From IMG/VR virus record IMGVR_UViG_3300033183_000058, positions 1-64,000 of that record: 64,000 nt of DNA. One strand, 5' to 3'. The notes beneath the pieces were generated by a model. That model searched no databases. It was given only the letters and a program-made list of their open reading frames with translations, and was not told where the DNA came from. The DNA comes from a virus. Positions 1 to 64,000 of this stretch are shown one piece after another (positions within the stretch are counted from its first letter, which is position 1; the number at the start of each line of letters is the position of its first letter). The position numbers were made by a program, and so were the translations under genes.

Positions 1-185
1 AACAAGATGTTCGTTTTCGTTGGTATGCTATAATGGAAATTACAAGAAAAATTGCTAACACAAGTTTAGAAGATTTACATAGACAGCATACAGAAATGAC
101 TAGTGTTATCCTACATAATCAGGCTTGGTTTAAAAGAAATAAGCAGGAAGAATTACTTAAGGCCGTTAGGAAAATAAGTGGCTAA
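1..185 (+). CDS. C-terminal fragment of an unknown protein
   Basis: An open frame enters from the left edge (first full codon at base 3) and ends at TAA 183-185, giving about 60 residues. The visible part is charged and probably helical, with a motif EDLHRQHTEM and a basic end (AVRKISG). It converges on the minus-strand SGNH gene and overlaps its 3' end by 33 bases, which is common for phage gene ends. I do not recognise a family. The start lies outside the window, so neither length nor function can be judged. Confidence 0.45.
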   Translation, partial: QDVRFRWYAIMEITRKIANTSLEDLHRQHTEMTSVILHNQAWFKRNKQEELLKAVRKISG

Positions 186-788
186 TAAATGATCTGCTAT
201 CAAAGCATGTTCAACATTGTTAGGATGTCTTTCCTCTTCGTCATACTTTCCAACGTTTTTAAAGTCCATAACATCTAGTTCAATAAATGTTATCTGTCTT
301 TGATCACATATCGCTTTTAGAGCTAGACTATGATTATCACGCTTACTATCTAATTCATCACAATCAATCACGTGACTAACAGCAAACTTAACTCCCTGCT
401 CAAGTTCGTTTAAAATATTAGCATCACTAGAAATATAGACTTTACCAACATCTTTTCTATGCTTTGGATCTTGATAAACATCTTTCAGTGCTGTGGCAAA
501 GGTAGGATGTATGATATATGTTCTATCAAAAGCACGCCACGTAAGCCTGGGAGAATGGGTCCAACAAACTAACAACACCGACACGTCATCGTGCTTTTTG
601 ATTTCCTCAACTGCTGTGTGGAAAATATAATCGTTACTAGCACCGCTAAGTGCCACATTGATACATTTAAGATTTAAGTTTTTTGCTAGTAATGCAGGAT
701 AACTTTGTTGAGCATTTTCTTCACTCATAAAAGGATGATCTAACTCAGCACCGTGTGTCACTGAACAACCTGCGGCTATGAGTTTCAT
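153..788 (-). CDS. SGNH/GDSL-type hydrolase-like protein
   Basis: A 211-aa protein with the layout of SGNH hydrolases. Block I is GCSVTHG at residues 7-13, with Ser9 as candidate nucleophile. A second block SGASND is at 48-53, where the oxyanion Gly/Asn is expected. A C-terminal HPN motif near 188-190 sits where the catalytic His usually lies. Family members remove acyl groups from sugars, lipids or peptidoglycan, and no signal peptide is seen, so the protein is probably cytoplasmic. Its ATG overlaps the stop of the upstream carbamoyltransferase gene by 4 bases (ATGA), indicating coupled translation. It is the last gene of the long accessory operon. The fold assignment is fairly secure but the substrate is unknown; trimming or transfer of acyl groups on the product made by the neighbouring genes is an inference. 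Confidence 0.7.
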   Translation of the reverse strand: MKLIAAGCSVTHGAELDHPFMSEENAQQSYPALLAKNLNLKCINVALSGASNDYIFHTAVEEIKKHDDVSVLLVCWTHSPRLTWRAFDRTYIIHPTFATALKDVYQDPKHRKDVGKVYISSDANILNELEQGVKFAVSHVIDCDELDSKRDNHSLALKAICDQRQITFIELDVMDFKNVGKYDEEERHPNNVEHALIADHLLATYFPNGLK

Positions 789-2278
789 GATACTACTTTA
801 ACTCCATATCGCTGTTGAAATCTATCAGCATCACTACGATCATTAACCATTGGCTCACCTTTGATATTGAGGCTAGTGTTTAGCAACATAGGACAGCCTG
901 TTAGCACAAACCATTTTTCTAATAGTTGTCTTATACCACTACCACAATCCTTACTCACAGTCTGCACACGACTAGTTCCATCCTGATGTATGATAGCAGG
1001 AAATTCGCTTGGCTTCTTACATGTAGCCACAGTCTGCATATAAGGGCTTGTTGGAAAGCCTTTAGGCATAGTAAAGTATTCGTTGACATATTCTTCAAGT
1101 ATAACAGGTGCAAATGGACGAAACTTTTGTCTACGTTTAATTTCGTTTACTCGATCTTTTATTTCAGGACCTCTTGGGTCTGCTAGTAATGATCTATTAC
1201 CTAATGCTCTAGGACCAAACTCTGCACGTCCTGATGCTACTCCTACTATCTTTCCTGCTAATAGTTCATCTAATAAAGCATTAACAGGATACTCGCCTTC
1301 AATGTTCATACCTAGATATGGATGCGACCATTCTACTTGTTTACCATAAGCAAGTGCCGCGGCACCTAAACTTGAACCTGCATCGCCTGGATTGGGCATG
1401 ATCCAGATATTGTCAAAGTAATCACCCAGGTGTTCATTTGCTGAACAGTTAAGAGCAACTCCGCCCATGTAGACTAAGTTATTGCTACGACCTATTTTTC
1501 TAGCATGAGCCATTATTTGATGTAGGCATTGTTCTACAGTGTATTGAGCTGAAGCCGCAATCTGAAACTCTGTCATTTCTGGTCTGTAGTCTTCACAGCC
1601 TATGTGTAGATTATCATAAAATTCTATTTCTTTTTTGTCTTTGACAAACTCAGCAAATACATTGTAGTCTGGTCTTGCATAGGCGGCCATGCCCATTAAA
1701 ATATATTCATCCTCATTTGGTTTTAATCCTGCACGTTGAGTCATTGCTGAATAAAATAATCCTACCGAGTGTGGATATTTTTGACTCCATAATTTTGTAT
1801 ACTGAGCACGACCTTTACGATCATAGTGTGCATGCCAAATTGATATAGTGTCAAACTCGCCTATAGCATCAATGACTACAACAGTGGCATCGTTATAAGG
1901 ACTTGTTTGAAAACCAGCGGCCGCATGTGATAAATGATGATGATAACTTGAAAAAGGTATACCTGTGCCTATTAGTCTTCTGGCACGTGGAGGGATTTCT
2001 CGATCAATGGCCTGCATAGTTGTTATACGGCGCCAATCAAATCCTATACCTGAGCGCCAATTACGTAACTGTTTTAGTAAAGGCTTTTCATAGTAAGCAA
2101 TATGAGTAATCTTATTAGTATAGTTGTAGGCATCATAGAATATGTCAGTGTTTAGGCTACGGTCATTCTTTTGTTTTGAATAACGTTCTGCATGTCCAGC
2201 AAACTTAATTGAACCGTCGTAGTCTACAACACTAATTGAAGCGTCGTGAAAGCCTGCCGATATTCCTAAGTAACTCAC
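785..2278 (-). CDS. NodU/CmcH-family O-carbamoyltransferase
   Basis: A 497-aa protein matching the carbamoyltransferase family that moves a carbamoyl group from carbamoyl phosphate to a hydroxyl of a sugar or antibiotic. The N-terminus LGISAGFHDAS is the family's first ASKHA-type motif. HHHLSHAAAG at 113-122 holds the metal-binding histidines, DAIGE follows at 137-141, and FGPRALGNRS plus FRPFAPVI in the region 350-395 mark the C-terminal YrdC-like carbamoyl-adenylate half. The end, LNTSLNIKGEP, is also typical. At 497 aa it is somewhat shorter than the usual 550-600, mainly at the C-terminus. It overlaps both neighbours by 4 bases. Family members decorate Nod factors, nebramycin-type antibiotics and surface sugars; here the neighbours argue for a phage-made or host surface glycan. 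Confidence 0.9.
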   Translation of the reverse strand: MSYLGISAGFHDASISVVDYDGSIKFAGHAERYSKQKNDRSLNTDIFYDAYNYTNKITHIAYYEKPLLKQLRNWRSGIGFDWRRITTMQAIDREIPPRARRLIGTGIPFSSYHHHLSHAAAGFQTSPYNDATVVVIDAIGEFDTISIWHAHYDRKGRAQYTKLWSQKYPHSVGLFYSAMTQRAGLKPNEDEYILMGMAAYARPDYNVFAEFVKDKKEIEFYDNLHIGCEDYRPEMTEFQIAASAQYTVEQCLHQIMAHARKIGRSNNLVYMGGVALNCSANEHLGDYFDNIWIMPNPGDAGSSLGAAALAYGKQVEWSHPYLGMNIEGEYPVNALLDELLAGKIVGVASGRAEFGPRALGNRSLLADPRGPEIKDRVNEIKRRQKFRPFAPVILEEYVNEYFTMPKGFPTSPYMQTVATCKKPSEFPAIIHQDGTSRVQTVSKDCGSGIRQLLEKWFVLTGCPMLLNTSLNIKGEPMVNDRSDADRFQQRYGVKVVS

Positions 2279-3111
2279 TGGTCTACTCTGATTCTTCCTC
2301 GTTCGGTATTTTCACCAGGCACTGCTAAAAACTTATCAATAAACCAGGCACTGACGTCAAGTGCTTCGCTATCTTTAACAGCAAAGTCATACAAGTTAGC
2401 ATGGGCATGATGATTATTATGTAGTCCTTCGCCTAGTGTCCATAAATGAACCCAACTGTTATTTTTACTACGGTCATCAGTGTCAAAGTTTCTATATCCA
2501 AGTGTATGCCCAATCCAATTAACAAATACATTTAATTCAACATGATATATCCAACTTGGCATAGCAACTAAAAATACTGTTATACGCCAGTCTATTAATA
2601 ATGTAACTGCTGTTAATGCCGCCCAAAGTTTATAATAATGATTATGAATAAATCTACATGTTGGATGAACTAGCAAATCTCTAGGAGTCATACCTCCTCT
2701 ATCCATAAACCATTTAAGATTATTAAATTCCCAAAGACCTAATGCTGTGTATAATTCTCCATCATTTACAGGACTATGCCAATCATTTGGCTTGTCTGTT
2801 ACCCTATGATGTTGTCTATGATTACGAGCGTATTGAATTGGAGAACCAACTCCTAACAAGAAACTAGTCCAGGCCATTAACTTTTCACCAAACGGTGTAG
2901 TATTAAATGCTCTATGACTAAAGTATCTGTGCATACCAATTGAATGACCAATCAGTTGAATTACCTTACTCCATACTAGACCTGCTAGTAGCCACCAAAG
3001 GCTTACACCATTAAACAACATGAATATTCCAAAGAAACTTGTTAAGTATATTAAACCTAAAAAATATCTGAATTTATTCGTTGTTATTTCTTTCTTTATC
3101 TTCGCTAACAT
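2275..3111 (-). CDS. membrane fatty-acid (acyl) desaturase
   Basis: A 278-aa membrane di-iron desaturase. All three histidine boxes are present: HRYFSH at 61-66, HRQHH at 98-102 and HNNHH at 231-235. Hydrophobic segments near 17-50 and about 165-190 fit the usual transmembrane hairpins. The pattern resembles delta-9 acyl-CoA or acyl-lipid desaturases, which place a double bond in C16/C18 chains using oxygen and an electron donor. The start overlaps the 3' end of the acyltransferase gene by 38 bases. In the operon it may change host membrane fluidity, or desaturate an acyl chain carried by the product of the cluster. Desaturases occur in other marine phages; the substrate here is not visible. 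Confidence 0.9.
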   Translation of the reverse strand: MLAKIKKEITTNKFRYFLGLIYLTSFFGIFMLFNGVSLWWLLAGLVWSKVIQLIGHSIGMHRYFSHRAFNTTPFGEKLMAWTSFLLGVGSPIQYARNHRQHHRVTDKPNDWHSPVNDGELYTALGLWEFNNLKWFMDRGGMTPRDLLVHPTCRFIHNHYYKLWAALTAVTLLIDWRITVFLVAMPSWIYHVELNVFVNWIGHTLGYRNFDTDDRSKNNSWVHLWTLGEGLHNNHHAHANLYDFAVKDSEALDVSAWFIDKFLAVPGENTERGRIRVDQ

Positions 3112-3850
3112 GATTGTCTTTGTCTAAATCTAGATCTACTCTTTTTAATATTCTTCCGTTAAACAGTGCCTGTGTTCCGGGTTCCATATCTTTAGTTACG
3201 TATGCGTGACCATGTATTTTACAATCATCACCTACTTCTAAATGTCCACCAAATCTTCCCGTAACGATGGTAGCATTACATCCTACAAATACATTTTTAC
3301 CGCATTTAACTCCGCCTGCTACAAATCCTTTAACGCTGACAAAACTGTTCTCTCCCATGACTGCATCATGCCCAAATGCCGCATAATCTAATGCAGTAAC
3401 ATGTTCACCAAATTGAACATCGTCTCGGACGTCAACCCATCTTCCTGTGTATGACCCTTGTCCAAACGTTGCACCTTTACTTATCTTTGTATCCGGATGA
3501 ATTAACGTATGACAGGGTAAGTTTAATTTTTTAATTAATGCTAGTCGTTCTAATCTTAAATGATAACCGCTTTCCTCAGGTTTGTCTTCAATCCTGCTAT
3601 TACCGTCCCAACTATTGCCTAAGAAGAACATGGCATTACCAAACTTATGAGGATTATCAAGTAACTCTTTTTCACTGCCAATGCACTCGACACCTTTGAT
3701 TATGTGTCCAGGCTCATACATTCTATCCAAAAATCCAATAATTTTGATATTGAGAAGTTCACAGTTCTCAGTGAGGAAATCCATGCCCCATCGTGATCCT
3801 ACGAAAACTATTGGTTCTTTCTTTTTAAATTTTTTGAATATTGAAAACAT
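3074..3850 (-). CDS. NeuD/PglD-like hexapeptide-repeat acyltransferase
   Basis: A 258-aa protein with two parts. Residues 1 to about 115 look like the Rossmann-like N-terminal domain of NeuD/PglD acetyltransferases (IVFVGSRWG near the start, then IIGFLD). The rest is a left-handed beta-helix with repeated small-hydrophobic-G/N hexads (for example VKCGKNVFVGCNATIV). An active-site-type His is likely in AAFGHDAVMG. Such enzymes acetylate amino or hydroxyl groups of bacterial surface sugars from acetyl-CoA, usually as trimers. The tail after about 235 is highly charged. Its 3' end overlaps the desaturase start. It fits a sugar-modifying role beside the carbamoyltransferase. Confidence 0.8.
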   Translation of the reverse strand: MFSIFKKFKKKEPIVFVGSRWGMDFLTENCELLNIKIIGFLDRMYEPGHIIKGVECIGSEKELLDNPHKFGNAMFFLGNSWDGNSRIEDKPEESGYHLRLERLALIKKLNLPCHTLIHPDTKISKGATFGQGSYTGRWVDVRDDVQFGEHVTALDYAAFGHDAVMGENSFVSVKGFVAGGVKCGKNVFVGCNATIVTGRFGGHLEVGDDCKIHGHAYVTKDMEPGTQALFNGRILKRVDLDLDKDNHVSEDKERNNNE

Positions 3851-3874
3851 ATTGTAATTATACCTTATTCTGTG

Positions 3875-3976
3875 CTACTTGTAAATAAAAGGATCACGCT
3901 TCTTTAGTTCTTTTAATTTCTTCCTATATTTAATTTCTATTTTAATTCTATTAATTAAATTCTTTAACCATTTCAT
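3875..3976 (-). CDS. 33-aa basic microprotein
   Basis: A small frame runs from ATG (3974-3976) to TAG (3875-3877). It encodes 33 residues rich in Lys, Arg and Ile, with the core YRKKLKELKKRDPFIYK at its C-terminus. The ATG overlaps the TGA of the upstream 352-aa gene as ATGA, the same coupling seen at other joints of this operon, which is the main reason for calling it. The profile is an amphipathic basic helix followed by a short aromatic tail. I believe similar tiny RDPFIY proteins occur in marine phages but cannot verify this here. Function unknown; an RNA-binding or host-interaction peptide is possible. Confidence 0.6.
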   Translation of the reverse strand: MKWLKNLINRIKIEIKYRKKLKELKKRDPFIYK

Positions 3977-5031
3977 AGTATTTCTATCCTTTCTATATCT
4001 AAATGTGAACTCATTTGTTTCCATATTTCAAACGAGTCTGTTGTTCCAAAACTTTTTTCTAATTCAACATAACCTAATTCAAGATATCCTAAACTTAATT
4101 TAGGATCGCGTGGATCTAATCCGTGCTTAATTAACCAATTTTCAAATTTTAATAATTCTCTATCATGCCATGGACAATCATTATTACGTGTTATACTTCT
4201 GCCCCACTCAATATCAAACTCTCCCGAATAATATTGTAGGTGTGTTATTGCTTCACAGGTTGCTTCGTCTAAGTCTGGTGCGTCTTCGTCTCTAAATACT
4301 TCTATTAGAGTTTTACCTATTTGCGTCCAGTGCATGTAAACATGAGCAAATTTACGATCATACCCATTGGTTATAAATCCTTGTCTATGATCATCTGTTA
4401 ATTCATATCTAGTAGCCTTAAAGAATGTTGTTATCTGACTAGGTCTTATCCATTCAGGTGCTACACGTTGCTTACGCTGACTTAATATTAAACTTTCTAA
4501 TTCATGACAGATATTATTAAGTTGTCTTATAGCGTTACGCACCTCTGGCGGCGATACTTGGCCATATGGACTGGGGGATTCAACTGTGCCTTCTAAACGT
4601 TCAAAATGATTGTGTAATTGATTCATAATTGAATGTTTAGTTTTTAATCCAATTGCTTCTTGGCTTGCTAGATGTGCTTCTACCGAATCACTTCTAACGC
4701 GAGTCTCTATAGGATAAGTGTCAGGAAATCTAACAGTGTTTGGATGGAACCATTCTTCAATAATATAATCTTCTAAACCATGCTGTGTATAATCATAACG
4801 ATTAATAATCTCTACACTTTTATTAAGTTCATCGCAAAGATATTCAACAGTGCGAGCCGAATCTGGCCATCCTAAAAAACAAAATGATTTTTCCAATGTA
4901 AGATTTTGATCTAATATTTCTTTAAGAGCGTTAACCCAATCTTGTGCTAGTTTAGTGTCGTTAGGTCTAATGTAATAAGCGATCTTATCATCATTATTAA
5001 ATGGATTTTGTAATGTAACTTTAATTTCCAA
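3973..5031 (-). CDS. unknown 352-aa protein of the radical SAM operon
   Basis: I do not recognise a family. The 352-aa protein has no signal peptide, membrane segment or cysteine cluster. It contains many His, Trp and Tyr residues and short conserved-looking stretches such as LGWPDSART, MNQLHNHFERLEG, EWGRSITRNND and LGYLELGYVELEKSFG. The central part (about 120-190) is probably helical. It overlaps the radical SAM gene upstream by 11 bases and is coupled to the 33-aa gene downstream. Being cotranscribed with five radical SAM genes, it could be a partner or the protein they act on, but nothing in the sequence proves either. Confidence 0.75.
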   Translation of the reverse strand: MEIKVTLQNPFNNDDKIAYYIRPNDTKLAQDWVNALKEILDQNLTLEKSFCFLGWPDSARTVEYLCDELNKSVEIINRYDYTQHGLEDYIIEEWFHPNTVRFPDTYPIETRVRSDSVEAHLASQEAIGLKTKHSIMNQLHNHFERLEGTVESPSPYGQVSPPEVRNAIRQLNNICHELESLILSQRKQRVAPEWIRPSQITTFFKATRYELTDDHRQGFITNGYDRKFAHVYMHWTQIGKTLIEVFRDEDAPDLDEATCEAITHLQYYSGEFDIEWGRSITRNNDCPWHDRELLKFENWLIKHGLDPRDPKLSLGYLELGYVELEKSFGTTDSFEIWKQMSSHLDIERIEIL

Positions 5032-6328
5032 TGTCGTCCCACCATTCCAATGCGTCTGTTCTATTACTTAATATATCTCGCATGGTATACGTATCTTTTC
5101 TAATTAACTCTAATTGTAGCATACGATTCTTACCGTCCACAAGAGCTTGTTGCCATGTATCTGAAAATTGTTCCTCAAATGTAGGTCTTGTTTTTAGTTG
5201 CTCTAATACATCACGCATGGCTCCTTCGCTGTGAGGTATTAGTTCATCAAGCCATGGATGTAATATAGATCGTGGGAGTGCAAGTGGACTCATAATGATG
5301 TCTGGGGTAAACCCAAACACCACTTTAGCCAGAATGTCTATTTCTTTTTCTTTCGCAAGTTTTTGGATATTTTCAACTTCGAATAATCCAGGGAGTGTGA
5401 GCGTGAAGTCCAATCGAATCTGTCTTCTATGAACTGCGTTCTCAAGTCCTTGATCGAGATTCTCAAGCCAAGAATTGTAGTTGAGACCCGTCCTAATATA
5501 TTCTCCAATCGCTCCTGTTCCGTCGATTGACGCACATATCTGCCAATCGCGTAAGTTGCTAAGGATATCAGTATAAAGATTACAGCCTCTATAATCCACA
5601 CGGCTGAGGTTGGTATTGTATCGAGCATAAACATTTGGTCCATCTCCTAATTCAATGATGCGTTGCATGTATCGCCAGTGTTGCTCATACATCAACGGTT
5701 CTCCGCCTACCCAGTAAATCTCTTCGACTCTATGGTCTTCAACTGCGTCAGCGAACTCCTGCTCTATCTGCGTGTCCTGAAACTTAGATATTTCATCACG
5801 CACTGCAGGCACCATCCAATTATTTTTGGGATTTTTAAAATCTATCATCCCATGCTTACGTTGTTCTGATTCCCAAGCACTGGATAACATATCCCCACAC
5901 ATACGGCATTTGAAATTACATAAATTGGTAAACCTATAATCCCAACTAACAGGTTTCATTGTAGTATGACCTGTGTCGTCCGTTGTGTCCCAAATCTTAC
6001 TATAGTATTTACTACTGAACAGGTGATCAAAATATGTGCGGTAAACGTCAGTGTTTAATAACTTACTATTACACACATCACATTCAGGCAAGGGTTCTCC
6101 CTTCATCATACGTTGACGCACTGATTTCATATGGTCACTGTTCCAGTGTTCTTCTAAGGTAATAGGAATATACTTGCCTGTGCCTGATTTAGTATCTATA
6201 TACTGTTCAAAGTTCTGTGCAGGTTCTCTTGATGCACAGCACATTCGTCTTTCTGTTTGTGGGCTTAGATAGGTATGTGTCCAAGGAGCCATACACAAAG
6301 TAGCAGGTCTGTTCTTAGGTTCTTTCAT
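5021..6328 (-). CDS. radical SAM protein with N-terminal twitch domain (1)
   Basis: A 435-aa radical SAM enzyme. The S-adenosylmethionine-cleaving 4Fe-4S cluster motif CxxxCxxC is at Cys137, 141 and 144 (LCNFKCRMCG), and the SAM-binding GGEP is in WVGGEPL. Before the barrel is an auxiliary-cluster module: Cys12 in CMAPWTHTYLSP, the pair Cys30-Cys31, and CDVC at 83-86. This resembles a SPASM/twitch domain moved to the N-terminus, the architecture known as twitch-domain-containing radical SAM. Such enzymes do difficult radical chemistry on peptides or sugars. It is the last of five related genes in a row and overlaps its neighbours by 11 and 14 bases. Substrate unknown. Confidence 0.88.
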   Translation of the reverse strand: MKEPKNRPATLCMAPWTHTYLSPQTERRMCCASREPAQNFEQYIDTKSGTGKYIPITLEEHWNSDHMKSVRQRMMKGEPLPECDVCNSKLLNTDVYRTYFDHLFSSKYYSKIWDTTDDTGHTTMKPVSWDYRFTNLCNFKCRMCGDMLSSAWESEQRKHGMIDFKNPKNNWMVPAVRDEISKFQDTQIEQEFADAVEDHRVEEIYWVGGEPLMYEQHWRYMQRIIELGDGPNVYARYNTNLSRVDYRGCNLYTDILSNLRDWQICASIDGTGAIGEYIRTGLNYNSWLENLDQGLENAVHRRQIRLDFTLTLPGLFEVENIQKLAKEKEIDILAKVVFGFTPDIIMSPLALPRSILHPWLDELIPHSEGAMRDVLEQLKTRPTFEEQFSDTWQQALVDGKNRMLQLELIRKDTYTMRDILSNRTDALEWWDDIGN

Positions 6329-7520
6329 AGCCTATTGCCTCTGCTAGTTCAGGATGGTGGTCCCATAATGACTCGTTGCGTAGTCGATCAAATCTGCGTA
6401 TGTTGTCTAGTAATTCTTTTGACTCAACGCCCTTGCCTTGATCCATAAAGTTTATTATTCTATCAAATTCTTTCTTATGTTTGTTGTGATTGGGAATCAA
6501 ACTTAATTTTGCGATGGCACGTATCTTTGCCCTTGGATGCAGATTCGCTATGTTGTTATACCATATCTCATGAAGCATGTTCCAATAGACAAAATCAAAC
6601 TCTTGCTTGTCGATCCACCAACTTAGTTCTTCCAAATACATCACATTAAACACATTTACTGTAGAACAGCACTGTAGAGTTATGTTGCCAAACTCTTGTT
6701 TAAGTTTTTTAAAGCGTTGTATGTTAGCATTTACTTCTTGCCACTCTGCATTCTTACGTTGATATTCAAATCTTTCTCGAACATCATCTATGCTAAATGC
6801 TATTTCAACTAATTTAAATTCCTTCCATACCGCTAAGTTCTTTTCTGGATACTGTGTGCCGTTAGTGTTGTAATGTATTTCAATATTCTTAGCAACACCT
6901 CGATCTACTAGTGTTCGTAGGAAGTCAAAATGCTCCTGAATCATAAAAGGTTCGCCACCAGTAAACTCTAGGTAGCGTATGTTGTCTACATTGTCAGACA
7001 TCTCTTGCCAAAAACCTTCTGCTTCTCTAGGCCAGCGACCTTGTTCAATCATTTTATATGGAAAACTAGACTTCTGTTTTTCTTTAGGCAACTCTTGAAG
7101 TTCTTCTGTGGCGTAACTACTAGAACTCCAACTACCACATATACGACATTTTAAATTGCAGATGTTACCTAGTTTAAAATCTATAAACGCCAACGGCTTA
7201 TGATCTTGAGTCCATTCAGTGCTATCAATCATTGACTCTAAACGCTCTAATGTGTATTCACGTTTTGACTTACCACCTGAATCTTCTACTGCCCAGCACT
7301 TCTTACAAGTGTCTGGTTTCTCTCCGTTTAGAAACTGACTACGCAGATCACGCATAGACTCTTGTGCTTGTTCTACAGTGTCTACACCTACACGTAATTT
7401 CTCACCTTGATCATTGACTAATTCATCCTCTGCCAGACAACATGGTCGCATGGTGCCAATGGGACTTGTTTCAACACTAACCCAAGGTAGTATGCAAAAT
7501 GTTTTATTTGGTAAGTTCAT
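6315..7520 (-). CDS. radical SAM protein with N-terminal twitch domain (2)
   Basis: A 401-aa paralogue of the neighbouring radical SAM genes. The N-terminal auxiliary-cluster module has Cys9 in CILPWVSVETSP, the pair Cys27-Cys28 and CKKC at 72-75. The radical SAM motif is Cys121, 125 and 128 (ICNLKCRICG), and FTGGEPF supplies the SAM-binding glycines. It is the shortest of the five and has no long extension, so it is close to the minimal form of the family. It overlaps the upstream gene by 17 bases and the downstream one by 14. Chemistry is expected to be SAM-dependent radical modification; the target is unknown. Confidence 0.88.
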   Translation of the reverse strand: MNLPNKTFCILPWVSVETSPIGTMRPCCLAEDELVNDQGEKLRVGVDTVEQAQESMRDLRSQFLNGEKPDTCKKCWAVEDSGGKSKREYTLERLESMIDSTEWTQDHKPLAFIDFKLGNICNLKCRICGSWSSSSYATEELQELPKEKQKSSFPYKMIEQGRWPREAEGFWQEMSDNVDNIRYLEFTGGEPFMIQEHFDFLRTLVDRGVAKNIEIHYNTNGTQYPEKNLAVWKEFKLVEIAFSIDDVRERFEYQRKNAEWQEVNANIQRFKKLKQEFGNITLQCCSTVNVFNVMYLEELSWWIDKQEFDFVYWNMLHEIWYNNIANLHPRAKIRAIAKLSLIPNHNKHKKEFDRIINFMDQGKGVESKELLDNIRRFDRLRNESLWDHHPELAEAIGYERT

Positions 7521-9168
7521 TTAACTCAGGTATTGCTTCTAATACATTTTCATTTCTAATACGATCTAGTTCTATTGTTTTTTGCCAAAATCTTTCTCTG
7601 CCTTTGCCATTTAATGGATCATTAAGTAAGTTTAATGCACTTTGAAATCCTTGCGTTGCTCTTCCAAACGTGTCAAGAGGTTTAAGCCAAGATAAATGTT
7701 CTTGGTATTTTTCTGATATTTTCTTTCTATAATCTTCGTCAGCAATACTGACCTGTAACCATTTTGGATCAACTAAAAGATTAATATTTAAATCTTGTGG
7801 TTTTATTAGTCCTTTACTTACCCATTCTTTATGAAAATCGGGTAAGTGTAAAACATTTAAAATGCTTAGTGTAGGACTAATATAAAAGTCAACACGAGGA
7901 CATTGTTCCATCATTATACGTCTATTACGTTCCACTTCTTCCCAATCTGTGCCTTTACGAATATACTCTGCTCTTGGACCCATGGCATCTAAACTAGCAC
8001 CAACAGCAACTGATTTAAATTTACGCCAATAGTCAAATACATAACGATCTTTTAGTTTTGTTTTAGTAAAGTTTGTGTTATAAACCAATGTAACATCAAA
8101 TCTTTTACGACGTTCTAGTTCTTCAAGTATATGATAATGTTCATCCATTATCAATGGTTCACCACCAGCAAAATATATTTGCTCTACATAGTCTATATGT
8201 TCCATTAGTTGTTCTAACATATCGGTTTCGTGTCGGCCTGCCCAAAACAGAGCTTTATTCTTTTTACCCCATTCAGGACCTGCAAGTTTAATTTGATCTT
8301 GATACCAAGAACTTGAAAATATGTGTCCGCATGAACGACAACTTAGATTACATAGGTTACTAAAACGTATATCCCAATATGTCATTTCAAACTGATCAAA
8401 TGTTCCATCAGATAAAGTTTTATCTACTCTTTTAACATGATGTCCTTGATGTTTGTTAGCACTTTGTCTTGGACTAAAAAATCCTGCACGTTCTTCTTCA
8501 TAGCATTTTTTACATCCTGGGCTTTGAATATCATTGAGCATGTTTGTTCTCAACGTCTTCATTTTAGATGAGTTCCATATTTCTTTAAGAGTTTTGTTTC
8601 TAACAGAGCCAAAATTTACACTATAGTTCCACAAACAACAAGGTTGAGCTTGACCATTGGGACTAGAATTTAAATGGATCCAGGGATACATACAAAATGT
8701 TTTTGATTCAGTTAGTAAGTATTTTTCTCTTTCAGTTAAGTCAAACATATTAATGTTTGTAGGAACACTCGAACCATATATATACTCGTCTGTTATTTTT
8801 GCAGTGGTTTCATTTTTTATATAGTTTCCTTCTAATACTTTAAAGTCTAGTTTATTTTCTTTATCAGTATTAACAATATTGAGCTTTGTTATTTCTTTTT
8901 CAATATCTTTGTTTGTTGTTTGCACTAATATAAAACAAGGAGTAATGTCAAGGTTATTAACAATTCTTAATAAGATTGATAACTTAATGCCCACATCTGA
9001 ATCTTTTTGATATAAATCAGAATCTCCAAAGTTGATAACTATTCTGTCATTATTATCATATGCTTCTTTTTTATTTTTTTTAAGATTAGGAAACAAATAA
9101 TTTTTTAATTCGTTTAGATCTTCAATCGAATTTATATATAATGTATCAATGATATTATAATTTGCCAT
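7504..9168 (-). CDS. radical SAM protein with twitch domain and long N-terminal extension (3)
   Basis: A 554-aa radical SAM protein. Cys159 starts the auxiliary module (CMYPWIHLNSSP), followed by Cys177-Cys178 and CKKC at 219-222. The SAM cluster motif is Cys273, 277 and 280 (LCNLSCRSCG), then AGGEPL. The first 150 residues are an extra Lys/Asn/Ile-rich alpha/beta-looking region (VINFGDSDLYQ, LLRIVNNL) absent from the other four copies. It looks like a separate small domain, possibly a substrate-binding or leader-recognition element, though I see no clear RRE. Base composition of this extension is more AT-rich than the rest. It overlaps both neighbours (14 and 17 bases). Confidence 0.87.
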   Translation of the reverse strand: MANYNIIDTLYINSIEDLNELKNYLFPNLKKNKKEAYDNNDRIVINFGDSDLYQKDSDVGIKLSILLRIVNNLDITPCFILVQTTNKDIEKEITKLNIVNTDKENKLDFKVLEGNYIKNETTAKITDEYIYGSSVPTNINMFDLTEREKYLLTESKTFCMYPWIHLNSSPNGQAQPCCLWNYSVNFGSVRNKTLKEIWNSSKMKTLRTNMLNDIQSPGCKKCYEEERAGFFSPRQSANKHQGHHVKRVDKTLSDGTFDQFEMTYWDIRFSNLCNLSCRSCGHIFSSSWYQDQIKLAGPEWGKKNKALFWAGRHETDMLEQLMEHIDYVEQIYFAGGEPLIMDEHYHILEELERRKRFDVTLVYNTNFTKTKLKDRYVFDYWRKFKSVAVGASLDAMGPRAEYIRKGTDWEEVERNRRIMMEQCPRVDFYISPTLSILNVLHLPDFHKEWVSKGLIKPQDLNINLLVDPKWLQVSIADEDYRKKISEKYQEHLSWLKPLDTFGRATQGFQSALNLLNDPLNGKGRERFWQKTIELDRIRNENVLEAIPELNELTK

Positions 9169-10510
9169 ACCATTCCTTTAGTTCAGGAAAAGTTTCTGTA
9201 AAGTTTTTATTCCTGCGTTGGTCGTATTGTTCGTAAAAGTTTTTAAAATCACTCAATAATTTTTGTTCTTCAAAAGTGTCCGAGTGCGGTTTGTCTACAA
9301 GTTGTAGGTAATCAATTAATCTATCTATATGATTGTGTTCAAACTCATGTAGCCATTCACCGTAGTTTGTTTTAAATATACCTAGTCTGTTTGCTTGAGC
9401 TATTCTAAACTCTTTGTTTAACACTAACGGTGATTGGAAACTAGGAAAGCGTAAGATGTTTAAGGTAAAGTTAACACTATCTTTGCCATACTGTTCTTTC
9501 CATTTCATTATCTGTCTGAGGAATCTATCTAGTGTAGTCAGGCACAGTGCATTAATGGTGCACATGACATGCAGTCCTCTGAGCCTGCGACTGTCTAGCA
9601 AATACTCTACATTATCTTGCCATACTTGATAGTCTAAACCATCACGAATATATTCTGCTTTAGTTCCACATGCTTCGTTACTAGTATATAGATCTAGTTC
9701 AACTTCTTTGGCTCCTTCTATCAGTCTATCTATCTTTTCTCGATCAAACGATAAGTTTGAATTAATAGCAAGACGTGTTTGACTCTGTCCTCGATTCCTT
9801 TGAAACCATTCTAACAGTTGCCATGTATAACCTGACATTAATGGTTCGCCACCTGTTATTCTAAGTTCTTTGAGTGTCTTGTGTAGATCGGATTCCCACC
9901 ACTTGAAGAAGGCCTCAATGTAAGGATTATGCTGACCATAAGTATACAACTGACTACTGTCGTGAGTATGAGTAAAGTGGTTGCGGCCATCACTAACCAA
10001 GTTGGTATAACTACCTTTGAACTTAATGTCCCTAACCCAACTACTGCTAAAAGCGGGGTTGCAATAACTACAAGCCAACTGGCAAGTCCTATCAAAAGCA
10101 ATTTCCAAAGTTCTAAGTTCAACATCTTGTGTCCATTTAGTATGGTAAGCATCGTCTAACTCCTTGTCCTCATATATAACTGTTTTATAAACTCTATCCG
10201 ATATAGCATCCTTGCCCATATCTTCAATCTTCCAGCAGTATTCGCACCCTTTAGGTCTCTCACCTGCCTGCATCATAGCACGTTCTTTTTTCTTTTGTTC
10301 TGTATTGTGTAATGCTTTTGGATTGCGTTCTACTTCTGTAGTAGTAATCTTGTGTGGTAAAGGATGATGACAACTGGTAGTCATGCCACTGCCTAACCAT
10401 ATGGTAGCGTTATACCATTTGGCCGCACAGAAACTATCACTCTTAATATCAATGACTCTGCGTTTATATTCTAAGTCTGTTTCGTTATGCTTTTTTGGCA
10501 TATTGTTCAC
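9155..10510 (-). CDS. radical SAM protein with variant N-terminal cluster (4)
   Basis: A 451-aa member of the same series but of a different subtype. The radical SAM motif is Cys143, 147 and 150 (TCQLACSYCN), followed by ITGGEPL. The N-terminal module has Cys28 (CAAKWYNATIWL), then a single Cys47 in SCHHPLPHK in place of the Cys-Cys pair, and CEYC at 89-92. His48 and His49 next to Cys47 could take part in metal binding. A motif NPKALHNT is shared with the next gene, so these two form a sister pair. The start could be Met1 or Met4. It overlaps the upstream gene by 26 bases and the downstream one by 14. Confidence 0.87.
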   Translation of the reverse strand: MNNMPKKHNETDLEYKRRVIDIKSDSFCAAKWYNATIWLGSGMTTSCHHPLPHKITTTEVERNPKALHNTEQKKKERAMMQAGERPKGCEYCWKIEDMGKDAISDRVYKTVIYEDKELDDAYHTKWTQDVELRTLEIAFDRTCQLACSYCNPAFSSSWVRDIKFKGSYTNLVSDGRNHFTHTHDSSQLYTYGQHNPYIEAFFKWWESDLHKTLKELRITGGEPLMSGYTWQLLEWFQRNRGQSQTRLAINSNLSFDREKIDRLIEGAKEVELDLYTSNEACGTKAEYIRDGLDYQVWQDNVEYLLDSRRLRGLHVMCTINALCLTTLDRFLRQIMKWKEQYGKDSVNFTLNILRFPSFQSPLVLNKEFRIAQANRLGIFKTNYGEWLHEFEHNHIDRLIDYLQLVDKPHSDTFEEQKLLSDFKNFYEQYDQRRNKNFTETFPELKEWYGKL

Positions 10511-11915
10511 ACTCCTTCCACCATGCAGACATTTCTGGAAATGTCTTTAAAAAGTCAGTGCCTCTCCTTCGATCGTGTTCACTAAAGTATCTATAGAAAT
10601 CTGCTTTTTGTTTATTTTTATAGTTATCATCTAACTGTTGGCCTGATCTCATCCAAGTGATATCTCTGTCAAGTCTTTTTATTTCGTAGTCTTTAAACCC
10701 TTTAAATCTAGTTTCTTCTGTTTCATGCCACTTAACCATCCAGGCCCATAGTCTTTCTAGTTTATCAACATATGGTTCAGGCAGTAAGTCCATACGCATC
10801 CACTCAGGTGTTCTCAATATAGGTGTGTCAAACCACACACGTTGATATGTGTTTGAATGCACTTGTCTAAGTCCGTGTATACCTGCAAACAAGTTTTCAA
10901 CTGATGTAACATTTAAGTTATTCATAGTTATGATAAATGTTATGCTTGAACGTTCTGGCACTTCAAACAAGAACTGATTAACACGTTCCCATAACAGTTT
11001 AAAGTCTAGTCCATCTCTGATATATTCTGCTTGTTCGCCAAACCCGTCCACACTCACATACTGCATAAAGTGTTCTACATTATCATCTGCACATATCTTT
11101 TTAACATAACCTAAATACTTTTGCCATAGTTTTTCATCTACTGAAAAGTTTGAAGTTACATTTAAATGTAAGTCTGGTTTAGGGTTTTCTAAAACATAAT
11201 CAAATACCTTGAAGGTATTCTTGTCCATTAAAGGTTCTCCGCCTGTCATGCGGAAGTGTTTAAGTTCAGGGTAAAGATCAGGCCACCAATCCCAAAACGC
11301 AGTTAGGTATGGATTGTGTTCTCGGAAAGGTATAGGCTTTCTCCTACCCTGAAAATAGTTAGGGTCATTGTGTGGCGTTGATGTTGGCCACGCACCCAAT
11401 TCGTTTGACTCTTTCTCCCACGCTGTAGAGTATTGTGGTGAGCAGTAAGAGCATTTTAAATTACAGTTGTGATTAAAGTTAACTTCTACATAACTTGGTA
11501 TAACATCTTGATCCCAAGGTGCGTTAACTATTTCATTAAATGATTCTGCGGCCCAAGGTTCACCTGAGCGATAGTGCCTGTCGCTGAGTTTACCATTGTC
11601 TTCCATAGTCCAACAGTAACTACATTCTTCTGGGCGTTGCCCTTCTAACATCTGCTTACGTGCAGATTTCTTTTGTGCTGTATTATGTAAGGCACTAGGA
11701 TGAAACTCTAAAGGTTTAACATCTATTTCATGTAAGGGTGGATGGTAGCATGAGTTAGTCATGCCCGTGGTGAGATGTAGGCTAACCTGTTTCCATTTAG
11801 CCAAGCACATACTAGGACTTACTGTGTCTAACTGTTCTTTAGCAACTTCTGCGTCACTTAAGAACTTAGACTTAAAGTCCTTGTTTACTTCATCACCTTT
11901 ATTTTGAATAGACAT
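10485..11915 (-). CDS. radical SAM protein with variant N-terminal cluster (5)
   Basis: A 476-aa radical SAM protein and the closest relative of the gene downstream. The catalytic motif is Cys151, 155 and 158 (NCNLKCSYCS), followed by MTGGEPL. N-terminal cluster residues are Cys37 (CLAKWKQVSL), Cys56 in SCYHPPLHE, and CSYC at 98-101; again one Cys plus His replaces the Cys-Cys pair seen in copies 1-3. The shared PSALHNTAQKK stretch ties it to copy 4. It is the first translated of the five and overlaps the glycosyltransferase-like gene upstream by 17 bases. Duplication and divergence inside the operon is the simplest origin. Confidence 0.87.
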   Translation of the reverse strand: MSIQNKGDEVNKDFKSKFLSDAEVAKEQLDTVSPSMCLAKWKQVSLHLTTGMTNSCYHPPLHEIDVKPLEFHPSALHNTAQKKSARKQMLEGQRPEECSYCWTMEDNGKLSDRHYRSGEPWAAESFNEIVNAPWDQDVIPSYVEVNFNHNCNLKCSYCSPQYSTAWEKESNELGAWPTSTPHNDPNYFQGRRKPIPFREHNPYLTAFWDWWPDLYPELKHFRMTGGEPLMDKNTFKVFDYVLENPKPDLHLNVTSNFSVDEKLWQKYLGYVKKICADDNVEHFMQYVSVDGFGEQAEYIRDGLDFKLLWERVNQFLFEVPERSSITFIITMNNLNVTSVENLFAGIHGLRQVHSNTYQRVWFDTPILRTPEWMRMDLLPEPYVDKLERLWAWMVKWHETEETRFKGFKDYEIKRLDRDITWMRSGQQLDDNYKNKQKADFYRYFSEHDRRRGTDFLKTFPEMSAWWKECEQYAKKA

Positions 11916-12810
11916 CTACTTCTCTTACCATAGGCCCTTGGTTACGCCAATTTGATCTATAGTGTCTTTTGAAAAACTTACTTTGTTCTTGATCTAGTTC
12001 TACCACATCCAGATCTAATCTACTGAGTTCTTTAGCATTCTCTCTTGCTATCTGATCTGGATCTTGTGATTGCATTTCCGTCCATAACTTTTCCAAGTTA
12101 TCAAACCATTGAACTTCTGTATGATCCCACTCACTTAACATAGTCATTAGTGTGCCTTGTCTGGCTCCTGCTATTGCCCATATACCATTTTCAACATCAC
12201 GGCCTACTGTGTGCCATATGTTGAGATTATCTAAGTTACGTTTATGAGCTCTATCTTTAAATTTATTTATTGTTGGTTTATGTCCTCGATCTAAACACAT
12301 CTTAACACCTTCGCGGAATCCTGCACGCCATGCTTGGAAAGGTGTAGCATTAGGGTATGTAACTGAGTAGCAATCGTGCATGGCCCAGTATAAAGGATCA
12401 AAACAAAACTCTACATTAGTATCATCACTACCGTCACTGTTCTCATGTGTTTTCATATTATAGACAAAGTCTTTGGTCCATGAACTAAGTCCACCGTTGC
12501 CATACATTAATCCATTTATATGATTACGAGCTCTCCAACGGAACACTGCCTTTTCATAATCCTCATCTTTGAGTTCTAGTGTAAGATCAAAGAAGTCCGG
12601 GCTAGGCATATTGTCACCATCTATTAGGATAAATCTATCTGTATTACTAGCATCAGCCGCGGCTTTGTGTGCGGCGTCCGATCCTTTAACACCGTCTACA
12701 CGAGTTGCCCATGGAATCATATTTTTAATTTGAACCCAAAACTCTTCCTTTTGTGGTTCATCATAACTTAAGTATATGCAGTCTAAATCTGCTACATCAA
12801 TCTCAGTCAT
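11899..12810 (-). CDS. glycosyltransferase-like protein (GT-A type, DGDN motif)
   Basis: A 303-aa cytoplasmic protein. Near residues 60-66 there is ILIDGDNMP, a DxD-like motif after a hydrophobic strand, as in GT-A glycosyltransferases that bind nucleotide-sugar through a metal ion. Other strong stretches are IYLSYDEP at the start, NGLMYGNGGLSSW, VEFCFDPLYW and AWRAGFREGVK. I recall similar proteins in marine phages annotated as glycosyltransferases, but the match is by motif and fold pattern only. It overlaps the downstream radical SAM gene by 17 bases and the upstream small gene by 8. It could attach a sugar to the molecule handled by the radical SAM enzymes. Confidence 0.65.
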   Translation of the reverse strand: MTEIDVADLDCIYLSYDEPQKEEFWVQIKNMIPWATRVDGVKGSDAAHKAAADASNTDRFILIDGDNMPSPDFFDLTLELKDEDYEKAVFRWRARNHINGLMYGNGGLSSWTKDFVYNMKTHENSDGSDDTNVEFCFDPLYWAMHDCYSVTYPNATPFQAWRAGFREGVKMCLDRGHKPTINKFKDRAHKRNLDNLNIWHTVGRDVENGIWAIAGARQGTLMTMLSEWDHTEVQWFDNLEKLWTEMQSQDPDQIARENAKELSRLDLDVVELDQEQSKFFKRHYRSNWRNQGPMVREVDVYSK

Positions 12811-13129
12811 AGTATTTTACTTTCCATTTCTGCCCTTGTCCTATTATAGTAATGTCATCAACTAGTGTTTCTGTCCCCTCATCACTAGGAACAAGTTTAC
12901 GATACTGCGTAATCTTATTTGGATTTACCAGTTTACCGTTTTCAACTTTAACATCAACTCTACCTTCAAAAAACTCTTGCTTAGTGACAACAATATAACT
13001 ACCTTCTAGCTCTTGTCTTGAATATTCCTTAGGAGTTCCGTCCTCATTATAGTATAAACGATATTCATCTGATTGCTCTTGCCTTTTAACAGGCTGTCTA
13101 TTTTTAATTACTTCCCAAAAGGCTGTCAT
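12803..13129 (-). CDS. small unknown protein (108 aa)
   Basis: A 108-aa acidic/basic mixed protein of unknown family, predicted to be mainly beta (YRLYYNEDGTPKEYS, YIVVTKQEFFEG, GQKWKVKYYD). The start WEVIKNRQPVKRQ looks like an exposed tail. No cysteine cluster, membrane segment or catalytic motif is seen. It overlaps the two glycosyltransferase-like genes on either side by 8 and 26 bases, so it is clearly translated as part of the operon. A small accessory or structural partner for its neighbours is possible. Confidence 0.7.
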   Translation of the reverse strand: MTAFWEVIKNRQPVKRQEQSDEYRLYYNEDGTPKEYSRQELEGSYIVVTKQEFFEGRVDVKVENGKLVNPNKITQYRKLVPSDEGTETLVDDITIIGQGQKWKVKYYD

Positions 13130-13895
13130 AATGTTTCTCTAACACATCAGCAAAAGATTTGACTTGATAGTGTGTAGGTATTTGTTGTTGTATAGTCTGT
13201 ATACGAAGTCCGCAATCTGTTAACTCCCACACAAGTTCTTTTGTCCAGTCTTCACCATGACAAAAATTTATCTTGCCTTTCATGTGTGCAAACTGTGGAT
13301 ATGTGCTAGGTAGTAGGAAGTTTTCTCTACCTAGTAACACTATAGCTAATGCGTATACTGTATCAGTGTCTGGTTCAGATTGATCCCAATTACGCAATTT
13401 AACTTGATCCCAATTATCAAATAGTTCTCTACATGTTACAAAGAACTTAGCGGCTAATTCACTTCGTCTCCAATATGTTATTGCGTTATACACATCAGGT
13501 AGTTTGTTGTCATCTAAATGACGTCTATAGGTTCTATCTGTAGTCTTGTGCCCATAAAAGTTTCTAGTGCCTTGTGCTATAAACACATCACGTTTTTCGA
13601 CCATAGCCCACCAATGCTCTATTGAACCATTAAGAATCATATCTGCTTCTAGTTTAATAGTCTGACGAAAAGGTGTTGCTTCAAATATCTGCCAGTCATT
13701 TTTTAATCCGCCTTGGTCACCATAAGGTAAAGGTATTTCATAATCAAATATAGGATCTTGACAATCACCTACAACTGCTACTTTGGCTTTGGGCATAAAG
13801 TATTTTATTGACTTTGCAAGAGCTCTAGCACACGGGTGATATGTGTCGCCTTGTGCTACAATTAAATAACCTTGTTCTGCTTTAACTGCCTGCAC
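13104..13895 (-). CDS. glycosyltransferase-like protein (GT8-like)
   Basis: A 263-aa protein with the N-terminal pattern of GT-A transferases: a first strand (GYLIVAQGDTYHPCARALAK), a second (VAVVGD), then IKLEADMILNG near 80-90 with the acidic EAD in the DxD position after a hydrophobic strand. NWDQSEPDTD and ALAIVLLGRENF further on resemble the acceptor half of GT8-like enzymes. No signal peptide. It overlaps the downstream small gene by 26 bases and the related upstream gene by 14. It is similar in layout to the next gene, and the two may be diverged paralogues. The sugar donor and acceptor cannot be told. Confidence 0.6.
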   Translation of the reverse strand: MQAVKAEQGYLIVAQGDTYHPCARALAKSIKYFMPKAKVAVVGDCQDPIFDYEIPLPYGDQGGLKNDWQIFEATPFRQTIKLEADMILNGSIEHWWAMVEKRDVFIAQGTRNFYGHKTTDRTYRRHLDDNKLPDVYNAITYWRRSELAAKFFVTCRELFDNWDQVKLRNWDQSEPDTDTVYALAIVLLGRENFLLPSTYPQFAHMKGKINFCHGEDWTKELVWELTDCGLRIQTIQQQIPTHYQVKSFADVLEKHYDSLLGSN

Positions 13896-14652
13896 AGATC
13901 GCCTCCATTGATTGTTTATTCATTACGTGAATATCTAAACCTTTAATATTTTGTATTACCGCTTTTTGTTGTAGGTATGTTATGTAAGATAAAACAAATG
14001 TATTTTCCTTCTCTCCAGATCTAACATCAACATCAGTGGTTGCTGTAACTAGTGGCCAAGGAATCGAATATTTGCTAGATTCTACATGTCCACCTAATAG
14101 GCCAAGTGCTATTGAAAATGCCCAATCATTACGAAAAGTCTTGCTGTCAAACTTATATAAAAATCCATAGTGTTTCCAATCTCGTTTGATCATCTCAACT
14201 GTGTCAAATACTTCTTTAGCAAAATTAGATCTATTAAAATACATCACTGTGGCCCAACGACTGGGAAACTTATGCTCACCAAATCTATCTAGTGCTATGA
14301 ACTCTGCTCTCCTTGTTACATCTGTTGCTGTCTGATGAATCATAAAATCTTTGTCTGCGTCAAACAATAAATTTAATATTTCACTGTTAACAATGTAGTC
14401 AACATCTAGCACTATTGTTTCATCATAAGGACTATGATCCCAAGCACGATTGCGACTAGCATTATACCATAACTCTCCACCTTGGGTAGCATTGAATACT
14501 CTGGTGCCACCCAGTTCAGCATCATCTTGGTTTGATATAATTGTTGTGGGTAGACCTAAGTATCTTTCAATACGTTCAGCAGACCATTTGGCCATAGAAA
14601 GATAATCCGTGGTGCCATTGTTAAATGCGTAGAGTAATACTCCTCGACTCAT
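13882..14652 (-). CDS. glycosyltransferase-like protein (GT-A type, DVDY motif)
   Basis: A 256-aa protein beginning with a Rossmann-like strand (GVLLYAFNN) followed by TTIISNQDD, then ETIVLDVDYIVN near 79-90, a clear DxD-type motif. Later parts include AFSIALGLLGG, comparable to ALAIVLLGRE in the adjacent 263-aa protein. This supports two related GT-A proteins side by side. It overlaps the gene upstream by 4 bases and the one downstream by 14. Similar proteins appear in marine T4-like phages, where they may glycosylate host or virion components; this is inference. Confidence 0.62.
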   Translation of the reverse strand: MSRGVLLYAFNNGTTDYLSMAKWSAERIERYLGLPTTIISNQDDAELGGTRVFNATQGGELWYNASRNRAWDHSPYDETIVLDVDYIVNSEILNLLFDADKDFMIHQTATDVTRRAEFIALDRFGEHKFPSRWATVMYFNRSNFAKEVFDTVEMIKRDWKHYGFLYKFDSKTFRNDWAFSIALGLLGGHVESSKYSIPWPLVTATTDVDVRSGEKENTFVLSYITYLQQKAVIQNIKGLDIHVMNKQSMEAICAGS

Positions 14653-14948
14653 CGTTGTCTCGATTGTTCTGCTAGTTCAACACTCCAAGCATTTAACTGT
14701 TCTTGATGTCTCTGCTTGGCCTCTTTGAGTAAGGATGGTCTATCAACTTCTGTGGGATTATTAAATTCATCAAGTATGACCACAGTGTCTGTGTCAAATG
14801 ATGATAATAGGACTATTAGATCTGCACCTGCACGGAACATGCCGCCTTGGTGTGCGAATAGTAGTTTTGCTTCGTATTTTTCACGCAAGACCTGTTTAGC
14901 GGCCTCGTGATCAAAACGAGCTTTGATCTTTTTGCTGATTGTATCCAT
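14649..14948 (-). CDS. small conserved phage protein (99 aa)
   Basis: A 99-aa protein, probably helix-strand-helix: an N-terminal basic helix (ISKKIKARFDHEAAKQVL), a central TVVILDEFNNPTEV strand pair and a C-terminal amphipathic helix rich in Gln and Glu. I have an impression of relatives in marine T4-like phages but no function. It is the first gene after the terminator at 14983-15006 and the first of the long overlapping operon. A TATAAT box lies only 5 bases upstream of its ATG, so either the transcript is nearly leaderless here or the motif is fortuitous. Confidence that it is a real gene is good. Confidence 0.75.
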   Translation of the reverse strand: MDTISKKIKARFDHEAAKQVLREKYEAKLLFAHQGGMFRAGADLIVLLSSFDTDTVVILDEFNNPTEVDRPSLLKEAKQRHQEQLNAWSVELAEQSRQR

Positions 14949-14953
14949 ACCTT

Positions 14954-14962
14954 ATTATAACA
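14954..14962 (-). promoter_or_regulatory. possible extended -10 promoter for the accessory operon
   Basis: On the minus strand the sequence reads TGTTATAAT, a perfect -10 with the TGn extension. No good -35 lies upstream, which overlaps the terminator of the preceding gene. The -10 ends 5 bases before the ATG of the first operon gene, so transcripts would start at about the start codon. It is the only promoter-like site between the terminator and the 14.8-kb operon. Confidence 0.35.
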
Positions 14963-14982
14963 CATACTTATCAGACAAAAAG

Positions 14983-15006
14983 AAAGGCACCTAAAAAAGT
15001 GCCTTT
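14983..15006 (-). terminator. factor-independent terminator after the fibre gene
   Basis: On the minus strand an 8-bp stem AAAGGCAC / GTGCCTTT with an 8-base loop is followed by CTTTTTG. It lies 20 bases after the stop of the 335-aa fibre-like gene and separates the structural operon from the accessory operon. Confidence 0.85.
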
Positions 15007-15025
15007 CAATTCTACCAAAAACTTA

Positions 15026-16033
15026 TTATAATGCTTCTTGTGTTGATATTGTTGGTGTTCCCCATGCCGCACTTGTTAAGTAAGTTGAGCTTGGGTAGAT
15101 AAAGTTAACATTTGATGTTAATGTTCCATTAACGATATCTAATGAAGCAGGGTTTGTGCCCGGTGTTGGGTAAGTTGGGTTACCTGTGTCAGCCGCCGCA
15201 TCAACAAAAGTTGTTCTAATGTCAATGTAGGTTGCTGAGCCAGCCGCCGCATTAGTAAATGCTTCAATCTTAATATAGTTTGCTGTGTATGGTGCTGTGT
15301 CAGCATACTTAATGATTAATTGTGTTGCTGAAGTTGTTAGGTCATATACATCAACTGTTGCTTTTGATGAACCTCCACCACCTGCACCACCACCAACCTG
15401 TGTAACACCTGTTAGTGCCTGTGAGTTAACAGTGTGGCTAGTTGAGCCTGATAAGTAGATTGTGCCCATCTTAGAGCATAAATCTGTCCATTCAGTGTTC
15501 TTGTTGCTTGATGTGCCACCTGAACGTGAATATGTCATTCTGATCAAACCACCTGCATTAAAGAAGTATCTTAATGCGTTTGCTGATGCAAATGTCACAC
15601 GCTGTGTGGTGTTAACTGAAGTCGTCCAGTTTGATGTTCTTGACGAAGCACCGCTGGTTGTCACGGTCGAACCCGAAGCCGCCGCATCCAATCTTGATGT
15701 TGTTATGGTTGCTAAGTCAGTGGCCACTGTTGCCAGTGCTGTAATAGTGTCACCAGCTGATAAACTTGTATAGTTAGTCACTGTTGAACCTTGGTGCGCC
15801 GCAATATTTTCAATTCTTGATAAGAAGTTGTCCCATTGTGTCGCTGTAATTGTTGATCCTGCTGATACTGAACTTAGTGTTGAGCCTGTCTCACCGTAAC
15901 CTTTGTCAAGTGTTCCAGCACCCCATAACGTGTTAACGTTGTTTACACTATTGTCGCCAGTGCCAGCCGCATTACCTGTGACAAACGTATTATATTCGTC
16001 GTCTAGTATTGTATCGCCTGCTGTATATGCCAT
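15026..16033 (-). CDS. fibre-like virion structural protein (335 aa)
   Basis: A 335-aa protein rich in Thr, Ser, Ala and Gly, typical of phage fibre or decoration proteins. It starts MAYTAGDTILDDEYN, has a helical stretch (TQWDNFLSRIENIAAHQG) that could trimerise, and a conserved-looking block FFNAGGLIRMTYSRSGG followed by a glycine stretch near 225. Its C-terminal half is mostly beta. It is the last gene of the baseplate/fibre operon, directly before a terminator. It is likely a late virion protein near the tail tip or a fibre; the exact role is not visible. Confidence 0.75.
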   Translation of the reverse strand: MAYTAGDTILDDEYNTFVTGNAAGTGDNSVNNVNTLWGAGTLDKGYGETGSTLSSVSAGSTITATQWDNFLSRIENIAAHQGSTVTNYTSLSAGDTITALATVATDLATITTSRLDAAASGSTVTTSGASSRTSNWTTSVNTTQRVTFASANALRYFFNAGGLIRMTYSRSGGTSSNKNTEWTDLCSKMGTIYLSGSTSHTVNSQALTGVTQVGGGAGGGGSSKATVDVYDLTTSATQLIIKYADTAPYTANYIKIEAFTNAAAGSATYIDIRTTFVDAAADTGNPTYPTPGTNPASLDIVNGTLTSNVNFIYPSSTYLTSAAWGTPTISTQEAL

Positions 16034-16060
16034 TTGTTATGTTCCTCTATATTACTTATA

Positions 16061-17413
16061 TTAGTGAGATACTGTGACAACTGCTAACACAGTGCCTTCT
16101 TCACTTGATGTTTTAGTTTCTAGTGCTCTGCCAATAACGTTAAATGGCGTAATTTCATCTGCTAAAGCCGCCTTTGCTTTACCATTACCTGCTGATACTA
16201 GTCTATCACCTTTGTTCACTGTGCCAATAACTCTCACAGGAACTCGACCGTTCATAGCGATTGGTGGGTGAGTTTCGTTATTACCTGCACCTGAGTTCAT
16301 TAAGTAAGCCGCCGCTGTTGATATAACACCGAACACTTGATCACTTAATGCATCTTGTGCCATTGTAATTTCTTTTACACCGCCTAGTTCTACAACTGTG
16401 CCTGCTGGATATACTGTGTCTGCTTCAAATCTTTCAGCCAAGTCAGAGTATTCAGCGGCCGACGCTGTTCCGTTAAAGTTAACAGCATATACGTTGTTAT
16501 ACTGTAAACTTGTAGTGCCTAAGTCAATAGTTGCGTTAGCACCTGGATTCATTGCTGAAGTAGCGCCATCAAAGTTAACAACAGTTGTTGTTGAACCACC
16601 ATCGTTGACTTTAATTGAAATATCACCGTCTTGTGTTTGGTTTGCAATAGAGATATCAGTGCCGGATACGCTTACTCTGAAGTCACTGTCTACACCAACT
16701 GCTAGACCTGTGTCATTTAACACGCCTAATGTGCCTGATGTTGTGTCGTTTGCAATAGCACTTAAGAAGTCTGTTGAATCTAAACTATCTAATGTTTGTG
16801 CGTTTGTAGCATTACCTTTAAACACAGCATTTGAAACTGATGAGCTTAATTGTATACCTGGGCCAATTGTTGCAAAACCAGTGATGGCTGTTCCTGGTGT
16901 AAATGTTGCGTCTTTAGATACTGTTGCTACAATATCATCTTCAACATACATTTTAACAACAACGTGGTCAACTGCTACGTTATCTTCTACAGTGTCAACA
17001 ATAGCACCTGAAGTTCCTGTGCCTGCTGTAAATGAAGGACCAACTAAAATAAATGCTGAACCATCATATACTTTTAACTGTGCATTTGCTGAGTCAAACC
17101 ATAAGTCACCAGCAACGTTTGATGTTGGTTGTGTAGCAGAACTTGTAGCTGAACCTAGGTTCTTAAATGTTGTTCCGTTATAAACTTTTAATAATGAATT
17201 TGATTTATCAAACCATAGTTGACCTGTTAATGGGTCACTTGGTGCTGTTGTATTAGCACCGCTTTCAAGTAGTTTCACTACGTTTTCGTTTAAGAACTCG
17301 CCGTAACCAGCGTAGTTCTTACCTACTAGTGTAAGTGAACTATCAGTATTGATAGTGCCGTCTGCGACTGTGGCAAAGATCGTTCCATCAGTTAAATTAA
17401 TTGTATAAGCCAT
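16061..17413 (-). CDS. tail-fibre-like protein with chaperone-like C-terminus
   Basis: A 450-aa protein. The N-terminal 120 residues carry two copies of an LWFD repeat (GQLWFDKSNSLLKVYNGTTF and GDLWFDSANAQLKVYDGSAF), a common marine-phage fibre element. The middle is beta-rich. The C-terminal 140 residues (EYSDLAERFEAD, GTVVELGG, VFGVIS, GRVPVRVIGTVNKGDRLV) resemble the intramolecular-chaperone/peptidase_G2-like ends of phage fibres, which help trimer folding and may cut themselves off. Whether cleavage occurs is not known. A late promoter-like GATAAATA lies 29 bases upstream of its start. Confidence 0.75.
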   Translation of the reverse strand: MAYTINLTDGTIFATVADGTINTDSSLTLVGKNYAGYGEFLNENVVKLLESGANTTAPSDPLTGQLWFDKSNSLLKVYNGTTFKNLGSATSSATQPTSNVAGDLWFDSANAQLKVYDGSAFILVGPSFTAGTGTSGAIVDTVEDNVAVDHVVVKMYVEDDIVATVSKDATFTPGTAITGFATIGPGIQLSSSVSNAVFKGNATNAQTLDSLDSTDFLSAIANDTTSGTLGVLNDTGLAVGVDSDFRVSVSGTDISIANQTQDGDISIKVNDGGSTTTVVNFDGATSAMNPGANATIDLGTTSLQYNNVYAVNFNGTASAAEYSDLAERFEADTVYPAGTVVELGGVKEITMAQDALSDQVFGVISTAAAYLMNSGAGNNETHPPIAMNGRVPVRVIGTVNKGDRLVSAGNGKAKAALADEITPFNVIGRALETKTSSEEGTVLAVVTVSH

Positions 17414-17441
17414 CTCTTATTACTCCGTATCCTTATTGTAT

Positions 17442-17449
17442 TATTTATC
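17442..17449 (-). promoter_or_regulatory. T4-like late promoter
   Basis: Minus-strand GATAAATA, one change from the T4 late -10 element TATAAATA that is read by a gp55-type sigma factor. It lies 29 bases before the fibre gene start at 17413. Confidence 0.55.
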
Positions 17450-17470
17450 AGACCTATTAACTAAGCACAT

Positions 17471-18136
17471 TTAAGTGGTGCTCAAATTGGTCAATGTTTG
17501 TATTCGCACCGTATAATCAATTTGAATCTGTCTGTTCAATGACTTTTGAACAGGGTGGAATACTACGTGTGTTACCAAGTCAAGGTCTGATGTTGATCCT
17601 TGCCATGTTTTTAATCCTAATTCATCAAACACATAATCGCCATCTAGGTTTGTTGAATTATCAAAAGCCTGCTGTCCGCTAGGCTCACCATAGTCTAGTA
17701 AGCAACTTACTAAAATGTCAGTATATACTTTACCTGATGTATGTAACACTGTCAACTTATTTCGAGTAGAATCAGTGTTTGCTGATGATGTATCATCGAC
17801 TACCTTTTGATAAGTTTGATTATACAAGTCAGCATTTTGTCCTGTAACGTTTGGTGGTAGATATGTAATAACACCTGTAGTGTCTACACTTGATCCGCCA
17901 TTACCAAATGCCATTTGATAAATGTATCCTTTATCCTTGTTAGCCATTGATTGTGCTAGGCTATTAGAGAAGTTTTCATAATGGATAGCGTTACGCTTGT
18001 CTACCATAACTTCTTTAGAGTTTGGGTCAAAGATCTTTAAGTGTCCTTGAATAAGGATACCACCGTTCTCGTCTGGTTTTTTATTTTCGTCTGTCATTTT
18101 AGTTTCTTGTGTTTGTTCCATACTATATTTATCCAC
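17471..18136 (-). CDS. virion structural protein (221 aa)
   Basis: A 221-aa protein in the position between the giant baseplate protein and the fibres. A polar N-terminus (to about residue 30) precedes a beta-rich body with ILIQGHLKIFDP, YIYQMAFGNGGSS, YTDILVSCLLDYGEP and RQIQIDYTVRIQTL. Such proteins are common in marine T4-like phages as baseplate or tail structural parts. The frame opens with a GTG whose first base pairs with the stop of the giant gene. An ATG five codons later (18119-18121) follows a late-promoter motif and is an equally possible start. Confidence 0.72.
   Translation of the reverse strand: MDKYSMEQTQETKMTDENKKPDENGGILIQGHLKIFDPNSKEVMVDKRNAIHYENFSNSLAQSMANKDKGYIYQMAFGNGGSSVDTTGVITYLPPNVTGQNADLYNQTYQKVVDDTSSANTDSTRNKLTVLHTSGKVYTDILVSCLLDYGEPSGQQAFDNSTNLDGDYVFDELGLKTWQGSTSDLDLVTHVVFHPVQKSLNRQIQIDYTVRIQTLTNLSTT
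18126..18133 (-). promoter_or_regulatory. T4-like late promoter inside a gene start
   Basis: Minus-strand GATAAATA overlapping the first codons of the 221-aa gene and just after the giant gene's stop. If used, the mRNA would start near the internal ATG at 18121. Confidence 0.4.
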
Positions 18137-21100
18137 TATGAATTTTCACCCCTTAAGAACTTAGCAGGCACTGTGTTAGCATCCTGTAAACTCTTAGTAG
18201 TTCTTACAGTTGATCCATCATCTACTGTAGGTAGTTCATACAATGTTTTATTGTATGCGTAATCTAGTTTTGTTCCTAGTGATGTATCATAAACTACTGC
18301 GTCTACTGCATGAGCTGATGCACCTGTTCCTGCAACTCCTCTACGCAGTCCGCTGATAGTATTATTAGTTACATCACGTTCTCTGTATGTTATGCGTTCG
18401 CCGTCTATTGTAACAACACCAAAGATATTATTTGCTAAGTCTGGTGCTGAAACTTTTGAAGCATCTTTAAGATAAATTGTGTCAGCATCAGCTGTTAGTG
18501 CCTGTGCTAATTCTGTTCTATAATCCTTGTTGGTTCTATAGATAACATTGTTGTCTCTCATATCTTTAAAGATTGCAAAGTCTAGTGTATCTGGAACTTG
18601 TTTTTCAGTTTGTAGAGTTACTACAACTACATCGTTATCACTAACTGTTGTTGATAGGAACTCAAGAGTCTGACCGTCTGCATTAATTCTCCAATCACGG
18701 CCAAGGTATTTGCGTAGTCCGTTAACAGTTACACGTAGTCTATCTGGACGTGTAATTGTTCTATCTAAATCGTATTGACTTAGATCAGTTACTTGTCCTG
18801 TAGTTTCGTCAAACGTGGCACTGTCAAATCCTGATGCTTCTGAATCAAAGCCAACTGTTAACACTGATCCAATCGCTGTTGGTCCATTGAAACATCTTGT
18901 TAATATGTCAAGCTCACTTGTATTGTTGTCTGTTGTTACTAGAATTCTTGCACCAGTAATAGGAGCAGTGTTAAATGTAATACGATTCAATGAATCACTT
19001 ACTGGAACACCTGAGTATGATATCTTATACTCTGCTGATGTTTCAACAAAGATTTTAATATCTGCATCTGCATCTGGAACTTCGTTAAGTTCAACATATC
19101 TTATTGAACTAGCATCTGCAGGACTTAGTGTAAAGTCTTCATACAATTTAAGTTCTTTATAGTCAACAAACACATGGACATCGTTATCAGCAATTAATGT
19201 TTGGAATAGATCTTCTGTTGTTTTCCAGTTTGTTAAATTTAAATAGTATATTGCACTTGAGCCATCTGCTGTAAACTCTAATCCTTCTGCAGGTGTTAAA
19301 CGTTTACCATCTACTTCAACAACTGCTGTGTATGCGTTGTGACCTTGAATATCATTTTCTAATACAAACTCTGTGGTTGTATTATCACCATACATAATCT
19401 GTGATGTTGGGTGACTTGATGAGTGAGGTAATGATTCATCATGTGTTACATAGCCTGGAATACTTGAAGGATCTCTACCATCGTAACCAAATATAGCAAC
19501 AGCCATATAGTCACCATCTTCTAGTGGTTCAGTGCTAAACTCTTTAACTTTATCCCAATCCGATGTGCCATTGTTATCTAAATCTTGATCACCAAATGTA
19601 ATTCTTGTAGTATAATCATCTACTTCACGGAAAGTATAATTTGTTACTCTTGATCCGTTGACTTTAATCATTGCTTCGTAGATTTCATCAAATGCTACAG
19701 GAACATCAATGTAAGCGCCTTCACTTGAATCATCTATTAATATATCTCCTACATCATAGTTGTCAACCCATAGTTGATTGCCACCGCCAATACCATATGA
19801 TTCAATTCTTAAAACATCACCAACTGAAATGTTGTTGCCGTTAAATGTAATTGTTTTGTTTAACCAATCTACTGTATAGTCTACAGTATTTTCTGCAGGT
19901 GTTACATATTCAAATCTCAATGTAAGTCCTGTTGTAGCATTAAATGCTCTAACAGCAAATGGATTTTCAACTAAGTTAGCAAAACTAAATGTTGATTCAA
20001 CACCAGTATACTCAAACATTTCTGATTTAAATGGAGCACCGTGGCCATCTTCGTTGTAATCAAATCCAGGACGTGTAAACACTTTGATGTTTAATGTATC
20101 AAAGATAGAACTTGGAACTAGCTCTTCAGGTGAATGACTTGAATATGTGTCAATGTAAGCACCTCCATCAACATTGATATCACTTACCTGAGTTCCTAGA
20201 TATGTATCTGTATAGTCACCCGGAGCATACTTAGTATCCAACAGTGATGGACTGTATGTTGGTTCACCTTCGTCACCAAAGTCTAAGTTATCATATGGGT
20301 TAATATCATAATTGCCTATGTCAAAACCTGTGTTCTGGCTGTATAGAACACCTTTAACTTGAACGCCTGGATAATCAATACCTGCTATCAATAGGCCTAG
20401 ATCAATACCTGGCTCATCTACTGCTGGTGTATAATAACCTCTGGTTCTATTAACGCCTGTTAACTCATCTGCTGTTACTAATTCAAAGTCATCTGGATCA
20501 AATGTTGCACCAGAAACAACTAATGCAGAGTCATCTTCATTCTTAGCTCTGTAAACTTTGTTATTGTATCTTACTAGATCACCTGCATCATAAGTTTCAT
20601 TTGCTTCCCAGTCAACAATTTCTGATTGATATTCATATCTATCGTATTTGATTGTTGTTTTATATGAACGCACTGCACCAGGGCTAGTAATAGCAACTGC
20701 TGTTGCACCTGAGCCCGAGCCGCCTGATATTGTAATTGTTGGTGGTTCTGTATATCCTTCGCCTGCGTTTACAACTTCAATTTCAACTACTTCGCCTGCT
20801 GTGTTAATTCTTGCTTTCAACACTGCTGTAGTTGTTGCTGTGCCTGTAACAGTAACTTCAGGTGCTGTTAAGTAACCTGAGCCACCTTCTGTAATTGACA
20901 CAGAGTCAATACTCAACGAATAGTTGTTATACCATGATGTATAGTTACCTGTTGACCAAATGTTAGCAGTTGATGGGTAACTACCTACTTTGCCATCATC
21001 GCTTAGCCTTGGGCTAATAAATGTTGTTTCTACTTCATCATACTGTGCCGGTAAATCAAAGTCTGTAGCATCACCGTAGAACAATTCATCACCGTTATAT

Positions 21101-24100
21101 TTTAGAGTAAACTCTTTGATCTGAACATGATAAGGTTTAACTTCTTCAATATACTTCTCAACGAACTCTTGATTATCAACTTGGTAAATGTCGTATGGTA
21201 TTAAGTCTCTTAGAGTATGCTGTATGTCAACCAATGAAGTTTTCATTAACCAGTTAACAGCAGTTTGTTCACTCTTGATATATTCAAATGTTAAGTTAAT
21301 TAAGTCAATTCTATGATCTGCAAGATCGTCAATTAGTATTTCATCATTGATTGATTTAATAATTTGTCTAGTTTCAACGACTGGTTCTGCATCAAAATAT
21401 TGTGCGTCAAACACTTCAACATCAAAGCCGTTACGTCCTGTAGAATAATCATAAACACTAGTATTAATTGCAATAGTGCCGTCTTCTAAGCCAATACGAC
21501 TCCAGCCTGTTGCAGTTCTTTCATACAATTCAAACTTACTATCTGCATTAGCTGTAACTTTAACTATATCACCTTCAACAACAAGATTTTCAACAGTTAC
21601 TAGTCTAGAGTATGATGCTACTTCTTCCTTAGGTTTATCTAAACTTGAATAGCCCTCAGCATACCAATCAACATATGACCAATAGTTTGATGTTTTATAG
21701 TTTTGAACTCTGGTTAATAATAAAGAATCATCTGCTTGAACTTCGTAGATAGTCCATAAGTTGCCATTTGTTGAATCATTAACAACAAGATACTTGTAAC
21801 CAGTTGCTACTAATTTTAGATTTTGATAAGTTAGTTCATCGTAAGTATTAAGTTTTTTATCCCATGCACCTGACCCACTAGCAGGTGTTGCTTCTTCACT
21901 TGCTAATATATCAAGTGTTCTCATTTCTGTAATAGGATGTTCTGCAAACACTTTATTTGCTCTTGTGATATAGTTTTTCAATGCAGTGAATCTATCTTCA
22001 AACATTGATTGTCTTGGACGGAATTCTACACCGTAAGAATCTGCTTCGCTTAAGAATGGATCCGGCACTTTATTGCCAATTGAGTCAACACCTGCATAAC
22101 TGTCAACAAACTTTTTATATAACTGTGTGCTTAAAAACTCAGTTGGGTCATTTGTTTTAATTAATTCATATTCAACGTGAACATTGTTATCTGTTTTAAC
22201 TTTATCAAATTCAACATGTAAGATTCTATCTTTAGCACTTAGATATTCTTGTGAATTGTATAGTGCCAGTGTTGAACTGTCTAATGGTGTAAAGTATGCA
22301 ATACCACTTGACTTAGGATCTTCAGTATACTGTTTCATTGTTAACGAACTTAGAGTTTTACCTCGACCTACATTTGGATTATCTTTTACCCAGAAATAGT
22401 ATTTGGTTTCTATTGTTCCACTAACAGCAACGCTTGTTTTAACTACAAAGTTTTCAGTAGATAATACCTGTCCTTGACCACTATACTGTGCAGGCGGTTG
22501 TGAACTTTCTGTCCACTCATAGAACTCTGCCACAGACCCTTCAAACAGTTGTCCTAATCGTTTTGCTCTGTATTCTGAATCACCTTGATAGTAGTTGATA
22601 AATCTAATATTTTCTGTGTTCCACCATATTTTACCAACTGATTCAGCACCCCATGTTTGTCCTGAATTATTAACAGCACCTAGGTTGTATTGTGCAGGAT
22701 CTGTTGGTCCTATGATATCAATATTTTGTCTAACTGCACCAAGTATTTTACCCTGCAGTGGATCAAAGTGATCTAAGTTTGCTTTAACTTCTTTATCAAG
22801 TCTGTCATAGATAAAGCCTGTGTTAATACGATCAATATCAACTACTGATTCTTCTTCTCTGATTACTTTCCATGCAAACTCTCTATTTGGATTATCCCAG
22901 ATTGCTATTCTACCAACAGTTGATGATCCATCGCCAGCTGTGTGTCCTGGACTTGTAACAATAACTGAGCCTGACTTATAATCAACAGCATGACCAAACT
23001 CTGCTAGTTCACTGACTACAATGTCTGATATTTGTTGTCCAACCACAAATTTACCTGGGTTACTAATAATATCAGGAGCACTGCTTAGATAATCAAATGT
23101 GTAAACTGACCCGCTTTGTGTAACAACTTCTTTAATTTCGGTAGCGTTACCGTCGAATTCAGTTGTTTCTGAATCAAATGTTGTTGGTAATTGGCTAACA
23201 CCTCTTGGCGAACCAACTACTAGTGTAAGTGCATCTGAACTAACCGATAGGCTCTGACCAAATCTCGAATTATTAACCGGAACTGGTGATGTAATAGTCT
23301 GCACCGATTTAAATATTTCTAAACCTAGATCATCAAGTGCATCACTATTATCACCTGCAGGATAGACATAAAGTTTGTTTGACACTGCTCCTGCATTGAT
23401 ATTTGTTAGACTAATTGTTAGTTTGTTGTTAGTTTTTGTTGCTGTTACATTTGGTATTACAGCATCATTAATATCTTCAACAACTTGATCTAATGTTGTT
23501 CCTGTAAACTCTACAACAACGTTGTTGATTCTAATTTTCTCACCCTGTGTAACAGTTGGGTTTGCTACAGTGCCTGTGATAGTTCCGTAGAGCCTTGATT
23601 GATTAACTGCACGTTGCACTGATCCTTGTTCTGGCCCAACTAGGCTATCGTATGGTGCTGACGCATACAGTGAGCAGTTAGTTGGACATATTGTTACATC
23701 ATAACCAAACTCTGCATCTGCTGATGATTCTGTTTTTGTAACTGTGTCTAACAACATAAAGTTGTTGGTTTCAATTTCAACAAAGTCGCCTAGATTAGGT
23801 GCTGTGTCGAGTGTAACTGTGCTACCTGACAATGTATATGTTCCACCGAGGTAATGTGCTTTATTAGTTAAGTATTCACCATTGATCGAAACAGCAACTC
23901 TGCCCTGTGGTGATTTATCTGACACGTATGTTTTGTCAGTGTCATCTGTTACTACAATTCTTTCTACATCTCTGTCATAGACATAAACTTTACCTTCTCC
24001 ACCTGCTGTTCTAGCACCAACAATAACTTGTCTACCATCTGTAGTAGTTGCTAGACTATATCCAAAGTCTTCGCCCACTGACCCAACAATACTTGATACA

Positions 24101-27100
24101 TATTCAAAGTAATCACTTGAACGAACCGTTATAGTTGCACCGTCTGCTGGTGCATTTTCAAATGTAAATGTATCACTAGAATCATAACTAAAGTCAAAAT
24201 CAATTTTAGGAATTTGAACTATACCGTCAACTGTTACAAATATTGAATTAAAACCGTCTGCTGTATACAGGCCTGTAATATCAAATATTTCAGTTGATCC
24301 GTCACCAGTTAGTGTAACTGTTTCTCTTCTAGTTACTACAACAGTTTCGCCGTCGCCTGGAGCAGTGTCTAGTGTAAGAACACCTGTTGATGATACTGTG
24401 GACGTAAACGAATATTCATTTGTTTCTAATTCAACATTATTAACCACAACTACTAGTTGATCAGCGTCATCTGCTAATACAAAACCTGTTAAATCATACT
24501 GTCTAGTTGAACCATCGCCTGTTGATCTAAACTGTTGCACCTGTCTATCAACTCTTTGATAAGCATACACAGAATTCTTACCTGGTGCTGACACATAAGC
24601 CCAACGACCGTCATCTGATATTGCTACAGCATGTCCATAGTTTGCTTCATCATTAGCATCGCTTGGATTAACCATTAACTGGTGTTCAGAAATTTGATTT
24701 GAGTTTTCTTGTTTAAGAACCCAAACATATCCTTCACCGTTGTTCGATTCAGACGCACCTGCTAGTCCCCAAGTTTCATCTGCAAACGCTACGTCATTGC
24801 CGTAGCCTTCTAAGTTACTTGCTGAACTACCTGTTAGTATCGAGTTTTGTGCAAATTTATTATTAGCCGTTTCAACAAATGTAAACACAGCACCATTGCC
24901 GCCATCATAATTATCAGCACCTACTAGAGCAGTTAAATTGTTTGCATTTTGTGCTACACTTGAGCCAAAATTAGTATTAACTAGATCTTCGTCTGTTACA
25001 GTATTTTCATAAACACCGTATGGTTCAAATGAATTTTGTTTTTCAAATGGGTTTACTTTTTCAATGACCTGCCACTTATCTGAACCGTTATCATTAATCC
25101 AAACTCTATTACCTGGATCTAGTTCATTGGCAAATGGCAAATCAGCAGTGTCACTTGGTTGTGCCACTCTTACTGAATTTAACTTAAACACTACACCTTC
25201 AGATTCAACTACTGTGATATCTGCTGGTAATGATTGTAATATTGTTACTTTGTGCAGTGCTGGAACTGATTGCACTCTATAGGCAAAGTTTATTGCGGCA
25301 TCAAAGAATCTTACAATAATGATATCATCTTTGGCTAACCCATGATTGCCCTGGAATGATAATGTAGTTGTTCCATCTAAATTGTCTGTTGCTGACAACA
25401 ATGTTGGTTCAACTGTTCCTGCTCTGTATATGTTCCAATCATGGCTATTATCTTTAGCAACCCATATTGTTGTGCCTTCGCCTAGTGTTTCTAAGTATGG
25501 AGTAATTAATCCTAGATTACTTAAATCCCATGTCTGTATATCTACATCATCTGTGTTAACGTATCCTGCTGTTGATAAATTATTTTCGCTTGATACATAT
25601 TCAACTGTTGGTAAAACATTTGCTGATGTAATTTTATAACTTTGTTTATAAATGTCAGACAATATAACAGTTTGATCAACATCTGTTCTTGAATCGCTTA
25701 CTGCTAGTCCTGTTGTTGCAGGGTTTGCACTCATTAAACTTTCATCTAAACGTAGTTCATAGAAACTTCTATTTGCTGATGCACCATATGTGCCTTGTTT
25801 AACTGCCCAATTTTCTGAAACTGAATAGTCTGCTAATTCCTTAGGTAGTCTTGCTGATTTAAATAGATCAACTGCTCTATTGGTTCCTTTATTACCAATA
25901 AAGTTTTCATATACACGAACCTGACTGATGTCAGTTAGACCCATGTTAGTCATGTAGTCACGTTCACTAAAGCCCACTAAGTGGAAACCAAGTTGATCAG
26001 CATCTGTTTCTAAGTTTGCTATGTTATGATCATAGTAGTTGCGTAGTTGATCTGTTTTAAGATTTAAGTTAGGTAGTAGACCTTTCTTAATTTGATCATA
26101 TTCTGTTTCTAACCATTTTGAATAATCAAATGTGTCGCTAGGTGGAACTGATTCTGCCGCGGCATAATATTGATTTTTATATAAAACTATGTCACCTTTA
26201 GCATAGCGTTTTATGCCTGCCCATTCAACAACATTGTCAAAGTTAAATATAAAGCCTTGTGCTTCAATGTTACCGTTCCAATCACCTGTGTTGTAACCTA
26301 CAACTTTTAATCTATTCTGTCTTGAACCGGTGATTGGATCATATATTAAGTCATTAAAAATACTTGAGTTATCAAACACTAGAACATGTTCATAACTTGT
26401 CATCTTCATCTTAGCATATGATATAGCATTTTCATTTACAGTTTTAACTTCAAATTCATTTTCTTGTCGATTAAACACTAGATCACTGTTTGAAATTGCT
26501 CTAAGGTTTTGATTTAAAATAAAGTCATCTGCTGTCTGACCTGTAATTGGTGCAACAACTGTATTATCTTTTTGTAAATATAATCTATTTGCATTAGGGT
26601 TAATGTTAATCAATGAACCTGTGGTCCAGCCTTGTTGACTCCAGTAGAGGAATTCACGAATCATTTGTGTCCAGTCAAGCAAGTAAGCATTGTCTACATC
26701 ATCAAATACCATGCCTTTTGCTTCTAGGTATCGACCGTAACTTATTAAGAAGTCACACATTGTTGAGCGACTAGTAAACACATAACCATATGGTATTCTT
26801 GTAACTGCTGTTTCGTAATCACTTGAAACTCTAACAGACTCTGAACCTACTGAAATTGTTTTATAGTTGCCATTTGGAATACTTGTAAATATTTCAAAAT
26901 ATGGGTCTAGTTTTGAATTACCGTATACTGCCCAGCCATCGTCGGTTTTTTGTATAATAACTGATGAATATTCTACTGTATCAAATACTTCGTTATTGTG
27001 TAAGAATATTTCATAACTTTCGTCAGGTAATAGCAAACTTGTATTGTTTGAATTAGGTGATGTTTTTTCAGTAAAGATTTTTAAGTATTCTTTGTCTGAA

Positions 27101-30100
27101 TAACTAGCCATTCTATAGGTCAGTTGCACATCCATGTTGTCTAGTGTTTCTTCGATCGCTGTGTTAGTATCTATACCTTGTTTACGAGCATAATCTACTG
27201 ACCAATTAATGTAAGAATGTTTAGGAGTGTCTGCACCGTATATAACTAGGTCGCTGGTTGTAATTCTTGAACGACCGTTATATAAAATTTGATCTAATCC
27301 TGAATCACGTTTGTATAAATCTCTATCTGCATTTAGTGCAAAAAACTCTGCTGGTTTAGTTAATGCTAGTAAACGCATTACAGCAAATGGATATGCTGAT
27401 GACTTACGCCACGCAGATTCTACTGGGCCTTGATCACCAACTACCCAAGACTTCTTAAGACTTAGACTGTCATAGTTACCAGTCATTGTATCAAATGCTG
27501 TTTTTAACTCGCCTTCATCTGTAATAGGTAATACTGATGATAGTCCTGTTCGTTTATATTTTTCGTCTACAGTGTATGAGTCTGTGCCATCCCAGATTCG
27601 GCCTGCTTCTAAATCGTCCCAAAGAACTTCGTTGCCTGATGTATAAGGTGCTGGGCCATATTTGGTATTCCACCAACTTGGTTTTTCTGTAAAGCCAATC
27701 ATTTCCCACGGACGAACATGTGGACTATCAGTGTCATAAAAGTCATTGAATATACCTCTCCAATGTCCTAGTAGTAGTTCACCGTCTACTGTATCCTGTG
27801 CCGATGAATAGTTCCATGTCTTCTGATCATCAGCATCATAATCTTGATCTTTATAGTCAAGTCTATTCCATGCCACCCATGATAAGAAACTTGTTCCTAA
27901 TATGTCTGTGATCTCTGCCTGTGTGTAGTCTGTTGTTCTAAATTTACCTGGAGCAACATCTTGGTAGCATAATGGTATTGTATTTGTTAAATCAACTTTA
28001 ATGTTGTTGTAGATACGTTTTTCAAATTCTAATAATAAATCATCTCTAGCATCACCAAATGCTACAGTTCTTGACCCATCATGTCCAACAATTACATTTT
28101 TTGTTTCTGTATATGTGTCATCGCTGACTATTTCTGGATCGTAACGACCATACAAACCTAGTTTAGTAGGTGTGCTAGGAATATATGAACCTGCTGTCGA
28201 TTCATATTCTCTGATTACTAAAACATCACCAACTGCTAGTGTTTTTGATATATCAACTCGAGCCACATTAGCAGGAACTGTATAGTCTGTATTGTATAAT
28301 AACTGTTCGTCATTTAGGTAAACCAATAGACCTTTATAGTTTGCTTTGGTAAAGTCATAGGTCTGTGTAAGATCAAATATACTGTCATCAATTGCTGTTA
28401 CTGTGTATGTTGTTTCGGTGTAGACATCGCCACATGGTATTGTGTCTGACCAATAAAATGGCATTGAATTTTCTTTACCAGTATTAACAAATTGTATTGC
28501 TTGATCAAGTTGATCTCTTACAGTGCCTTGGAAATCATTGTTTGAAAATGCTTCGACTAGTTTCCATTTATATTTTTCATATTCTGTAGCGGCAAAATCT
28601 AAAGCCTTAAAGAAATTAATATTAGAATCACGCATAAATGTTGCGGCAAATTGTATTGGTGATCCCTGTTGAACAATTTTATTACCATAAGGAACAACAT
28701 CACCTAGATCTCTAATATTATTTTTACCTAAAACTGAGCCTGATAATTCTGTAATGTGCTGTGCTAGATCAATATAGTGATTTCTAATAGTGCCCAGTGT
28801 AATATCATTAAACGTTCCATTAACTGAATTATTTGCTAAATTATCAGGAACTTCATAAAAGCCTGCTGTTGATGCTAGGTCACTTTGTAATTTAACTACA
28901 ACATTATCTCCTGCAGTAGGTGTATAGTCTGTGCCAAATGTTACAGTGGTCTGTGTTGAGGATGTTGTATATGAATATCTACTTGGCTCTTGATAAACAT
29001 TGTTAACATAAACAATTACTGGATTTTCTACTGATGTTTTTGCAGGAACATCACAAATCAGATCAACTCCGGCCCAGGTAAATGTTAGAACTTGATACTG
29101 TATTGATTTGTTATTATGTTTTTTCCAACCTATTTCCTGATCATAGGCAGTTCTTGTTGTATAGTTATGAACAAAGCCAAAATTAATTGATTTAGTAGTT
29201 GATGTTGAATCTACAGTGTAGGTAAATGTGTCTTTTTCTAAATTATTATCAAATACAATATCGCCAACGTTGTCGATGTTTAAGTATTTTAATTTTTGAT
29301 TTAGTATAGGATCAACCGCGCCACTTCCATCTGCATAACTGAATAATTTAGTGCCTGTGAAATTTGTTGATGGATAATATGTATTATCGCCTAGACTGCG
29401 TCCATTTGAATCAAATATATCAAATAACGGTGATTGGTTTACTGATGTTTTTTGCTGTGCTTCTACCCAACTAGTGCCGTTGTATCTATATGCTTTACCC
29501 TGAAGTGTAGCACCACTTGAAAGATAAACAACTTGGTCTGTTGTTATTGATGCATCGCTGGCCTCAGTTAAATTAATAATTTTTGCAGTTGACGAAACAC
29601 CGTCTTGGTCAATTAATTCAACTTGATATATTTTATTTCTTACTTCAGGATCTAGATCATTGGCAAAAATAATTCTAGAACCTGTTACCAGACCGTAGCC
29701 ATCTGTTGAATATCCTGTCTTACCATTGACATTTGATAGTGCGTCTGTTTGATTTAAATCAATAATATCAATTTCTTCTAGTGCTTCTGTGCCATAGTTA
29801 TATAATCTTAATCCTGGTTTGAATTCTAACACAGGTCTTTTTGCTCTCAGATTCTGATCTAAGATTGCTGTGGTATTATTATATTCTGCTGTTTTTGTAA
29901 TTACATCAACATGGAACCAACGATTTGATCTTGTCCAGGCATTTTTATCTAGACTTGCACGATTAATTGTGTAGTAGTCTGCATCCTTTGGAGCATTTAA
30001 TGATTCGTCCCAAGGACTTGCGTCATATGCTGTTGAATCAAATGGCAGTGTTTCCGAATCGGTATATGTTTCTGGTGTTTTAAAATCTTCTACTGCTAGT

Positions 30101-31539
30101 AATTTAATTGCAGTGCCAACACCTTCTACATAATATTCTTTATCCTGGTATAAAGCAGGTTCTGTTGTGCCACGGAATTGAACTTTTAAGCCATTGGTAA
30201 ATTCTACACCGTTAGGGCTAGTATAAGCAGTTTTACCTACAATATCATCAACATCCAGTGTTAATTGATCAGCTTGATCAACAATTTTAATTACGCCAAA
30301 CTTAGTAGCATCATTGCCATCCTGATACCATAGTTGGTCCATGACTGCTGTTAATAGAGGTTGTTCCTCAAAGTAACCTTCTGCATTTTTCCAGAATGTT
30401 CTTGACGCATTTACTGTGCCATATTGTATTTCTACTTTTGAATTCTGTGCAACTGTCTGAATTGAGTTTAGTTTAATATAATCTCTACCATCAGGTCCTT
30501 CTACATATTCAATACGCCAAATTGAATAACGCTGTGCCTGTGTTGATATCTCTGTTTCCTGTGCATATGAATCTATATCAAAGTTAGCATTGTCAAATTG
30601 CTCAGTTCTGCGCCATCCTGATATCTCTGGATCAGTTTGCGTGTTGCGATTTAAAAAGATTAAAGTTCTACCTTCTAGATCTCTAATTTCATCAATACCA
30701 TCTGTATCTTCTAAGAAAGTGTCAACGTAACGACCATTAATTTGGTCAAATTTAAGATCAGTTGCTAGATCTACTTCGCCTAGATCAGTTAAATTAAAAT
30801 AAAAATTCTGTGCAGTTGAATCAGGAACATTAAACGTTACTGTGCCGTTATCTTCACCATTGTTGGTAACACCTAGTATACCTCTTGCTGATATGTTAGG
30901 GCTCTGTGTTAGACCACCCTGTGTTCCTGGTGATGCTTGTATCCAAAAAGGATTACCTGTTTGCCCTAGTTCAAATGTATAGTTGCCGCCTCTGACTAAA
31001 GTAATAGTTGGATTATCACCTGCTTGACCTTCAAGACTATATCCATCGTCACCTCTAGTAACTTCATAACTATCACTGGTAGCAATTTCTGTTGCTTGAA
31101 CATCAACTGAATCTGGGCCACCACTGAGCCAATAGTATTGGCTAAAGTTAACAAACTTGTCGTAGTCTATAAATGGGTCCCAGGTATAAAATTCACTTGA
31201 AAATAATCGATCGTGTCGGCTAGTATTACCACCCGCTACACCAATGGTATCAATTATCTCAGGATATGTAACTAAATCTTCAGTTTTAGTTGTATTTGCT
31301 TTTTTATATGTAACAGCTGGTTCTAATTGATAGTTAGTGCGTTCAGTATCGCTTTCTAATACATAACTGTCTGCAGGATTTACACCTAGACCATACTTAC
31401 GACCAATGTATCCTTCTACACGCTGTAGGCGTGATGGTTGAATCATTTGATCTAAAGTAGATGCTAGAAACTTTTTATTAGTCTCTGTTCTAAATATTTC
31501 AGGTAGTAGATCTACTGATCTTACTCTAGTTGTTGCCAT
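18136..31539 (-). CDS. giant baseplate wedge/tail protein (4,467 aa) with FG-GAP-like repeats
   Basis: A 13.4-kb gene, about a fifth of the window. Its N-terminus (MATTRVRSVDLLPEIFRTET, then FYTWDPFIDYDKFVNFSQYY near 110-130) matches the giant virion proteins found after gp6 in marine T4-like phages, in the place of T4 gp7. Residues about 2180-2870 hold seven FG-GAP-like repeats (NFGSS, GYGND, NYGHA, DFGYS, EFGYD, RFGQS, EFGHA, each followed by a V-G/S-A/S-P strand), which is the number in an integrin-type beta-propeller. Insert domains sit between repeats 3-4 and 5-6. Short W/Y-GD-V-Y modules near 1780 and 3645 resemble small carbohydrate-binding modules, and GGSGY repeats lie near 3550-3620. 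It shares one base (TAATG) with gp6. Likely a wedge protein with receptor- or glycan-contacting domains. Confidence 0.85.
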   Translation of the reverse strand: MATTRVRSVDLLPEIFRTETNKKFLASTLDQMIQPSRLQRVEGYIGRKYGLGVNPADSYVLESDTERTNYQLEPAVTYKKANTTKTEDLVTYPEIIDTIGVAGGNTSRHDRLFSSEFYTWDPFIDYDKFVNFSQYYWLSGGPDSVDVQATEIATSDSYEVTRGDDGYSLEGQAGDNPTITLVRGGNYTFELGQTGNPFWIQASPGTQGGLTQSPNISARGILGVTNNGEDNGTVTFNVPDSTAQNFYFNLTDLGEVDLATDLKFDQINGRYVDTFLEDTDGIDEIRDLEGRTLIFLNRNTQTDPEISGWRRTEQFDNANFDIDSYAQETEISTQAQRYSIWRIEYVEGPDGRDYIKLNSIQTVAQNSKVEIQYGTVNASRTFWKNAEGYFEEQPLLTAVMDQLWYQDGNDATKFGVIKIVDQADQLTLDVDDIVGKTAYTSPNGVEFTNGLKVQFRGTTEPALYQDKEYYVEGVGTAIKLLAVEDFKTPETYTDSETLPFDSTAYDASPWDESLNAPKDADYYTINRASLDKNAWTRSNRWFHVDVITKTAEYNNTTAILDQNLRAKRPVLEFKPGLRLYNYGTEALEEIDIIDLNQTDALSNVNGKTGYSTDGYGLVTGSRIIFANDLDPEVRNKIYQVELIDQDGVSSTAKIINLTEASDASITTDQVVYLSSGATLQGKAYRYNGTSWVEAQQKTSVNQSPLFDIFDSNGRSLGDNTYYPSTNFTGTKLFSYADGSGAVDPILNQKLKYLNIDNVGDIVFDNNLEKDTFTYTVDSTSTTKSINFGFVHNYTTRTAYDQEIGWKKHNNKSIQYQVLTFTWAGVDLICDVPAKTSVENPVIVYVNNVYQEPSRYSYTTSSTQTTVTFGTDYTPTAGDNVVVKLQSDLASTAGFYEVPDNLANNSVNGTFNDITLGTIRNHYIDLAQHITELSGSVLGKNNIRDLGDVVPYGNKIVQQGSPIQFAATFMRDSNINFFKALDFAATEYEKYKWKLVEAFSNNDFQGTVRDQLDQAIQFVNTGKENSMPFYWSDTIPCGDVYTETTYTVTAIDDSIFDLTQTYDFTKANYKGLLVYLNDEQLLYNTDYTVPANVARVDISKTLAVGDVLVIREYESTAGSYIPSTPTKLGLYGRYDPEIVSDDTYTETKNVIVGHDGSRTVAFGDARDDLLLEFEKRIYNNIKVDLTNTIPLCYQDVAPGKFRTTDYTQAEITDILGTSFLSWVAWNRLDYKDQDYDADDQKTWNYSSAQDTVDGELLLGHWRGIFNDFYDTDSPHVRPWEMIGFTEKPSWWNTKYGPAPYTSGNEVLWDDLEAGRIWDGTDSYTVDEKYKRTGLSSVLPITDEGELKTAFDTMTGNYDSLSLKKSWVVGDQGPVESAWRKSSAYPFAVMRLLALTKPAEFFALNADRDLYKRDSGLDQILYNGRSRITTSDLVIYGADTPKHSYINWSVDYARKQGIDTNTAIEETLDNMDVQLTYRMASYSDKEYLKIFTEKTSPNSNNTSLLLPDESYEIFLHNNEVFDTVEYSSVIIQKTDDGWAVYGNSKLDPYFEIFTSIPNGNYKTISVGSESVRVSSDYETAVTRIPYGYVFTSRSTMCDFLISYGRYLEAKGMVFDDVDNAYLLDWTQMIREFLYWSQQGWTTGSLININPNANRLYLQKDNTVVAPITGQTADDFILNQNLRAISNSDLVFNRQENEFEVKTVNENAISYAKMKMTSYEHVLVFDNSSIFNDLIYDPITGSRQNRLKVVGYNTGDWNGNIEAQGFIFNFDNVVEWAGIKRYAKGDIVLYKNQYYAAAESVPPSDTFDYSKWLETEYDQIKKGLLPNLNLKTDQLRNYYDHNIANLETDADQLGFHLVGFSERDYMTNMGLTDISQVRVYENFIGNKGTNRAVDLFKSARLPKELADYSVSENWAVKQGTYGASANRSFYELRLDESLMSANPATTGLAVSDSRTDVDQTVILSDIYKQSYKITSANVLPTVEYVSSENNLSTAGYVNTDDVDIQTWDLSNLGLITPYLETLGEGTTIWVAKDNSHDWNIYRAGTVEPTLLSATDNLDGTTTLSFQGNHGLAKDDIIIVRFFDAAINFAYRVQSVPALHKVTILQSLPADITVVESEGVVFKLNSVRVAQPSDTADLPFANELDPGNRVWINDNGSDKWQVIEKVNPFEKQNSFEPYGVYENTVTDEDLVNTNFGSSVAQNANNLTALVGADNYDGGNGAVFTFVETANNKFAQNSILTGSSASNLEGYGNDVAFADETWGLAGASESNNGEGYVWVLKQENSNQISEHQLMVNPSDANDEANYGHAVAISDDGRWAYVSAPGKNSVYAYQRVDRQVQQFRSTGDGSTRQYDLTGFVLADDADQLVVVVNNVELETNEYSFTSTVSSTGVLTLDTAPGDGETVVVTRRETVTLTGDGSTEIFDITGLYTADGFNSIFVTVDGIVQIPKIDFDFSYDSSDTFTFENAPADGATITVRSSDYFEYVSSIVGSVGEDFGYSLATTTDGRQVIVGARTAGGEGKVYVYDRDVERIVVTDDTDKTYVSDKSPQGRVAVSINGEYLTNKAHYLGGTYTLSGSTVTLDTAPNLGDFVEIETNNFMLLDTVTKTESSADAEFGYDVTICPTNCSLYASAPYDSLVGPEQGSVQRAVNQSRLYGTITGTVANPTVTQGEKIRINNVVVEFTGTTLDQVVEDINDAVIPNVTATKTNNKLTISLTNINAGAVSNKLYVYPAGDNSDALDDLGLEIFKSVQTITSPVPVNNSRFGQSLSVSSDALTLVVGSPRGVSQLPTTFDSETTEFDGNATEIKEVVTQSGSVYTFDYLSSAPDIISNPGKFVVGQQISDIVVSELAEFGHAVDYKSGSVIVTSPGHTAGDGSSTVGRIAIWDNPNREFAWKVIREEESVVDIDRINTGFIYDRLDKEVKANLDHFDPLQGKILGAVRQNIDIIGPTDPAQYNLGAVNNSGQTWGAESVGKIWWNTENIRFINYYQGDSEYRAKRLGQLFEGSVAEFYEWTESSQPPAQYSGQGQVLSTENFVVKTSVAVSGTIETKYYFWVKDNPNVGRGKTLSSLTMKQYTEDPKSSGIAYFTPLDSSTLALYNSQEYLSAKDRILHVEFDKVKTDNNVHVEYELIKTNDPTEFLSTQLYKKFVDSYAGVDSIGNKVPDPFLSEADSYGVEFRPRQSMFEDRFTALKNYITRANKVFAEHPITEMRTLDILASEEATPASGSGAWDKKLNTYDELTYQNLKLVATGYKYLVVNDSTNGNLWTIYEVQADDSLLLTRVQNYKTSNYWSYVDWYAEGYSSLDKPKEEVASYSRLVTVENLVVEGDIVKVTANADSKFELYERTATGWSRIGLEDGTIAINTSVYDYSTGRNGFDVEVFDAQYFDAEPVVETRQIIKSINDEILIDDLADHRIDLINLTFEYIKSEQTAVNWLMKTSLVDIQHTLRDLIPYDIYQVDNQEFVEKYIEEVKPYHVQIKEFTLKYNGDELFYGDATDFDLPAQYDEVETTFISPRLSDDGKVGSYPSTANIWSTGNYTSWYNNYSLSIDSVSITEGGSGYLTAPEVTVTGTATTTAVLKARINTAGEVVEIEVVNAGEGYTEPPTITISGGSGSGATAVAITSPGAVRSYKTTIKYDRYEYQSEIVDWEANETYDAGDLVRYNNKVYRAKNEDDSALVVSGATFDPDDFELVTADELTGVNRTRGYYTPAVDEPGIDLGLLIAGIDYPGVQVKGVLYSQNTGFDIGNYDINPYDNLDFGDEGEPTYSPSLLDTKYAPGDYTDTYLGTQVSDINVDGGAYIDTYSSHSPEELVPSSIFDTLNIKVFTRPGFDYNEDGHGAPFKSEMFEYTGVESTFSFANLVENPFAVRAFNATTGLTLRFEYVTPAENTVDYTVDWLNKTITFNGNNISVGDVLRIESYGIGGGNQLWVDNYDVGDILIDDSSEGAYIDVPVAFDEIYEAMIKVNGSRVTNYTFREVDDYTTRITFGDQDLDNNGTSDWDKVKEFSTEPLEDGDYMAVAIFGYDGRDPSSIPGYVTHDESLPHSSSHPTSQIMYGDNTTTEFVLENDIQGHNAYTAVVEVDGKRLTPAEGLEFTADGSSAIYYLNLTNWKTTEDLFQTLIADNDVHVFVDYKELKLYEDFTLSPADASSIRYVELNEVPDADADIKIFVETSAEYKISYSGVPVSDSLNRITFNTAPITGARILVTTDNNTSELDILTRCFNGPTAIGSVLTVGFDSEASGFDSATFDETTGQVTDLSQYDLDRTITRPDRLRVTVNGLRKYLGRDWRINADGQTLEFLSTTVSDNDVVVVTLQTEKQVPDTLDFAIFKDMRDNNVIYRTNKDYRTELAQALTADADTIYLKDASKVSAPDLANNIFGVVTIDGERITYRERDVTNNTISGLRRGVAGTGASAHAVDAVVYDTSLGTKLDYAYNKTLYELPTVDDGSTVRTTKSLQDANTVPAKFLRGENS

Positions 31540-34500
31540 TAAGCGACTCCACTGTTAGTTGCTGTTCTTAATACTGTTGATGTTAGTGCGTCTACCACTT
31601 CAACGTCGTTGACTGTGGCCGCATTAACAAATATTTCATTTGGTGCTGAACGAATTTCATATAAATCACCAAATGACTTTGTTGGATCACTTGGAACCAG
31701 AACAACACTTGATACAATATCACCTAGTTGTTCATGTAGATATGCTGATAATTCTGAGAAATAAAATGTATCACCAAAGTCCCATTTATCAATTGTAAAA
31801 TATTCATTCATTGCTTCAATTACACGTGATTTAATTTCACTGGTTGAAGTAATTACGCCCTGATACTTGATAACTTTAATTGTTGCCTGTAGTTCGCTGG
31901 CACTCTTTGCACCAAATAGTGGTTTAAATTTAACAGAATTCATAATCATGTTGTCACTCAACATCTTATAATCCTGTAGTCCTGCATAAGCAACTGTTAA
32001 TTCATCAATGGTAGGTCTTGTTGGTTCTGTAACTTTGCCAGTTGTATCATTAATCCAGTTTTGATATGCTGTATAGTAAGCATTAGTTGCCAAATATAGA
32101 TCAACAATGTTGGTAATCGCTGGATCAATTCTATGTCCATCACCCGAATTATGTTTATAATGGAAATATAAATTCTGTCGACCTGTTTTTGCTTCGTAGT
32201 CTGTGGTCTGTGTCAGTGTATATGTCGTGCCTGACACTGTAAGTTCATAAAACTTTTCATCAGTTATGCCATAAAATACTTGTCCGTCTAGATATTCTGT
32301 TTTTGCTAGTTCCATAGCATCTAGATCAGCATACAGTGTATTAACAACTCCACTGGCTACTGGCACATATCTTTCTAGGTTGTCAAAGTCTGTAGTTTTC
32401 TGCAGGAATACTTTTTTAGTTGCGGCATTTACTGTTGGCGCCACAATGTCCTTAAAGATGTCTGGGTTATCTGCTACACCATCTGCATCTGAGTCTGCAT
32501 AACTCACTAATACTTTAAAGTTGTCAATAAATCCATCTGTTTCAACTGTTTGACCAACAACATCTAATTTAATATCTGTTGACAGTGCTGAATTTGAATC
32601 AGGTTGTGAATTCATTTTAATAACATTTACAAAGTCATTGACTACTTTACCAGTAGTAGCGTCATAAATGTTGTCATTGTCATCATAGATAAATCTATTT
32701 TCTGCTACTGAAGCAAAATAATAATTTAAATTACGATATTTTACTGTATAGGTAGTGCCATCTGTGGTAAACTGTGCTAACCATGATGCATCTCTCTGTA
32801 GTCTGTCTGTGTTTTTAGCATAACTTAGGCTAAATTCAGCATCTTCGTCTAGGTTGTCTGCTGAAATAATATACCAGTCACCTGTTTGATTATCGAAGCC
32901 TATACCAAAGTCTCTATAAAGTTCAACTTGCTCAATCATTGATGTTTCAATTGAGTTTGGAATGTCTGTTACAAACACTGGAATTATTTCAGTGACATCA
33001 GCACCTGTTGGTAAGAAGTCATTTAGTGTTACAGGACCAGATCCATCGCTTAAATTACCGTCACCAAAGTTAGTGCCGTCTCCTGTTAAACTTGTCACAG
33101 TTGCCCATACAACTAATTTCTCATCAGCACCTGTTGGTGTGCCTGCTTTTAATTTATTATTACTATCAAAATAATATCCTGTTGGTGCCTCGAATTTAAT
33201 TAATGCACCGTTGACAATGTATTTTGTATTACCCGAAGCAATTTCTCCAACTGATATTGGATTACCAGCGGCATTTTTAAAATAACCTGTTGACTGATTA
33301 GTTGTTGTAGTTGACTGTTGCCATAATATGTCTGTTGATGTTAGATCAATTCTAGCAAATTTATCATTATAAAAATGACGCATACTGCGATCTGCTAGTT
33401 TAGGCTCTAGTGTGTTTACAATAGCACTTGAAATATCATTAGTGTCAACAAAGGTAAATGTAAAGTTTGGATCAAGATATTCTTGATATATCATGCCGTC
33501 ACTGCAGAATGAATTAGTAGATGAATATTTGCCTGTTGGATCTAATAAATCCAAATATCTATTAAGACCAATACTTGATCTGCCAACTGCTTTTGATTTT
33601 AATATTGATGTATACTGTGTGTATGGGAAGTTATTGTAGTCTTCACCATTGACCATTCTATTCTGTGTATAGAATCTAGCAGGAGCTCTAGTTTTAATTT
33701 CATCTAGTGTTTCTCTTGCTTTGGCATTTGTTACAGGTTCTTGTAAGCCAAGTGTAAATATAATAGTTTCGTTTCTGCCATTACGTGATGTATATGGTAA
33801 GCTCACTGTCACTGATTGAATTTCGTTTGGATTAATTACATATTCTAAACCATTTGAAGTTCTTAGATATGTTCTATATGTGCCTACAGGTATTTTTGAA
33901 AATACACCATCACCAAAATTAATTGTAATAGTATCATTAGCACCTGACTCCACTGAATAAACTGTTCTTTGTTGTCCGTCTACTGAAGGTGTAGCACCTA
34001 CACCATAAATTGAATCTACTTTAGTCCATTCAGTTAATAAATTATTTTCAACTTCAAATAACCACACGTCTGAATTATTAACACCATCTATAGCAACGTC
34101 AACTTCTCTGTTTGAAATGCGTTCACCTAGATTAAATTGTTGATTAACTAAACTACCTTGTTTGAATAGGAAGAAGTAACCAGTATTTGCTGAGCCATAG
34201 CCTAGTTTATCGTTACGATAAAGAACATTCATTTGTCCATCGGGCTGTGGTGCTGGTTCATAGATATATGTTTTGTCTGCTGATGTTGCTGATGTTACTT
34301 CAAATGTCATACCTACGCCATCTACAGTAGCATCAAAAGGCACAACTGGCAAATAACCAGAAGTTACATTTAATTCATATTCATCTGTTTGCACACCTAG
34401 TAGACTTTGACCGTGACCTGGACGACCATAACGTTGACTACTGACCATAGCGGCATTCATAACAGCATTAAATTGCTCAAACCAATCACCATTGGTAGCA

Positions 34501-34937
34501 TCATTCCAACGCACTGTTACACCTGATAAATTTAGACCATTGTAGTCAGTAACTGATTCAGTAGTTGATACTGCTGTAACTTTAATATAGCCCTGTGCGT
34601 TTTGATTACGTTTAGGTTTATATCCAACTAGCTCTGCTAGTTTAACTACTGATTCTCTACGCTCTGCTGTGTCAATAAAGTTTTCACGTGCATTTAAGTC
34701 ATTGCGGAAAGCAAGACCTTGTCCCATAAAGGACATAAGATCTAATAGAGCAATAAACTCACTGGATTCAATAAAGTCATTGAATGTCTCAGGATAATAT
34801 AATCTGAGATAGTCAACCATTGACTTTCTTAGAGTCTCGTAGTCGTAACTTTGTAGGTCTGCTTCACGGAAAGTCTGATATAATCTCTTCCAGTCCTCCG
34901 CTCCAAATATTGCTGTTTGTCTAGTAGTTTTCGCCAT
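31539..34937 (-). CDS. gp6: baseplate wedge protein gp6
   Basis: A 1,132-aa protein whose N-terminal 120 residues (DLQSYDYETLRKSMVDYL, ESSEFIALLDLMSFMGQGLA, FIDTAERRESVVKLAELVGY) are the hallmark of T4 gp6/gpJ-type baseplate proteins, which form the iris ring of the baseplate wedge. The C-terminus has the usual FYFSELSAYLHEQLGDIVSS region. It is much longer than T4 gp6 (about 660 aa) because of beta-rich insertions in the middle. It lies next to gp25, as in T4-like phages, and shares a base with the giant downstream gene. A GATAAATA late promoter is 21 bases upstream. Confidence 0.93.
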   Translation of the reverse strand: MAKTTRQTAIFGAEDWKRLYQTFREADLQSYDYETLRKSMVDYLRLYYPETFNDFIESSEFIALLDLMSFMGQGLAFRNDLNARENFIDTAERRESVVKLAELVGYKPKRNQNAQGYIKVTAVSTTESVTDYNGLNLSGVTVRWNDATNGDWFEQFNAVMNAAMVSSQRYGRPGHGQSLLGVQTDEYELNVTSGYLPVVPFDATVDGVGMTFEVTSATSADKTYIYEPAPQPDGQMNVLYRNDKLGYGSANTGYFFLFKQGSLVNQQFNLGERISNREVDVAIDGVNNSDVWLFEVENNLLTEWTKVDSIYGVGATPSVDGQQRTVYSVESGANDTITINFGDGVFSKIPVGTYRTYLRTSNGLEYVINPNEIQSVTVSLPYTSRNGRNETIIFTLGLQEPVTNAKARETLDEIKTRAPARFYTQNRMVNGEDYNNFPYTQYTSILKSKAVGRSSIGLNRYLDLLDPTGKYSSTNSFCSDGMIYQEYLDPNFTFTFVDTNDISSAIVNTLEPKLADRSMRHFYNDKFARIDLTSTDILWQQSTTTTNQSTGYFKNAAGNPISVGEIASGNTKYIVNGALIKFEAPTGYYFDSNNKLKAGTPTGADEKLVVWATVTSLTGDGTNFGDGNLSDGSGPVTLNDFLPTGADVTEIIPVFVTDIPNSIETSMIEQVELYRDFGIGFDNQTGDWYIISADNLDEDAEFSLSYAKNTDRLQRDASWLAQFTTDGTTYTVKYRNLNYYFASVAENRFIYDDNDNIYDATTGKVVNDFVNVIKMNSQPDSNSALSTDIKLDVVGQTVETDGFIDNFKVLVSYADSDADGVADNPDIFKDIVAPTVNAATKKVFLQKTTDFDNLERYVPVASGVVNTLYADLDAMELAKTEYLDGQVFYGITDEKFYELTVSGTTYTLTQTTDYEAKTGRQNLYFHYKHNSGDGHRIDPAITNIVDLYLATNAYYTAYQNWINDTTGKVTEPTRPTIDELTVAYAGLQDYKMLSDNMIMNSVKFKPLFGAKSASELQATIKVIKYQGVITSTSEIKSRVIEAMNEYFTIDKWDFGDTFYFSELSAYLHEQLGDIVSSVVLVPSDPTKSFGDLYEIRSAPNEIFVNAATVNDVEVVDALTSTVLRTATNSGVA

Positions 34938-34957
34938 AATATTTCTCTGTTATCCAA

Positions 34958-34965
34958 TATTTATC
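34958..34965 (-). promoter_or_regulatory. T4-like late promoter of gp6
   Basis: Minus-strand GATAAATA, 21 bases before the gp6 ATG. The intergenic space is only 54 bases, so this is the obvious signal in it. Confidence 0.6.
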
Positions 34966-34991
34966 ACTTGGATAAACTGTGTATATTATAA

Positions 34992-35366
34992 TTACTGGGC
35001 TAAAACTGTATTTTTATTTTGATCAAAAAATAAGGATAAACGTTGAACTTCTGTGGTAGGTAATACTGTAACATCAAGTTCTATTAGGACTCCGTTTTCC
35101 TGAGGATATACTGTTTGTCTTTCTAATTTTACTCTAGGGTCTTGTTCAATGGTTCTACGTAGTTCTACTTCAATGTCTTGCATGACTTCATCTGTCATTG
35201 GTTCAAATATTATGTTCCATATTGAAGTGCCGTAACTAGGATTACCAGGTTTTTCTCCCTGTTTAATTAATAGACTGTTGAGAATATCTCGTTTAACTAA
35301 TTCGTAGTCTTCTAAACGAAATTTCTTTTCTTGTCCAATTGTATTAAATCCGTAGTAGGTTGCCAT
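34992..35366 (-). CDS. gp25: baseplate wedge protein gp25
   Basis: A 124-aa gp25/IraD-type protein, a structural part of the wedge that also primes the sheath in contractile tails. The diagnostic features are LVKRDILNSLLIKQGEKPG, the YGTSIWNIIFEPM motif and EVELRRTIEQDPR. Length agrees with T4 gp25 (132 aa). It stands between gp5 and gp6, the usual gene order in marine T4-like phages. Despite the old lysozyme name of the family, it is a structural protein. Confidence 0.95.
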   Translation of the reverse strand: MATYYGFNTIGQEKKFRLEDYELVKRDILNSLLIKQGEKPGNPSYGTSIWNIIFEPMTDEVMQDIEVELRRTIEQDPRVKLERQTVYPQENGVLIELDVTVLPTTEVQRLSLFFDQNKNTVLAQ

Positions 35367-35374
35367 AATAGTAT

Positions 35375-37495
35375 TTATTCGCCGGTGATTGTTGGATTGT
35401 TAATGGTTGCATTAACTGTGTCAGTTATGCCTTGATCGTTAATTGTGTTTGAATATCCACCCGGTGAACTAAATGCTGACACTGTGGTAGACACTTTTTC
35501 ATCTGTAAATGCTACAGCAAACTGTCCGTCTCTCACTGACTGTGATATTCCATTTTTAGTTACTGAATTTAAATCTCTACCTTTGGCCCATTTAACTGTG
35601 TTGTCTACTCCATACTCTACCGAACCTGTGAGTATACCACCTAGGTCTCCGGGTGCTTCTGTGCCTTTTAATACACCATTGGATCTTAATTTTGAGAAAC
35701 TGTCTTGCATGGTCAACTGCACTGCCGACTCCTGTGCTGATGTTGAATTTAAAAATGCTGGTAAGTCACTGATGCCATCTTTTTCTGTCCAGAAGTTAGT
35801 GTTGTTTAATAGTCGTTCAGTGTCTGCAGGATCCTTAAGATAGTTTGCTGTAGTTCCTGGTGTTAGATACCCTGCACGTTCTAATTGTTCTGCTGATATT
35901 CCAAACTTACCTGCACCTTTTGCCAGACTAAAGTCTTGATAACCTTGACCAGTATTTTTAGCAATCTGTGCTTTAATACCTGTTAATTGATCTTGATTCA
36001 ATGTGCCAATTTCAACAGTTGCTCTTTCTACACTGGTATAGTCATCAATAGCAATACCGTTAGGTGAAAATTGTGCCGCTGACTGTAGAGCTTCTGTGGT
36101 ATATTCTGGAAATTCTGTGTTTAATGTTCCTGTGTAGTCTACAGAGTTCTGTGTTCCTCTGTTGTGATATGGCCATGGTTCATGTGAGGGCACTCTAGTA
36201 GCAATAGTTTCTAACTGCCCGCCTTGTGCTGTCCATTCGGTAGTAAACTCTGTGTCTGCTACTTTATTTTTTCTTATACCTGTAGCCGCTGATACTGGAA
36301 CACCTGCACCCGAATTAAGTGAAATACAGTCTGCTGAAAATACTAGACTGTCGCCTCCATCAAATGATCCTAATTCTTCTGCGTCTAAAGCCAAGACATT
36401 ATCTGAACGTGCTACTAATTTTAATTTCGAATATAATTTTAATTCTGCTTCACTGCGAATACTTGTCAATGTAGACTCTAATTTCATATTAGCATTACTA
36501 AACGCATTAAAGTTTCTACCTGCATACATGTTAATATCATTGTCAGCATGTAGATTAATATCACCTTTGGTTCTTACGTTGACTGAATTAGTAGAAAATA
36601 CATCTAGTGTTCCTTCTCGGCCTAGTTCAACCCAAGCATGTCCATTGGCATGTGTAATATAAATTGAGTTGCCACTGTCACTGAGTGTAATTTGATGACC
36701 TTTTGATGTTCTAATACGAACTAATTGATCATTTCCGTCTTTATCACCGTCATCCATGACAAAACTATGACCGCCTCGTCTAGCCAGTGTATTAATTAGT
36801 GTAGCGTCAACTGCGATTGCAGGCCCTGGTGTTGAAAAGCCAAATACTTTTGAAGGTGATTCTCTGTGACTTGATGATCCAATAACACCTCTAACAGGAT
36901 CTCTTAATAGTCCTTGAAATGCTAGTTGTCCTGCTAATACATCATGGACAGGTTTTGCTCTGTTATAAAATTGAGGATCTTCAGATATGTCAACTGATTT
37001 TACATTAATTTCAGTTACTGGCAGTTTATTATATGTGTCGCCCCAGTTTGATGTTTTAACATAGTTACTGGTAGCACCAATTGCAGGTAGCATGTGACCA
37101 ATACCTGGTTCTATAATACTGCCAAGATAGTAGCCTAGGTTAGGATCACCATTGGCAAAGAAACATAATACTTTAGTGCCAATGTCAGGTGCTGACCACC
37201 ACATACCATAACTCTGTCTATTAAAAAAGTCGCCTGTTTCATCAGCGCCAAAGTTTTGATTATTTTGATTAGTTACACCCATGTAAGGAGAAAGGTAACT
37301 CACAGTTCTCCATGATGCTGGGTCGTTTTCATTACCGCCGTAGGTTTCTAAATATACCTGTATCCTACCGGAACGTGTTGGGTCAATATTATTTTTTACT
37401 ATGCCTACTAAAGGGCCTGGTGTAGTAACTGCACCGCCTTTATCATATTTGTAAGCACCTGCTTGTCCAATATTTCTGTTTATATTTTCTGCCAT
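35375..37495 (-). CDS. gp5: baseplate hub/spike protein gp5-like
   Basis: A 706-aa central-spike protein. After a short tail, residues about 25-140 form an OB-fold (GPLVGIVKNNIDPTRSGRIQ, WWSAPDIGTKVLCFFANGD, YYLGSIIEPG). At about 240-390 is the VgrG/gp5-type beta-helix with short repeats (GHQITLSDSGNSIYITHANG, KGDINLHADNDINMYAG). The C-terminal third is different: LAKGAGKFGISAEQLERAGY and FWTEKDGISDLPAFLN form an alpha-helical domain that looks like a peptidoglycan-active or spike-tip module. I do not see a T4-lysozyme domain between OB-fold and helix. It trimerises in T4 to puncture the outer membrane. Confidence 0.88.
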   Translation of the reverse strand: MAENINRNIGQAGAYKYDKGGAVTTPGPLVGIVKNNIDPTRSGRIQVYLETYGGNENDPASWRTVSYLSPYMGVTNQNNQNFGADETGDFFNRQSYGMWWSAPDIGTKVLCFFANGDPNLGYYLGSIIEPGIGHMLPAIGATSNYVKTSNWGDTYNKLPVTEINVKSVDISEDPQFYNRAKPVHDVLAGQLAFQGLLRDPVRGVIGSSSHRESPSKVFGFSTPGPAIAVDATLINTLARRGGHSFVMDDGDKDGNDQLVRIRTSKGHQITLSDSGNSIYITHANGHAWVELGREGTLDVFSTNSVNVRTKGDINLHADNDINMYAGRNFNAFSNANMKLESTLTSIRSEAELKLYSKLKLVARSDNVLALDAEELGSFDGGDSLVFSADCISLNSGAGVPVSAATGIRKNKVADTEFTTEWTAQGGQLETIATRVPSHEPWPYHNRGTQNSVDYTGTLNTEFPEYTTEALQSAAQFSPNGIAIDDYTSVERATVEIGTLNQDQLTGIKAQIAKNTGQGYQDFSLAKGAGKFGISAEQLERAGYLTPGTTANYLKDPADTERLLNNTNFWTEKDGISDLPAFLNSTSAQESAVQLTMQDSFSKLRSNGVLKGTEAPGDLGGILTGSVEYGVDNTVKWAKGRDLNSVTKNGISQSVRDGQFAVAFTDEKVSTTVSAFSSPGGYSNTINDQGITDTVNATINNPTITGE

Positions 37496-37503
37496 GTGTC
37501 TAT

Positions 37504-40167
37504 TTAACCTGCATCATCATCTGGTGCTGAAATTAATATTGATGGTATATAGTTTACTTCTCTGACGTTAGTTGATACAACAGGACCATTATCCAGTGTT
37601 GACCCTTCTGTTTCCTCAACGTCAGGATATTGTTTTAAAATTCCTTGTATATCTTGTGTAAACACACCTTTTGAAAATTGATTATTGACCTGTGTTACTT
37701 GATATATCAAACCTTTATATACTTGCCCAGAGCCTGTGGTTGTATTTTCTATTTCATTTTGATCTTTAAGTTCGATTGGTCTTAGATCTGCCATGCCAGT
37801 TGTTTCGTCATAGTCTTCCATAGTGTTGTAATCAACTTCAATTAAACACTCTCCTGAATCATAATCAACTGATCCGTCGGGCAAATAACCAGGATTGTTG
37901 TCTTGAACACCTAGGCTTCTCCAGAATATATCTCCCTGCTGTATATAATCAGGATCACCTAAGATTTTCATGTTTAATAATGCGTAATCTGTTGGTGAAT
38001 ATAACACCGACGCCGCACGAGCCGCTGGGTCTGCAGACAAGTCACTGCCTTGTATCACTGTTTGATCTGGTGGTCCAGGGTTTGTTGTTTCTCCTATTGT
38101 CGAAACATCTGCTTTATTTTGTGCAATCAACGGACTCGATGACACATAATACAGTGCGTTGAAGTCAACTTCGTAATTTAATATTTCTGTATTTTCTCCA
38201 GTAAACCAATATTTGTATCTTTTTTGGCAACCATTGAATTTTCTTCTAGGAAATGCAGGTGATTTAACATCACTGACTGCACTTGGAGTTACTTGATATA
38301 TTATTTTATAAGCATAATCCTTGCGAATTTCGTCCCAACCCAATACTCGAACGCTGGAAGTTATTCTATACCACTGTAATAAATTATTACTTGATTTATT
38401 TTTTACGTCTCTGGTATTAGGATCTATATATTTTTTCTGCTGTGCTGTAATCCATTCGCTGGCTCTGATACATTGATCTAATATATGTTGTATTTGACTA
38501 CCTGCGTTAATTGAAAAATTAAGTATATTTTTCTGCACTGTGTTACTTGATGTAGATATCAATGCTGGATTAACGTTGGCCATGGCCGTTCTTTCTTTTT
38601 TAGTTGTGCCTGGTGCTTTTACTTTTTGCTTACCAATACCACCTCTGAATTTAACTTCAAATTCAGGTGCAATACCAATAACGCCTTTTGCTTCTAGTTC
38701 TTTATAGTGTCTATTCAGTGATTCAAGCATGCCAGTTGACAATAATCTAGTATCATTGCCATCCACTTCTTGACTTAGTTGACCATTAAATAAATTCTCA
38801 AGTGTCTGTCCTTTAATCTCAACTTGATATTTTGCTGTTGAGTTTTTCTGACCCATAGCCTGCAAGTGATTAATTGGCACTGCTGAACACATGTATTCTA
38901 CTGCGCCTGTTGCGGCTCTTGTAGTAATATTAGTAAATTGAAATGGAATATATTTTTCTGTTAATGGTCTACTAGCAGTGACATTGACTGTGCCATCTGC
39001 ACCTGTTCCGCCACCTGTTTCAACATCAGATGCTGTAGCTGATTGTCCTTCTTCGCCGTAGAATCTTATGACCATGAGATAATGCTGTTTAATCCAATCT
39101 TTAGCACCTAGTCGTGCCTCAGGGTTTTCATTAGCTATTAAATCTTCACTGGCATTTTTTAATCTATTTAAAAATGTAAAACCATATGGTTCTGTAATTT
39201 TAAAGTTTAACTGTGTTACGTTAGTAGCACCTCTGACCTGTTGTGGCATTAGTGTCTGTATTTCTAAATCGTCAATGAAATAGTCTAGGTCAAAAAATCT
39301 ATTTCTAAATGCTCCGCCTGCAGTATACGGATCGCCTACAAATCCTCCTGGTAATCCTCCGCTGGCTAATATAGCATTAAATCCTTCAACACTTTTAACT
39401 GCCTGTGCATCTGCATCATTGGCATTTGCTTCTTCATCATAACCCATCATTTTGTTATATTGATCAGGTGTTATCATGTATATGGTTATGTTATATGTTG
39501 ATGTGCCAAATTTTGATAAAACATTACTGCTAGGATTAATTTCTTTATCATAACCTACAGCAACACGAATATTGTTTTGTCCACTCTGTGTAGTTGGATT
39601 AGTAGGTGCCTGTAGTCCGGTGTCTTCGCTGACAGCATTAGTTGTTTGATCATTAAAATCTGCAAGACCTCTAGTAGTAGTTTCATCAGCATTTGAATTA
39701 GTTTCGATAGCATTTGCACCTTGGTCTGACTCTAGTTCTGGGTTTTGAACTGTGGCATCTTCTGTTCTGTTTAATCCGTCGTCACCTGCTATCTGCGCCG
39801 CAGAATTAGTAGCATCCTCAGGCAGAGGTTCACGTGTGCCTGCATCTGCTATAGCTTGTTGTAACTCTGTTAATGCGTCAGCAGTAGTATTTCTAGACAC
39901 AGCAAGATCTGTTACTGCTTCTGCTACTCTATTACTCCATTCAGGATCACTGCGTCCTTCTAATACATTTGGTGTTTCTCTGGCTGTATTGATATTTCTA
40001 ATTAGATCACTGGCTCTTTCTACTAGATCGTTTGCCGTGTTAACAGCAAAATCAGAATTAATTGTAGCCAGATACGAATTAATGTCAGCAACAACTGCGT
40101 CAGCCTGAGCACCTAAGGCATCACGTTGAAGTTCAATCTGTTTGACATCAGCTTCTCTTAATGCCAT
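37504..40167 (-). CDS. baseplate hub-like structural protein (887 aa)
   Basis: An 887-aa protein between gp5 and gp53. The first 200 residues are acidic, Ala/Asp/Asn-rich and probably coiled coil, then disordered. The rest is a large alpha/beta body with YNITIYMITPDQYNKMMGYD, DLEIQTLMPQQVRGATNVTQ, FLNRLKNASEDL, LQWYRITSSVRVLGWDEI and FTQDIQGILKQYP. Position and size suggest a hub component, in the role of T4 gp27 next to gp5, but sequence similarity to gp27 is not evident to me. It is certainly a late structural gene. The function is inferred from location. Confidence 0.72.
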   Translation of the reverse strand: MALREADVKQIELQRDALGAQADAVVADINSYLATINSDFAVNTANDLVERASDLIRNINTARETPNVLEGRSDPEWSNRVAEAVTDLAVSRNTTADALTELQQAIADAGTREPLPEDATNSAAQIAGDDGLNRTEDATVQNPELESDQGANAIETNSNADETTTRGLADFNDQTTNAVSEDTGLQAPTNPTTQSGQNNIRVAVGYDKEINPSSNVLSKFGTSTYNITIYMITPDQYNKMMGYDEEANANDADAQAVKSVEGFNAILASGGLPGGFVGDPYTAGGAFRNRFFDLDYFIDDLEIQTLMPQQVRGATNVTQLNFKITEPYGFTFLNRLKNASEDLIANENPEARLGAKDWIKQHYLMVIRFYGEEGQSATASDVETGGGTGADGTVNVTASRPLTEKYIPFQFTNITTRAATGAVEYMCSAVPINHLQAMGQKNSTAKYQVEIKGQTLENLFNGQLSQEVDGNDTRLLSTGMLESLNRHYKELEAKGVIGIAPEFEVKFRGGIGKQKVKAPGTTKKERTAMANVNPALISTSSNTVQKNILNFSINAGSQIQHILDQCIRASEWITAQQKKYIDPNTRDVKNKSSNNLLQWYRITSSVRVLGWDEIRKDYAYKIIYQVTPSAVSDVKSPAFPRRKFNGCQKRYKYWFTGENTEILNYEVDFNALYYVSSSPLIAQNKADVSTIGETTNPGPPDQTVIQGSDLSADPAARAASVLYSPTDYALLNMKILGDPDYIQQGDIFWRSLGVQDNNPGYLPDGSVDYDSGECLIEVDYNTMEDYDETTGMADLRPIELKDQNEIENTTTGSGQVYKGLIYQVTQVNNQFSKGVFTQDIQGILKQYPDVEETEGSTLDNGPVVSTNVREVNYIPSILISAPDDDAG

Positions 40168-40168
40168 A

Positions 40169-40468
40169 TTAGAAACCTAGTGCTTTTTTAAGTGTTGAAA
40201 TTTTAGGCAAGTAGATAGTTGTTCCTACTTTAAAATCATATATAGGATCTACCAATGAGTTTGGGTTACGCTGAGCAAATACCCACCATAAATCAGAATC
40301 ATCATACAAATCTTGTGCTAATAGATCAGGACGATGTTGATAGGTCTGTGTTATTGTATATTGTTGATCATCACTATACTTTGGTATTTTACGATTCTGC
40401 ATAACACCTAGATAACCATCTTGTGTTCTTGTGGTGTAGTATGGTGACTTTGATGAATATTTTGCCAT
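40169..40468 (-). CDS. gp53: baseplate wedge protein gp53
   Basis: A 99-aa LysM-like protein. The stretch YQHRPDLLAQDLYDDSDLWW, then FAQRNPNSL, DPIYDFKVGTTIYLPK, is characteristic of gp53, which clamps wedges around the hub. T4 gp53 is about 196 aa, so this is a compact form. It shares one base with the stop of the upstream tube-cap-like gene (TAATG). Confidence 0.85.
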   Translation of the reverse strand: MAKYSSKSPYYTTRTQDGYLGVMQNRKIPKYSDDQQYTITQTYQHRPDLLAQDLYDDSDLWWVFAQRNPNSLVDPIYDFKVGTTIYLPKISTLKKALGF

Positions 40469-41277
40469 TACCAGAAACCTCTCTTAAGACCTGACCCACT
40501 GGCATAATCTTTGAGACTGAACTCTTGACTCTGTCTCTTACGTGACACAATAGGATGCAGTGTTAACATAAATTCTATTTTAGTTGGAACGTAACTTGAT
40601 GTTCTACTAGATAAATCACCTGTGCCAGATCCATAATATTTGTTTTCAGCACCTTTGCTTATGCCTTGTGTGAATAATTCAAATAGTCTTGTTAATGGTG
40701 ATCTATATCCATTTCTTGCTGTTCTTTGTTCGGATAAATCAACACCAGAATCTGCATTTGATGTTCTTACATAGTCAACGTCCGGTGGTAACACATAGTT
40801 AAATTGCTGTATTACACAAGGCTGATTATTAAATTGATCATCACCAAAACCTTCTAAGAACACCAACGGTGGTGGATTGCCACGTTCTGCTGTGTCCTGA
40901 CCATAAAACATTTTAGTTGCTGAACGGAAGAAGTGCGTTGTGGCCAACAAATAGTCTGCTTCTTTAGTTGACTGTGCTGTAAATGTTCCAGTAATTTGTA
41001 TATCGGATATTTGACTTGATTGATAAAAATACTGTTTATAGTTTGAATGTGTTGGAGTAGTTTCACTATAATTTGCTTGATAGTTAACCATGACCTGTGG
41101 TGTGTATGGAAATATAACACCATCAGTTCCTCTGAGAGGTGACAATATGCCCGGTGTGTCTGATTTATACAACACATTTGATCCAGGTGCAAGACGCATT
41201 CTAAATCGCCAATCTCTAGCATCTGTTTCTACTGTAGACTGAGCGGTTACGTCATTTGGGTTAGTAATGTCTGCCAT
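40468..41277 (-). CDS. baseplate tail-tube cap/initiator-like protein
   Basis: A 269-aa protein, first gene of the 26-kb leftward structural operon. DWRFRMRLAPGSNVLY, VIFPYTPQVMVNYQANYS and QISDIQITGTFTAQSTKEAD fit the tail-tube-like beta fold of gp48/gp54, which cap the hub and start tube assembly. I cannot tell gp48 from gp54. A late promoter-like AATAAATA is 19 bases upstream, and the gene is divergent from the gp55 gene. Confidence 0.75.
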   Translation of the reverse strand: MADITNPNDVTAQSTVETDARDWRFRMRLAPGSNVLYKSDTPGILSPLRGTDGVIFPYTPQVMVNYQANYSETTPTHSNYKQYFYQSSQISDIQITGTFTAQSTKEADYLLATTHFFRSATKMFYGQDTAERGNPPPLVFLEGFGDDQFNNQPCVIQQFNYVLPPDVDYVRTSNADSGVDLSEQRTARNGYRSPLTRLFELFTQGISKGAENKYYGSGTGDLSSRTSSYVPTKIEFMLTLHPIVSRKRQSQEFSLKDYASGSGLKRGFW

Positions 41278-41296
41278 TTATTTTCTCCGTTTCTAC

Positions 41297-41304
41297 TATT
41301 TATT
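41297..41304 (-). promoter_or_regulatory. T4-like late promoter of the leftward baseplate operon
   Basis: Minus-strand AATAAATA, 19 bases upstream of the 269-aa gene start. It would drive baseplate genes down to the terminator near 15000. Confidence 0.5.
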
Positions 41305-41347
41305 AATATCATTATAACCCATTATAATTGTCGCTTACCAAAAAAGG

Positions 41348-41375
41348 TTGACAGGGGTCTAATCGGCTGTATAAT
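41348..41375 (+). promoter_or_regulatory. near-consensus sigma70 promoter of gp55-gp47-gp46
   Basis: TTGACA at 41348-41353, a 16-base spacer, and TATAAT at 41370-41375. Both hexamers are perfect matches to the sigma70 consensus. It lies 28 bases before the gp55 GTG, which has the Shine-Dalgarno-like GGAGAAA. This marks the right-going operon as host-polymerase-driven (early or middle). Confidence 0.9.
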
Positions 41376-41403
41376 TAATAGTATTGTTAACGGAGAAACT
41401 AAC

Positions 41404-42321
41404 GTGTCAGAAGATAAAGTAATTACCAGAACCGGACGTAGAGTAAACTATCTCAACAACAGAGATATCCTTAAAGAAATACACAAGTCAAAAAAGACCT
41501 ACTGTAGTTACACTAATATTGAAACTGATTCAGACTTTGATATTATTGTTCCTGATATTAAAAAAATTAATAAAACTAGAATCAAAGAAGCACGTCAGTT
41601 AAAGATCACTAAGTGGAAAAAAGAAACAGGCGAAGAATTAAATCCTAAAGATATAGCAGATACTGATCTAGTATTTCGTGTTATGACCTGGGACCATATT
41701 CCTCTAGTGCCTAAAAAGCCTACTAAAGCACAGTTAAAGAAACGTGCTAAGATTGAGGAAATGTTTGATGACATTGAAGAAGCCAGAGAACAAGAAGATT
41801 ACGGCATTGATGATCATATTCATGCCAAAGTAAACTTTCCTCCGTTTCAACACTACAAAGTTGATGAAGATGGCGTCCCATATAAGGTAGGACAAAGCCA
41901 TTGGCGAGGTGATTTTGAAACAGGTAAGTTCTCAAAAGATCACGGACAAATGACTAACAAACTAGCTCATATGTTTATCAAATTGTGTGAGCGTTATGCT
42001 ACTAGATCAAACTGGCGTGGTTATACCTATAACGAAGAAATGCGTGGACAGGCGCTACTTCAACTATCACAAATTGGTCTACAGTTTGATGAGTCAAAAT
42101 CGGACAATCCATTTGCTTATTACACTGCGGCCATTACTAATTCATTTACTCGTGTGCTTAATATTGAAAAGAAAAACCAAAGCATCAGAGACGATATCTT
42201 AGAAATGAACGGATTGAATCCAAGTTGGACTAGACAAAACGCCGATGTTGATGCTAAACTAGAAGATAAGTTTTACGAAAAGCAACGAGAAAAACAAAAA
42301 GAGAAACAAAAATCAAAGTAA
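41404..42321 (+). CDS. gp55: late transcription sigma factor gp55
   Basis: A 305-aa sigma factor for late genes. The core near 195-265 (YATRSNWRGYTYNEEMRGQ, then FAYYTAAITNSFTRVLNIEK, IRDDIL) matches the region-2-like part of T4 gp55, which recognises TATAAATA with the host RNA polymerase core. It is longer than T4 gp55 (185 aa), mainly through an N-terminal charged part; the C-terminus is Lys/Gln/Glu-rich. The start is GTG with a good upstream Shine-Dalgarno site. It opens the rightward operon under a sigma70 promoter, so that it can be made by the host enzyme before late transcription. Confidence 0.93.
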   Translation: MSEDKVITRTGRRVNYLNNRDILKEIHKSKKTYCSYTNIETDSDFDIIVPDIKKINKTRIKEARQLKITKWKKETGEELNPKDIADTDLVFRVMTWDHIPLVPKKPTKAQLKKRAKIEEMFDDIEEAREQEDYGIDDHIHAKVNFPPFQHYKVDEDGVPYKVGQSHWRGDFETGKFSKDHGQMTNKLAHMFIKLCERYATRSNWRGYTYNEEMRGQALLQLSQIGLQFDESKSDNPFAYYTAAITNSFTRVLNIEKKNQSIRDDILEMNGLNPSWTRQNADVDAKLEDKFYEKQREKQKEKQKSK

Positions 42322-42346
42322 AACCCTGTAACTACTAAGGAAGGTT

Positions 42347-43363
42347 ATGGCAAATTTATTTAAGAAGGCGGCTGTCCTTACTGACATTCACTTTGGACTA
42401 AAGTCAAACTCAACTACACACAACGAAGACTGTTTAAATTTCGTAAAATGGTTTATTGAAAAAGCCAAAGCGGAAGGTTGTGAAACCTGTATTATGATGG
42501 GCGACTGGCACAACAACCGTGCCGCAATCAATATCGTCACACTCAACTATAGTTTAACAGCACTAGAACTACTAGGCGATGCTTTTGATCGTGTGTTCTT
42601 TATTCCAGGTAATCACGACTTATACTACAGAGACAGGCGTGACATACAGTCAGCAAGTTGGGCTAAACATATCAAAAACGTTCACATCATGAACGACTTC
42701 TACTCAGAGGGCGATGTTCAATTCATACCTTGGCTGGTTGGTGACGAAGCAAAGAAAGTTAAAAAGATGGAAGGCAAGTATGCTTTTGGACATCTAGAGT
42801 TACCTCACTTCTTTATGAATGCTATGGTGCAGATGCCAGACACAGGTGAGATACAGCGTGAAGACTTCCGTGGATTAGAATCTGTTTATACAGGACATTT
42901 CCATAAACGTCAAAGCCATAATAACATTATCTATACTGGTAACTGCTTTCCTCACAACTACGCAGACGCAGGCGATGATGACAGAGGTATGACCATTATT
43001 GAATGGGGTAAAGATCCAGAATATCATTCATGGCCACAACAACCTAGATATCGTGTCTATAACTTAGATGAGATGCTGAACAATCCAGAAGAACTCTGTA
43101 AGGAAAAGATGCACATCCGTGTGAACTTGAATATTGATATTAGTTATGAAGAAGCAAGTTTCATCCGTGAGGAGTTTGTAGGCAAATACAACCTACGTGA
43201 ACTTACACTGATACCTGTTAAGAAAGATGTAGAGTTTGCAGATGTTCAACCAGGAGAGTTGAAGTTCGAATCGGTTGACACCATAGTAACAAATCAGTTA
43301 ACATCAATAGAAAGCGATCATTACGATCCTAAACTACTATTAGAAATTTACAGAGATCTATAA
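42347..43363 (+). CDS. gp47: recombination nuclease subunit gp47 (Mre11-like)
   Basis: A 338-aa metallophosphoesterase. The phosphodiesterase motifs are in order: DIHFG near 14, GDWHNN near 52, GNHD near 87, GHLELPHFF near 143 and GHFHKR near 181. With gp46 it forms the Mre11-Rad50-like complex that resects DNA ends for recombination-dependent replication. Length agrees with T4 gp47 (339 aa). It ends in TAA followed directly by the TTG start of gp46. A Shine-Dalgarno-like AAGGAAGG precedes its ATG. Confidence 0.95.
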   Translation: MANLFKKAAVLTDIHFGLKSNSTTHNEDCLNFVKWFIEKAKAEGCETCIMMGDWHNNRAAINIVTLNYSLTALELLGDAFDRVFFIPGNHDLYYRDRRDIQSASWAKHIKNVHIMNDFYSEGDVQFIPWLVGDEAKKVKKMEGKYAFGHLELPHFFMNAMVQMPDTGEIQREDFRGLESVYTGHFHKRQSHNNIIYTGNCFPHNYADAGDDDRGMTIIEWGKDPEYHSWPQQPRYRVYNLDEMLNNPEELCKEKMHIRVNLNIDISYEEASFIREEFVGKYNLRELTLIPVKKDVEFADVQPGELKFESVDTIVTNQLTSIESDHYDPKLLLEIYRDL

Positions 43364-45133
43364 TTGTTTAAACTAAAAACACTAACAGTTAAAAACTTTA
43401 TGAGTGTGGGTAATGCCACGCAGGCAGTTAACTTTGATCGTAGAGACCTAACACTAGTATTAGGTGTTAATATCGATCTCGGAGGCGATGATAGTGGCGC
43501 AAGGAATGGAACAGGTAAGACCACTATCATTAACGCCCTTTCATATGCACTGTTTGGACAAGCATTGACCAACATCAAACGTGATAACTTGATTAACAAA
43601 ACAAACTCAAAAGGTATGTTGGTTTCATTAGACTTTGAACATAATGGACAGCAGTATAAAATAGAACGTGGACGTAAGAAAAATGTCATGCGTTTTTATG
43701 TAGGTGATGAGGAACAAGAAATCACAGACATGGCACAGGGCGATAGTCGAGAAACACAAAAATATATTGAATCAATGTTGGGCATGAGTCATGAGATGTT
43801 CAAACATTTGGTTGCACTAAACACCTACACTGATCCTTTTTTAAATCTACGTGCTAACGATCAAAAAGATATCATTGAACAGTTGCTTGGTATTACCATG
43901 CTTTCAGAAAAAGCAGATGCTCTTAAAGAAAAACTTAAAGAAACTAGAGATGCAATCAAAGAAGAAGAATATCGCATCAAAGCACAGCAGGAAGCCAACG
44001 CTAAGATCAAAGATCAAATTGAAGGTCTCAAACGTAGACAAACATTATGGATTCAGAAAAAAGAAGATGATATCGATTATCTAAATGCAGGACTAGCAAA
44101 ACTAGAAGAGATTGATATTGAAAAAGAGTTAGAGCTACACAAAGAACTTAAGACGTGGAAGGAACAATCTACACAGATAGAACAAGTTCAAACAGCAATC
44201 AAACAAGCAGAGCGTGACTACAAGCGTGAAGAAGATGCTATCGGTAAACTAAAAGCAGACTTAGAGTTAGTTAGAGAACATAAGTGTCATGCCTGTGGAC
44301 AAGAGGTGCATGATGAGAAACATGGTGAGATTCTAGCACAAAAAGAAGCAAGTCTTAAGGATGCTGAACAAGAACACGAGCGTCACTACACAACCTATCA
44401 AGAACTAGTTAAAGCAGAACAAGAATTGGGTGCTTTAGGTATTAGACCAGAAACATTCTACTCAGATGAAAAAGATGCTTATGAACACAAAAGTTCTATG
44501 GCTAACTTAGAATCACAGATTAAACAACGTGAAGCAGAAGAAGACCCATATGATGAACAGATCAAAGAGATGGAAGAAAGTGCAGAGTCTGAGATAGATT
44601 ATTCCACAACGAATGATCTAGAAAAACTGCGTGAGCATCAAGAGTTCTTACAAAAATTGTTAACAAACAAAGATAGTTTTATTAGAAAACGTATCATCGA
44701 TCAAAACTTGAGTTATCTTAATTCACGGTTAAGTTATTATCTTGACAAGATTGGACTGCCACACACAGTCACCTTCCTTAGCGATCTGTCAGTAGAGATA
44801 CAGGAACTTGGCCGTGAGTTAGATTTTGATAACTTGTCTAGAGGTGAACGTAATAGACTGATACTTTCACTGTCGTGGTCATTCCGTGATGTCTATGAAA
44901 GCCTCTACGACCCTATTAACTTACTATTCATTGATGAATTGATTGATAGTGGTATGGATTCTAGTGGTGTTGAATCAGCACTGGCAATCCTTAAGAAGAT
45001 GTCAAGAGAGCATAACAAGTCAATATGGCTAGTGTCACACAAAGATGAACTAGCAGGTCGTGTTAATAATATTATGACTGTGACTAAAGAGAATGGTTTT
45101 ACTACATACGGTAACGACGTTGAAACAGTTTAG
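43364..45133 (+). CDS. gp46: recombination nuclease subunit gp46 (Rad50-like ATPase)
   Basis: A 589-aa SMC/Rad50-type ATPase. Walker A is GARNGTGKTT at 45-54, the coiled-coil arms run from about 190 to 430, the zinc hook CHACGQ is at 308-313, the signature LSRGERNRL follows near 500, and the Walker B is LLFIDELID. It pairs with gp47. The start is TTG immediately after the gp47 stop (TAATTG). Its 3' end overlaps the next gene by about 41 bases. T4 gp46 is 560 aa. Confidence 0.95.
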   Translation: MFKLKTLTVKNFMSVGNATQAVNFDRRDLTLVLGVNIDLGGDDSGARNGTGKTTIINALSYALFGQALTNIKRDNLINKTNSKGMLVSLDFEHNGQQYKIERGRKKNVMRFYVGDEEQEITDMAQGDSRETQKYIESMLGMSHEMFKHLVALNTYTDPFLNLRANDQKDIIEQLLGITMLSEKADALKEKLKETRDAIKEEEYRIKAQQEANAKIKDQIEGLKRRQTLWIQKKEDDIDYLNAGLAKLEEIDIEKELELHKELKTWKEQSTQIEQVQTAIKQAERDYKREEDAIGKLKADLELVREHKCHACGQEVHDEKHGEILAQKEASLKDAEQEHERHYTTYQELVKAEQELGALGIRPETFYSDEKDAYEHKSSMANLESQIKQREAEEDPYDEQIKEMEESAESEIDYSTTNDLEKLREHQEFLQKLLTNKDSFIRKRIIDQNLSYLNSRLSYYLDKIGLPHTVTFLSDLSVEIQELGRELDFDNLSRGERNRLILSLSWSFRDVYESLYDPINLLFIDELIDSGMDSSGVESALAILKKMSREHNKSIWLVSHKDELAGRVNNIMTVTKENGFTTYGNDVETV

Positions 45134-46034
45134 TAATACACCAATAAAGTTGTTACATCTAGAACCTACAACAGACTGTAACGTTGCTTGTCCTCAGTGC
45201 AATAGAACTATCGGACTTCCTTACTACAATGATAAAAAAGATAGATCTGAACTTTCGTTAGACGATATTAAAAAATTATTTACTGTAGAATTTATAAAAA
45301 ACCTTGACAAAATGTTTATGTGTGGAAACTTTGGCGAGCCTGCGGCCGCTAAGGATTGCCTGGATATATTTCGTTACTTTAAGGAAGTTAACCCTAACAT
45401 AACACTGGGCATGAATACCAATGGTAGTCTACGAACCAAAGGCTGGTGGAAGGAACTTGCTGAAATCTTTTCAGGTCCATTGGATTATGTTGTTTGGTCA
45501 ATTGACGGATTAGAAGATACCAATCATATCTATCGTGTTAACGCAGTATGGGATAAGATTATTGAAAATAGTCAAGCATTTATATCAGCAGGCGGCTCAG
45601 CACATTGGGATATGCTGATATTTGACTATAATGAACATCAAGTTGATCAAGCAGAAAGTCTAGCACGTGAACTAGGATTTAGTTGGTTCAGGGCAAAAGT
45701 AAGTAAACGTTTTGACTATGCTCCTGTTGGGTTTTTAGAACCACCTAAGAGTTGGAATAAACCCAATGTTGTTGAAGCAGATAAAATTGAATGTATAGCC
45801 CTTAGAGAGCAAAGTTTATATGTTGCCGCAAATGGTGAAATTTTACCTTGTTGCTGGTTTGGTGCAGAGGCATTCAGTTTAGATCAAAAAGCCAAAGAGC
45901 TAACAAAAGATTTAACTAAATTAGAACATAGTTGGACCAGCGACCCCCATAGGATTTGCTTGACTACTTGTGGTGTAGATGAACAAGGAACAAGTTTTGA
46001 TAAACAATGGCAAAGAGAAACACAACTTCGTTAG
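45093..46034 (+). CDS. radical SAM/SPASM protein (6)
   Basis: A 313-aa radical SAM protein of a different type from the leftward cluster. The catalytic motif comes early: CNVACPQC at 29-36, preceded by HLEPTTD. The C-terminal auxiliary cluster has CIALREQSLYVAANGEILPC and a final CLTTC, as in SPASM-type peptide- or sugar-modifying enzymes. I kept the ATG at 45093; a TTG at 45120 is in frame and would reduce the overlap with gp46 from 41 to 14 bases. Its 3' end overlaps the next gene by 28 bases. It resembles the 370-aa protein at 48068, so the two are likely paralogues. Confidence 0.88.
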   Translation: MVLLHTVTTLKQFSNTPIKLLHLEPTTDCNVACPQCNRTIGLPYYNDKKDRSELSLDDIKKLFTVEFIKNLDKMFMCGNFGEPAAAKDCLDIFRYFKEVNPNITLGMNTNGSLRTKGWWKELAEIFSGPLDYVVWSIDGLEDTNHIYRVNAVWDKIIENSQAFISAGGSAHWDMLIFDYNEHQVDQAESLARELGFSWFRAKVSKRFDYAPVGFLEPPKSWNKPNVVEADKIECIALREQSLYVAANGEILPCCWFGAEAFSLDQKAKELTKDLTKLEHSWTSDPHRICLTTCGVDEQGTSFDKQWQRETQLR

Positions 46035-47548
46035 ACATAGCACTATTAAGTGTTCCAAGAATTGCACCTGTGAGGCCACAGATGGCTCCTGCTGTCTTAA
46101 AGGGTATATGCAATAAACTTGATCTATCATCTAAAATATTAGATCTTAATCAAGACTTTTATCTAAAGTGGGGTAAACAAAACGAATCAGCAGTTCAGAC
46201 TTTAGATGATTACTTTATTGAATTCTCTAAATCATTAGATTCTAATATTAAAGACATTTACTACCAATGGATAGACTCTTGGGTTGAGCAAATTAACAAA
46301 CTCAATCCTAAGCATATAGGTATCAGTGTGTTCAGTTGGCAAAGCCAAAGATTTACTAGAGATCTATTAACACGCCTCAGACCTAAAACCCAGGCAATAA
46401 TACACATTGGCGGTCAAGGTCTAACACATAATCAAAATTTAAGTGCTCACTGGTCAAGCCGAGTAACATTTGGATGGGAGATGTTAGATTCTAATCTCAT
46501 CGATTACTTTATGAAAGGCGAAAGCGAAGAAACATTTGAACGTTTCTTACAGGGAGAAAGAGATTTACCTGGACTCAACAATGATTCTGTTGTTAAGTTT
46601 TCAGCATTAGACAATGTGCCTTTGCCTGACTATGATGATTTAGACATACAAGGATACCAAAATGGTTATAGTGCCGGTGTGTTGCCTATAGAAAGCAGTC
46701 GCGGTTGTGTGCGTAGTTGTAGTTTTTGCGAAATGAGTTCAATGCACGGTAACTTCAGACGTAAGTCAGGACACAGTGTAGCACGTGAAATGATTGAATA
46801 TTATAAAAAATATGGAGTTAGAGATTTCTATTTCCATGACGATCTAATGAACGGTAATCTAGATGATTTTAGAGACACCCTTAATGATCTAATAGAATTT
46901 TATGAACAAGAAAATTTAGGAGATGCTTACTTTAGTTTAAGTGGGTATTGGATCATACGTAGCCAGCGACAGTTTGGAGTCAAAGATTGGCAGACACTAA
47001 AACGTGCAGGTGGTAACTTGTTTGTAGTTGGTATCGAAACAGGATCAGATAGATTAAGAAAAATAGTTCGTAAAGGATTTACCAACAAAGATCTAGAGTT
47101 CAGTGTTAAACAAATGAGTAACAATGGTCTTAAGTTTTACTTTATGTTAATATCAGGCATACCTGGAGAAACCAAACAAGACTTTCAAGATACATTAGAT
47201 ATGCTGACTAATTGGCAACGTTATGTTGCAGACGGAACTATTATTGGTATTAATCTAGGAACAACAGCAACTATCGAAGAAGGCACAGACTTTTATAACA
47301 AGCCTGAGAAATACAATGTTGTTGGCTTCCAAGGTAAAAAGCCACAGGGCATCAACTGGATGAGTTTAGACACACCTGAATTAGATTATAAAGAACGTGT
47401 GCGTAGAAGAATTAAAATACAAGAACACGTTATGAGTTTAGGTTATCCATTATGGAAAGGTGATGATCATCTTAAGATAATCAAAGATCAATATATCCTT
47501 AATAAGGATCAATGGGAACAGTATCGTTCAGGATTAATAATGCCGTGA
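46007..47548 (+). CDS. radical SAM protein with B12-binding-like N-terminal domain (7)
   Basis: A 513-aa protein. The first 170 residues form a Rossmann-like domain (IALLSVPRIAP, HIGISVFSWQSQ, AIIHIGGQGLT) like that of cobalamin-binding radical SAM enzymes, although the base-off DxHxxG motif is not visible. The SAM cluster is at Cys234, 238 and 241 (SSRGCVRSCSFCEM), and VGIETGSDRLRK and ISGIPGETKQD are typical of the BchE/RimO-like half of the family. Such enzymes methylate unreactive carbons or rearrange rings. It overlaps both neighbours (28 and 37 bases). Confidence 0.88.
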   Translation: MAKRNTTSLDIALLSVPRIAPVRPQMAPAVLKGICNKLDLSSKILDLNQDFYLKWGKQNESAVQTLDDYFIEFSKSLDSNIKDIYYQWIDSWVEQINKLNPKHIGISVFSWQSQRFTRDLLTRLRPKTQAIIHIGGQGLTHNQNLSAHWSSRVTFGWEMLDSNLIDYFMKGESEETFERFLQGERDLPGLNNDSVVKFSALDNVPLPDYDDLDIQGYQNGYSAGVLPIESSRGCVRSCSFCEMSSMHGNFRRKSGHSVAREMIEYYKKYGVRDFYFHDDLMNGNLDDFRDTLNDLIEFYEQENLGDAYFSLSGYWIIRSQRQFGVKDWQTLKRAGGNLFVVGIETGSDRLRKIVRKGFTNKDLEFSVKQMSNNGLKFYFMLISGIPGETKQDFQDTLDMLTNWQRYVADGTIIGINLGTTATIEEGTDFYNKPEKYNVVGFQGKKPQGINWMSLDTPELDYKERVRRRIKIQEHVMSLGYPLWKGDDHLKIIKDQYILNKDQWEQYRSGLIMP

Positions 47549-48075
47549 TATTAGAACTACACTTTGAATCAGACAATCATTTTGGACATCCAACACTAGA
47601 GATTGCTGTTGACGATCAACAGTTGTATCAGGGTGGGATTCGTAATCGATTCCAGTTTAATATAGAACTAAGCGATGGCCAACATCAACTTAAGATCACA
47701 CACTATGGTAAAAATAAAAACGAAACCACAGTTACTAATGATAAACATTTTAAGTTAACAAAAGTATTAATGGACTCGGTTGATTTAGATCTTAAAGAAC
47801 ATTGTAGATTATCGCACCAAGGGATATTTAGACCTGACTATCATCCTGACTTTGTTAAAGATCAAACATTGTTGGGTGTAATACCTCCTGAGACCATACA
47901 GCCTAATCATTACTTTGGGCATAACGGAGTTTGGATATTAGATTTTAAAACTCCTGCACTGCTTTGGATTATCGAATCACAGAATCCATCAGGTATGCAC
48001 TTAGAGGATACTATTTTTAAAAGTGGGCAAGACACTATTAATGATATAAAAGAATTTTTTGGAATAGATGACTAA
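47512..48075 (+). CDS. beta-rich unknown protein between radical SAM genes
   Basis: A 187-aa protein I cannot assign. Residues 10-100 look like a beta-sandwich (LELHFESDNHFGHP, LEIAVDDQQLYQGG, FNIELSDGQHQLKITHYGK), the pattern of a small carbohydrate-binding module. The second half has PDYHPDFVKD and HNGVWILDFKTPALLW. No cysteine cluster. It overlaps the B12-type radical SAM gene by 37 bases and the next radical SAM gene by 8. It may bind the sugar or carrier acted on by the neighbours; this is inference. Confidence 0.75.
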   Translation: MGTVSFRINNAVILELHFESDNHFGHPTLEIAVDDQQLYQGGIRNRFQFNIELSDGQHQLKITHYGKNKNETTVTNDKHFKLTKVLMDSVDLDLKEHCRLSHQGIFRPDYHPDFVKDQTLLGVIPPETIQPNHYFGHNGVWILDFKTPALLWIIESQNPSGMHLEDTIFKSGQDTINDIKEFFGIDD

Positions 48076-49180
48076 GTTTGATTACACTGCAATAGACGAA
48101 TATCAATTGGAAATTACAACTTACTGTAATGCTAGTTGCCCACAGTGTCCTCGTAATGACCTAGGTGGCAAATTAAATCCTTACATGGATCTAGTTCACT
48201 TGGAACGTGATGTAATTGATCGTGCATTTACACCTGAACTATGTAGTAGACTAAGACAGGTATTCTTCTGTGGCAGTTATGGCGATCCTATAGTGCATCC
48301 AGAGTTTTTAGATATACTAAAAGACTTCCGTCGTAAGAATCCAACATTATGGTTATATGTGCATACCAATGGCGGTGCTCATAATCCTGCATACTGGCAC
48401 GAGATGGCTGAGATAATGAATGGCTATGGTCAAGTAGACTTTGGCTTAGATGGATTACAAGATACTCTACACCTATATCGCAAACACGTAGACTATGATA
48501 AAGTTATAGAAAACGCCCAAGCATTTATTTCTGCAGGTGGACGTGCTATGTGGCAGATGATTGTGTTTAAGCACAACGAACATCAAGTTAAAGAAGCAGA
48601 ACAGATTGCTAAAGACATGGGCTTCTTTAAGTTTCTTGCTCGTAAGACTGGTCGTTTCTTCCATCATGGCGAAGAACGTGAACTAGATCATTGGCCTGTT
48701 AAAGATATGCAAGGCGAAGTAGAATACACACTGGAACCGCCGGAAAGTGAACAATGGCGTAACCAAAGTGTTATTAAATTACCAGAACTTAAAAAGCAAT
48801 ATAACGACCTACAGCAATACTTTAAGACCACAGACATACATTGTGATAGCCTACACGGTAAAAAAGTTGCTATGAACGCACAAGGCGTGTTGTTGCCCTG
48901 TAACTTCTTTAATCATAACCTCTATGATGCTAGGTTTAGAGATGGCACACTGCCAGGTAGTAATCGTGGACACACAGTAGACGGAAAGAATCAAGTAAGA
49001 ACATTTTTAGAACAGTATGGACTTGACAATTTAGACATACACAATTATAGTATAGAGGACATATTTAAAAATCCTTTCTGGTCGGACCTAGTTGACACTT
49101 GGTCAAATAACAATAGAATTTTTGAATGTGCTATGACTTGTGGTAAACAATTTACAAAAGTATGGGATCAAACTCGATGA
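48068..49180 (+). CDS. radical SAM/SPASM protein (8)
   Basis: A 370-aa radical SAM protein. The catalytic motif is CNASCPQC at 20-27, followed by FFCGSYGDP in the SAM-binding position. The C-terminal auxiliary cluster includes CDSLHGKKVAMNAQGVLLPC and the final CAMTCG. It is related to the 313-aa protein two genes upstream (shared ITTYCNASCPQC / PTTDCNVACPQC, NTNG, EHQV). It overlaps the upstream gene by 8 bases and the next ATG by 4 (ATGA). Probably works in the same pathway. Confidence 0.88.
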   Translation: MTKFDYTAIDEYQLEITTYCNASCPQCPRNDLGGKLNPYMDLVHLERDVIDRAFTPELCSRLRQVFFCGSYGDPIVHPEFLDILKDFRRKNPTLWLYVHTNGGAHNPAYWHEMAEIMNGYGQVDFGLDGLQDTLHLYRKHVDYDKVIENAQAFISAGGRAMWQMIVFKHNEHQVKEAEQIAKDMGFFKFLARKTGRFFHHGEERELDHWPVKDMQGEVEYTLEPPESEQWRNQSVIKLPELKKQYNDLQQYFKTTDIHCDSLHGKKVAMNAQGVLLPCNFFNHNLYDARFRDGTLPGSNRGHTVDGKNQVRTFLEQYGLDNLDIHNYSIEDIFKNPFWSDLVDTWSNNNRIFECAMTCGKQFTKVWDQTR

Positions 49181-49761
49181 AAATATTAGTAACCGGAGAC
49201 AACAGAGGCCTAGGCCTAGACATAAAGAACGAATTTTCTGCAGATGGCATAAGTAGACAGTCAGGCTTTGACATTACTCGAGACGTTAAGCAAATTGCAG
49301 AGAAAAGTTTGGAGTATGATGTCTTTATCAACAACGCATTTGATGGTCCCCCACAAGAAGACTGGGCTAACTTTGGCCAAGTTAACTTACTGCTAGAAGT
49401 ATACAAGCAGTGGCGTGAACACAACAAAACAGGTTGGATATTTAACATAGGCAGTATTGGCGAGAAGAGCATAGTTGCTCCAGACCCTGATTGGGAAACC
49501 TACAGGATAGCTAAGTCAGCATTGAGACACGCTAGTCAACAATGCACTCGTGCCTTTAAAGACAACAAAGTCAAATTTAGGACTACGTTGATTAGTCCTG
49601 ACAGGCTTGACACTGAATTATCACGTTCTCGTGATAACTGGACAGGTAACGGTATACAAACTAAGGATATCATTGATTTTATTAAGTATTCTTTGGAAGT
49701 AAATCCTAACACTGTCATCGAGGAGGTCACTTTTTACTGTGGCCTTGATTACTCGGCATAA
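49177..49761 (+). CDS. short-chain dehydrogenase/reductase
   Basis: A 194-aa protein of the SDR family. It has the NAD(P)-binding TGDNRGLG near the N-terminus, NNAF in the NNAG position, and YRIAKS as the catalytic YxxxK. It is shorter than most SDRs (about 250 aa), lacking part of the C-terminus, so it may act on a small substrate or be reduced. I chose ATG 49177 because it overlaps the upstream stop as ATGA; an in-frame ATG at 49162 would add five residues. It ends the second radical SAM group, perhaps reducing or epimerising a sugar. Confidence 0.82.
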   Translation: MKILVTGDNRGLGLDIKNEFSADGISRQSGFDITRDVKQIAEKSLEYDVFINNAFDGPPQEDWANFGQVNLLLEVYKQWREHNKTGWIFNIGSIGEKSIVAPDPDWETYRIAKSALRHASQQCTRAFKDNKVKFRTTLISPDRLDTELSRSRDNWTGNGIQTKDIIDFIKYSLEVNPNTVIEEVTFYCGLDYSA

Positions 49762-49797
49762 ATGTTAGTGCTACAACTCTTTTAGAAAGGAAACATA

Positions 49798-50238
49798 TTG
49801 TCATACGAAAACCCTTGGATGTTACAAGACTCAATCTTTGACTCTGAAGATATCGGTGACAACTACGGTTTCGTCTATAGAATCACAAACACTACAAACG
49901 GACATGACTACATCGGCAAGAAGTTCTTTTGGCGTAAGGTCACACGTCCGCCACTCAAAGGCAAGAAAAATAAAAGAAGATCATTGGCAGAATCTGATTG
50001 GAAGGAATACTGGGGCTCCAGTGACCGACTACAGGCAGATATAGAAAAATTAGGCAAAGACAAATTCTCAAGGCAAATAATCCATTTGTGCAAATCCAAA
50101 GGCTCAACAAACTATTTGGAGTGCTACTATCAAATGAAAGAGAACGTGCTGTTACGTGATGACAATTACAACGGCATTATTAACATTCGACTTGGTGTAG
50201 GATCTGTTAAAGACGTATTATTAGAAGATTTAAAATAA
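49798..50238 (+). CDS. GIY-YIG nuclease (SegE-like)
   Basis: A 146-aa nuclease. GFVYRITNTTNGHDYIGKK has the spaced YxI...YIG pattern of GIY-YIG enzymes, WKEYWGSSDRL follows, and the metal-binding Glu is in NYLECYYQM. This is the layout of T4 SegE-type proteins, either homing endonucleases or Holliday-junction-like nucleases. The start is TTG with a good Shine-Dalgarno (AGAAAGGAAA). It sits after the SDR gene and directly before the structured non-coding region, which raises the possibility of a mobile unit. Confidence 0.82.
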   Translation: MSYENPWMLQDSIFDSEDIGDNYGFVYRITNTTNGHDYIGKKFFWRKVTRPPLKGKKNKRRSLAESDWKEYWGSSDRLQADIEKLGKDKFSRQIIHLCKSKGSTNYLECYYQMKENVLLRDDNYNGIINIRLGVGSVKDVLLEDLK

Positions 50239-50657
50239 ACAGCCACTGATGCAGATGTATTCTGTGTCCTACGAGGTGATCACTGAGAAGTGTGGAACTC
50301 CTGAGAATAGACTTAGGAACGGGACGGCAACAGGCGAATAAGTTTAAAAACTAAATGATGTAGGCTCTGAGAAAAAGCAACCTACGTGTTGATATAGTTT
50401 GGCTAATCACGGACTATACAGCATCCGCCAGATGAATCTAGAGTAGGGAGCACCGGCTGACCACTTCCGTCCTTAGGGAATCTCTTTTGATTAGTATGAC
50501 GCTAACACGGATGATGCGTGGTCATAATTTGCCTGCGGATAGGTGAATTATGACTTAAATCAGGATGATACGCGAAGGGTATGTAAAAGAAATCAATTAA
50601 CTCTAGTTAAGAATAAAAGGTATGAGCGATAGCGAAATACAGATGTCGTAAGACATC
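50239..50657 (+). ncRNA. candidate structured RNA (about 400 nt)
   Basis: No reading frame fits here, and the region looks richer in G+C than its neighbours. Hairpins can be drawn at 50300-50317 (CCTGAG/CTTAGG), 50361-50384 (GTAGG/CCTAC), 50393-50418 (TATAGTTTG/CGGACTATA), 50491-50505, 50521-50554 (GTCATAATT/AATTATGAC), 50597-50610 and 50642-50657 (GATGTC, GTAA loop, GACATC). Several stems use G.U pairs that would be A.C mismatches on the minus strand, and GTAA is a GNRA loop only on the plus strand, so plus is the likely RNA strand. It could be a free RNA or the 3' UTR of the nuclease gene. No known family recognised. Confidence 0.5.
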
Positions 50658-51362
50658 TTAAAATGTGTATCCAAAATGATCAATCCAAACACGATGTGCT
50701 TCAGTAACAGTTGCTAGAGTCTTTGGGTTTGTGTAATAGTCCTGATAAGGATTAGGTCTTATCCTGTAACCTGATTTATACTTTGGCATTGTGTCTGGTT
50801 TATACACTTCACCTATATTCTCACAGATACGTGCTACCTCATTATCAAAATCCTCATAACGAATAACATCATCTACAATAACTTCATCACCAATAGTAAA
50901 AACATCTAGGTCATCTGCTAACCATCTAGGTTTCATATCAATAAACCACTCAAACGATTCCCTTACTTCGTCAAATGGCATGTGTGGTTTACGAGCAATC
51001 TTCTTACGTATAGAGTGCATGGTCCACCAAAACTTAGATACCATACGATCCCAAGGATTGCGAATAACACAGATCTTGTAGTAAGACTTCCATACATCCT
51101 CACCTAACAGACTACGCAGTCTTTTAGCACTCATATGATTCCAATATTGATCTTCTTTGATCTTTCTACCATTGTGTCTGGCTCCTGCTATACCATACTC
51201 TGATATAGTTTCTACTCTGTTGTGATCGCCTAGGTCTACTGTGTCGGGTGGTAAACAAAACTGTTCAAGGTATGCTTCAACAGAAGTGCCACCTGTCTTT
51301 TTGGTTTTGAGATATATGAATTTGTGAGTGTGGCTTACAAGCATAACATTACTTATAGTCAA
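50658..51362 (-). CDS. sulfotransferase family protein
   Basis: A 234-aa sulfotransferase. The 5'-phosphosulfate loop is in IYLKTKKTGGTSVEAYL near 15-31, and the 3'-phosphate motif is ICVIRNPWDRMVSKFWW near 95-112. Such enzymes transfer sulfate from PAPS to sugar hydroxyls. No membrane segment is seen. The start could be Met1 or Met7. It converges with the non-coding region and stands apart from the two accessory clusters, but its chemistry matches them (glycan decoration). Its own promoter is not clear; the gene starts right beside the terminator of the holin-like gene. Confidence 0.8.
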   Translation of the reverse strand: MTISNVMLVSHTHKFIYLKTKKTGGTSVEAYLEQFCLPPDTVDLGDHNRVETISEYGIAGARHNGRKIKEDQYWNHMSAKRLRSLLGEDVWKSYYKICVIRNPWDRMVSKFWWTMHSIRKKIARKPHMPFDEVRESFEWFIDMKPRWLADDLDVFTIGDEVIVDDVIRYEDFDNEVARICENIGEVYKPDTMPKYKSGYRIRPNPYQDYYTNPKTLATVTEAHRVWIDHFGYTF

Positions 51363-51365
51363 AAG

Positions 51366-51397
51366 AAAAGGCCCAGGTATCTCAACGTGAGCCTTTT
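51366..51397 (-). terminator. terminator after the holin-like gene
   Basis: Minus-strand stem AAAAGGC / GCCTTTT enclosing 18 bases (with an inner CTCA/TGAG stem), followed by CTTTTG. It lies 20 bases after the stop of the 77-aa gene. Confidence 0.7.
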
Positions 51398-51417
51398 AGT
51401 AGGTTTATGCTAGAGAC

Positions 51418-51651
51418 TTACTTCTTGTCCCAGATTGTATATAAAACCCATACTGCGATTAAACCAGCTACGCCTTGATCGCCTAGTGATTTAACGATGC
51501 CAGTTACAGAACCAATAACGTCTGTGCCTGGAAGAAATGGAACTGTGTTACCGCCAAATAAAATTTCTAAAGCGATGAACATTGCCATTAAAGTTACTGC
51601 TAAATGAGCAATCTCGTTAGCCCACTTCTTTACGTTTTCCAATACTTTCAT
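51418..51651 (-). CDS. small membrane protein, holin-like
   Basis: A 77-aa protein with two hydrophobic segments, about residues 15-33 (IAHLAVTLMAMFIALEILF) and 58-74, joined by a Gly/Pro-rich loop, with a charged N-terminus and a WDKK end. Size and topology fit a class II holin, which would let endolysin reach the wall, but an anti-superinfection membrane protein is also possible. It has a strong Shine-Dalgarno site (AGGAGGT, 8 bases from the ATG), its own promoters and its own terminator, so it is a separate transcription unit. Confidence 0.75.
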   Translation of the reverse strand: MKVLENVKKWANEIAHLAVTLMAMFIALEILFGGNTVPFLPGTDVIGSVTGIVKSLGDQGVAGLIAVWVLYTIWDKK

Positions 51652-51722
51652 GTAGTATTACCTCCTAAGAAGCCACGCCCTAGTTTATCATCTTCACCAC
51701 AAAACTTTGGTGCGTGAAATAG

Positions 51723-51730
51723 TATTTAGA
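51723..51730 (-). promoter_or_regulatory. late promoter-like motif of the holin-like gene
   Basis: Minus-strand TCTAAATA, seven of eight matches to TATAAATA, about 70 bases before the 77-aa gene. It suggests late expression in addition to the sigma70 promoter further upstream. Confidence 0.4.
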
Positions 51731-51801
51731 GTCTAACACGGGTATAAACAACACAGTTTTTATATTTGTGTTCCGTGCATAATTATAGGCTCTAATACAT
51801 T

Positions 51802-51830
51802 ATTATAGCATTAAATGGCGATTTGGTCAA
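51802..51830 (-). promoter_or_regulatory. sigma70 promoter of the holin-like gene
   Basis: Minus-strand TTGACC (51825-51830), 17-base spacer, TATAAT (51802-51807). It is 11 of 12 to consensus with ideal spacing and lies about 150 bases upstream of the 77-aa gene. Confidence 0.75.
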
Positions 51831-51831
51831 T

Positions 51832-52050
51832 CTAAAAGAAGGGCATTCTGCTCTTTTTGGTGGTTTCTAGATTTTCCTTGATTATGTCGTTTATGATAGA
51901 TCTTTCTTCCATTGACAGGTGCATGGCTTCTGTATAGCTCAAACCACCACGCATATACCATGCCATTTTGAGACTATCGTTTCTAATACTCTTAGTCTCT
52001 TTTTCCATTCCTTCAACTAGGCCCTCGATCTCTTCAGAGTTCAAGGTCAA
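51832..52050 (-). CDS. small conserved baseplate-region protein
   Basis: A small, mostly helical protein of about 72 residues containing IEGLVEGMEKETKSIRND, MAWYMRGGLSYTEAMHL, and the end NLETTKKSRMPFF. I have an impression of similar proteins directly after gp26 in marine T4-like phages, in the neighbourhood of T4 gp51/gp28-type hub assembly genes, but cannot name it. The start is uncertain: the frame is open to 52113 inside gp26, TTG codons at 52050 and 52044 lie just after the gp26 stop, and an ATG is at 52008. Confidence 0.65.
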   Translation of the reverse strand: MTLNSEEIEGLVEGMEKETKSIRNDSLKMAWYMRGGLSYTEAMHLSMEERSIINDIIKENLETTKKSRMPFF

Positions 52051-52055
52051 GAGCC

Positions 52056-52895
52056 TTATACGAAAAAATTTGACATATCCAATGTAAATGGTTGACTGTA
52101 TTCTTTGCCACATTCCTCGTTAGAACATTTAATGGTCAATGGTTTTATTTCTGTTCCAGCTCTGAGATCACTTAAATGATCACGTATTCTATTAAACACT
52201 TTGCTGTCGCAGTTGGTCATAAACTCTTTGATATGCTCTGGATTGTCTACAGTTTCTCCGTTTACACGAATCAACGATATGCTGTCTCCGATAGCACCCA
52301 TGGTAAGTTTGGTTACGTTTGCTAAGGCTTGTCCTAGTGCAGACATCTTATCTGCTTCTGGTATGTTTTCATCTGCCTGCGCCATCTGCATAACCTTTTG
52401 TTGTTCAAACTGTGCTTTGGCAGTTTCGTTTAGATCAAAGTATGTCATAGGTTTAAAGAATACTTCAAGGTCACTTATCTTTGCAGACTTTGCATAGTCT
52501 GGTGCACGATATTGATCAATGACATTACGTAGATCAAGTGCGTAGTCCTGTGTTTCGTTGCAGTGAGGACAAGTCACAGTCATTTCCATTTCGTGACCAT
52601 AACTGGCAATTCGAACTGCTGTTAACAATAGGTCAACGTCTGTTTGTGGGATCGCCCATGGATCTTTGATGTTTGGTATACAGCTCTTAAATATTTCAGC
52701 AACTGCTGAACCGTTAAACAATGCGTCAGGTGTTCTGTTTACGATCTCATCCATAGCAGTCATTGGAAAGATAGGTATCTCTCCGTTAACAGGCATATCT
52801 AGTGTGCCAGGTGGATAAAATTTACCATCACTAGGTAATTTAACGTAGATTGCAGGTTGTCTAAAATACTTCTGTAAGGGGTTATTTTCGCCCAT
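52056..52895 (-). CDS. gp26: baseplate hub protein gp26-like
   Basis: A 279-aa protein of the T4 gp26 baseplate-hub family. PAIYVKLPSDGKFYPPGTLD at the start, FPMTAMDEIVNRTPDALFNG, and two zinc-type pairs, CPHC near 120 and CxxxxCG near the C-terminus (CSNEECGKEY), are typical. I chose the ATG at 52893-52895 (MGENNPLQ) over an upstream one at 52925 because the late promoter TATAAATA is 33 bases before it and the homologous start begins here. Confidence 0.87.
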   Translation of the reverse strand: MGENNPLQKYFRQPAIYVKLPSDGKFYPPGTLDMPVNGEIPIFPMTAMDEIVNRTPDALFNGSAVAEIFKSCIPNIKDPWAIPQTDVDLLLTAVRIASYGHEMEMTVTCPHCNETQDYALDLRNVIDQYRAPDYAKSAKISDLEVFFKPMTYFDLNETAKAQFEQQKVMQMAQADENIPEADKMSALGQALANVTKLTMGAIGDSISLIRVNGETVDNPEHIKEFMTNCDSKVFNRIRDHLSDLRAGTEIKPLTIKCSNEECGKEYSQPFTLDMSNFFV

Positions 52896-52905
52896 ATTCA
52901 AATAC

Positions 52906-52913
52906 CATAAATA
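52906..52913 (+). promoter_or_regulatory. late promoter-like motif of the tape-measure gene
   Basis: Plus-strand CATAAATA in the divergent 67-base gap, 49 bases before the ATG at 52963. Confidence 0.45.
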
Positions 52914-52928
52914 GTTATATAACACAAA

Positions 52929-52936
52929 TATTTATA
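52929..52936 (-). promoter_or_regulatory. T4-like late promoter of gp26
   Basis: Minus-strand TATAAATA, an exact match to the T4 late -10 consensus, 33 bases before the gp26 ATG at 52895. Confidence 0.7.
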
Positions 52937-52962
52937 TGCGTATATAACCAGGTATTTAATTA

Positions 52963-54882
52963 ATGGAAGAATATGATCCTCAGATAATGCGACAGTTCAT
53001 GGACGAGCTCCAGAGAACCGGTCGAGTAACTAAAGAAACCGCTGACCAAATTGCGGCCTCGGGTTCCACTTTAGAAAAATACATGCAGGAACTTGGCAAG
53101 GCATCAAAAAATGCTAGCGGCGAGATATTAAAAGGTGCTAAAAATCTAGCATTTGGTCTTGTTGAAGGTCAAAGAAGATTCCAAGATTTAAATCCAGTTA
53201 TCGATGGTGTTACTAATGCTATTACAGCACTTAGTGATGCAGTTCCGTTCTTTGGCGGAATAATATCCGGTGTAGCAAGAACAACAGCAGAAGCAGGCAA
53301 GATCATGCTTCGCCAAATGGACATACAGACTAAAGCATTTACTGATGTAGGTGATATTGGCGGACTGGCGGCTGATGGTCTAGAAGGCCTCAAAGATCAA
53401 TTTTTAGATTCTGGATTAACATTAGAATCATATGCAAAAGCTCTACGCAACTCATCAACAACACTAGCAAGATTCAGCGGAACAGTAGCATCAGGCGCTC
53501 AGGTATTTTCACAAGCGTCAGGTATATTAACACAAGGTGTTGATGTTGAACTACGTAGACTAGGCTTTTCAGCAGACGACCTAGGTGAAACACTAGAAGC
53601 ATTTATTGGTCGACAAACAAGATTAGGCAGATCGCAAGGATTAACTGCAAGTCAGTTAGCAAATCAAACACAGGCATACGCAAAAGAACTTGACCTATTA
53701 AGCAGAGCTACAGGTATGAGTCGCAAGGCCATAATGCAACAACAGGATGCGGCCTTAAGTGAAGCAAGATTTAGATCTAGTATAGAAAGTATACAAAACG
53801 AAGGTGTAAGAACTAATCTATTAAACTTCCAGACCAGTGTTGCTTCAATTAGTCAAGGGCTCGGACAAGGTATTAGAGATTTAACCTCAGGTTTCTTCAA
53901 CACTGAAGAAGCACAGGCGTTAATGATACAAACAGGCGGAGCGGCGGCATCTATCCTGGGTGACCTCAGAGGCGGCCTAATTGATGAGTTTGAAGCAAGA
54001 AGAAGATTACAGTCAGCGTTGAGAGATAATAGTAGACAACTACTAACTGATTTAGGTCCAGCAATTGGCGAAGCAAGTTTAGCAACACGTAATGCCGCAG
54101 GTGTATTTGATATTATGAATGCTGACCTAACAGCATCTGGTTTTGATATCCGTAGAGAACAAGATGGTCTAGCAAGTGGCACAAATGATCTAACATCAGA
54201 TATGGTTCAAGCTCAGAAAAACATTGAAGGTATGAATATCGAAATGCAGAGATTGTTCTTGGCCGCTATGCCTAAAGCCGCTGGTGCTGTTGAAGGATTT
54301 ACAGACATCATGCTCGAGGCTATCGGAAAGATCAGTAACCGATTCTTAGGCGAAGCAAAAGAAGAAGACAAGACCAAGTTTGAAAATATTATGGGTCCTA
54401 TAAAGGGATTTGGTAATCCTTTTGATGGATTAGTCATGCAGTCGACTGACGAAGCAACAAAAAACTTGTTAGCCGCTAATGTCAAACCAGATGTAGCAAC
54501 AGTTAAGACAGCACAGATTGCAGGTCTGCATGATGCTAAGAAAATAGCAGGAGCCAGCGACGATGCTCCTTTAGCAAGTATTTTAGGTTTTGATGCTGTA
54601 TCAAAATTTGGTGTAGCAACAGTTGGAGAATTTAAGTCTAAGATCGCAGACATGGACCTATCAAAACCATCTGGTCCAAAACAAACATACTCATCAATGA
54701 CTGCAGGATTAGATACATCAACAGTAGCGACATCTACTACAGAGACTACACAACAAGCAACAATGTCTACTGATATGTCTAATATGTTCAAAATGTTAGC
54801 TGGTAAACTAGACGAAACCAATGATATTCTTACCAAAGGCAACAGAATTGGCGAGAGAACATATCGTTCCAATTTGGCATAA
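52963..54882 (+). CDS. tape-measure/tail protein (gp29-like position)
   Basis: A 639-aa, mostly helical protein. A charged N-terminus is followed by a hydrophobic segment near 80-115 (ITALSDAVPFFGGIISGVAR), typical for tape-measure proteins, and long helical stretches rich in Ala, Gln and Leu. The C-terminus is Thr/Ser-rich. It lies beside gp26, where T4-like phages hold hub and tape-measure genes; T4 gp29 is 590 aa. It would set tail length and pass through the tube on ejection. No muralytic motif is seen. The assignment rests on composition and position. Confidence 0.7.
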   Translation: MEEYDPQIMRQFMDELQRTGRVTKETADQIAASGSTLEKYMQELGKASKNASGEILKGAKNLAFGLVEGQRRFQDLNPVIDGVTNAITALSDAVPFFGGIISGVARTTAEAGKIMLRQMDIQTKAFTDVGDIGGLAADGLEGLKDQFLDSGLTLESYAKALRNSSTTLARFSGTVASGAQVFSQASGILTQGVDVELRRLGFSADDLGETLEAFIGRQTRLGRSQGLTASQLANQTQAYAKELDLLSRATGMSRKAIMQQQDAALSEARFRSSIESIQNEGVRTNLLNFQTSVASISQGLGQGIRDLTSGFFNTEEAQALMIQTGGAAASILGDLRGGLIDEFEARRRLQSALRDNSRQLLTDLGPAIGEASLATRNAAGVFDIMNADLTASGFDIRREQDGLASGTNDLTSDMVQAQKNIEGMNIEMQRLFLAAMPKAAGAVEGFTDIMLEAIGKISNRFLGEAKEEDKTKFENIMGPIKGFGNPFDGLVMQSTDEATKNLLAANVKPDVATVKTAQIAGLHDAKKIAGASDDAPLASILGFDAVSKFGVATVGEFKSKIADMDLSKPSGPKQTYSSMTAGLDTSTVATSTTETTQQATMSTDMSNMFKMLAGKLDETNDILTKGNRIGERTYRSNLA

Positions 54883-54926
54883 TCAAGGTTGACACATTCC
54901 TTTTTATCCGTTAATCTAATAGAGTC

Positions 54927-54934
54927 GATAAATA
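54927..54934 (+). promoter_or_regulatory. T4-like late promoter of gp20
   Basis: Plus-strand GATAAATA, 23 bases before the gp20 ATG. A lone TTGACA at 54889-54894 lies upstream but lacks a convincing -10. Confidence 0.6.
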
Positions 54935-54957
54935 CACCTAGACACTAGGAAAAACGG

Positions 54958-56679
54958 ATGGCAACATACAGAAAACATTTTTCAGCGAGAACAGACGGAT
55001 CACTAAGCCCAATTAGTGGTATCACAATGGATCGAACCAGCGGACAAGGTGGTAACAACAACGACTTTGCATTCCGCAACTACCAATCAAGATTACCTGA
55101 GGTATATTCAGGACATCCTAACAGGGTAGAGCGTTACAATCAATACGAAGCCATGGACATGGATTCAGAGATCAACGCATGTTTAGATATTATTGCAGAG
55201 TTCTCAACACAGCAAAATGAACAAAACGGCACAGCATTTGATATTGAGTTTAACGACAGTCCAACTGATCGTGAAATTGATATTATCAAGAAACAACTAC
55301 AGCAGTGGGTTAAACTAAACAAGTTTGATCAACGTGCATTTAAAATGTTCCGTAACACCATCAAGTATGGTGATCAAGTATTCATCCGTGACCCAGAAAC
55401 ATTTGAACTATACTGGGTTGACATGTCAAAAGTTTCTAGAGTTATTGTCAACGAAGCAGAAGGTAAGAAACCAGAACAGTATGTGGTTAGAGACATTAAC
55501 CCTAACTTTGAGAACTTGACAGTAGCGGCCAAAACAACACAAGACGTTGCTATGAATCCTCCTACACAGGGCGGATATACAGCACCTAACAACTACACAG
55601 CACCGAATGCCGCATATGGTGCAGGCAATAGATTCCAACAAGCACTGAACGAATTATGTATTGATGCCAAACACGTGGTCCATCTAAGTCTATCAGAAGG
55701 ACTGGACAGTTCCTGGCCATTTGGTATGTCAGTGTTGGAAAACGTTTATAAAGTATTCAAACAGAAAGAATTGTTAGAAGACGCACTATTGATCTACAGG
55801 GTGCAACGTGCTCCGGAACGTAGAGTATTTAAGATTGACGTAGGTAACATGCCGAGCCACATGGCAATGGCCTTTGTGGAACGTATTAAAAACGAAGTGC
55901 ATCAACGTAGAATACCTACAGCAAATGGTGGGTCAGGTAGTTTAATGGATGCCACATACAATCCATTATCAATCAACGAAGACTACTTCTTCCCAACGAC
56001 AGCAGACGGTAGGGGGTCAAGTGTTGACGTATTACCGGGAGGACAGAATCTAGGCGAGATTGATGATCTACGTTACTTCAACAACAAACTATCAAGAGGA
56101 CTAAGAGTTCCAAGTTCATACTTGCCAACTGGTCCAGACGATAGTCCAGCACCATTAAATGACGGTCGTGTAGGCACGGCACTTATCCAAGAGTATAGAT
56201 TTAATCAATACTGTATGCGTCTACAGAACCAGGTCAGCCAGAAGTTAGATGACGAGTTCAAGATGTTCCTGCGTTGGAGAGGCTTTAACATTGATAGTTC
56301 GATCTTCACTATCAAGTTCAATAGCCCACAAAACTTTGCAAGTTACAGACAGGCAGAACTGGACAGTCAACGTGTCAACGTATTTGGACAGCTAGAAGCA
56401 TTACCATACATGAGTAAACGTTTCTTGATGCAGAGATTCCTAGGTCTAAGTGAAGAAGAGTTATTAGAAAACGAGAACCTATGGTCAGAAGAACGTGCAG
56501 AATCTGAACCATTAACACCGAGTGGCGCGGACATGCGTTCAGTTGGCGTAACACCGGGTAACATTGAAGGTGATCTAGAAACGGCAGATGATCTAGATGC
56601 TGACCTAGAAGCACCGGATATTACGGAACCAGCAGGTGATGAAACACCGCCAGGTGCGGAAACTCCTCCAGGAACATAA
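54958..56679 (+). CDS. gp20: portal vertex protein gp20
   Basis: A 573-aa portal protein, the dodecamer through which DNA enters the head. NQYEAMDMDSEINACLDIIA, FRNTIKYGDQVFIRDPE, VHLSLSEGLDSSWPFGMSVL, YRVQRAPERRVFKIDVGNMP and RVPSSYLPTG are classic gp20 blocks. T4 gp20 is 524 aa. A low-complexity insertion rich in Pro, Tyr, Gly and Asn at about 201-225 and an acidic Pro/Glu-rich tail after 545 are unusual. It starts the rightward head operon under a late promoter. Confidence 0.95.
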   Translation: MATYRKHFSARTDGSLSPISGITMDRTSGQGGNNNDFAFRNYQSRLPEVYSGHPNRVERYNQYEAMDMDSEINACLDIIAEFSTQQNEQNGTAFDIEFNDSPTDREIDIIKKQLQQWVKLNKFDQRAFKMFRNTIKYGDQVFIRDPETFELYWVDMSKVSRVIVNEAEGKKPEQYVVRDINPNFENLTVAAKTTQDVAMNPPTQGGYTAPNNYTAPNAAYGAGNRFQQALNELCIDAKHVVHLSLSEGLDSSWPFGMSVLENVYKVFKQKELLEDALLIYRVQRAPERRVFKIDVGNMPSHMAMAFVERIKNEVHQRRIPTANGGSGSLMDATYNPLSINEDYFFPTTADGRGSSVDVLPGGQNLGEIDDLRYFNNKLSRGLRVPSSYLPTGPDDSPAPLNDGRVGTALIQEYRFNQYCMRLQNQVSQKLDDEFKMFLRWRGFNIDSSIFTIKFNSPQNFASYRQAELDSQRVNVFGQLEALPYMSKRFLMQRFLGLSEEELLENENLWSEERAESEPLTPSGADMRSVGVTPGNIEGDLETADDLDADLEAPDITEPAGDETPPGAETPPGT

Positions 56680-56682
56680 ATA
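56675..56682 (+). promoter_or_regulatory. late promoter-like motif after gp20
   Basis: Plus-strand CATAAATA overlapping the gp20 stop, 5 bases before the next ATG. It may be fortuitous because it is so close. Confidence 0.3.
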
Positions 56683-56687
56683 TTACT

Positions 56688-56909
56688 ATGACACTCAATG
56701 AAATGTATGACAGACCTCAACCTGGTTACCAAGACGTAGAAGACGATCAAGGTCAAGTTAAACTAGGTGATTTACGCAAAACTAAACTGACTCTTAAACA
56801 GATCAGTAAGATGCGTCAAATGAATGACGTCCGTGCATTTGAGAATGATCAAAAGCTAAAACGCATACAAAAACAGTATGCTCCAGCACCAGAAGCACCA
56901 AGTTTCTAA
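56688..56909 (+). CDS. small head-cluster protein (73 aa)
   Basis: A 73-aa protein with a Pro-rich N-terminus and a basic helical part (LRKTKLTLKQISKMRQMNDV). It lies between portal and prohead genes, 8 bases after gp20, where marine T4-like phages carry small prohead-core-type proteins such as gp67/68 in T4. I recognise no family with certainty. A basic, helical small protein in this place suggests a prohead core component. Confidence 0.65.
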   Translation: MTLNEMYDRPQPGYQDVEDDQGQVKLGDLRKTKLTLKQISKMRQMNDVRAFENDQKLKRIQKQYAPAPEAPSF

Positions 56910-56977
56910 TAATATTATAAAAATATTACATTTCTGACCATTTTTAGGCTAAAAAACACCCATATATTCCTAAAACC

Positions 56978-56985
56978 TGTAAATA
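56978..56985 (+). promoter_or_regulatory. late promoter-like motif before the acidic core gene
   Basis: Plus-strand TGTAAATA, 34 bases before the ATG at 57020, in a 110-base AT-rich gap. Confidence 0.4.
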
Positions 56986-57019
56986 AGTTACACTAGCCCC
57001 ATATATGGAGAATTAAAAC

Positions 57020-57787
57020 ATGAATAAATTTGAACAACTTATCGAATACATCATTAATGATGAAGAAGATAAAGCTAAAGAGTTGTTCCACGAAGTAGTA
57101 GTGGAAAAATCTCGTGATATCTACGAGAGCTTAATGGCTGAAGAAGAAACAGTTGAAGAATCAACAGAAGAAACAGTTGAAGAAGCAACTGAAGAAACAG
57201 TAGAAGAAGGAACTGAAGAAGTTGCTGAAGACGCTGTTGAAGAATCAATCGAAGAAGAAATCACAGACGAAGAAATTGGTGGTGATGCCGCTGACGACTT
57301 AGTTGACGAAATTGAAGCAGACGAAGAAGGCATCGCTCTTGAAGGTGAAGAAGACGAAGATTTAGAAGATCGTGTTGTTGACTTAGAAGACAAATTAGAC
57401 GAATTAATGGCTGAATTTGAAGAGTTAATGGCTGATCAAGACGCTGAAGAAGCACCAGAAGAAGAAGGCGACATGGAAATGGGCGACGAAGCTGAAGAAG
57501 AAGGCGAAGAAGAAGAGGAAGTTGAAATGCCAATGGAATCTGAAGAAGAGATCGCTGAAGAAACAGAAGAAGAGCAAGTTGACGAAGCAGTATCATTAAA
57601 GCCAGTTAAGGCTGATAACGCTGATCACGCTACTAACAAAACATCTCCAACACCAACAAACGGTGGTGCTAAAGAGAAGTTAGCAGATGCTCATCCAGCT
57701 AAAACAGAAGAAGAAAAAGGCGCTCCTGCTCCTAAGGCAAAAGAATTGCCACATGGAACTACAGAGCCTGATCCAAAAAAAGTTTAA
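57020..57787 (+). CDS. acidic prohead-core-like protein
   Basis: A 255-aa, extremely acidic protein. Residues 1-40 are a normal helical domain (MNKFEQLIEYIINDEEDKAK), then from about 41 to 195 Glu and Asp dominate, with repeats of EETVEE(S/A/G)TEE. A helical part (VDLEDKLDELMAEFEELMAD) sits within it, and the end is Pro/Lys/Thr-rich. Its place between gp20 and gp21 points to the scaffold core of the prohead, where T4 has the acidic gp67. It may be cut by gp21. The acidic repeat could vary in copy number. Confidence 0.7.
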   Translation: MNKFEQLIEYIINDEEDKAKELFHEVVVEKSRDIYESLMAEEETVEESTEETVEEATEETVEEGTEEVAEDAVEESIEEEITDEEIGGDAADDLVDEIEADEEGIALEGEEDEDLEDRVVDLEDKLDELMAEFEELMADQDAEEAPEEEGDMEMGDEAEEEGEEEEEVEMPMESEEEIAEETEEEQVDEAVSLKPVKADNADHATNKTSPTPTNGGAKEKLADAHPAKTEEEKGAPAPKAKELPHGTTEPDPKKV

Positions 57788-57804
57788 TTTAGGAATCTAC
57801 TAAA

Positions 57805-58431
57805 ATGGCAATGCACCTTAAGGAACACTTGAACTATAATGCGGCGAACATCATCGTTGAAGGTTCAGAGTCAGGCAAAGACCTTTACATGAAAGGTATT
57901 TGTATCCAGGGTGGTGTAAAAAACGCCAATGAGCGAGTATATCCAGTGAAGGAAATTGAGAATGCAGTTAAGACACTCAATGAACAAATTACTGGTGGTT
58001 ACTCAGTTTTAGGTGAAGTAGATCACCCAGATGACTTAAAAATTAACCTAGACCGTGTAAGCCATATGATCACAGAAATGTGGATGGATGGCCCAAACGG
58101 CTATGGTAAATTAAAGATTTTACCAACACCAATGGGTAAACTAGTAGAAACTATGTTGACCTCAGGTGTTAAATTAGGAGTTTCAAGCCGAGGAAGCGGT
58201 AACGTTTCTGAAAGCGACGGACAAGTCAGTGATTTTGAAATTATCACTGTCGATGTAGTGTCACAGCCTAGTGCTCCAAATGCTTATCCTACAGCGATTT
58301 ATGAAGGTCTTATGAATATGAGACACGGTCATAAAGTATTGGATATGGCTAAAGAGGCTAACGGTGACGCCAAAGTGCAGAGATACTTGAAGAGTGAAGT
58401 TATGCGACTCATCAAGGATCTCAAATTATAG
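57805..58431 (+). CDS. gp21: prohead core protease gp21
   Basis: A 208-aa serine protease of the T4 gp21 family that cleaves scaffold and capsid proteins in prohead maturation. NANERVYP, GGYSVLGEVDHPDDLKINLD (catalytic His in DHPD) and GVKLGVSSRGSG (catalytic Ser) are the family motifs, followed by FEIITVDVVSQPSAPNAYP. T4 gp21 is 212 aa. It lies between the acidic core protein and gp22. Confidence 0.95.
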   Translation: MAMHLKEHLNYNAANIIVEGSESGKDLYMKGICIQGGVKNANERVYPVKEIENAVKTLNEQITGGYSVLGEVDHPDDLKINLDRVSHMITEMWMDGPNGYGKLKILPTPMGKLVETMLTSGVKLGVSSRGSGNVSESDGQVSDFEIITVDVVSQPSAPNAYPTAIYEGLMNMRHGHKVLDMAKEANGDAKVQRYLKSEVMRLIKDLKL

Positions 58432-58440
58432 GAGAATGGC

Positions 58441-59532
58441 ATGCTAGATGTTATAAAACCATTGCTCGATAGCGACTTAGTTAACGAAGAAACACGCAAC
58501 GAAATCAACGAAGCGTGGGAATCTAAGTTAAATGAAGTTCGCGATCAAGTTCGTGCAGAAATCCGCGAGGAATTCGCACAGAAGTATGAACACGACAAAA
58601 CAACAATGGTTGAAGCAATCGATCGCATGGTAACAGAAAGTCTTGAAACTGAACTTGCTGACGTTAAAGCAGAAAAAGCTCAGTTAGCAGAAGATCGTGT
58701 TAACCAAGTTAACAAAATGAAAGAATCTGCAGAAAAATTTAATAACTTTATGGTTACTAAGTTAGCAGAAGAAATCAAAGATCTTCGTGAAGACCGCAAA
58801 CAACACGGTGCTACAATGGAAAAATTGGAAAACTTTGTTGTTGCTCAATTAGCAGAAGAGATTAAAGAATTTGCACAAGATAAACAAGATGTTGTTGAAA
58901 CTAAAGTTAAACTTGTTGCAGAGGCTCGTGAGAAACTAGAAGAACTTAAAACTAAGTTCGTTACAGAATCAAGCGAAAAAATGTCAACTGCTGTTGCCAA
59001 GCACTTGAAAGCTGAACTTTCTCAATTACAGGAAGATATCAAAGTTGCTCGTGAGAACAGTTTTGGTAGAAAAATCTTTGAAACATTTGCTAGTGAATTC
59101 GCAGGCACTCATTTAAACGAGAATGCTGAGATCCGCAAGTTAATGGCTCAAATCGAAGAAAAGAACCAGCAATTAGAGGAATCAACCAAGGCACTCGACG
59201 AAACAAGAATGTTGGTCGAAGCCAAAGAAAGAGATATCCGCATTATTAACGAAACTAACGAGCGTAATGCTAAGTTAGATGAATTGCTTGAAACGTTGAA
59301 TGACGAAAAAGCAGAAGTGATGCGTAATTTATTAGAAGGCGTTCAAACTAAGAAATTAGAGAATGCTTTTAACAAGTATCTCCCAGCGGTGCTTAACGAG
59401 AATGTAGTGAAGTCTAAGAAAGCGACACTTACAGAATCTGTTAAGGAAGTTACTGGGGATAAACCTGCGCCAGTTGAAGCAAAAGATGATGACTCACAAG
59501 TTATCGACTTACGCAAATTGGCCGGACTATAA
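58441..59532 (+). CDS. gp22: prohead core scaffold gp22
   Basis: A 363-aa, almost wholly helical and charged protein with long coiled coils (heptads through about 40-330), as expected for the gp22 scaffold around which the capsid assembles. The C-terminus (DDDSQVIDLRKLAGL) is a typical ending for this family. T4 gp22 is 269 aa, so this one is longer. It lies 9 bases after gp21 with GGAGAATGGC as the ribosome site and is followed by gp23. Confidence 0.9.
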   Translation: MLDVIKPLLDSDLVNEETRNEINEAWESKLNEVRDQVRAEIREEFAQKYEHDKTTMVEAIDRMVTESLETELADVKAEKAQLAEDRVNQVNKMKESAEKFNNFMVTKLAEEIKDLREDRKQHGATMEKLENFVVAQLAEEIKEFAQDKQDVVETKVKLVAEAREKLEELKTKFVTESSEKMSTAVAKHLKAELSQLQEDIKVARENSFGRKIFETFASEFAGTHLNENAEIRKLMAQIEEKNQQLEESTKALDETRMLVEAKERDIRIINETNERNAKLDELLETLNDEKAEVMRNLLEGVQTKKLENAFNKYLPAVLNENVVKSKKATLTESVKEVTGDKPAPVEAKDDDSQVIDLRKLAGL

Positions 59533-59554
59533 GTAAAGACATTAGGAGAAAGAT

Positions 59555-60730
59555 ATGTCACAAGAACTACTTGAAAGCCGTTGGGGTGAAACTAAAGAAG
59601 CATTATTAGAAGGCCTCCAAGGTAATAAGAAAAATTCAATGGGTGTTGTTTTAGAAAACACTCGTAAGCACTTGATGGAGACATCAGCGGCTGGCACAAC
59701 AACAGCTGGTAACGTTGCTACATTAAACCGTGTGATCCTTCCAGTGATCAGACGTGTGATGCCAACAGTTATCGCTAACGAAATCGTTGGTGTTCAACCA
59801 ATGACAGGCCCAGTTGGTCAAATCCATACATTAAGAGTGCGTTATGCAGAAACAAACAATGCTACTGGCACTGCTAACGATGTAACAGCAGGTGACGAAG
59901 CATTATCACCATTCAAGATTGCTACTGCATATTCTGGTGATGGCACTGCAGGTAATGCAGATGTAACAGCGGCTAAAGAAGGAACAGGCGGTCGTAAGAT
60001 CTCAGTTCAAATCTTGAAACAAGCTGTTGAAGCAAAAACACGTAAATTACAAGCACGTTGGACATTTGAAGCGGCTCAAGATGCACAAGCTATGCACGGC
60101 ATCGACGTAGAAGCAGAAATCATGGCGGCTTTAGCACAAGAAATTACTGCTGAAATCGATCAAGAAATCTTAGCATCTTTACGTTCATTAGCGGCTACAG
60201 AGTTCACATACAACCAGAACACAGTTTCAGGCACAGCGACATTCGTTGGTGACGAGCATGCGGCACTTGCTGTTTTAATTAACAGAACTGCTAACTTGAT
60301 CGCTCAAAGAACACGTCGTGGCGCAGGTAACTGGGCTGTTGTATCTCCAGCGGCATTAACAGTATTACAATCTGCTACAACTTCAGCGTTCGCAAGATCA
60401 ACTGAAGGCACATTTGAAGCACCAACAAACACTAAATTCGTTGGCACATTAAACGGTGCTATGAAAGTTTATGTTGACTCATATGCTTCAGATTCTACAG
60501 CAGTATTAGTTGGTTACAAAGGCTCAAGCGAATCAGATGCGGCGGCGTTCTATTGCCCATACGTTCCACTAATGAGCTCAGGTGTTGTTTTAGATCCATC
60601 AACATTTGAACCAGTAGTATCATTCTTAACACGTTATGGCTACGTAGAATTAACAAACACAGCATCATCATTTGGTAATGCTGGTGACTACGTGGGAGAA
60701 ATTGCTGTTTCTAACTTATCATTCTCATAA
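59555..60730 (+). CDS. gp23: major capsid protein gp23
   Basis: A 391-aa capsid protein of the T4 gp23 type. N-terminal MVETSAAGTT-like region (LMETSAAGTTTAGNVATL) and then VILPVIRRVMPTVIANEIVG, QPMTGPVGQIHTLRVRYAE, the helix KQAVEAKTRKLQARWTFEAA and CPYVPLMSSG are characteristic. It is shorter than T4 gp23 (521 aa), lacking most of the insertion domain and having a short N-terminal arm. A strong terminator follows it. Confidence 0.95.
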   Translation: MSQELLESRWGETKEALLEGLQGNKKNSMGVVLENTRKHLMETSAAGTTTAGNVATLNRVILPVIRRVMPTVIANEIVGVQPMTGPVGQIHTLRVRYAETNNATGTANDVTAGDEALSPFKIATAYSGDGTAGNADVTAAKEGTGGRKISVQILKQAVEAKTRKLQARWTFEAAQDAQAMHGIDVEAEIMAALAQEITAEIDQEILASLRSLAATEFTYNQNTVSGTATFVGDEHAALAVLINRTANLIAQRTRRGAGNWAVVSPAALTVLQSATTSAFARSTEGTFEAPTNTKFVGTLNGAMKVYVDSYASDSTAVLVGYKGSSESDAAAFYCPYVPLMSSGVVLDPSTFEPVVSFLTRYGYVELTNTASSFGNAGDYVGEIAVSNLSFS

Positions 60731-60760
60731 GTTGATACAGCACACGCTGTTAACATTAAA

Positions 60761-60788
60761 AGAGGACTTTTCGGAGTCCTCTTTTTTT
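60761..60788 (+). terminator. terminator after gp23
   Basis: Perfect 8-bp stem AGAGGACT / AGTCCTCT (60761-60768 and 60775-60782) with a 6-base loop and a T-run to 60788, 31 bases after the gp23 stop. It would end or attenuate the head operon. Confidence 0.92.
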
Positions 60789-60800
60789 GACTCAAATTTC

Positions 60801-60808
60801 TATAAATA
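60801..60808 (+). promoter_or_regulatory. T4-like late promoter after gp23
   Basis: Plus-strand TATAAATA, an exact late-promoter match, just after the gp23 terminator and 93 bases before the next ATG. Confidence 0.75.
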
Positions 60809-60810
60809 CT

Positions 60811-60901
60811 ATTACTCGCACACGGGGTGCGTTTTTATGCTGTTACCATATCAGCGTAGCGGATAGAACCCGCATTGGACTTCTATAAGGAGAAATATAA
60901 A
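60811..60901 (+). promoter_or_regulatory. structured 5' leader of the 118-aa virion gene
   Basis: Two stems follow the late promoter: CGCAC/GTGCG at 60817-60831 followed by TTTTT (terminator-like), and GCGG/CCGC near 60859-60873. A Shine-Dalgarno AAGGAG ends the leader. It may protect the late mRNA or attenuate it. Confidence 0.4.
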
Positions 60902-61258
60902 ATGGGTAGACCAATAGACAAATACTTTTTAGGTGCAACCGGCGGTTCGCCAGCAACTATTCCAGTTCGTGCAGACATTAGTGGAACAGACTTTGAAGGT
61001 TACATCGTTAATCAAAAAGGTTCTAAAACTTTCACAGTATCAAACGACGCAGGCACACTTCAAGGTGAATGTGTTTTAGTTGACAAAGTTAACGGTCACG
61101 ATGCAGGCGAAATGTCTATCGTTGGCTTAGCAGACGGTTCTGCGACAACGATTCAAAAGATCACAGCTCACAAAGCAGTTGACTATAATGGCAACGCTTA
61201 CTCATGGGCAGTGGCAGACGATTCATCTGAATCACTATTAATCTTAACAGCACTATAA
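60902..61258 (+). CDS. small virion structural protein (118 aa)
   Basis: A 118-aa protein starting MGRPIDKYFLG, a type I know from marine T4-like phages, which has a beta-rich body (FEGYIVNQKGSKTFTVSND, GECVLVDKVNGHDAGEMSIV, YSWAVADDSS). Such proteins are found in virions and probably decorate the capsid or tail. I chose ATG 60902, which follows AAGGAGAAATATAAA; an in-frame TTG at 60875 lies within the leader. Function in detail unknown. Confidence 0.8.
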   Translation: MGRPIDKYFLGATGGSPATIPVRADISGTDFEGYIVNQKGSKTFTVSNDAGTLQGECVLVDKVNGHDAGEMSIVGLADGSATTIQKITAHKAVDYNGNAYSWAVADDSSESLLILTAL

Positions 61259-61281
61259 TTTAAGATTATTATCGACGCAAG

Positions 61282-61316
61282 TCCCTTCTTAGTAAATACT
61301 CTAAGAAGGGATTTTT
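61282..61316 (+). terminator. terminator whose stem carries the next gene's ribosome site
   Basis: 11-bp perfect stem TCCCTTCTTAG / CTAAGAAGGGA (61282-61292, 61301-61311), 8-base loop, then TTTTT directly before the ATG at 61317. The right arm contains AGAAGGGA, the Shine-Dalgarno site of the next gene. The loop and left arm hold AGTAAATA (61291-61298), a late promoter-like motif. Confidence 0.8.
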
Positions 61317-61895
61317 ATGACAGTAGCATTTGTATTAGGTAATGGTAAAAGTAGACTAGCAATAGATCCACAACAGGATCTAATAGGTAGAGGAACCATA
61401 TATGGTTGTAATGCTATATACAGAGATTTCATGCCACAGGTTCTTGTGTCAACAGACAAACCAATATCAGATCAAATACAACTTGAGGGAATACCTGAGC
61501 GTGTAAAGCACTGGACACGCAGACCTTTACCAGATTCAAAGTCACTAAAGATAGAGAGACCATACTATGGCATGAGCTCAGGACCAGTTGCCATAAGCCG
61601 TGCGGCCATAGATGGACATACACACATATACTTTATTGGGTTTGATCTAGGATCACCTGATGGTCTACTTAACAATGTCTACGGTGGCACAGAATTCTAT
61701 AAAGCCAATACCGATAAAGCAACGTTTGCGGGTAACTGGGTTTATCAAATAGATCAGATAGCAGATCTACATAGAAAATCAATATTCTTTCGAGTTCTTG
61801 GTCAAGAATCTACAGCAATTAAATTTAAAAATAAATGGAAGAACATTGAGGATATCTCAATGGAGCAGTTTAAACTGAAGATAAATAAGTTGTAA
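61317..61895 (+). CDS. DUF115/CstII-like Rossmann protein
   Basis: A 192-aa protein with a Rossmann-like core: VAFVLGNGKSRLAID at the start, GTIYGCNAIYRDFMPQVLVS, and HIYFIGFDLGS. This layout is shared by CstII-type sialyltransferases and DUF115/MptE-like proteins. It therefore may be a sugar transferase acting on virion fibres, though a binding role is also possible. It lies among structural genes, after a terminator that overlaps its ribosome site, so its expression may be held low or depend on a transcript that starts inside the stem. Confidence 0.6.
   Translation: MTVAFVLGNGKSRLAIDPQQDLIGRGTIYGCNAIYRDFMPQVLVSTDKPISDQIQLEGIPERVKHWTRRPLPDSKSLKIERPYYGMSSGPVAISRAAIDGHTHIYFIGFDLGSPDGLLNNVYGGTEFYKANTDKATFAGNWVYQIDQIADLHRKSIFFRVLGQESTAIKFKNKWKNIEDISMEQFKLKINKL
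61880..61887 (+). promoter_or_regulatory. T4-like late promoter of the fibre cassette
   Basis: Plus-strand GATAAATA, 21 bases before the ATG at 61909, followed by another TGTAAATA at 61891-61898. Both lie at the end of the 192-aa gene. Confidence 0.45.
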
Positions 61896-61908
61896 ATAGG
61901 ACAGGACC

Positions 61909-62580
61909 ATGGCAACAGTAAAAAGAACATCAGGTGATTACAACATATACACATACGATGCCGCAGGCAACGTAGATGGTAACGTAGGTATCACTACACA
62001 TACAGTTACTATCACTGGTAACCTCAACGTATTAGGAACAACTACCGAAGTTACTTCAACAGATACAGTTATTGCTGATAGATTGATTACACTTAACAAT
62101 GGTGAATCAGGCGCTGGCGTAACTGGTAACTTATCTGGCATTGAAGTTGATCGAGGCACAGAAACAAATGCTAGACTTGTTTATGTTGAGTCAACAGATA
62201 TGTGGTCAATTGACAACGGTGACGGAACTGTAGTTGCTATCGCTACATCAGTATCTGGCAACGCAGGCTTAGATAACATTGTAGAAGATACAACACCACA
62301 ACTAGGTGGCGACTTAGATGTTAATGGTCAAAGCATTGTGTCAGCAAGTAACGGTAATATTGTTATTGCCGCCAACGGCACAGGTATTTTACACGTTGAT
62401 GGTTCAGCAGTAAGATTACAAAATGAAGGATCAGATCCAACAGGGCAATCAGGTTACACAACTGTTTATGCTAAAACAGCAGGGTCAGGCGGCACAGGTC
62501 TATATGCTGTGTCAGGATCAACATCCGCAGACGAATTAGTAAGCAAATCAAAAGCCGTAGTATTCGGTATTATATTTTAG
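61909..62580 (+). CDS. fibre-like virion protein (223 aa)
   Basis: A 223-aa beta-rich protein with low-complexity Thr/Gly/Val/Asn content. ITGNLNVLGTTTEVTST and IVEDTTPQLGGDLDVNGQS are repeat motifs seen in marine-phage tail fibres and neck proteins, where they form beta-helical shafts. The C-terminus (ELVSKSKAVVFGIIF) is a short hydrophobic end that is typical of trimerising virion proteins. It is followed by three more small structural genes. Likely part of a tail fibre or a decoration protein. Confidence 0.75.
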   Translation: MATVKRTSGDYNIYTYDAAGNVDGNVGITTHTVTITGNLNVLGTTTEVTSTDTVIADRLITLNNGESGAGVTGNLSGIEVDRGTETNARLVYVESTDMWSIDNGDGTVVAIATSVSGNAGLDNIVEDTTPQLGGDLDVNGQSIVSASNGNIVIAANGTGILHVDGSAVRLQNEGSDPTGQSGYTTVYAKTAGSGGTGLYAVSGSTSADELVSKSKAVVFGIIF

Positions 62581-62590
62581 GAAGTAACAA

Positions 62591-62905
62591 ATGGCAATTT
62601 CAACAAACGCAGTAGGAAATACAGCAACAACAGTTTACACATCAAGTGGTAATACAGCAATTACATACATGACGTTTACTAATCACACTGCATCAACAGT
62701 AGCAATTGATATCAATGTAGTGCCAAGTGGTGATTCAGTTGGTAATGTAAACTTAATTGCAGATTCTTTAGATGTAGCGGCCAATGATACATATCAAATT
62801 TATGCATCAGGTGAAAAGTTATTGTTAGAAAACGGTGACTTTGTTAGTGCAACATGTAATACAGCGTCGGCACTAAACTGTGTAGTATCATACACTTCTA
62901 TCTAA
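62591..62905 (+). CDS. small virion protein (104 aa)
   Basis: A 104-aa beta-sandwich-type protein (ITYMTFTNHTASTVAIDINV, YQIYASGEKLLLENGDFVSA). The pattern suits a small fibre-binding or decoration protein. Two cysteines near the C-terminus (ATCNTASALNC) could bridge. It lies between two fibre-like genes with short gaps (10 and 8 bases), so it is cotranslated with them. Confidence 0.72.
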   Translation: MAISTNAVGNTATTVYTSSGNTAITYMTFTNHTASTVAIDINVVPSGDSVGNVNLIADSLDVAANDTYQIYASGEKLLLENGDFVSATCNTASALNCVVSYTSI

Positions 62906-62913
62906 GGTAATCT

Positions 62914-63330
62914 ATGTCAACAGGTAGATTTTTAAAAGAGCCAGTTATAGCAACTACTGCTAAAAGTATTGGCGTGCCAACTGGTAGCACTGCTACCAGA
63001 CCTGAAGCACCTACCTTTGGCACATTTAGATATAATTCAGACGTGGGTCGTTTAGAATATTATAACGGCACAGCATTTAAACAAGTAGCACTTGACGGTG
63101 AGAAAACAATGACTGTTGACACTTTTACAGGTGACGGCACAACAGCAACATTTACACTATCAGAAACTCCAACAGGCACAGGACAAATTCTAGTGTTCAT
63201 CAGTGGTGTTCATCAAGAACCAGACACTCACTATACTCTAGCAACAGACGATCTTATTTTCAACGAACCAGTTCCAGACCTGGAAACTATTACAGTTATT
63301 ATTGGTATGGGCGAAACTCCAGATTCTTAA
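62914..63330 (+). CDS. virion structural protein (138 aa)
   Basis: A 138-aa protein with a fibre-type N-terminal repeat (FGTFRYNSDVGRLEYYNGTA, related in style to the LWFD repeats of the 450-aa fibre gene) and a C-terminal beta domain (DTFTGDGTTATFTLSE, ILVFISGVHQEPDTHYTLAT). The C-terminal half matches the TGDGST...V.GV.Q repeats in the giant baseplate protein, suggesting a shared small domain. Probably a fibre adaptor. Confidence 0.75.
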   Translation: MSTGRFLKEPVIATTAKSIGVPTGSTATRPEAPTFGTFRYNSDVGRLEYYNGTAFKQVALDGEKTMTVDTFTGDGTTATFTLSETPTGTGQILVFISGVHQEPDTHYTLATDDLIFNEPVPDLETITVIIGMGETPDS

Positions 63331-63333
63331 TTA

Positions 63334-63341
63334 GATAAATA
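63334..63341 (+). promoter_or_regulatory. T4-like late promoter of the terminal fibre gene
   Basis: Plus-strand GATAAATA directly after the stop of the 138-aa gene and 91 bases before the ATG at 63433. Confidence 0.55.
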
Positions 63342-63344
63342 AAC

Positions 63345-63432
63345 GCATAACCAACACGGTGTTGGGGACAAACCGAGGTAAACCTGCGATTGAACAAGGT
63401 TATCCGTGAAACACGGAGGATGAGGAGATACT
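63345..63432 (+). promoter_or_regulatory. structured 5' leader of the fibre gene
   Basis: Three hairpins: CCAACA/TGTTGG at 63351-63365, AACCT/AGGTT at 63381-63401, and TCCGTG/CACGGA at 63403-63417, then the Shine-Dalgarno GAGGAG 5 bases before ATG 63433. The leader may stabilise the late mRNA. Confidence 0.4.
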
Positions 63433-64000
63433 ATGGCTCAAGGGCGAATTTCTGGTAGACTCTTGCGAGATGACCTTGCGAGAGATGACAACTTAACATT
63501 TGATACAAATACCCTAGTAGTTGATTACGGCAACTCTAAAGTTGGTATTGGCACGGTATCACCATCAGACATCCTCACAGTATCAGGCAACGCTACGCTT
63601 GGTAACATACAAGTTTCAAACAATCAAATAATTTCAGTCAATGCCAATGCACATATTGTGTTAAATCCAAATGGCACTGGTAACATTGACGTATCGTCAA
63701 CAACTATAAACAATTTATCAGATCCAACACAAGCACAAGATGCGGCCACTAAAGCCTATGTAGATTCACAAATGGCAAGCTCAATTGGCAACAGTATTGA
63801 CTTAGGCACAGCAACAGACGGAAATATAATAGATGGTGCTTATCTAGGCTGGACTACATCAACAAAAGTAACAGATGCTATTGATGACCTAAACGAAGTA
63901 ATGCTTAATGTTTACAATGATACTTTTGTAAGTTCAGTAGACTTTACAGCAGATGTAACATCAGGTGGTGCAGGCACTACAGTTACACTGACAATTACAC
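63433..64000 (+). CDS. tail fibre-like protein (N-terminal part)
   Basis: An open frame begins at ATG 63433 with a strong ribosome site and runs off the window (189 codons seen). MAQGRISGRLLRDDLARDDN is a start common to marine-phage fibre proteins; then YGNSKVGIGTVSPSDILTVS and ATKAYVDSQMAS, a fibre repeat hallmark, follow. The rest is Thr/Ala/Asn-rich and beta. It is probably a long tail-fibre or shaft protein; the C-terminal receptor-binding end is beyond the window. Confidence 0.8.
   Translation, partial: MAQGRISGRLLRDDLARDDNLTFDTNTLVVDYGNSKVGIGTVSPSDILTVSGNATLGNIQVSNNQIISVNANAHIVLNPNGTGNIDVSSTTINNLSDPTQAQDAATKAYVDSQMASSIGNSIDLGTATDGNIIDGAYLGWTTSTKVTDAIDDLNEVMLNVYNDTFVSSVDFTADVTSGGAGTTVTLTIT

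Follow-up and report, generated by a model that had tools for sequence, protein, structure and literature searches.

A conserved glycosyltransferase-like and radical SAM gene module beside the tail-fibre genes of a RaK2/Phosso-like jumbo phage, and its possible role in fibre decoration

Results

A conserved gene module behind the fibre genes

We found here that sixteen minus-strand genes, filling positions 153-14948 of the window (the 64,000-nucleotide stretch of IMG/VR record IMGVR_UViG_3300033183_000058 that was analysed), form a conserved module adjoining tail-fibre genes (Table 1). This module may tailor the tip of the phage's own tail fibre, a reading to which we give slightly less than an even chance. 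An earlier note on this DNA had described an operon-like biosynthetic cassette of sixteen same-strand genes, nearly all overlapping by 4-38 bases. The count holds (15 listed ORFs plus a micro-ORF at 3976-3875), as do the overlaps, which occur at 14 of the 15 junctions when read off the coordinates. From g01 to g15 they measure 4, 4 and 38 bases, then, past the sole non-overlapping junction (24 bases separating g04 from the micro-ORF), 4, 11, 14, 17, 14, 26, 17, 8, 26, 14 and 4 bases. The conserved order, the single strand and a predicted transcription boundary at the upper end all support the cassette reading.

An orthologous baseplate wedge and t18, by which the RaK2/CBB/Phosso group is recognised, mark the window as part of the genome of a RaK2/Phosso-like jumbo myophage. 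The window's record is a 74-kb fragment, and related contigs reach 354 kb. Viral stretches encoding a g10 relative number 129, and those encoding a g11 relative at least 596. A search for cultured carriers by tblastn with g10, g11, g14 and g15 against a phage collection gave no match, nor did megablast of window positions 1-20000; the g08 search matched only Vibrio phages K566/K567 and one 7.9-kb single-cell contig. Cluster-bearing phages are very large and known mainly through environmental DNA.

Our set of relatives comprised 93 distinct viral loci after deduplication. All 93 contain g14 and g13 and at least one radical SAM gene, and the cluster genes lie on one strand in 91. Order was scored only in the 71 distinct relatives having all nine families tested, and the arrangement fibre genes-g15-g14-g13-g12-g11-radical SAM genes is kept in 70 of these; the cluster is therefore not a scattered collection. 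Scattering of homologues among relatives, named in the earlier note as evidence against an operon, is not what we see for g11-g15, the radical SAM genes, g05, the micro-ORF and the carbamoyltransferase, but it does describe the desaturase and the hexapeptide transferase, both of which are missing from this place in relatives.

The upper boundary recurs in relatives. TATAAT stands 3-9 bases ahead of g15 in 36 of 97 distinct gaps (shuffle mean 1.7), and the t16|g15 gap is terminator-like in 60 of 97 (shuffle mean 1.55). The conserved terminator and TATAAT box set t16 apart from g15, at which the predicted unit begins. The idea that TATAAT shortly 5′ of ATG marks promoters in general was rejected, the arrangement being not above chance across the whole window; the signal is supported, via relatives, solely at the t16|g15 boundary. 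Promoter-like sites such as the one ahead of g04 are likewise not above chance across the whole region.

Table 1. Features of the module and of the adjoining fibre region
Feature	Coordinates	Strand	Description	Remarks
g01	153..788	-	SGNH/GDSL-like protein, 211 aa, accessory	13/93 distinct relatives
g02	785..2278	-	NodU/TobZ-type carbamoyltransferase, 497 aa	Carbam_trans N + C; phrog_1601
g03	2275..3111	-	Fatty-acid desaturase family, 278 aa	PF00487
g04	3074..3850	-	NeuD-like hexapeptide acyltransferase, 258 aa	PF00132; 1/93 relatives
Promoter-like site	3857..3885	-	TTTACA-17-TATAAT, directly 5′ of g04	11/12 matches
Micro-ORF	3875..3976	-	33 aa, ending KKRDPFIYK	Putative carbamoyltransferase partner
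g05	3973..5031	-	352 aa	52/93 relatives
g06	5021..6328	-	Twitch radical SAM E	NF033640, 286 bits; CxxxCxxC seen in sequence
g07	6315..7520	-	Twitch radical SAM D	NF033640, 337 bits
g08	7504..9168	-	Twitch radical SAM C, N-terminal extension	NF033640, 396 bits
g09	9155..10510	-	Twitch radical SAM B	NF033640, 294 bits
g10	10485..11915	-	Twitch radical SAM A	NF033640, 323 bits
g11	11899..12810	-	GT-A-like transferase, invariant DGD	Predicted fold
g12	12803..13129	-	108 aa	Strongest co-divergence with t16
g13	13104..13895	-	GT8/glycogenin-like (weak), 263 aa	phrog_1903
g14	13882..14652	-	Putative glycosyltransferase, 256 aa	DxD-like motif; 93/93 relatives
g15	14649..14948	-	99 aa, first gene of predicted unit	86/93 relatives
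TATAAT box	14954..14959	-		5 bases ahead of g15 start codon
Intrinsic terminator	14982..15007	-	11-pair stem	3′ of t16
t16	15026..16033	-	Ser/Thr-rich fibre-like protein	Proposed substrate
t17	16061..17413	-	Fibre protein, Peptidase_G2-type domain	Relatives of cultured structural proteins
t18	17471..18136	-	Virion protein conserved among RaK2-like jumbo phages	
t19	18136..31539	-	Giant 4467-aa protein	

Glycosyltransferase-like and accessory genes

Three glycosyltransferase-like proteins had been proposed. For g11 the predicted fold supports this: the model (pLDDT 91) looks like a GT-A glycosyltransferase, its best Foldseek match being the enzyme that glycosylates the PBCV-1 capsid (E 2e-4, probability 1.0, low TM), with VIA Z up to 7.5. 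The other two stand on weaker evidence, namely a weak PDB profile match of g13 to glycogenin (E 0.25) and, for g14, DxD-like residues D83/D85 that are invariant among relatives; a PDB search with g14 matched no solved structure.

The desaturase assigned to g03 is confirmed by an FA_desaturase match (E 1e-11) and the hexapeptide acyltransferase g04 by PF00132, its score against TIGR03570 falling below cut-off. Both genes are lineage-specific insertions, and close relatives have no desaturase gene between g05 and g02. The SGNH hydrolase assignment of g01 is likewise weaker: its GDSL match (E 0.01) lies below the Pfam cut-off (16.8 vs 32.9 bits). The g05 model is confident (pLDDT 86.5) and has no PDB Foldseek match with E <0.9. 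Accessory slots g11/g10 and g10/g09 are highly variable (81 clusters among 379 genes). Acyltransferase, desaturase, epimerase, methyltransferase and, in relatives, extra glycosyltransferase-like genes make up the swappable accessory set. Nucleotide-sugar and decoration genes are present in relatives, and one cluster (L036) includes a SAM synthetase and a nucleosidase-family protein. Glycosyltransferase-like genes number 145 in 85 loci when repeat fetches of the same contig are counted, and occur in 71 of 93 loci after deduplication. One 356-aa accessory family, in which a motif had suggested kinship with GT10, is labelled only glycosyltransferase-like because Pfam and PDB profile searches gave GT10 no support.

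Radical SAM enzymes

The five radical SAM proteins reported earlier all belong to one family, the twitch radical SAM proteins of NF033640 (286-396 bits vs a cut-off of 170), and g08 carries a SPASM domain at residues 159-223. A CxxxCxxC cluster motif is found in all five and in every one of the 608 relatives that exceed 330 aa (tallied over 111 loci, with repeat fetches of the same contig kept). Genes g06-g10 are thus five intact-looking twitch radical SAM paralogues, and catalysis is predicted. Large records of these phages hold 7-19 such genes each, a striking expansion; some also lie far from fibre genes, and they therefore cannot all serve fibres. In bacteria, the twitch radical SAM neighbours (105 proteins at 18 cellular loci) displayed no common theme. 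The scan of cellular contigs retained at least 78 loci; L176, L177, L213 and L237 were treated as phage-derived contigs and left out of the cellular control and the tree.

The carbamoyltransferase and a 33-aa microprotein

As the earlier reading had it, g02 is a predicted carbamoyltransferase, with N (126 bits) and C (175 bits) domains both above cut-off and PDB relatives at E 4e-48; against the nodulation protein NodU equivalog NF041651 it scores 142.9 bits, the cut-off being 1000. Of the 16 cluster-bearing records of at least 200 kb, 15 have a single PF16861 place and the remaining one has two. Upstream lies the micro-ORF, whose product has a near-invariant C-terminus (RDPFIYK) and a variable N-terminus. 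Among 78 distinct loci from diverse phages, 52 have the micro-ORF 5′ of the carbamoyltransferase gene, 18 with a 4-base overlap, and none (0/78) has it 3′. Each of the 15 relatives with the cluster that were searched contains the motif exactly once, as does the window's record, and the single outgroup lacks it (0/1); L367, the eighteenth record in this count, had been retrieved by the motif itself. The micro-ORF shows codon-position bias, the forms tested having been picked by their last-codon residues, so that only codons 1-22 escape this selection. A twitch radical SAM gene lies within three neighbours on either side in just 9 of the 80 micro-ORFs selected by pattern, and the partner therefore looks like the carbamoyltransferase rather than the radical SAM enzymes. 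The motif is also C-terminal in a few longer proteins. An amphipathic N-terminal helix in the window's microprotein was rejected, being not above shuffles (205/500), and tblastn in phages gave no match even at E 10, which the BLAST low-complexity filter may explain. No description of the cluster or of the DPFIYK microprotein was recognised in the open-licence PubMed Central literature searched; the microprotein ahead of a carbamoyltransferase, unreported there, is new.

Co-divergence with the fibre-like protein t16

The serine and threonine content of t16 (29.6%) is the highest among the proteins compared. In a locus set fetched with t18, and hence picked independently of the cluster genes, 26 of the 27 untruncated loci that have t16 also encode g14, vs 1 of 7 lacking t16. 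Co-divergence was measured as partial r with t18 as clock, over 300 permutations. For t16 against g15, g14, g13 and g12 it is 0.45-0.51, with 0/300 permutations as high. The fibre protein t17 gives 0.02 with t16 and 0.02-0.12 with g12-g15. Radical SAM enzymes are weakly linked to t16 (0.12-0.25), the g10-t16 value being matched by 19/300 permutations. By a simple hydropathy count, 0 of 2043 module proteins (155 loci, repeat fetches included) have at least three hydrophobic windows, vs 120 of 1061 in the cellular control.

Discussion

The earlier note had offered three purposes: remodelling of host lipopolysaccharide, blocking of superinfection and modification of the virion. The last is the best supported. 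The t16-g12-g15 co-divergence, from which t17 is exempt, and the lack of any polytopic membrane protein lead us to favour decoration of the fibre over modification of host lipopolysaccharide or DNA. The GT-A-like g14, g13 and g11 would add sugars in the cytoplasm to the Ser/Thr-rich t16 or to an adjoining carrier, and the radical SAM enzymes and g02 would then change the sugar or peptide, for example by epimerisation, dehydration or carbamoylation; we infer both these substrates and these activities. Swappable accessory genes may give every phage its own decoration, which could help fibres to fold, last, bind or escape recognition. The co-divergence can also stem from exchange of a linked block. 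A precedent for phage-encoded glycosyltransferases acting on virion proteins is found in mycobacteriophages, whose capsid and tail proteins are glycosylated (Freeman et al. 2023, cited in PMC12619734). There the glycans were observed, whereas for the window's phage they are inferred, and radical SAM enzymes go unmentioned in the available part of the PMC12619734 account.

Alternatively, soluble enzymes might alter host lipopolysaccharide or capsule precursors during infection and so block superinfection or recognition, which we consider unlikely but with an appreciable chance. The tail-fibre region of pelagimyophages likewise carries GT8-type glycosyltransferases and radical SAM cassettes adjoining the tail-fibre genes of these T4-like phages, and in the portion of PMC7029224 available its authors interpret the glycosyltransferases as modifying the O-chain and propose host-surface remodelling for these host-recognition clusters. 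That cluster is described as hypervariable, unlike the one analysed here, which is found in jumbo phages with glycosyltransferase-like genes in fixed order, five paralogous twitch radical SAM enzymes and a fixed transcription boundary. Cyanophage carbamoyltransferases adjoin heptose-phosphate and nucleotide-sugar genes, again in keeping with a host-surface role. Against it, the module is without polytopic flippase, polymerase or initiating transferase (0/2043), and g12-g15 track t16, not the genome as a whole. Soluble glycosyltransferases could, even so, draw on host lipid carriers.

HypF carbamoylates the tail of HypE. By analogy, the RDPFIYK microprotein would serve the carbamoyltransferase specifically, with its C-terminal tail as substrate or carrier, passing a carbamoylated or radical-modified group to fibre decoration; we hold this to be unlikely. 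If true, phages would have a peptide-carrier chemistry of their own, for which the literature searched describes no counterpart. In any case, the pair poses a small, testable enzyme-substrate question with relevance beyond this phage group. It is more doubtful still that the product of the whole cluster is a small molecule, either a modified peptide or a cofactor, with the microprotein as substrate of the carbamoyltransferase, the radical SAM enzymes or both, as in the parallels PqqA and HypE. The single motif per record, the consistent 5′ position and overlaps, and the codon-position bias are as this proposal would have it. Set beside the arrangement of a small precursor next to its radical SAM maturase, the micro-ORF lies within the operon here and is elsewhere paired with a carbamoyltransferase with no twitch radical SAM gene near; that scarcity (9/80), and the motif at the end of longer proteins, as a docking motif would be, count against it. 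Sinorhizobium phage Phosso and Agrobacterium phage Atu_ph07 share the orthologous baseplate wedge, t18 and t17, a giant structural gene at the t19-equivalent place and radical SAM genes that immediately follow those for the fibres. They differ in a neighbouring protein that ends in a Cys/His/Ser tail, and Phosso in radical SAM enzymes mostly nearer PapB/DynA-type peptide maturases. His-Xaa-Ser or CXXX tails had 0 matches in the loci of the window's clade and were seen in Phosso and Atu_ph07 only, and in the stretches of these two phages examined profiles found neither g11-g15 nor the carbamoyltransferase.

Loose cargo genes merely piling up behind the fibre genes would account for the very variable slots and for the rarity of g01, g03 and g04 among relatives, but the conserved core order (70/71), strand (91/93) and t16|g15 boundary make this very improbable, and for the core genes it is already disfavoured on comparison of relatives. 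Least probable of all, and scarcely credible, is DNA hypermodification, with glycosyltransferases, carbamoyltransferase and radical SAM enzymes acting on a hydroxymethylated base: according to the available part of PMC8670742 a metavirome carbamoyltransferase with g02's two Pfam domains does act on 5-hydroxymethylcytosine, but that enzyme accompanies thymidylate synthase, whereas, of the 16 cluster-bearing records of at least 200 kb, 12 lack PF00303 and 4 have it (records may be incomplete), and g02 sits with glycosyltransferase-like and radical SAM genes, after a microprotein, in a cluster that adjoins fibre genes.

Tail fibres determine host range, and little is known of their chemical modification. 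If hundreds of viral contigs share a conserved suite of radical SAM enzymes and glycosyltransferase-like enzymes, this would imply that phages apply radical chemistry to their own surface or to a glycan.

Make-up and conservation of the cluster

The operon that the earlier note described is real and well conserved among relatives. The window covers bases 1-64000 of its source record (linear, 73,853 bases), and the reported span holds 15 ORFs (g01 to g15), all on the minus strand, and one micro-ORF of 33 amino acids; 14 of the 15 junctions overlap, by 4-38 bases each, in agreement with the gene count and overlaps claimed. All five proposed radical SAM (rSAM) proteins (g06-g10) score above the cut-off set for twitch-domain family NF033640, and the identities of the carbamoyltransferase (g02), desaturase (g03) and hexapeptide transferase (g04) were each confirmed, while that of the SGNH hydrolase (g01) is weakly supported. 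The three proposed glycosyltransferases fared unequally: g11 is backed by its predicted fold (pLDDT 91), the best Foldseek match being a glycosyltransferase whose substrate is the PBCV-1 capsid (E 2e-4) and the VIA rows, with Z up to 7.5, being mostly nucleotide-sugar transferases; g13 is weak, and g14 offers a conserved DxD-like pair. The fold of g05 is confidently predicted, yet Foldseek finds nothing like it in the PDB. As a description of the core, "biosynthetic cassette" is correct; for the lineage-specific extras it is wrong.

Coordinates of features in the window and in related loci
Feature	Source	Position	Strand	Remark
Terminator-like hairpin	window	15007-14982	-	between t16 and g15
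TATAAT box	window	14959-14954	-	before g15 start
g05	window	3973-5031	-	352 aa
Micro-ORF	window	3976-3875	-	33 aa
Hydrophobic-segment protein	L036	7581-7913		between g12 and g11
Nucleosidase-like protein	L036	16643-17215		PNP/UDP-phosphorylase family
SAM synthetase	L036	20116-21198
Singly placed rSAM genes	L342	4653-11781
Microprotein and carbamoyltransferase	L350	6642-7966		amid replication genes
rSAM neighbour protein	L091 (Phosso)	25415-26335
rSAM neighbour protein	L092 (Atu_ph07)	21119-22009

Compared with the baseplate wedge proteins of the best-matching jumbo myophages, which include Phosso, SCTP-2, CBB, GAP32 and Atu_ph07, that of the window shows 31-35% identity over 93-99%. The fibre protein t17 and the conserved virion protein t18 have relatives in such phages, part of them annotated as structural proteins, and cluster-bearing related contigs reach at least 354 kb among the matches listed. 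Scans with g10 (best 80 of 129 stretches) and g11 (best 80 of at least 596 relatives) together gave 159 loci, reduced to 93 by removing identical g11 proteins and loci with less than 8 kb downstream of g11. Every one of the 93 has g14, g13 and one or more rSAMs; 39 have all five rSAMs, and g10 is present in 91. The nine tested families are complete in 71 loci and identically ordered in 70 of these. The carbamoyltransferase occurs in 40 of the 93, many loci stopping short of its position, and its C-domain in 16/16 cluster-bearing records of at least 200 kb (single in 15, double in one). About 15 relatives, such as L036, encode between g12 and g11 a protein of 99-127 aa with one hydrophobic segment.

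In the rSAM tree g07, g08, g09 and g10 each form one group (bootstrap 97-100) and the g06 group takes in one long-branched bacterial row, long branches leaving the deep order unsure. The five are old, separate paralogues. On an Oligoflexia contig (L178) relatives of rSAM A, B and C adjoin one another; this trio possibly points to a bacterial source of the array. Each of 16 whole cluster-bearing records (L021, L022, L038, L059, L065, L069, L070, L085, L104, L112, L125, L127, L128, L133, L146, L171) has 7-19 twitch rSAM matches, many scattered and distant from the fibres, and none of 14 control genomes has one above the cut-off. L342 has three isolated genes, two for twitch rSAMs and a third that is radical-SAM-like, placed like mobile inserts around genes resembling the T4 gp47/gp46 recombination pair.

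Link to the fibre gene t16

In loci fetched by t18 alone (best 80 matches, 23 truncated loci set aside), g14 is present in 26 of 27 with the fibre-like protein t16 and in 1 of 7 without it, which shows that g14 accompanies t16. Across 56 loci holding all families, the partial correlation with t16, controlled for t18, is 0.45 for g15, 0.46 for g14, 0.49 for g13 and 0.51 for g12 (0/300 permutations as high), lower for g11 (0.31) and weak for the rSAMs (0.12-0.25); t17 shows almost no co-divergence, and the pattern recurs in a larger set (95 loci). It could also arise from linked exchange of a block. At 29.6%, the Ser+Thr content of t16 is the highest among the proteins compared.

The t16-g15 gap contains a terminator-like hairpin in 60 of 97 distinct gaps (mean 1.55 and most 4 in 20 shuffle rounds) and, in 36 of the 97, a TATAAT that precedes the start codon of g15 by 5-7 bases (shuffles: mean 1.7, most 5), a spacing which suggests that the g15 transcript would be leaderless or nearly so. 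The accessory genes may form a second unit, beginning at a promoter-like site that precedes g04.

The microprotein and the carbamoyltransferase

In 28 of the 32 distinct loci where g05 and the carbamoyltransferase gene are less than 600 bases apart, the micro-ORF, whose product ends in DPFIYK, is found between them. Its motif occurs exactly once in all 15 searched cluster-bearing records of at least 200 kb (L038 left out of the 16; L367, fetched by the motif itself, discounted) and once in the window's record; neither it nor the carbamoyltransferase was found in the outgroup record L266. KRDPFIYK followed by a stop codon occurs in at least 119 stretches of viral contigs, of which the best 80 were used: a carbamoyltransferase starts within 1.5 kb downstream for 40 of the 50 distinct peptides with that much sequence, and lies within 3 kb upstream for 0 of all 63 distinct peptides. 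Conversely, starting from carbamoyltransferases (best 80 matches, 78 distinct loci), the motif lies at most 1.5 kb upstream in 52 (48 strict), and the strict motif is found in an equal downstream stretch in none. Codons 1-22 vary far more at third positions (0.384) than at first (0.229) and second (0.133).

The pair is a portable unit, because in another phage group (L350, likewise L364) the microprotein and a short carbamoyltransferase (320 aa) stand between replication genes, which we take to be primase and helicase. HypE is a protein whose tail is carbamoylated; by analogy, the microprotein might present a carbamoylated tail, or else a docking motif. Longer proteins (111-195 aa; L388, L409, L498) also end in K(R/K)DPFIYK, as if this were a portable tag.

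Chemistry and purpose

Of the rSAM relatives, all 608 with more than 330 aa keep CxxxCxxC. The accessory slots of relatives hold nucleotide-sugar epimerase/dehydratase, DegT aminotransferase, UDP-glucose dehydrogenase, FkbM methyltransferases, hexapeptide transferases and a B12-binding domain, and the nucleosidase-like protein and SAM synthetase of the L036 cluster fit heavy SAM use. Phosso and Atu_ph07 likewise have several rSAM genes straight after orthologous fibre genes, those of Atu_ph07, annotated hypothetical, being assigned by weak profile matches and likeness to Phosso proteins. A protein neighbouring them, 42% identical overall between the two phages, adjoins SPASM radical SAM genes and ends in a Cys/His/Ser tail, CHxSCHASCHxSRSRR (14/16 positions identical), possibly a RiPP-like tail on a phage protein. 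This conserved tail beside rSAM genes hints that fibre-adjacent rSAMs modify proteins in this phage group, a hint that bears on Phosso and Atu_ph07 and not on the window cluster, where such a tail was looked for and not found.

PMC8670742 describes a carbamoylation pathway acting on 5hmC; such a role for the cluster is argued against by the presence of PF00303 in just 4 of 17 large records. Export of a lipid-linked glycan by phage proteins alone is unlikely, because three or more hydrophobic windows are seen in not one of the module's 2043 proteins (from 155 loci, with repeat fetches counted), as against 120 of 1061 cellular neighbours. Pelagimyophage clusters, as presented in PMC7029224, provide a precedent. 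Our search of open-licence PubMed Central literature found no earlier description of the rSAM array or of the microprotein-carbamoyltransferase pair. Virion glycosylation itself reportedly has precedent, and decoration of the fibre or virion is the best-supported reading of what the cluster is for, one that we hold tentatively.

Follow-up and report, generated by a model that had tools for sequence, protein, structure and literature searches.

Five overlapping radical SAM genes behind the tail-fiber genes

The window analyzed here is the whole 64,000-nucleotide stretch, which comes from a virus contig of 73,853 bases. Its minus strand carries, between positions 5021 and 11915, five intact and overlapping radical SAM genes, transcribed in the order R1, R2, R3, R4, R5 with successive overlaps of 26, 14, 17 and 14 nt (Table 1). 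Every frame is open and free of frameshifts, in agreement with an earlier sequence-only reading of this DNA that had described five overlapping genes in one operon. The surrounding genes are those of a contractile-tailed phage whose capsid protein shares 65-70% identity with those of RaK2/GAP32/PA5oct-type jumbo phages; the carrier is a large uncultured aquatic phage. Because the window starts at the contig end, the module is truncated at window position 1. Its frame runs from tail-fiber genes through glycosyltransferase-like genes, R1-R5, D6 and a carbamoyltransferase gene to a sugar aminotransferase and an epimerase, the last two being seen only in relatives, since they lie past the end of this contig. 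Variable decoration genes are inserts within this otherwise fixed frame.

Table 1. Features of the array, its partners and the second radical SAM locus (window coordinates)
Feature	Position	Strand	Evidence or remark
SGNH/GDSL-like hydrolase or acyltransferase	153..788	-	Weak GDSL match; comparable inserts found repeatedly in relatives
NodU/Nol-type O-carbamoyltransferase	785..2278	-	PF16861 1.2e-51, PF02543 2.8e-36
Fatty-acid desaturase-like protein	2275..3111	-	PF00487 45 bits
NeuD-like hexapeptide sugar acetyltransferase	3074..3850	-	TIGR03570 73.8 bits, under the 160.8 cut-off; Hexapep Pfam
Sigma-70-like promoter	3857..3885	-	11/12 matches, in an intergenic gap of 122 bases ahead of the NeuD-like gene; consensus match only
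D6, conserved partner	3973..5031	-	Last gene of the overlapping run; conserved in relatives
R5, N-terminal twitch radical SAM enzyme, 435 aa	5021..6328	-	NF033640 286 bits
R4, N-terminal twitch radical SAM enzyme, 401 aa	6315..7520	-	NF033640 337 bits
R3, N-terminal twitch radical SAM enzyme, 554 aa	7504..9168	-	NF033640 396 bits, match starting at residue 155
R2, N-terminal twitch radical SAM enzyme, 451 aa	9155..10510	-	NF033640 294 bits; R1 sister
R1, N-terminal twitch radical SAM enzyme, 476 aa	10485..11915	-	NF033640 323 bits
U303, GT-A-fold glycosyltransferase-like	11899..12810	-	Anchor gene ahead of R1; 80/80 R1 loci
U108, small conserved module protein	12803..13129	-	Recognized at the same place in most relatives
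GTa, glycosyltransferase-like	13104..13895	-	GT8-like by eye, GT8 not confirmed by Pfam; conserved place
GTb, GTa paralogue	13882..14652	-	GTa/GTb one family by hhalign, 99.1%
U99, small conserved protein	14649..14948	-	First gene past the terminator-like hairpin; in relatives overlaps GTb by a median of 4 nt
Intrinsic terminator-like hairpin	14982..15007	-	11 pairs plus T run; between tail-fiber genes and module
Second locus: radical SAM, B12-type radical SAM, small protein, radical SAM, SDR	45093..49761	+

The neighboring genes support the earlier claim that glycan-type transferases share the operon. U303 matches no Pfam, NCBIfam or PHROG glycosyltransferase family; a search with its structural model (pLDDT 88) using Foldseek returned GT-A and related NDP-sugar enzymes as best matches, headed by 2p6w, the PBCV-1 capsid glycosyltransferase (E 5.5e-4); TM-scores were low, at 0.31-0.48 within the best family. 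D6, which in most relatives overlaps the array at its end and which has at least 574 relatives in IMG/VR, matches no Pfam, NCBIfam or PHROG family; its AlphaFold2 model (pLDDT 88) found no fold match in the PDB, and the only hits of the fold search were functionally uncharacterized phage proteins. PDB searches with sequence profiles for D6, U303 and N0 were likewise negative. N0, GTa, GTb and an amidinotransferase-like protein are named by eye or from weak matches, and Pfam recognizes none of them.

A conserved terminator ahead of the module was considered and rejected: the hairpin is clear in the window, yet a scan found a terminator-like hairpin at the same place in only 21 of 68 relatives. 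The T4-type late promoter TATAAATA showed no enrichment.

Elsewhere in the window lie three further radical SAM genes (45093-49180), which the earlier reading had not mentioned. Homologues of this second locus sit inside the five-gene array in relatives, and in one relative (L066) such a homologue is a radical SAM-SDR fusion (54/60% identity).

One radical SAM family with its auxiliary-cluster domain ahead of the barrel

To place R1-R5, we compared them with NF033640 (N_Twi_rSAM), whose curated cut-off is 170 bits. All five scored 286-396 bits over the full span of the model and so belong to one family rather than to unrelated ones. PF04055 was above its cut-off in R3, R4 and R5, just short of it in R2 (29.4 against the 29.5 needed) and below it in R1 (20.1). 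CxxxCxxC and GGEP(L/F), both already read from the sequence, occur once per protein, and every N-terminus holds a four-cysteine module. In a 34-sequence alignment drawn from all five families, the auxiliary cysteines C37, C56, C98 and C101, which precede CxxxCxxC, were invariant, as were GGEP and the SAM-cluster cysteines C151, C155 and C158. Across 417 related genes, CxxxCxxC was kept in every one and the first two auxiliary cysteines were 18 residues apart in nearly all.

The earlier reading had also placed a cysteine module before the barrel and none after it, and both the ligand positions and Pfam bear this out: SPASM matches fall on the N-termini of R3 (residues 159-223, 6.5e-12) and R5 (residues 12-87), and R1-R5 have no comparable module C-terminal to the barrel, a layout other than the classical SPASM/twitch one. 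R3 bears an extra N-terminal domain of ~150 aa, which some of the relatives share.

Five old orthologous lines in fixed order

The row of genes had been taken for an expansion by duplication. A phylogeny together with pairwise identities refutes a recent tandem expansion: each of the five genes forms its own clade with support of 98-100 (R1 99, R2 98, R5 100), and orthologues share median identities of 54-71%, compared with 21-30% between the five paralogues. These are ancient orthologous lines whose order has been kept across the lineage. R1 and R2 alone, at 30% identity, look like a phage-side duplicate pair. Bacterial family members fall among R3, R5 and R4 in the tree; those observed here stand alone or in small groups, whereas the phage genes form an ordered set of five. 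Genuine expansion was seen in one relative, with about 14 radical SAM genes in a row.

R1 recruited 80 IMG/VR loci (median identity of the orthologues 69%), and in all 45 contigs long enough for the count, the five orthologues followed one another in unchanged order. Among 66 contigs recruited independently through the downstream gene D6, each of R1-R5 was found 62-66 times (R4 in 63); R5 had a median identity of 71% across 48 relatives. These phages are both marine and freshwater, and in nearly every one the module lies directly behind the tail-fiber genes. Among 60 D6-selected relatives, a DegT sugar aminotransferase followed the array in 54, an epimerase followed it in 50, and 45 had the carbamoyltransferase. 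Among the variable inserts are genes for an epimerase, a cytidylyltransferase, an AMP ligase and a halogenase, and glycan-type genes are also inserted between the radical SAM genes themselves. Seven loci have a nucleosidase gene of the kind expected to clear 5'-deoxyadenosine.

Cultured phages offer no close counterpart: R1 had no tblastn match among 50,697 phage records, and the best match of R3 was only about 28% identical. We rejected Vibrio phage K566 as a cultured member of the group; it has four NF033640-type genes but, since R1 and U303 went unmatched in the phage collection, it is a distant analogue only. That a fixed row recurs in dozens of related phages suggests that it is probably a core tool for an unusual sugar coat and not the product of random duplication.

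A candidate pathway for tailoring a virion glycan

We put the chances at about even that R1-R5 are the conserved core of a phage glycan-tailoring locus, the glycan most likely being carried by a virion protein. The SAM cluster of each enzyme would make a 5'-deoxyadenosyl radical that abstracts hydrogen from one substrate position, and the permuted four-cysteine auxiliary [4Fe-4S] cluster would accept an electron back, so that each step would be a dehydrogenation, or a related epimerization or dehydration. Substrates would be an amino sugar or short glycan, with the amino sugar built by the epimerase and DegT aminotransferase (located past the contig end, in relatives) and joined by U303 and the GTa/GTb transferases. 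Carbamoyl, acetyl, sulfo and other decorations, differing between phages, would finish the glycan, which would be put on a tail fiber or capsid protein in the cytoplasm to give a coat that differs between phage lines.

Retention of both sets of cluster ligands in all five proteins supports tailoring, and the enzyme activity, reaction types and sugar substrate that we infer have a model in BtrN. This twitch enzyme carries out the two-electron oxidation of an aminocyclitol (PMC9012708), a model for such oxidation of an amino sugar, and like R1-R5 it pairs a SAM cluster with one auxiliary [4Fe-4S] cluster held by four cysteines. Unlike them, BtrN has its twitch after the barrel and serves the butirosin antibiotic pathway; the closest PDB sequence matches of the R proteins are viperin and MoaA, not BtrN. 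The earlier suggestion of a glycan, lipid or peptide product can be narrowed toward a glycan, given the frequency of the DegT and epimerase genes and the GT-A fold of U303.

A less probable alternative is that the locus alters the host surface polysaccharide (O-chain) during infection, blocking superinfection or the sticking of progeny to debris. In pelagimyophages, such a role has been proposed for the host-recognition clusters, where GT8 transferases accompany radical SAM cassettes (PMC7029224). It would also suit a Bacteriovoracaceae contig whose NF033640 genes have a DegT aminotransferase and an ABC-2 exporter around them, as well as K566, where an LPS galactosyltransferase-like gene and PagP lie close to the four NF033640-type genes. 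However, PF02397, PF01943 and PF04932 (sugar-1-phosphate transferase, flippase, polymerase/ligase) were found in none of 13 large relatives, with 9-13 of 14 controls positive, which favors cytoplasmic transfer over a surface polysaccharide; a host-specific surface change would also be less expected to come with a core kept strictly in marine and freshwater phages alike. A virion acceptor is most likely on the strength of gene position and the missing export genes, although host export machinery could be borrowed.

It is rather unlikely that the enzymes act directly on protein or peptide (a tail protein or D6) as SPASM peptide maturases do, with the sugar genes forming a separate neighboring pathway. 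Many characterized SPASM relatives work on peptides, the R proteins show weak NCBIfam similarity to peptide maturases, and the array adjoins tail genes and is overlapped by D6; but the overlapping genes leave no room for a precursor-peptide ORF, sugar genes are near-universal partners and glycan-type genes interrupt the array. Five oxidizing enzymes are nonetheless many for one sugar, and some may act on protein.

Pathways that hypermodify phage DNA are known, or suspected, to employ radical SAM enzymes and acyl-, carbamoyl- and glycosyltransferases. Even so, base hypermodification is unlikely, and we give it very little credence: the thymidylate-synthase/hydroxymethylase family PF00303 occurs in only 3 of 16 relatives (controls working), ThyX is found in its place, and the locus lies in the tail region. 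Tet/JBP (PF12851) gave 0 matches in 16 relatives, in a search in which no positive control gave a signal. An ordinary, recently duplicated accessory metabolic cassette with no fixed joint role is hardly credible, for although radical SAM cassettes vary among related marine phages (PMC7029224) and one relative has the long row noted above, the five separate ancient clades, their near-complete co-occurrence in fixed order in both sets of loci and the retained cluster ligands speak against it.

Known systems and significance

The locus had been called undescribed, which holds in part. In pelagimyophages, T4-like marine phages, the host recognition cluster places radical SAM cassettes next to tail fibers and GT8 transferases (PMC7029224); that region is hypervariable, whereas here, in a jumbo lineage, the five-gene core and its frame are conserved. 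The marine T4-like virus TARA_ERS488813_N000010 has 12 radical SAM genes, reported as Fe-S related auxiliary genes, and the accessible part of that source describes no ordered module or glycan link (PMC5332604). Mycobacteriophages carry phage-encoded glycans on the capsid and on the tail tube protein (Freeman 2023, cited in PMC12619734), with radical SAM tailoring enzymes going unmentioned in the available portion of the citing paper. That paper itself concerns moraphages, a different lineage, and in the same portion does not mention radical SAM genes. We found no description of a conserved five-enzyme radical SAM core in the literature searched.

More tentatively, a widespread lineage of aquatic jumbo phages may share a core five-step radical SAM pathway to a new oxidized amino-sugar glycan on their own virions, using permuted-twitch enzymes of unestablished reaction type. 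Phage sugar coats have a role in receptor binding and in escape from host defenses. Should an entire lineage depend on five radical enzymes to make its coat, the chemistry would be one that, to our knowledge, no characterized glycan pathway uses. The five orthologous lines make a ready enzyme set for testing. We know of no NF033640 enzyme with a proven substrate; if the proposed pathway is true, it would give a first functional setting to this family of unassigned function across bacteria and phages.

Five radical SAM genes with an N-terminal cysteine module

ORF reading of the window placed R1 to R5, the five radical SAM genes numbered in transcription order, on the minus strand as open frames overlapping their neighbors, which bears out the run of five described in the sequence-only reading. 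In the profile search proposed there, R1, R2, R3, R4 and R5 all widely exceeded the curated cut-off (170 bits) of NF033640, the N-terminal twitch radical SAM family. In each protein, CxxxCxxC and the GGEP motif occur once, and four cysteines lie N-terminal of the barrel. The four N-terminal cysteines, three SAM-cluster cysteines and GGEP are invariant in 34 aligned members from all five lines, and the Pfam SPASM model matches the N terminus of R3 and R5. Together, these observations indicate that the permuted place of the predicted auxiliary-cluster module, already suspected from the cysteines ahead of the barrel, is a genuine sequence property and no misreading. R3 has an additional domain of ~150 residues at its front, as do a minority of relatives. 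Near position 9476 in L013, L018, L028-L030 and other loci, R1 has an N-terminal extension of ~170 aa whose homologue is N3, an insert protein that elsewhere stands alone.

BtrN, a twitch enzyme with one four-cysteine auxiliary cluster, oxidizes an aminocyclitol by two electrons (PMC9012708). The equal ligand number suggests oxidation chemistry for R1 to R5 by analogy, reaction types not being readable from sequence.

The array is old and conserved in order

R1 to R5 each formed one clade (support 98-100) in a 165-sequence tree. On this tree, the duplication proposed earlier is ruled out as a recent expansion inside this phage. R1 and R2 were sister clades and bacterial members were placed among R3, R5 and R4, in a quick, long-branched tree whose deep order is unsure.

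An IMG/VR scan with R1 found at least 129 relatives, of which 80 were kept. Among the matches listed, R2 to R5 followed in unchanged order in all 45 contigs with at least 8 kb past R1, and the 48 loci with both R1 and R5 formed 41 groups at 95% identity. Because R1 itself had selected these loci, a second test was started from D6, the conserved partner gene after R5. Of the 66 loci among the matches listed for D6 that extend at least 8.5 kb upstream, all contained R2, R3 and R5, 63 contained R4 and 62 contained R1; some of the R1 genes fall outside the retrieved stretch. The two sets are independent by route of discovery, not membership, some contigs being common to both; since both scans are biased to close relatives of the query and give lower bounds, the counts describe this lineage, not phages overall.

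Among contigs selected by capsid protein alone, those of 345 kb and 374 kb have full arrays and one of 318 kb has only three of the genes, whereas another has ~14 consecutive radical SAM genes that follow the tail and glycosyltransferase anchor genes seen here. A divergent array with R5 and R4 swapped occurs in marine contigs binned into bacterial MAGs. In the cultured Vibrio phage K566 (L218), four genes of NF033640 type occur close to PagP and to a gene resembling an LPS galactosyltransferase.

Radical SAM cassettes adjoining tail fibers were noted earlier (PMC7029224), as were 12 radical SAM genes in one T4-like virus (PMC5332604). What stands of the suggestion that the system is undescribed is the conserved five-gene module, for which a search of an open-access library found no description.

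Genomic setting and variable partners

The window takes up the opening 64 kb of a virus contig that is 73,853 bases long. Its capsid protein is 65-70% identical to those of the RaK2/GAP32/CBB/PA5oct jumbo phage group (genomes 280-490 kb). Among cultured phages, R1 and U303 had no match and R3 weak matches only. The order in the direction of transcription is tail-fiber genes, a terminator-like hairpin, U99, the glycosyltransferase-like GTb and GTa, U108, U303, R1-R5 and D6; past a 122-base gap, NeuD-like acetyltransferase, desaturase, carbamoyltransferase and SGNH genes reach the contig end.

Features of the window and of relatives' contigs
Feature	Contig	Position	Strand	Remark
D6	window	3973-5031	-	
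R1-R5	window	5021-11915	-	
U303	window	11899-12810	-	
Terminator-like hairpin	window	15007-14982	-	consensus match only
Promoter-like site	window	122-base gap after D6	-	consensus match only
Single open reading frame	window	18136-31539		4467 aa; upstream of tail-fiber genes
Second radical SAM locus	window	45093-49761		
SegE-type GIY-YIG homing endonuclease	window	49798-50238		
Sulfotransferase-like gene	window	50658-51362		PF03567; outside module
~14-gene array (L168/L169)	G041	30001-66000		capsid-selected
Nucleosidase-type gene	L043	18724-19296		
Halogenase-type gene and AMP ligase	L220	5222-6469		
N12	L223	6666-9662		also in relatives

Beyond the point where this contig ends, six relatives carry, in a largely shared order, a carbamoyltransferase, glycosyltransferase-like proteins, N12, a DegT sugar aminotransferase and a sugar epimerase. 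Among the matches listed, the region downstream of D6 in 60 loci contained N12 (60/60), DegT (54/60), epimerase (50/60) and carbamoyltransferase (45/60). The C-terminal domain of N12 belongs to the U303 family (hhalign 99.7%), and the U303 model (pLDDT 88) has its fold matches among GT-A enzymes, headed by the capsid glycosyltransferase of PBCV-1, at low TM-scores. N12 spans 517-1341 aa over 40 compared sequences, the longest showing, by eye, aromatic-rich repeated units.

Inserts amid the conserved genes vary by phage; among them are genes for an epimerase, a cytidylyltransferase, an AMP ligase and a nucleosidase as well as extra radical SAM genes, and in one relative a halogenase gene lies farther downstream. 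The second radical SAM locus of the window has three radical SAM genes (one B12-type) and an SDR, with homologues as inserts inside relatives' five-gene array, one a fusion. A variable glycan coat would call for such a pairing of conserved core and changing decorations. In one relative (L220), a tryptophan-halogenase-type gene and AMP ligase adjoin the carbamoyltransferase. An MTA/SAH nucleosidase-type gene inside the array (L043; 7 loci in its cluster) possibly removes 5'-deoxyadenosine.

The likely acceptor

Families for lipid-linked initiation, flipping and polymerization or ligation were found in 0/13 large relatives, in searches whose controls worked. These absent export families, together with a hydroxymethylase family in 3/16 relatives and Tet/JBP in 0/16, leave a virion protein as the most likely glycan acceptor, an argument from absence across partly incomplete contigs. 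Second is the host surface, reached through host machinery. DNA is unlikely, given how few relatives have the hydroxymethylase and that Tet/JBP, searched without a positive control, gave none. NTP_transferase occurs in one large relative, so activated sugars probably come in part from the host. D6 has a confident structure model with fold relatives known in phages only, and may be a scaffold or acceptor.

Follow-up and report, generated by a model that had tools for sequence, protein, structure and literature searches.

Does a giant protein encoded among the baseplate genes of a virus carry a propeller of the integrin type, and what would such a domain do at a phage tail tip? The question is raised by a gene in the window analysed here, i.e. 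a stretch of 64,000 nucleotides that is part of a virus record of 73,853 bases (IMG/VR record IMGVR_UViG_3300033183_000058).

The giant protein and its gene

The open reading frame, whose coordinates are those of the first-pass annotation (Table 1), starts with ATG and has no internal stop. Its product matches phrog_10938 ('virion structural protein') with 1032.5 bits over a conserved core, in four stretches, and its BLAST blocks are collinear. The homologue of phage PA5oct is annotated as a virion component detected by ESI-MS/MS. Gp53-like, hub/lysozyme-like, gp25-position and gp6-like genes are followed in the window by the giant gene. This order is broadly that of phage T4 (53-5-6-7-8), which puts the giant gene in the place of gp7. 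Homologues stand at the same place, after a gp6-like gene, in PA5oct, Atu_ph07, Phosso, 121Q, RaK2 and XaC1. The 'wedge protein' of the first-pass annotation agrees with the position after a gp6-like wedge gene, but homology to gp7 was not detected by profile comparison, and the name 'wedge' rests on gene position. The E-values for T4 gp7, 0.075 and 0.16, are not significant (hhalign), and the model of the C-terminal core found no confident PDB match.

Two side observations concern annotation. A PA5oct-like homologue of the giant protein is annotated as chitin-binding type-3. The window also holds, at 6315-11915 (minus strand), 785-2278 (minus strand) and 48068-49180 (plus strand), four overlapping radical-SAM genes (one SPASM), a nearby carbamoyltransferase gene and a further radical-SAM gene. 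The radical-SAM genes give weak matches to viperin models (pVip), which may reflect only the shared radical-SAM fold. Surface components of the host or the virion are possible targets of modification by their products, which are encoded next to tail genes.

Table 1. Features of the giant gene and its neighbours (window coordinates)
Feature	Residues	Position	Strand	Basis
Small baseplate wedge gene, gp25 position		34992..35366	-	phrog_261, phrog_43 baseplate wedge subunit
gp6-like baseplate wedge gene, directly upstream of giant gene		31539..34937	-	phrog_10646, 948 bits; Gp6-like_1st weak
Giant virion structural protein, phrog_10938 family	4,467 aa	18136..31539	-	ORF; phrog match; PA5oct homologue in virion
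Conserved core N	1111-1945	25705..28209	-	kept in PA5oct, 121Q, RaK2, Atu_ph07, SCTP-2, Phosso, Vibrio 2.275, XaC1
Pre-propeller domain	1985-2162	25054..25587	-	HMM matches in propeller-less phages
Predicted seven-bladed integrin-type propeller with inserts	2163-2895	22855..25053	-	AF2; integrin alpha match
Blade 1	2191-2235	24835..24969	-	repeat; strands A-D in model
Blade 2	2246-2290	24670..24804	-	repeat; model
Blade 3 with insert	2301-2485	24085..24639	-	repeat; model
Insert, C-D loop of blade 3	2335-2474	24118..24537	-	model; second half resembles PF03906 Phage_T7_tail
Blade 4 with insert	2492-2601	23737..24066	-	repeat; model
Insert, C-D loop of blade 4	2530-2585	23785..23952	-	model
Blade 5 with insert	2611-2749	23293..23709	-	repeat; model
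Insert, C-D loop of blade 5	2650-2740	23320..23592	-	model; resembles flagellin/hook IN motif
Blade 6	2760-2837	23029..23262	-	repeat; model
Blade 7	2848-2895	22855..22998	-	repeat; model
Conserved core C	2903-3500	21040..22833	-	model pLDDT 85; no confident PDB match
CBM_5_12-like chitin-binding-type motif	3644-3665	20545..20610	-	Pfam, 27.2 bits (cut-off 26.2)

A seven-bladed propeller of the integrin type

Seven repeats had been proposed at about residues 2180-2870. A repeat search found seven repeats of the FG-GAP_2 type at residues 2188-2872, starting at 2188, 2243, 2296, 2489, 2606, 2755 and 2844. The whole giant protein matches Pfam FG-GAP_2 (PF14312) in three stretches with 28.2 bits (cut-off 23); single repeats in a six-frame search scored lower (18.9 and 16.4 bits). 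Among relatives, 39 of 40 match FG-GAP_2 at E <= 0.01.

The structure prediction that had been proposed as a check was carried out with AlphaFold2 on residues 1946-2960 with 78 sequences. It builds a confident seven-bladed propeller, each blade made of four strands (mean pLDDT 86, pTM 0.83, propeller mostly above 90). The best PDB matches of this model are integrin alpha heads, which come first in Foldseek (E 2e-11) and superpose by VIA-align with a Z-score of 40.1 and an rmsd of 2.5 Å over 350 residues at 18% identity, covering residues 2163-2893. In a search that does not use the model, of a sequence profile against PDB sequences, eight of the nine matches below E 0.1 were integrin alpha chains (best 5.6e-4); the single propeller sequence gave only chance matches (phmmer against the PDB). 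At the level of a predicted structure, the presence of a seven-bladed FG-GAP_2 propeller of the integrin alpha-head type in the giant protein is thus confirmed.

The likeness to integrins does not extend to the calcium-cage motif. The repeats of the window belong to the bacterial FG-GAP_2 type and lack the integrin calcium cage, whose motif D-x-[DN]-x-[DNS]-G-x-x-D occurs in 2 of the 1,209 repeats but not in any of the window's seven. The calcium binding suggested by the first-pass annotation is thus not supported. A calcium-dependent integrin-like adhesin is accordingly highly improbable, even though integrin alpha heads match the structure best.

Is the number of blades conserved? Core queries retrieved more than 590 relatives from IMG/VR, of which the best 80 per query were taken, so that the sample leans to the queries. 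This yielded 197 distinct inserts, each flanked by the two conserved core blocks. Built from the seven repeats of the window, a repeat HMM gave about 850 matches in 133 real inserts and one in shuffled inserts. Seven repeats were detectable in 139 of the 197 inserts, six in 36, eight in two, four in one and none in 19; seven and six are thus the counts of 139/178 and 36/178 propeller-bearing inserts, bearing in mind that the HMM was trained on the same family and that a weak second repeat explains several of the sixes. A random repeat number among homologues, which had been named as an argument against a propeller, was therefore not found. Inserts make the blade spacing very variable among relatives, but seven remains the number, as a closed propeller demands.

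In the window protein, the inserts follow blades 3, 4 and 5 (about 140, 56 and 91 residues), all in C-D loops. The two earlier placed between repeats 3-4 and 5-6 are both present in the model; the third, after repeat 4, had been missed. The blade-3 insert resembles the N-terminal domain of T7 tail fibres (PF03906) and is the fastest-evolving part among near kin. The likeness of the blade-5 insert to the flagellin/hook IN motif was noticed by eye, PF07196 being matched in only one of 40 relatives (E 0.0027). These data show that the propeller keeps to about seven blades, and that extra domains emerge only from the C-D loops of blades 3-5. In a propeller, the C-D and A-B loops lie on one face, and the opposite face, formed by the D-A and B-C loops, is the ligand face of integrins.

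A cassette in a slot of variable content

A profile built from the two flanks alone, without the propeller, runs through the junction in PA5oct and in one propeller-less relative (L176), with few extra residues. Since the flanks are near-contiguous in these two proteins, the propeller is a clean cassette, from residue ~2165 to ~2894. The pre-propeller domain is common to propeller-less relatives. The propeller occupies one site in most sampled uncultured relatives and was present in none of the eight cultured phages tested. In a tree of the conserved core, a single clade (UFBoot 100, SH-aLRT 98) unites all but one of the 19 propeller-less proteins, among them those of all eight cultured phages examined; in this tree, which has no known root, gain and loss of the propeller are indistinguishable. 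When 50,697 phage records were searched with the window propeller itself (tblastn), nothing matched at 1e-3; with sequences of divergent relatives as queries, the matches in PA5oct-like phages, Atu_ph07 and Phosso were confined to the core flank.

The nineteenth propeller-less protein (L313) sits inside the propeller-bearing part of the tree. At its propeller site (L313:6657-8306), a YHYH domain (E 2e-29) precedes a stretch with matches to tail-fibre families. Another relative has YHYH and FG-GAP repeats together in the slot (L181:12653-16561). The contents of these two slots differ, which indicates that the site takes different modules. The profiles matching their YHYH cassettes include baseplate wedge families of other phages. 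The propeller is thus shown to be inserted as a single cassette, and the slot content of this giant baseplate-associated protein to vary by lineage among T4-like jumbo phages.

Possible functions of the propeller

The reading that we favour, and consider plausible, is that the propeller is a putative accessory head for adhesion or docking at the tail tip. The peripheral baseplate would be built by the core of the giant protein, and the propeller would project from it as a rigid head. The face formed by the D-A and B-C loops of the propeller may contact a glycan or protein of the host surface, or else a fibre, and the C-D inserts, on the other face, would pack against the baseplate or fibres; such a head would act in adhesion or docking without calcium. 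Adhesion is favoured by the baseplate-side position, by the exchange of the propeller for YHYH and tail-fibre-like modules in L313, by the propellers known in phage receptor-binding proteins and by the D-A loops, which are the most variable (2.58 bits, versus 1.78 for the A-B loops). Against this last point stands the tendency of propeller loops in general to be variable. What weakens adhesion is that propeller conservation among near kin is close to that of the core: the blades are 85% identical, compared with 85-87% for the core, and 67% compared with 69%. A hypervariable receptor domain is thus not supported among near kin, only the blade-3 insert being fast. That propeller-less phages manage without the propeller also counts against an adhesion head.

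The same conservation is what the main rival would expect, namely a purely structural spacer or docking hub that holds neighbours such as side fibres in the baseplate without host contact. Position and blade number are conserved in a large clade, blade identity is near that of the core among near kin and the inserts resemble phage tail structural modules (PF03906). Yet the propeller is missing from a whole clade having the same core, and L313 has a YHYH/tail-fibre-like cassette in its place; a hub would be harder to lose or to swap, and we regard this explanation as rather unlikely. An enzyme degrading glycan or capsule, like some propeller-fold tail proteins, has a precedent in phage endosialidases of this fold (PMC4901313), but the nearest fold is the non-enzymatic integrin head, the window protein has no hydrolase family match in Pfam and no enzyme occurs among the top structural matches listed, which makes it improbable. 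Its fixed slot in most wild relatives, together with its absence from the eight cultured ones examined, makes the propeller a promising candidate for a head with which the tail tip grips the host. An idea put forward more tentatively, with slightly less than even confidence, is that one large branch of T4-like jumbo phages, nearly all of them uncultured, may use an integrin-type seven-bladed head, part of the giant baseplate protein itself, as a constant host-adhesion organ, in a swappable slot that holds YHYH/tail-fibre-like modules or almost nothing in other lineages.

Comparison with known systems

Phage tail propellers are already known, and so are separate integrin-like proteins encoded by jumbo phages. 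In the literature searched, no paper links FG-GAP to a baseplate, a tail fiber or a jumbo phage, and for FG-GAP with bacteriophage no title or abstract concerns phage tails. Nor did that literature describe a giant baseplate protein in which a propeller whose blade number is conserved is embedded at one precise site. As a defined, expressible domain, the propeller comes with natural empty-site and swapped-cassette controls for host recognition by jumbo phages, and its distribution indicates that cultured phages under-represent the way tail tips are built in wild lineages.

Within the phrog_10938 family, 121Q, RaK2 and PA5oct share the core and the gene order, but the cultured members examined lack the propeller. 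The S-CBWM1 'baseplate wedge protein' was rejected as a BFVD relative (weak, TM ~0.1; genome without FG-GAP_2 match). In the Sinorhizobium jumbo phage Phosso (PV764938.1, L344), two adjoining giant genes (48338-57826 and 57900-68978, ~3,160 and 3,690 aa) are rich in FG-GAP_2 repeats, and two stand-alone propeller genes lie beside MazG.

Propellers occur in receptor-binding or peripheral baseplate proteins of phages, such as the seven-bladed propeller of PhiKZ gp131C at the baseplate periphery and the five-bladed receptor-binding protein gp45 of phi11 (PMC4901313). These are likewise tail-tip propellers proposed for host recognition, but by description they differ in blade number or family and are separate fibre or receptor-binding proteins. 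Stand-alone integrin-like 'hemagglutinins' are known from rhizobial jumbo phages related to the window virus. AP-J-162 gp213 was reported to be similar to human integrin 3VI3 (PMC11242549). Together with Atu_ph07 gp320, it is an integrin-like propeller from a jumbo phage of the same broad group (BFVD match), but both are separate proteins of ~375-395 aa that are not nested in a giant baseplate protein. Atu_ph07 gp320 adjoins genes annotated as tail sheath, and the giant baseplate protein of Atu_ph07 has no cassette.

With the integrin alpha beta-propeller (PF01839 FG-GAP), the predicted phage domain shares the seven FG-GAP blades, the fold (Z 40) and the insertion of domains into the propeller. 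It differs in that its repeats are of the FG-GAP_2 type without calcium cage, its insertions lie in the C-D loops after blades 3-5 and are not an I domain, and the propeller is part of a virion protein. Since phage core lies on either side of it, the domain is not classified as an integrin, although its mode of action may be that of the integrin fold.
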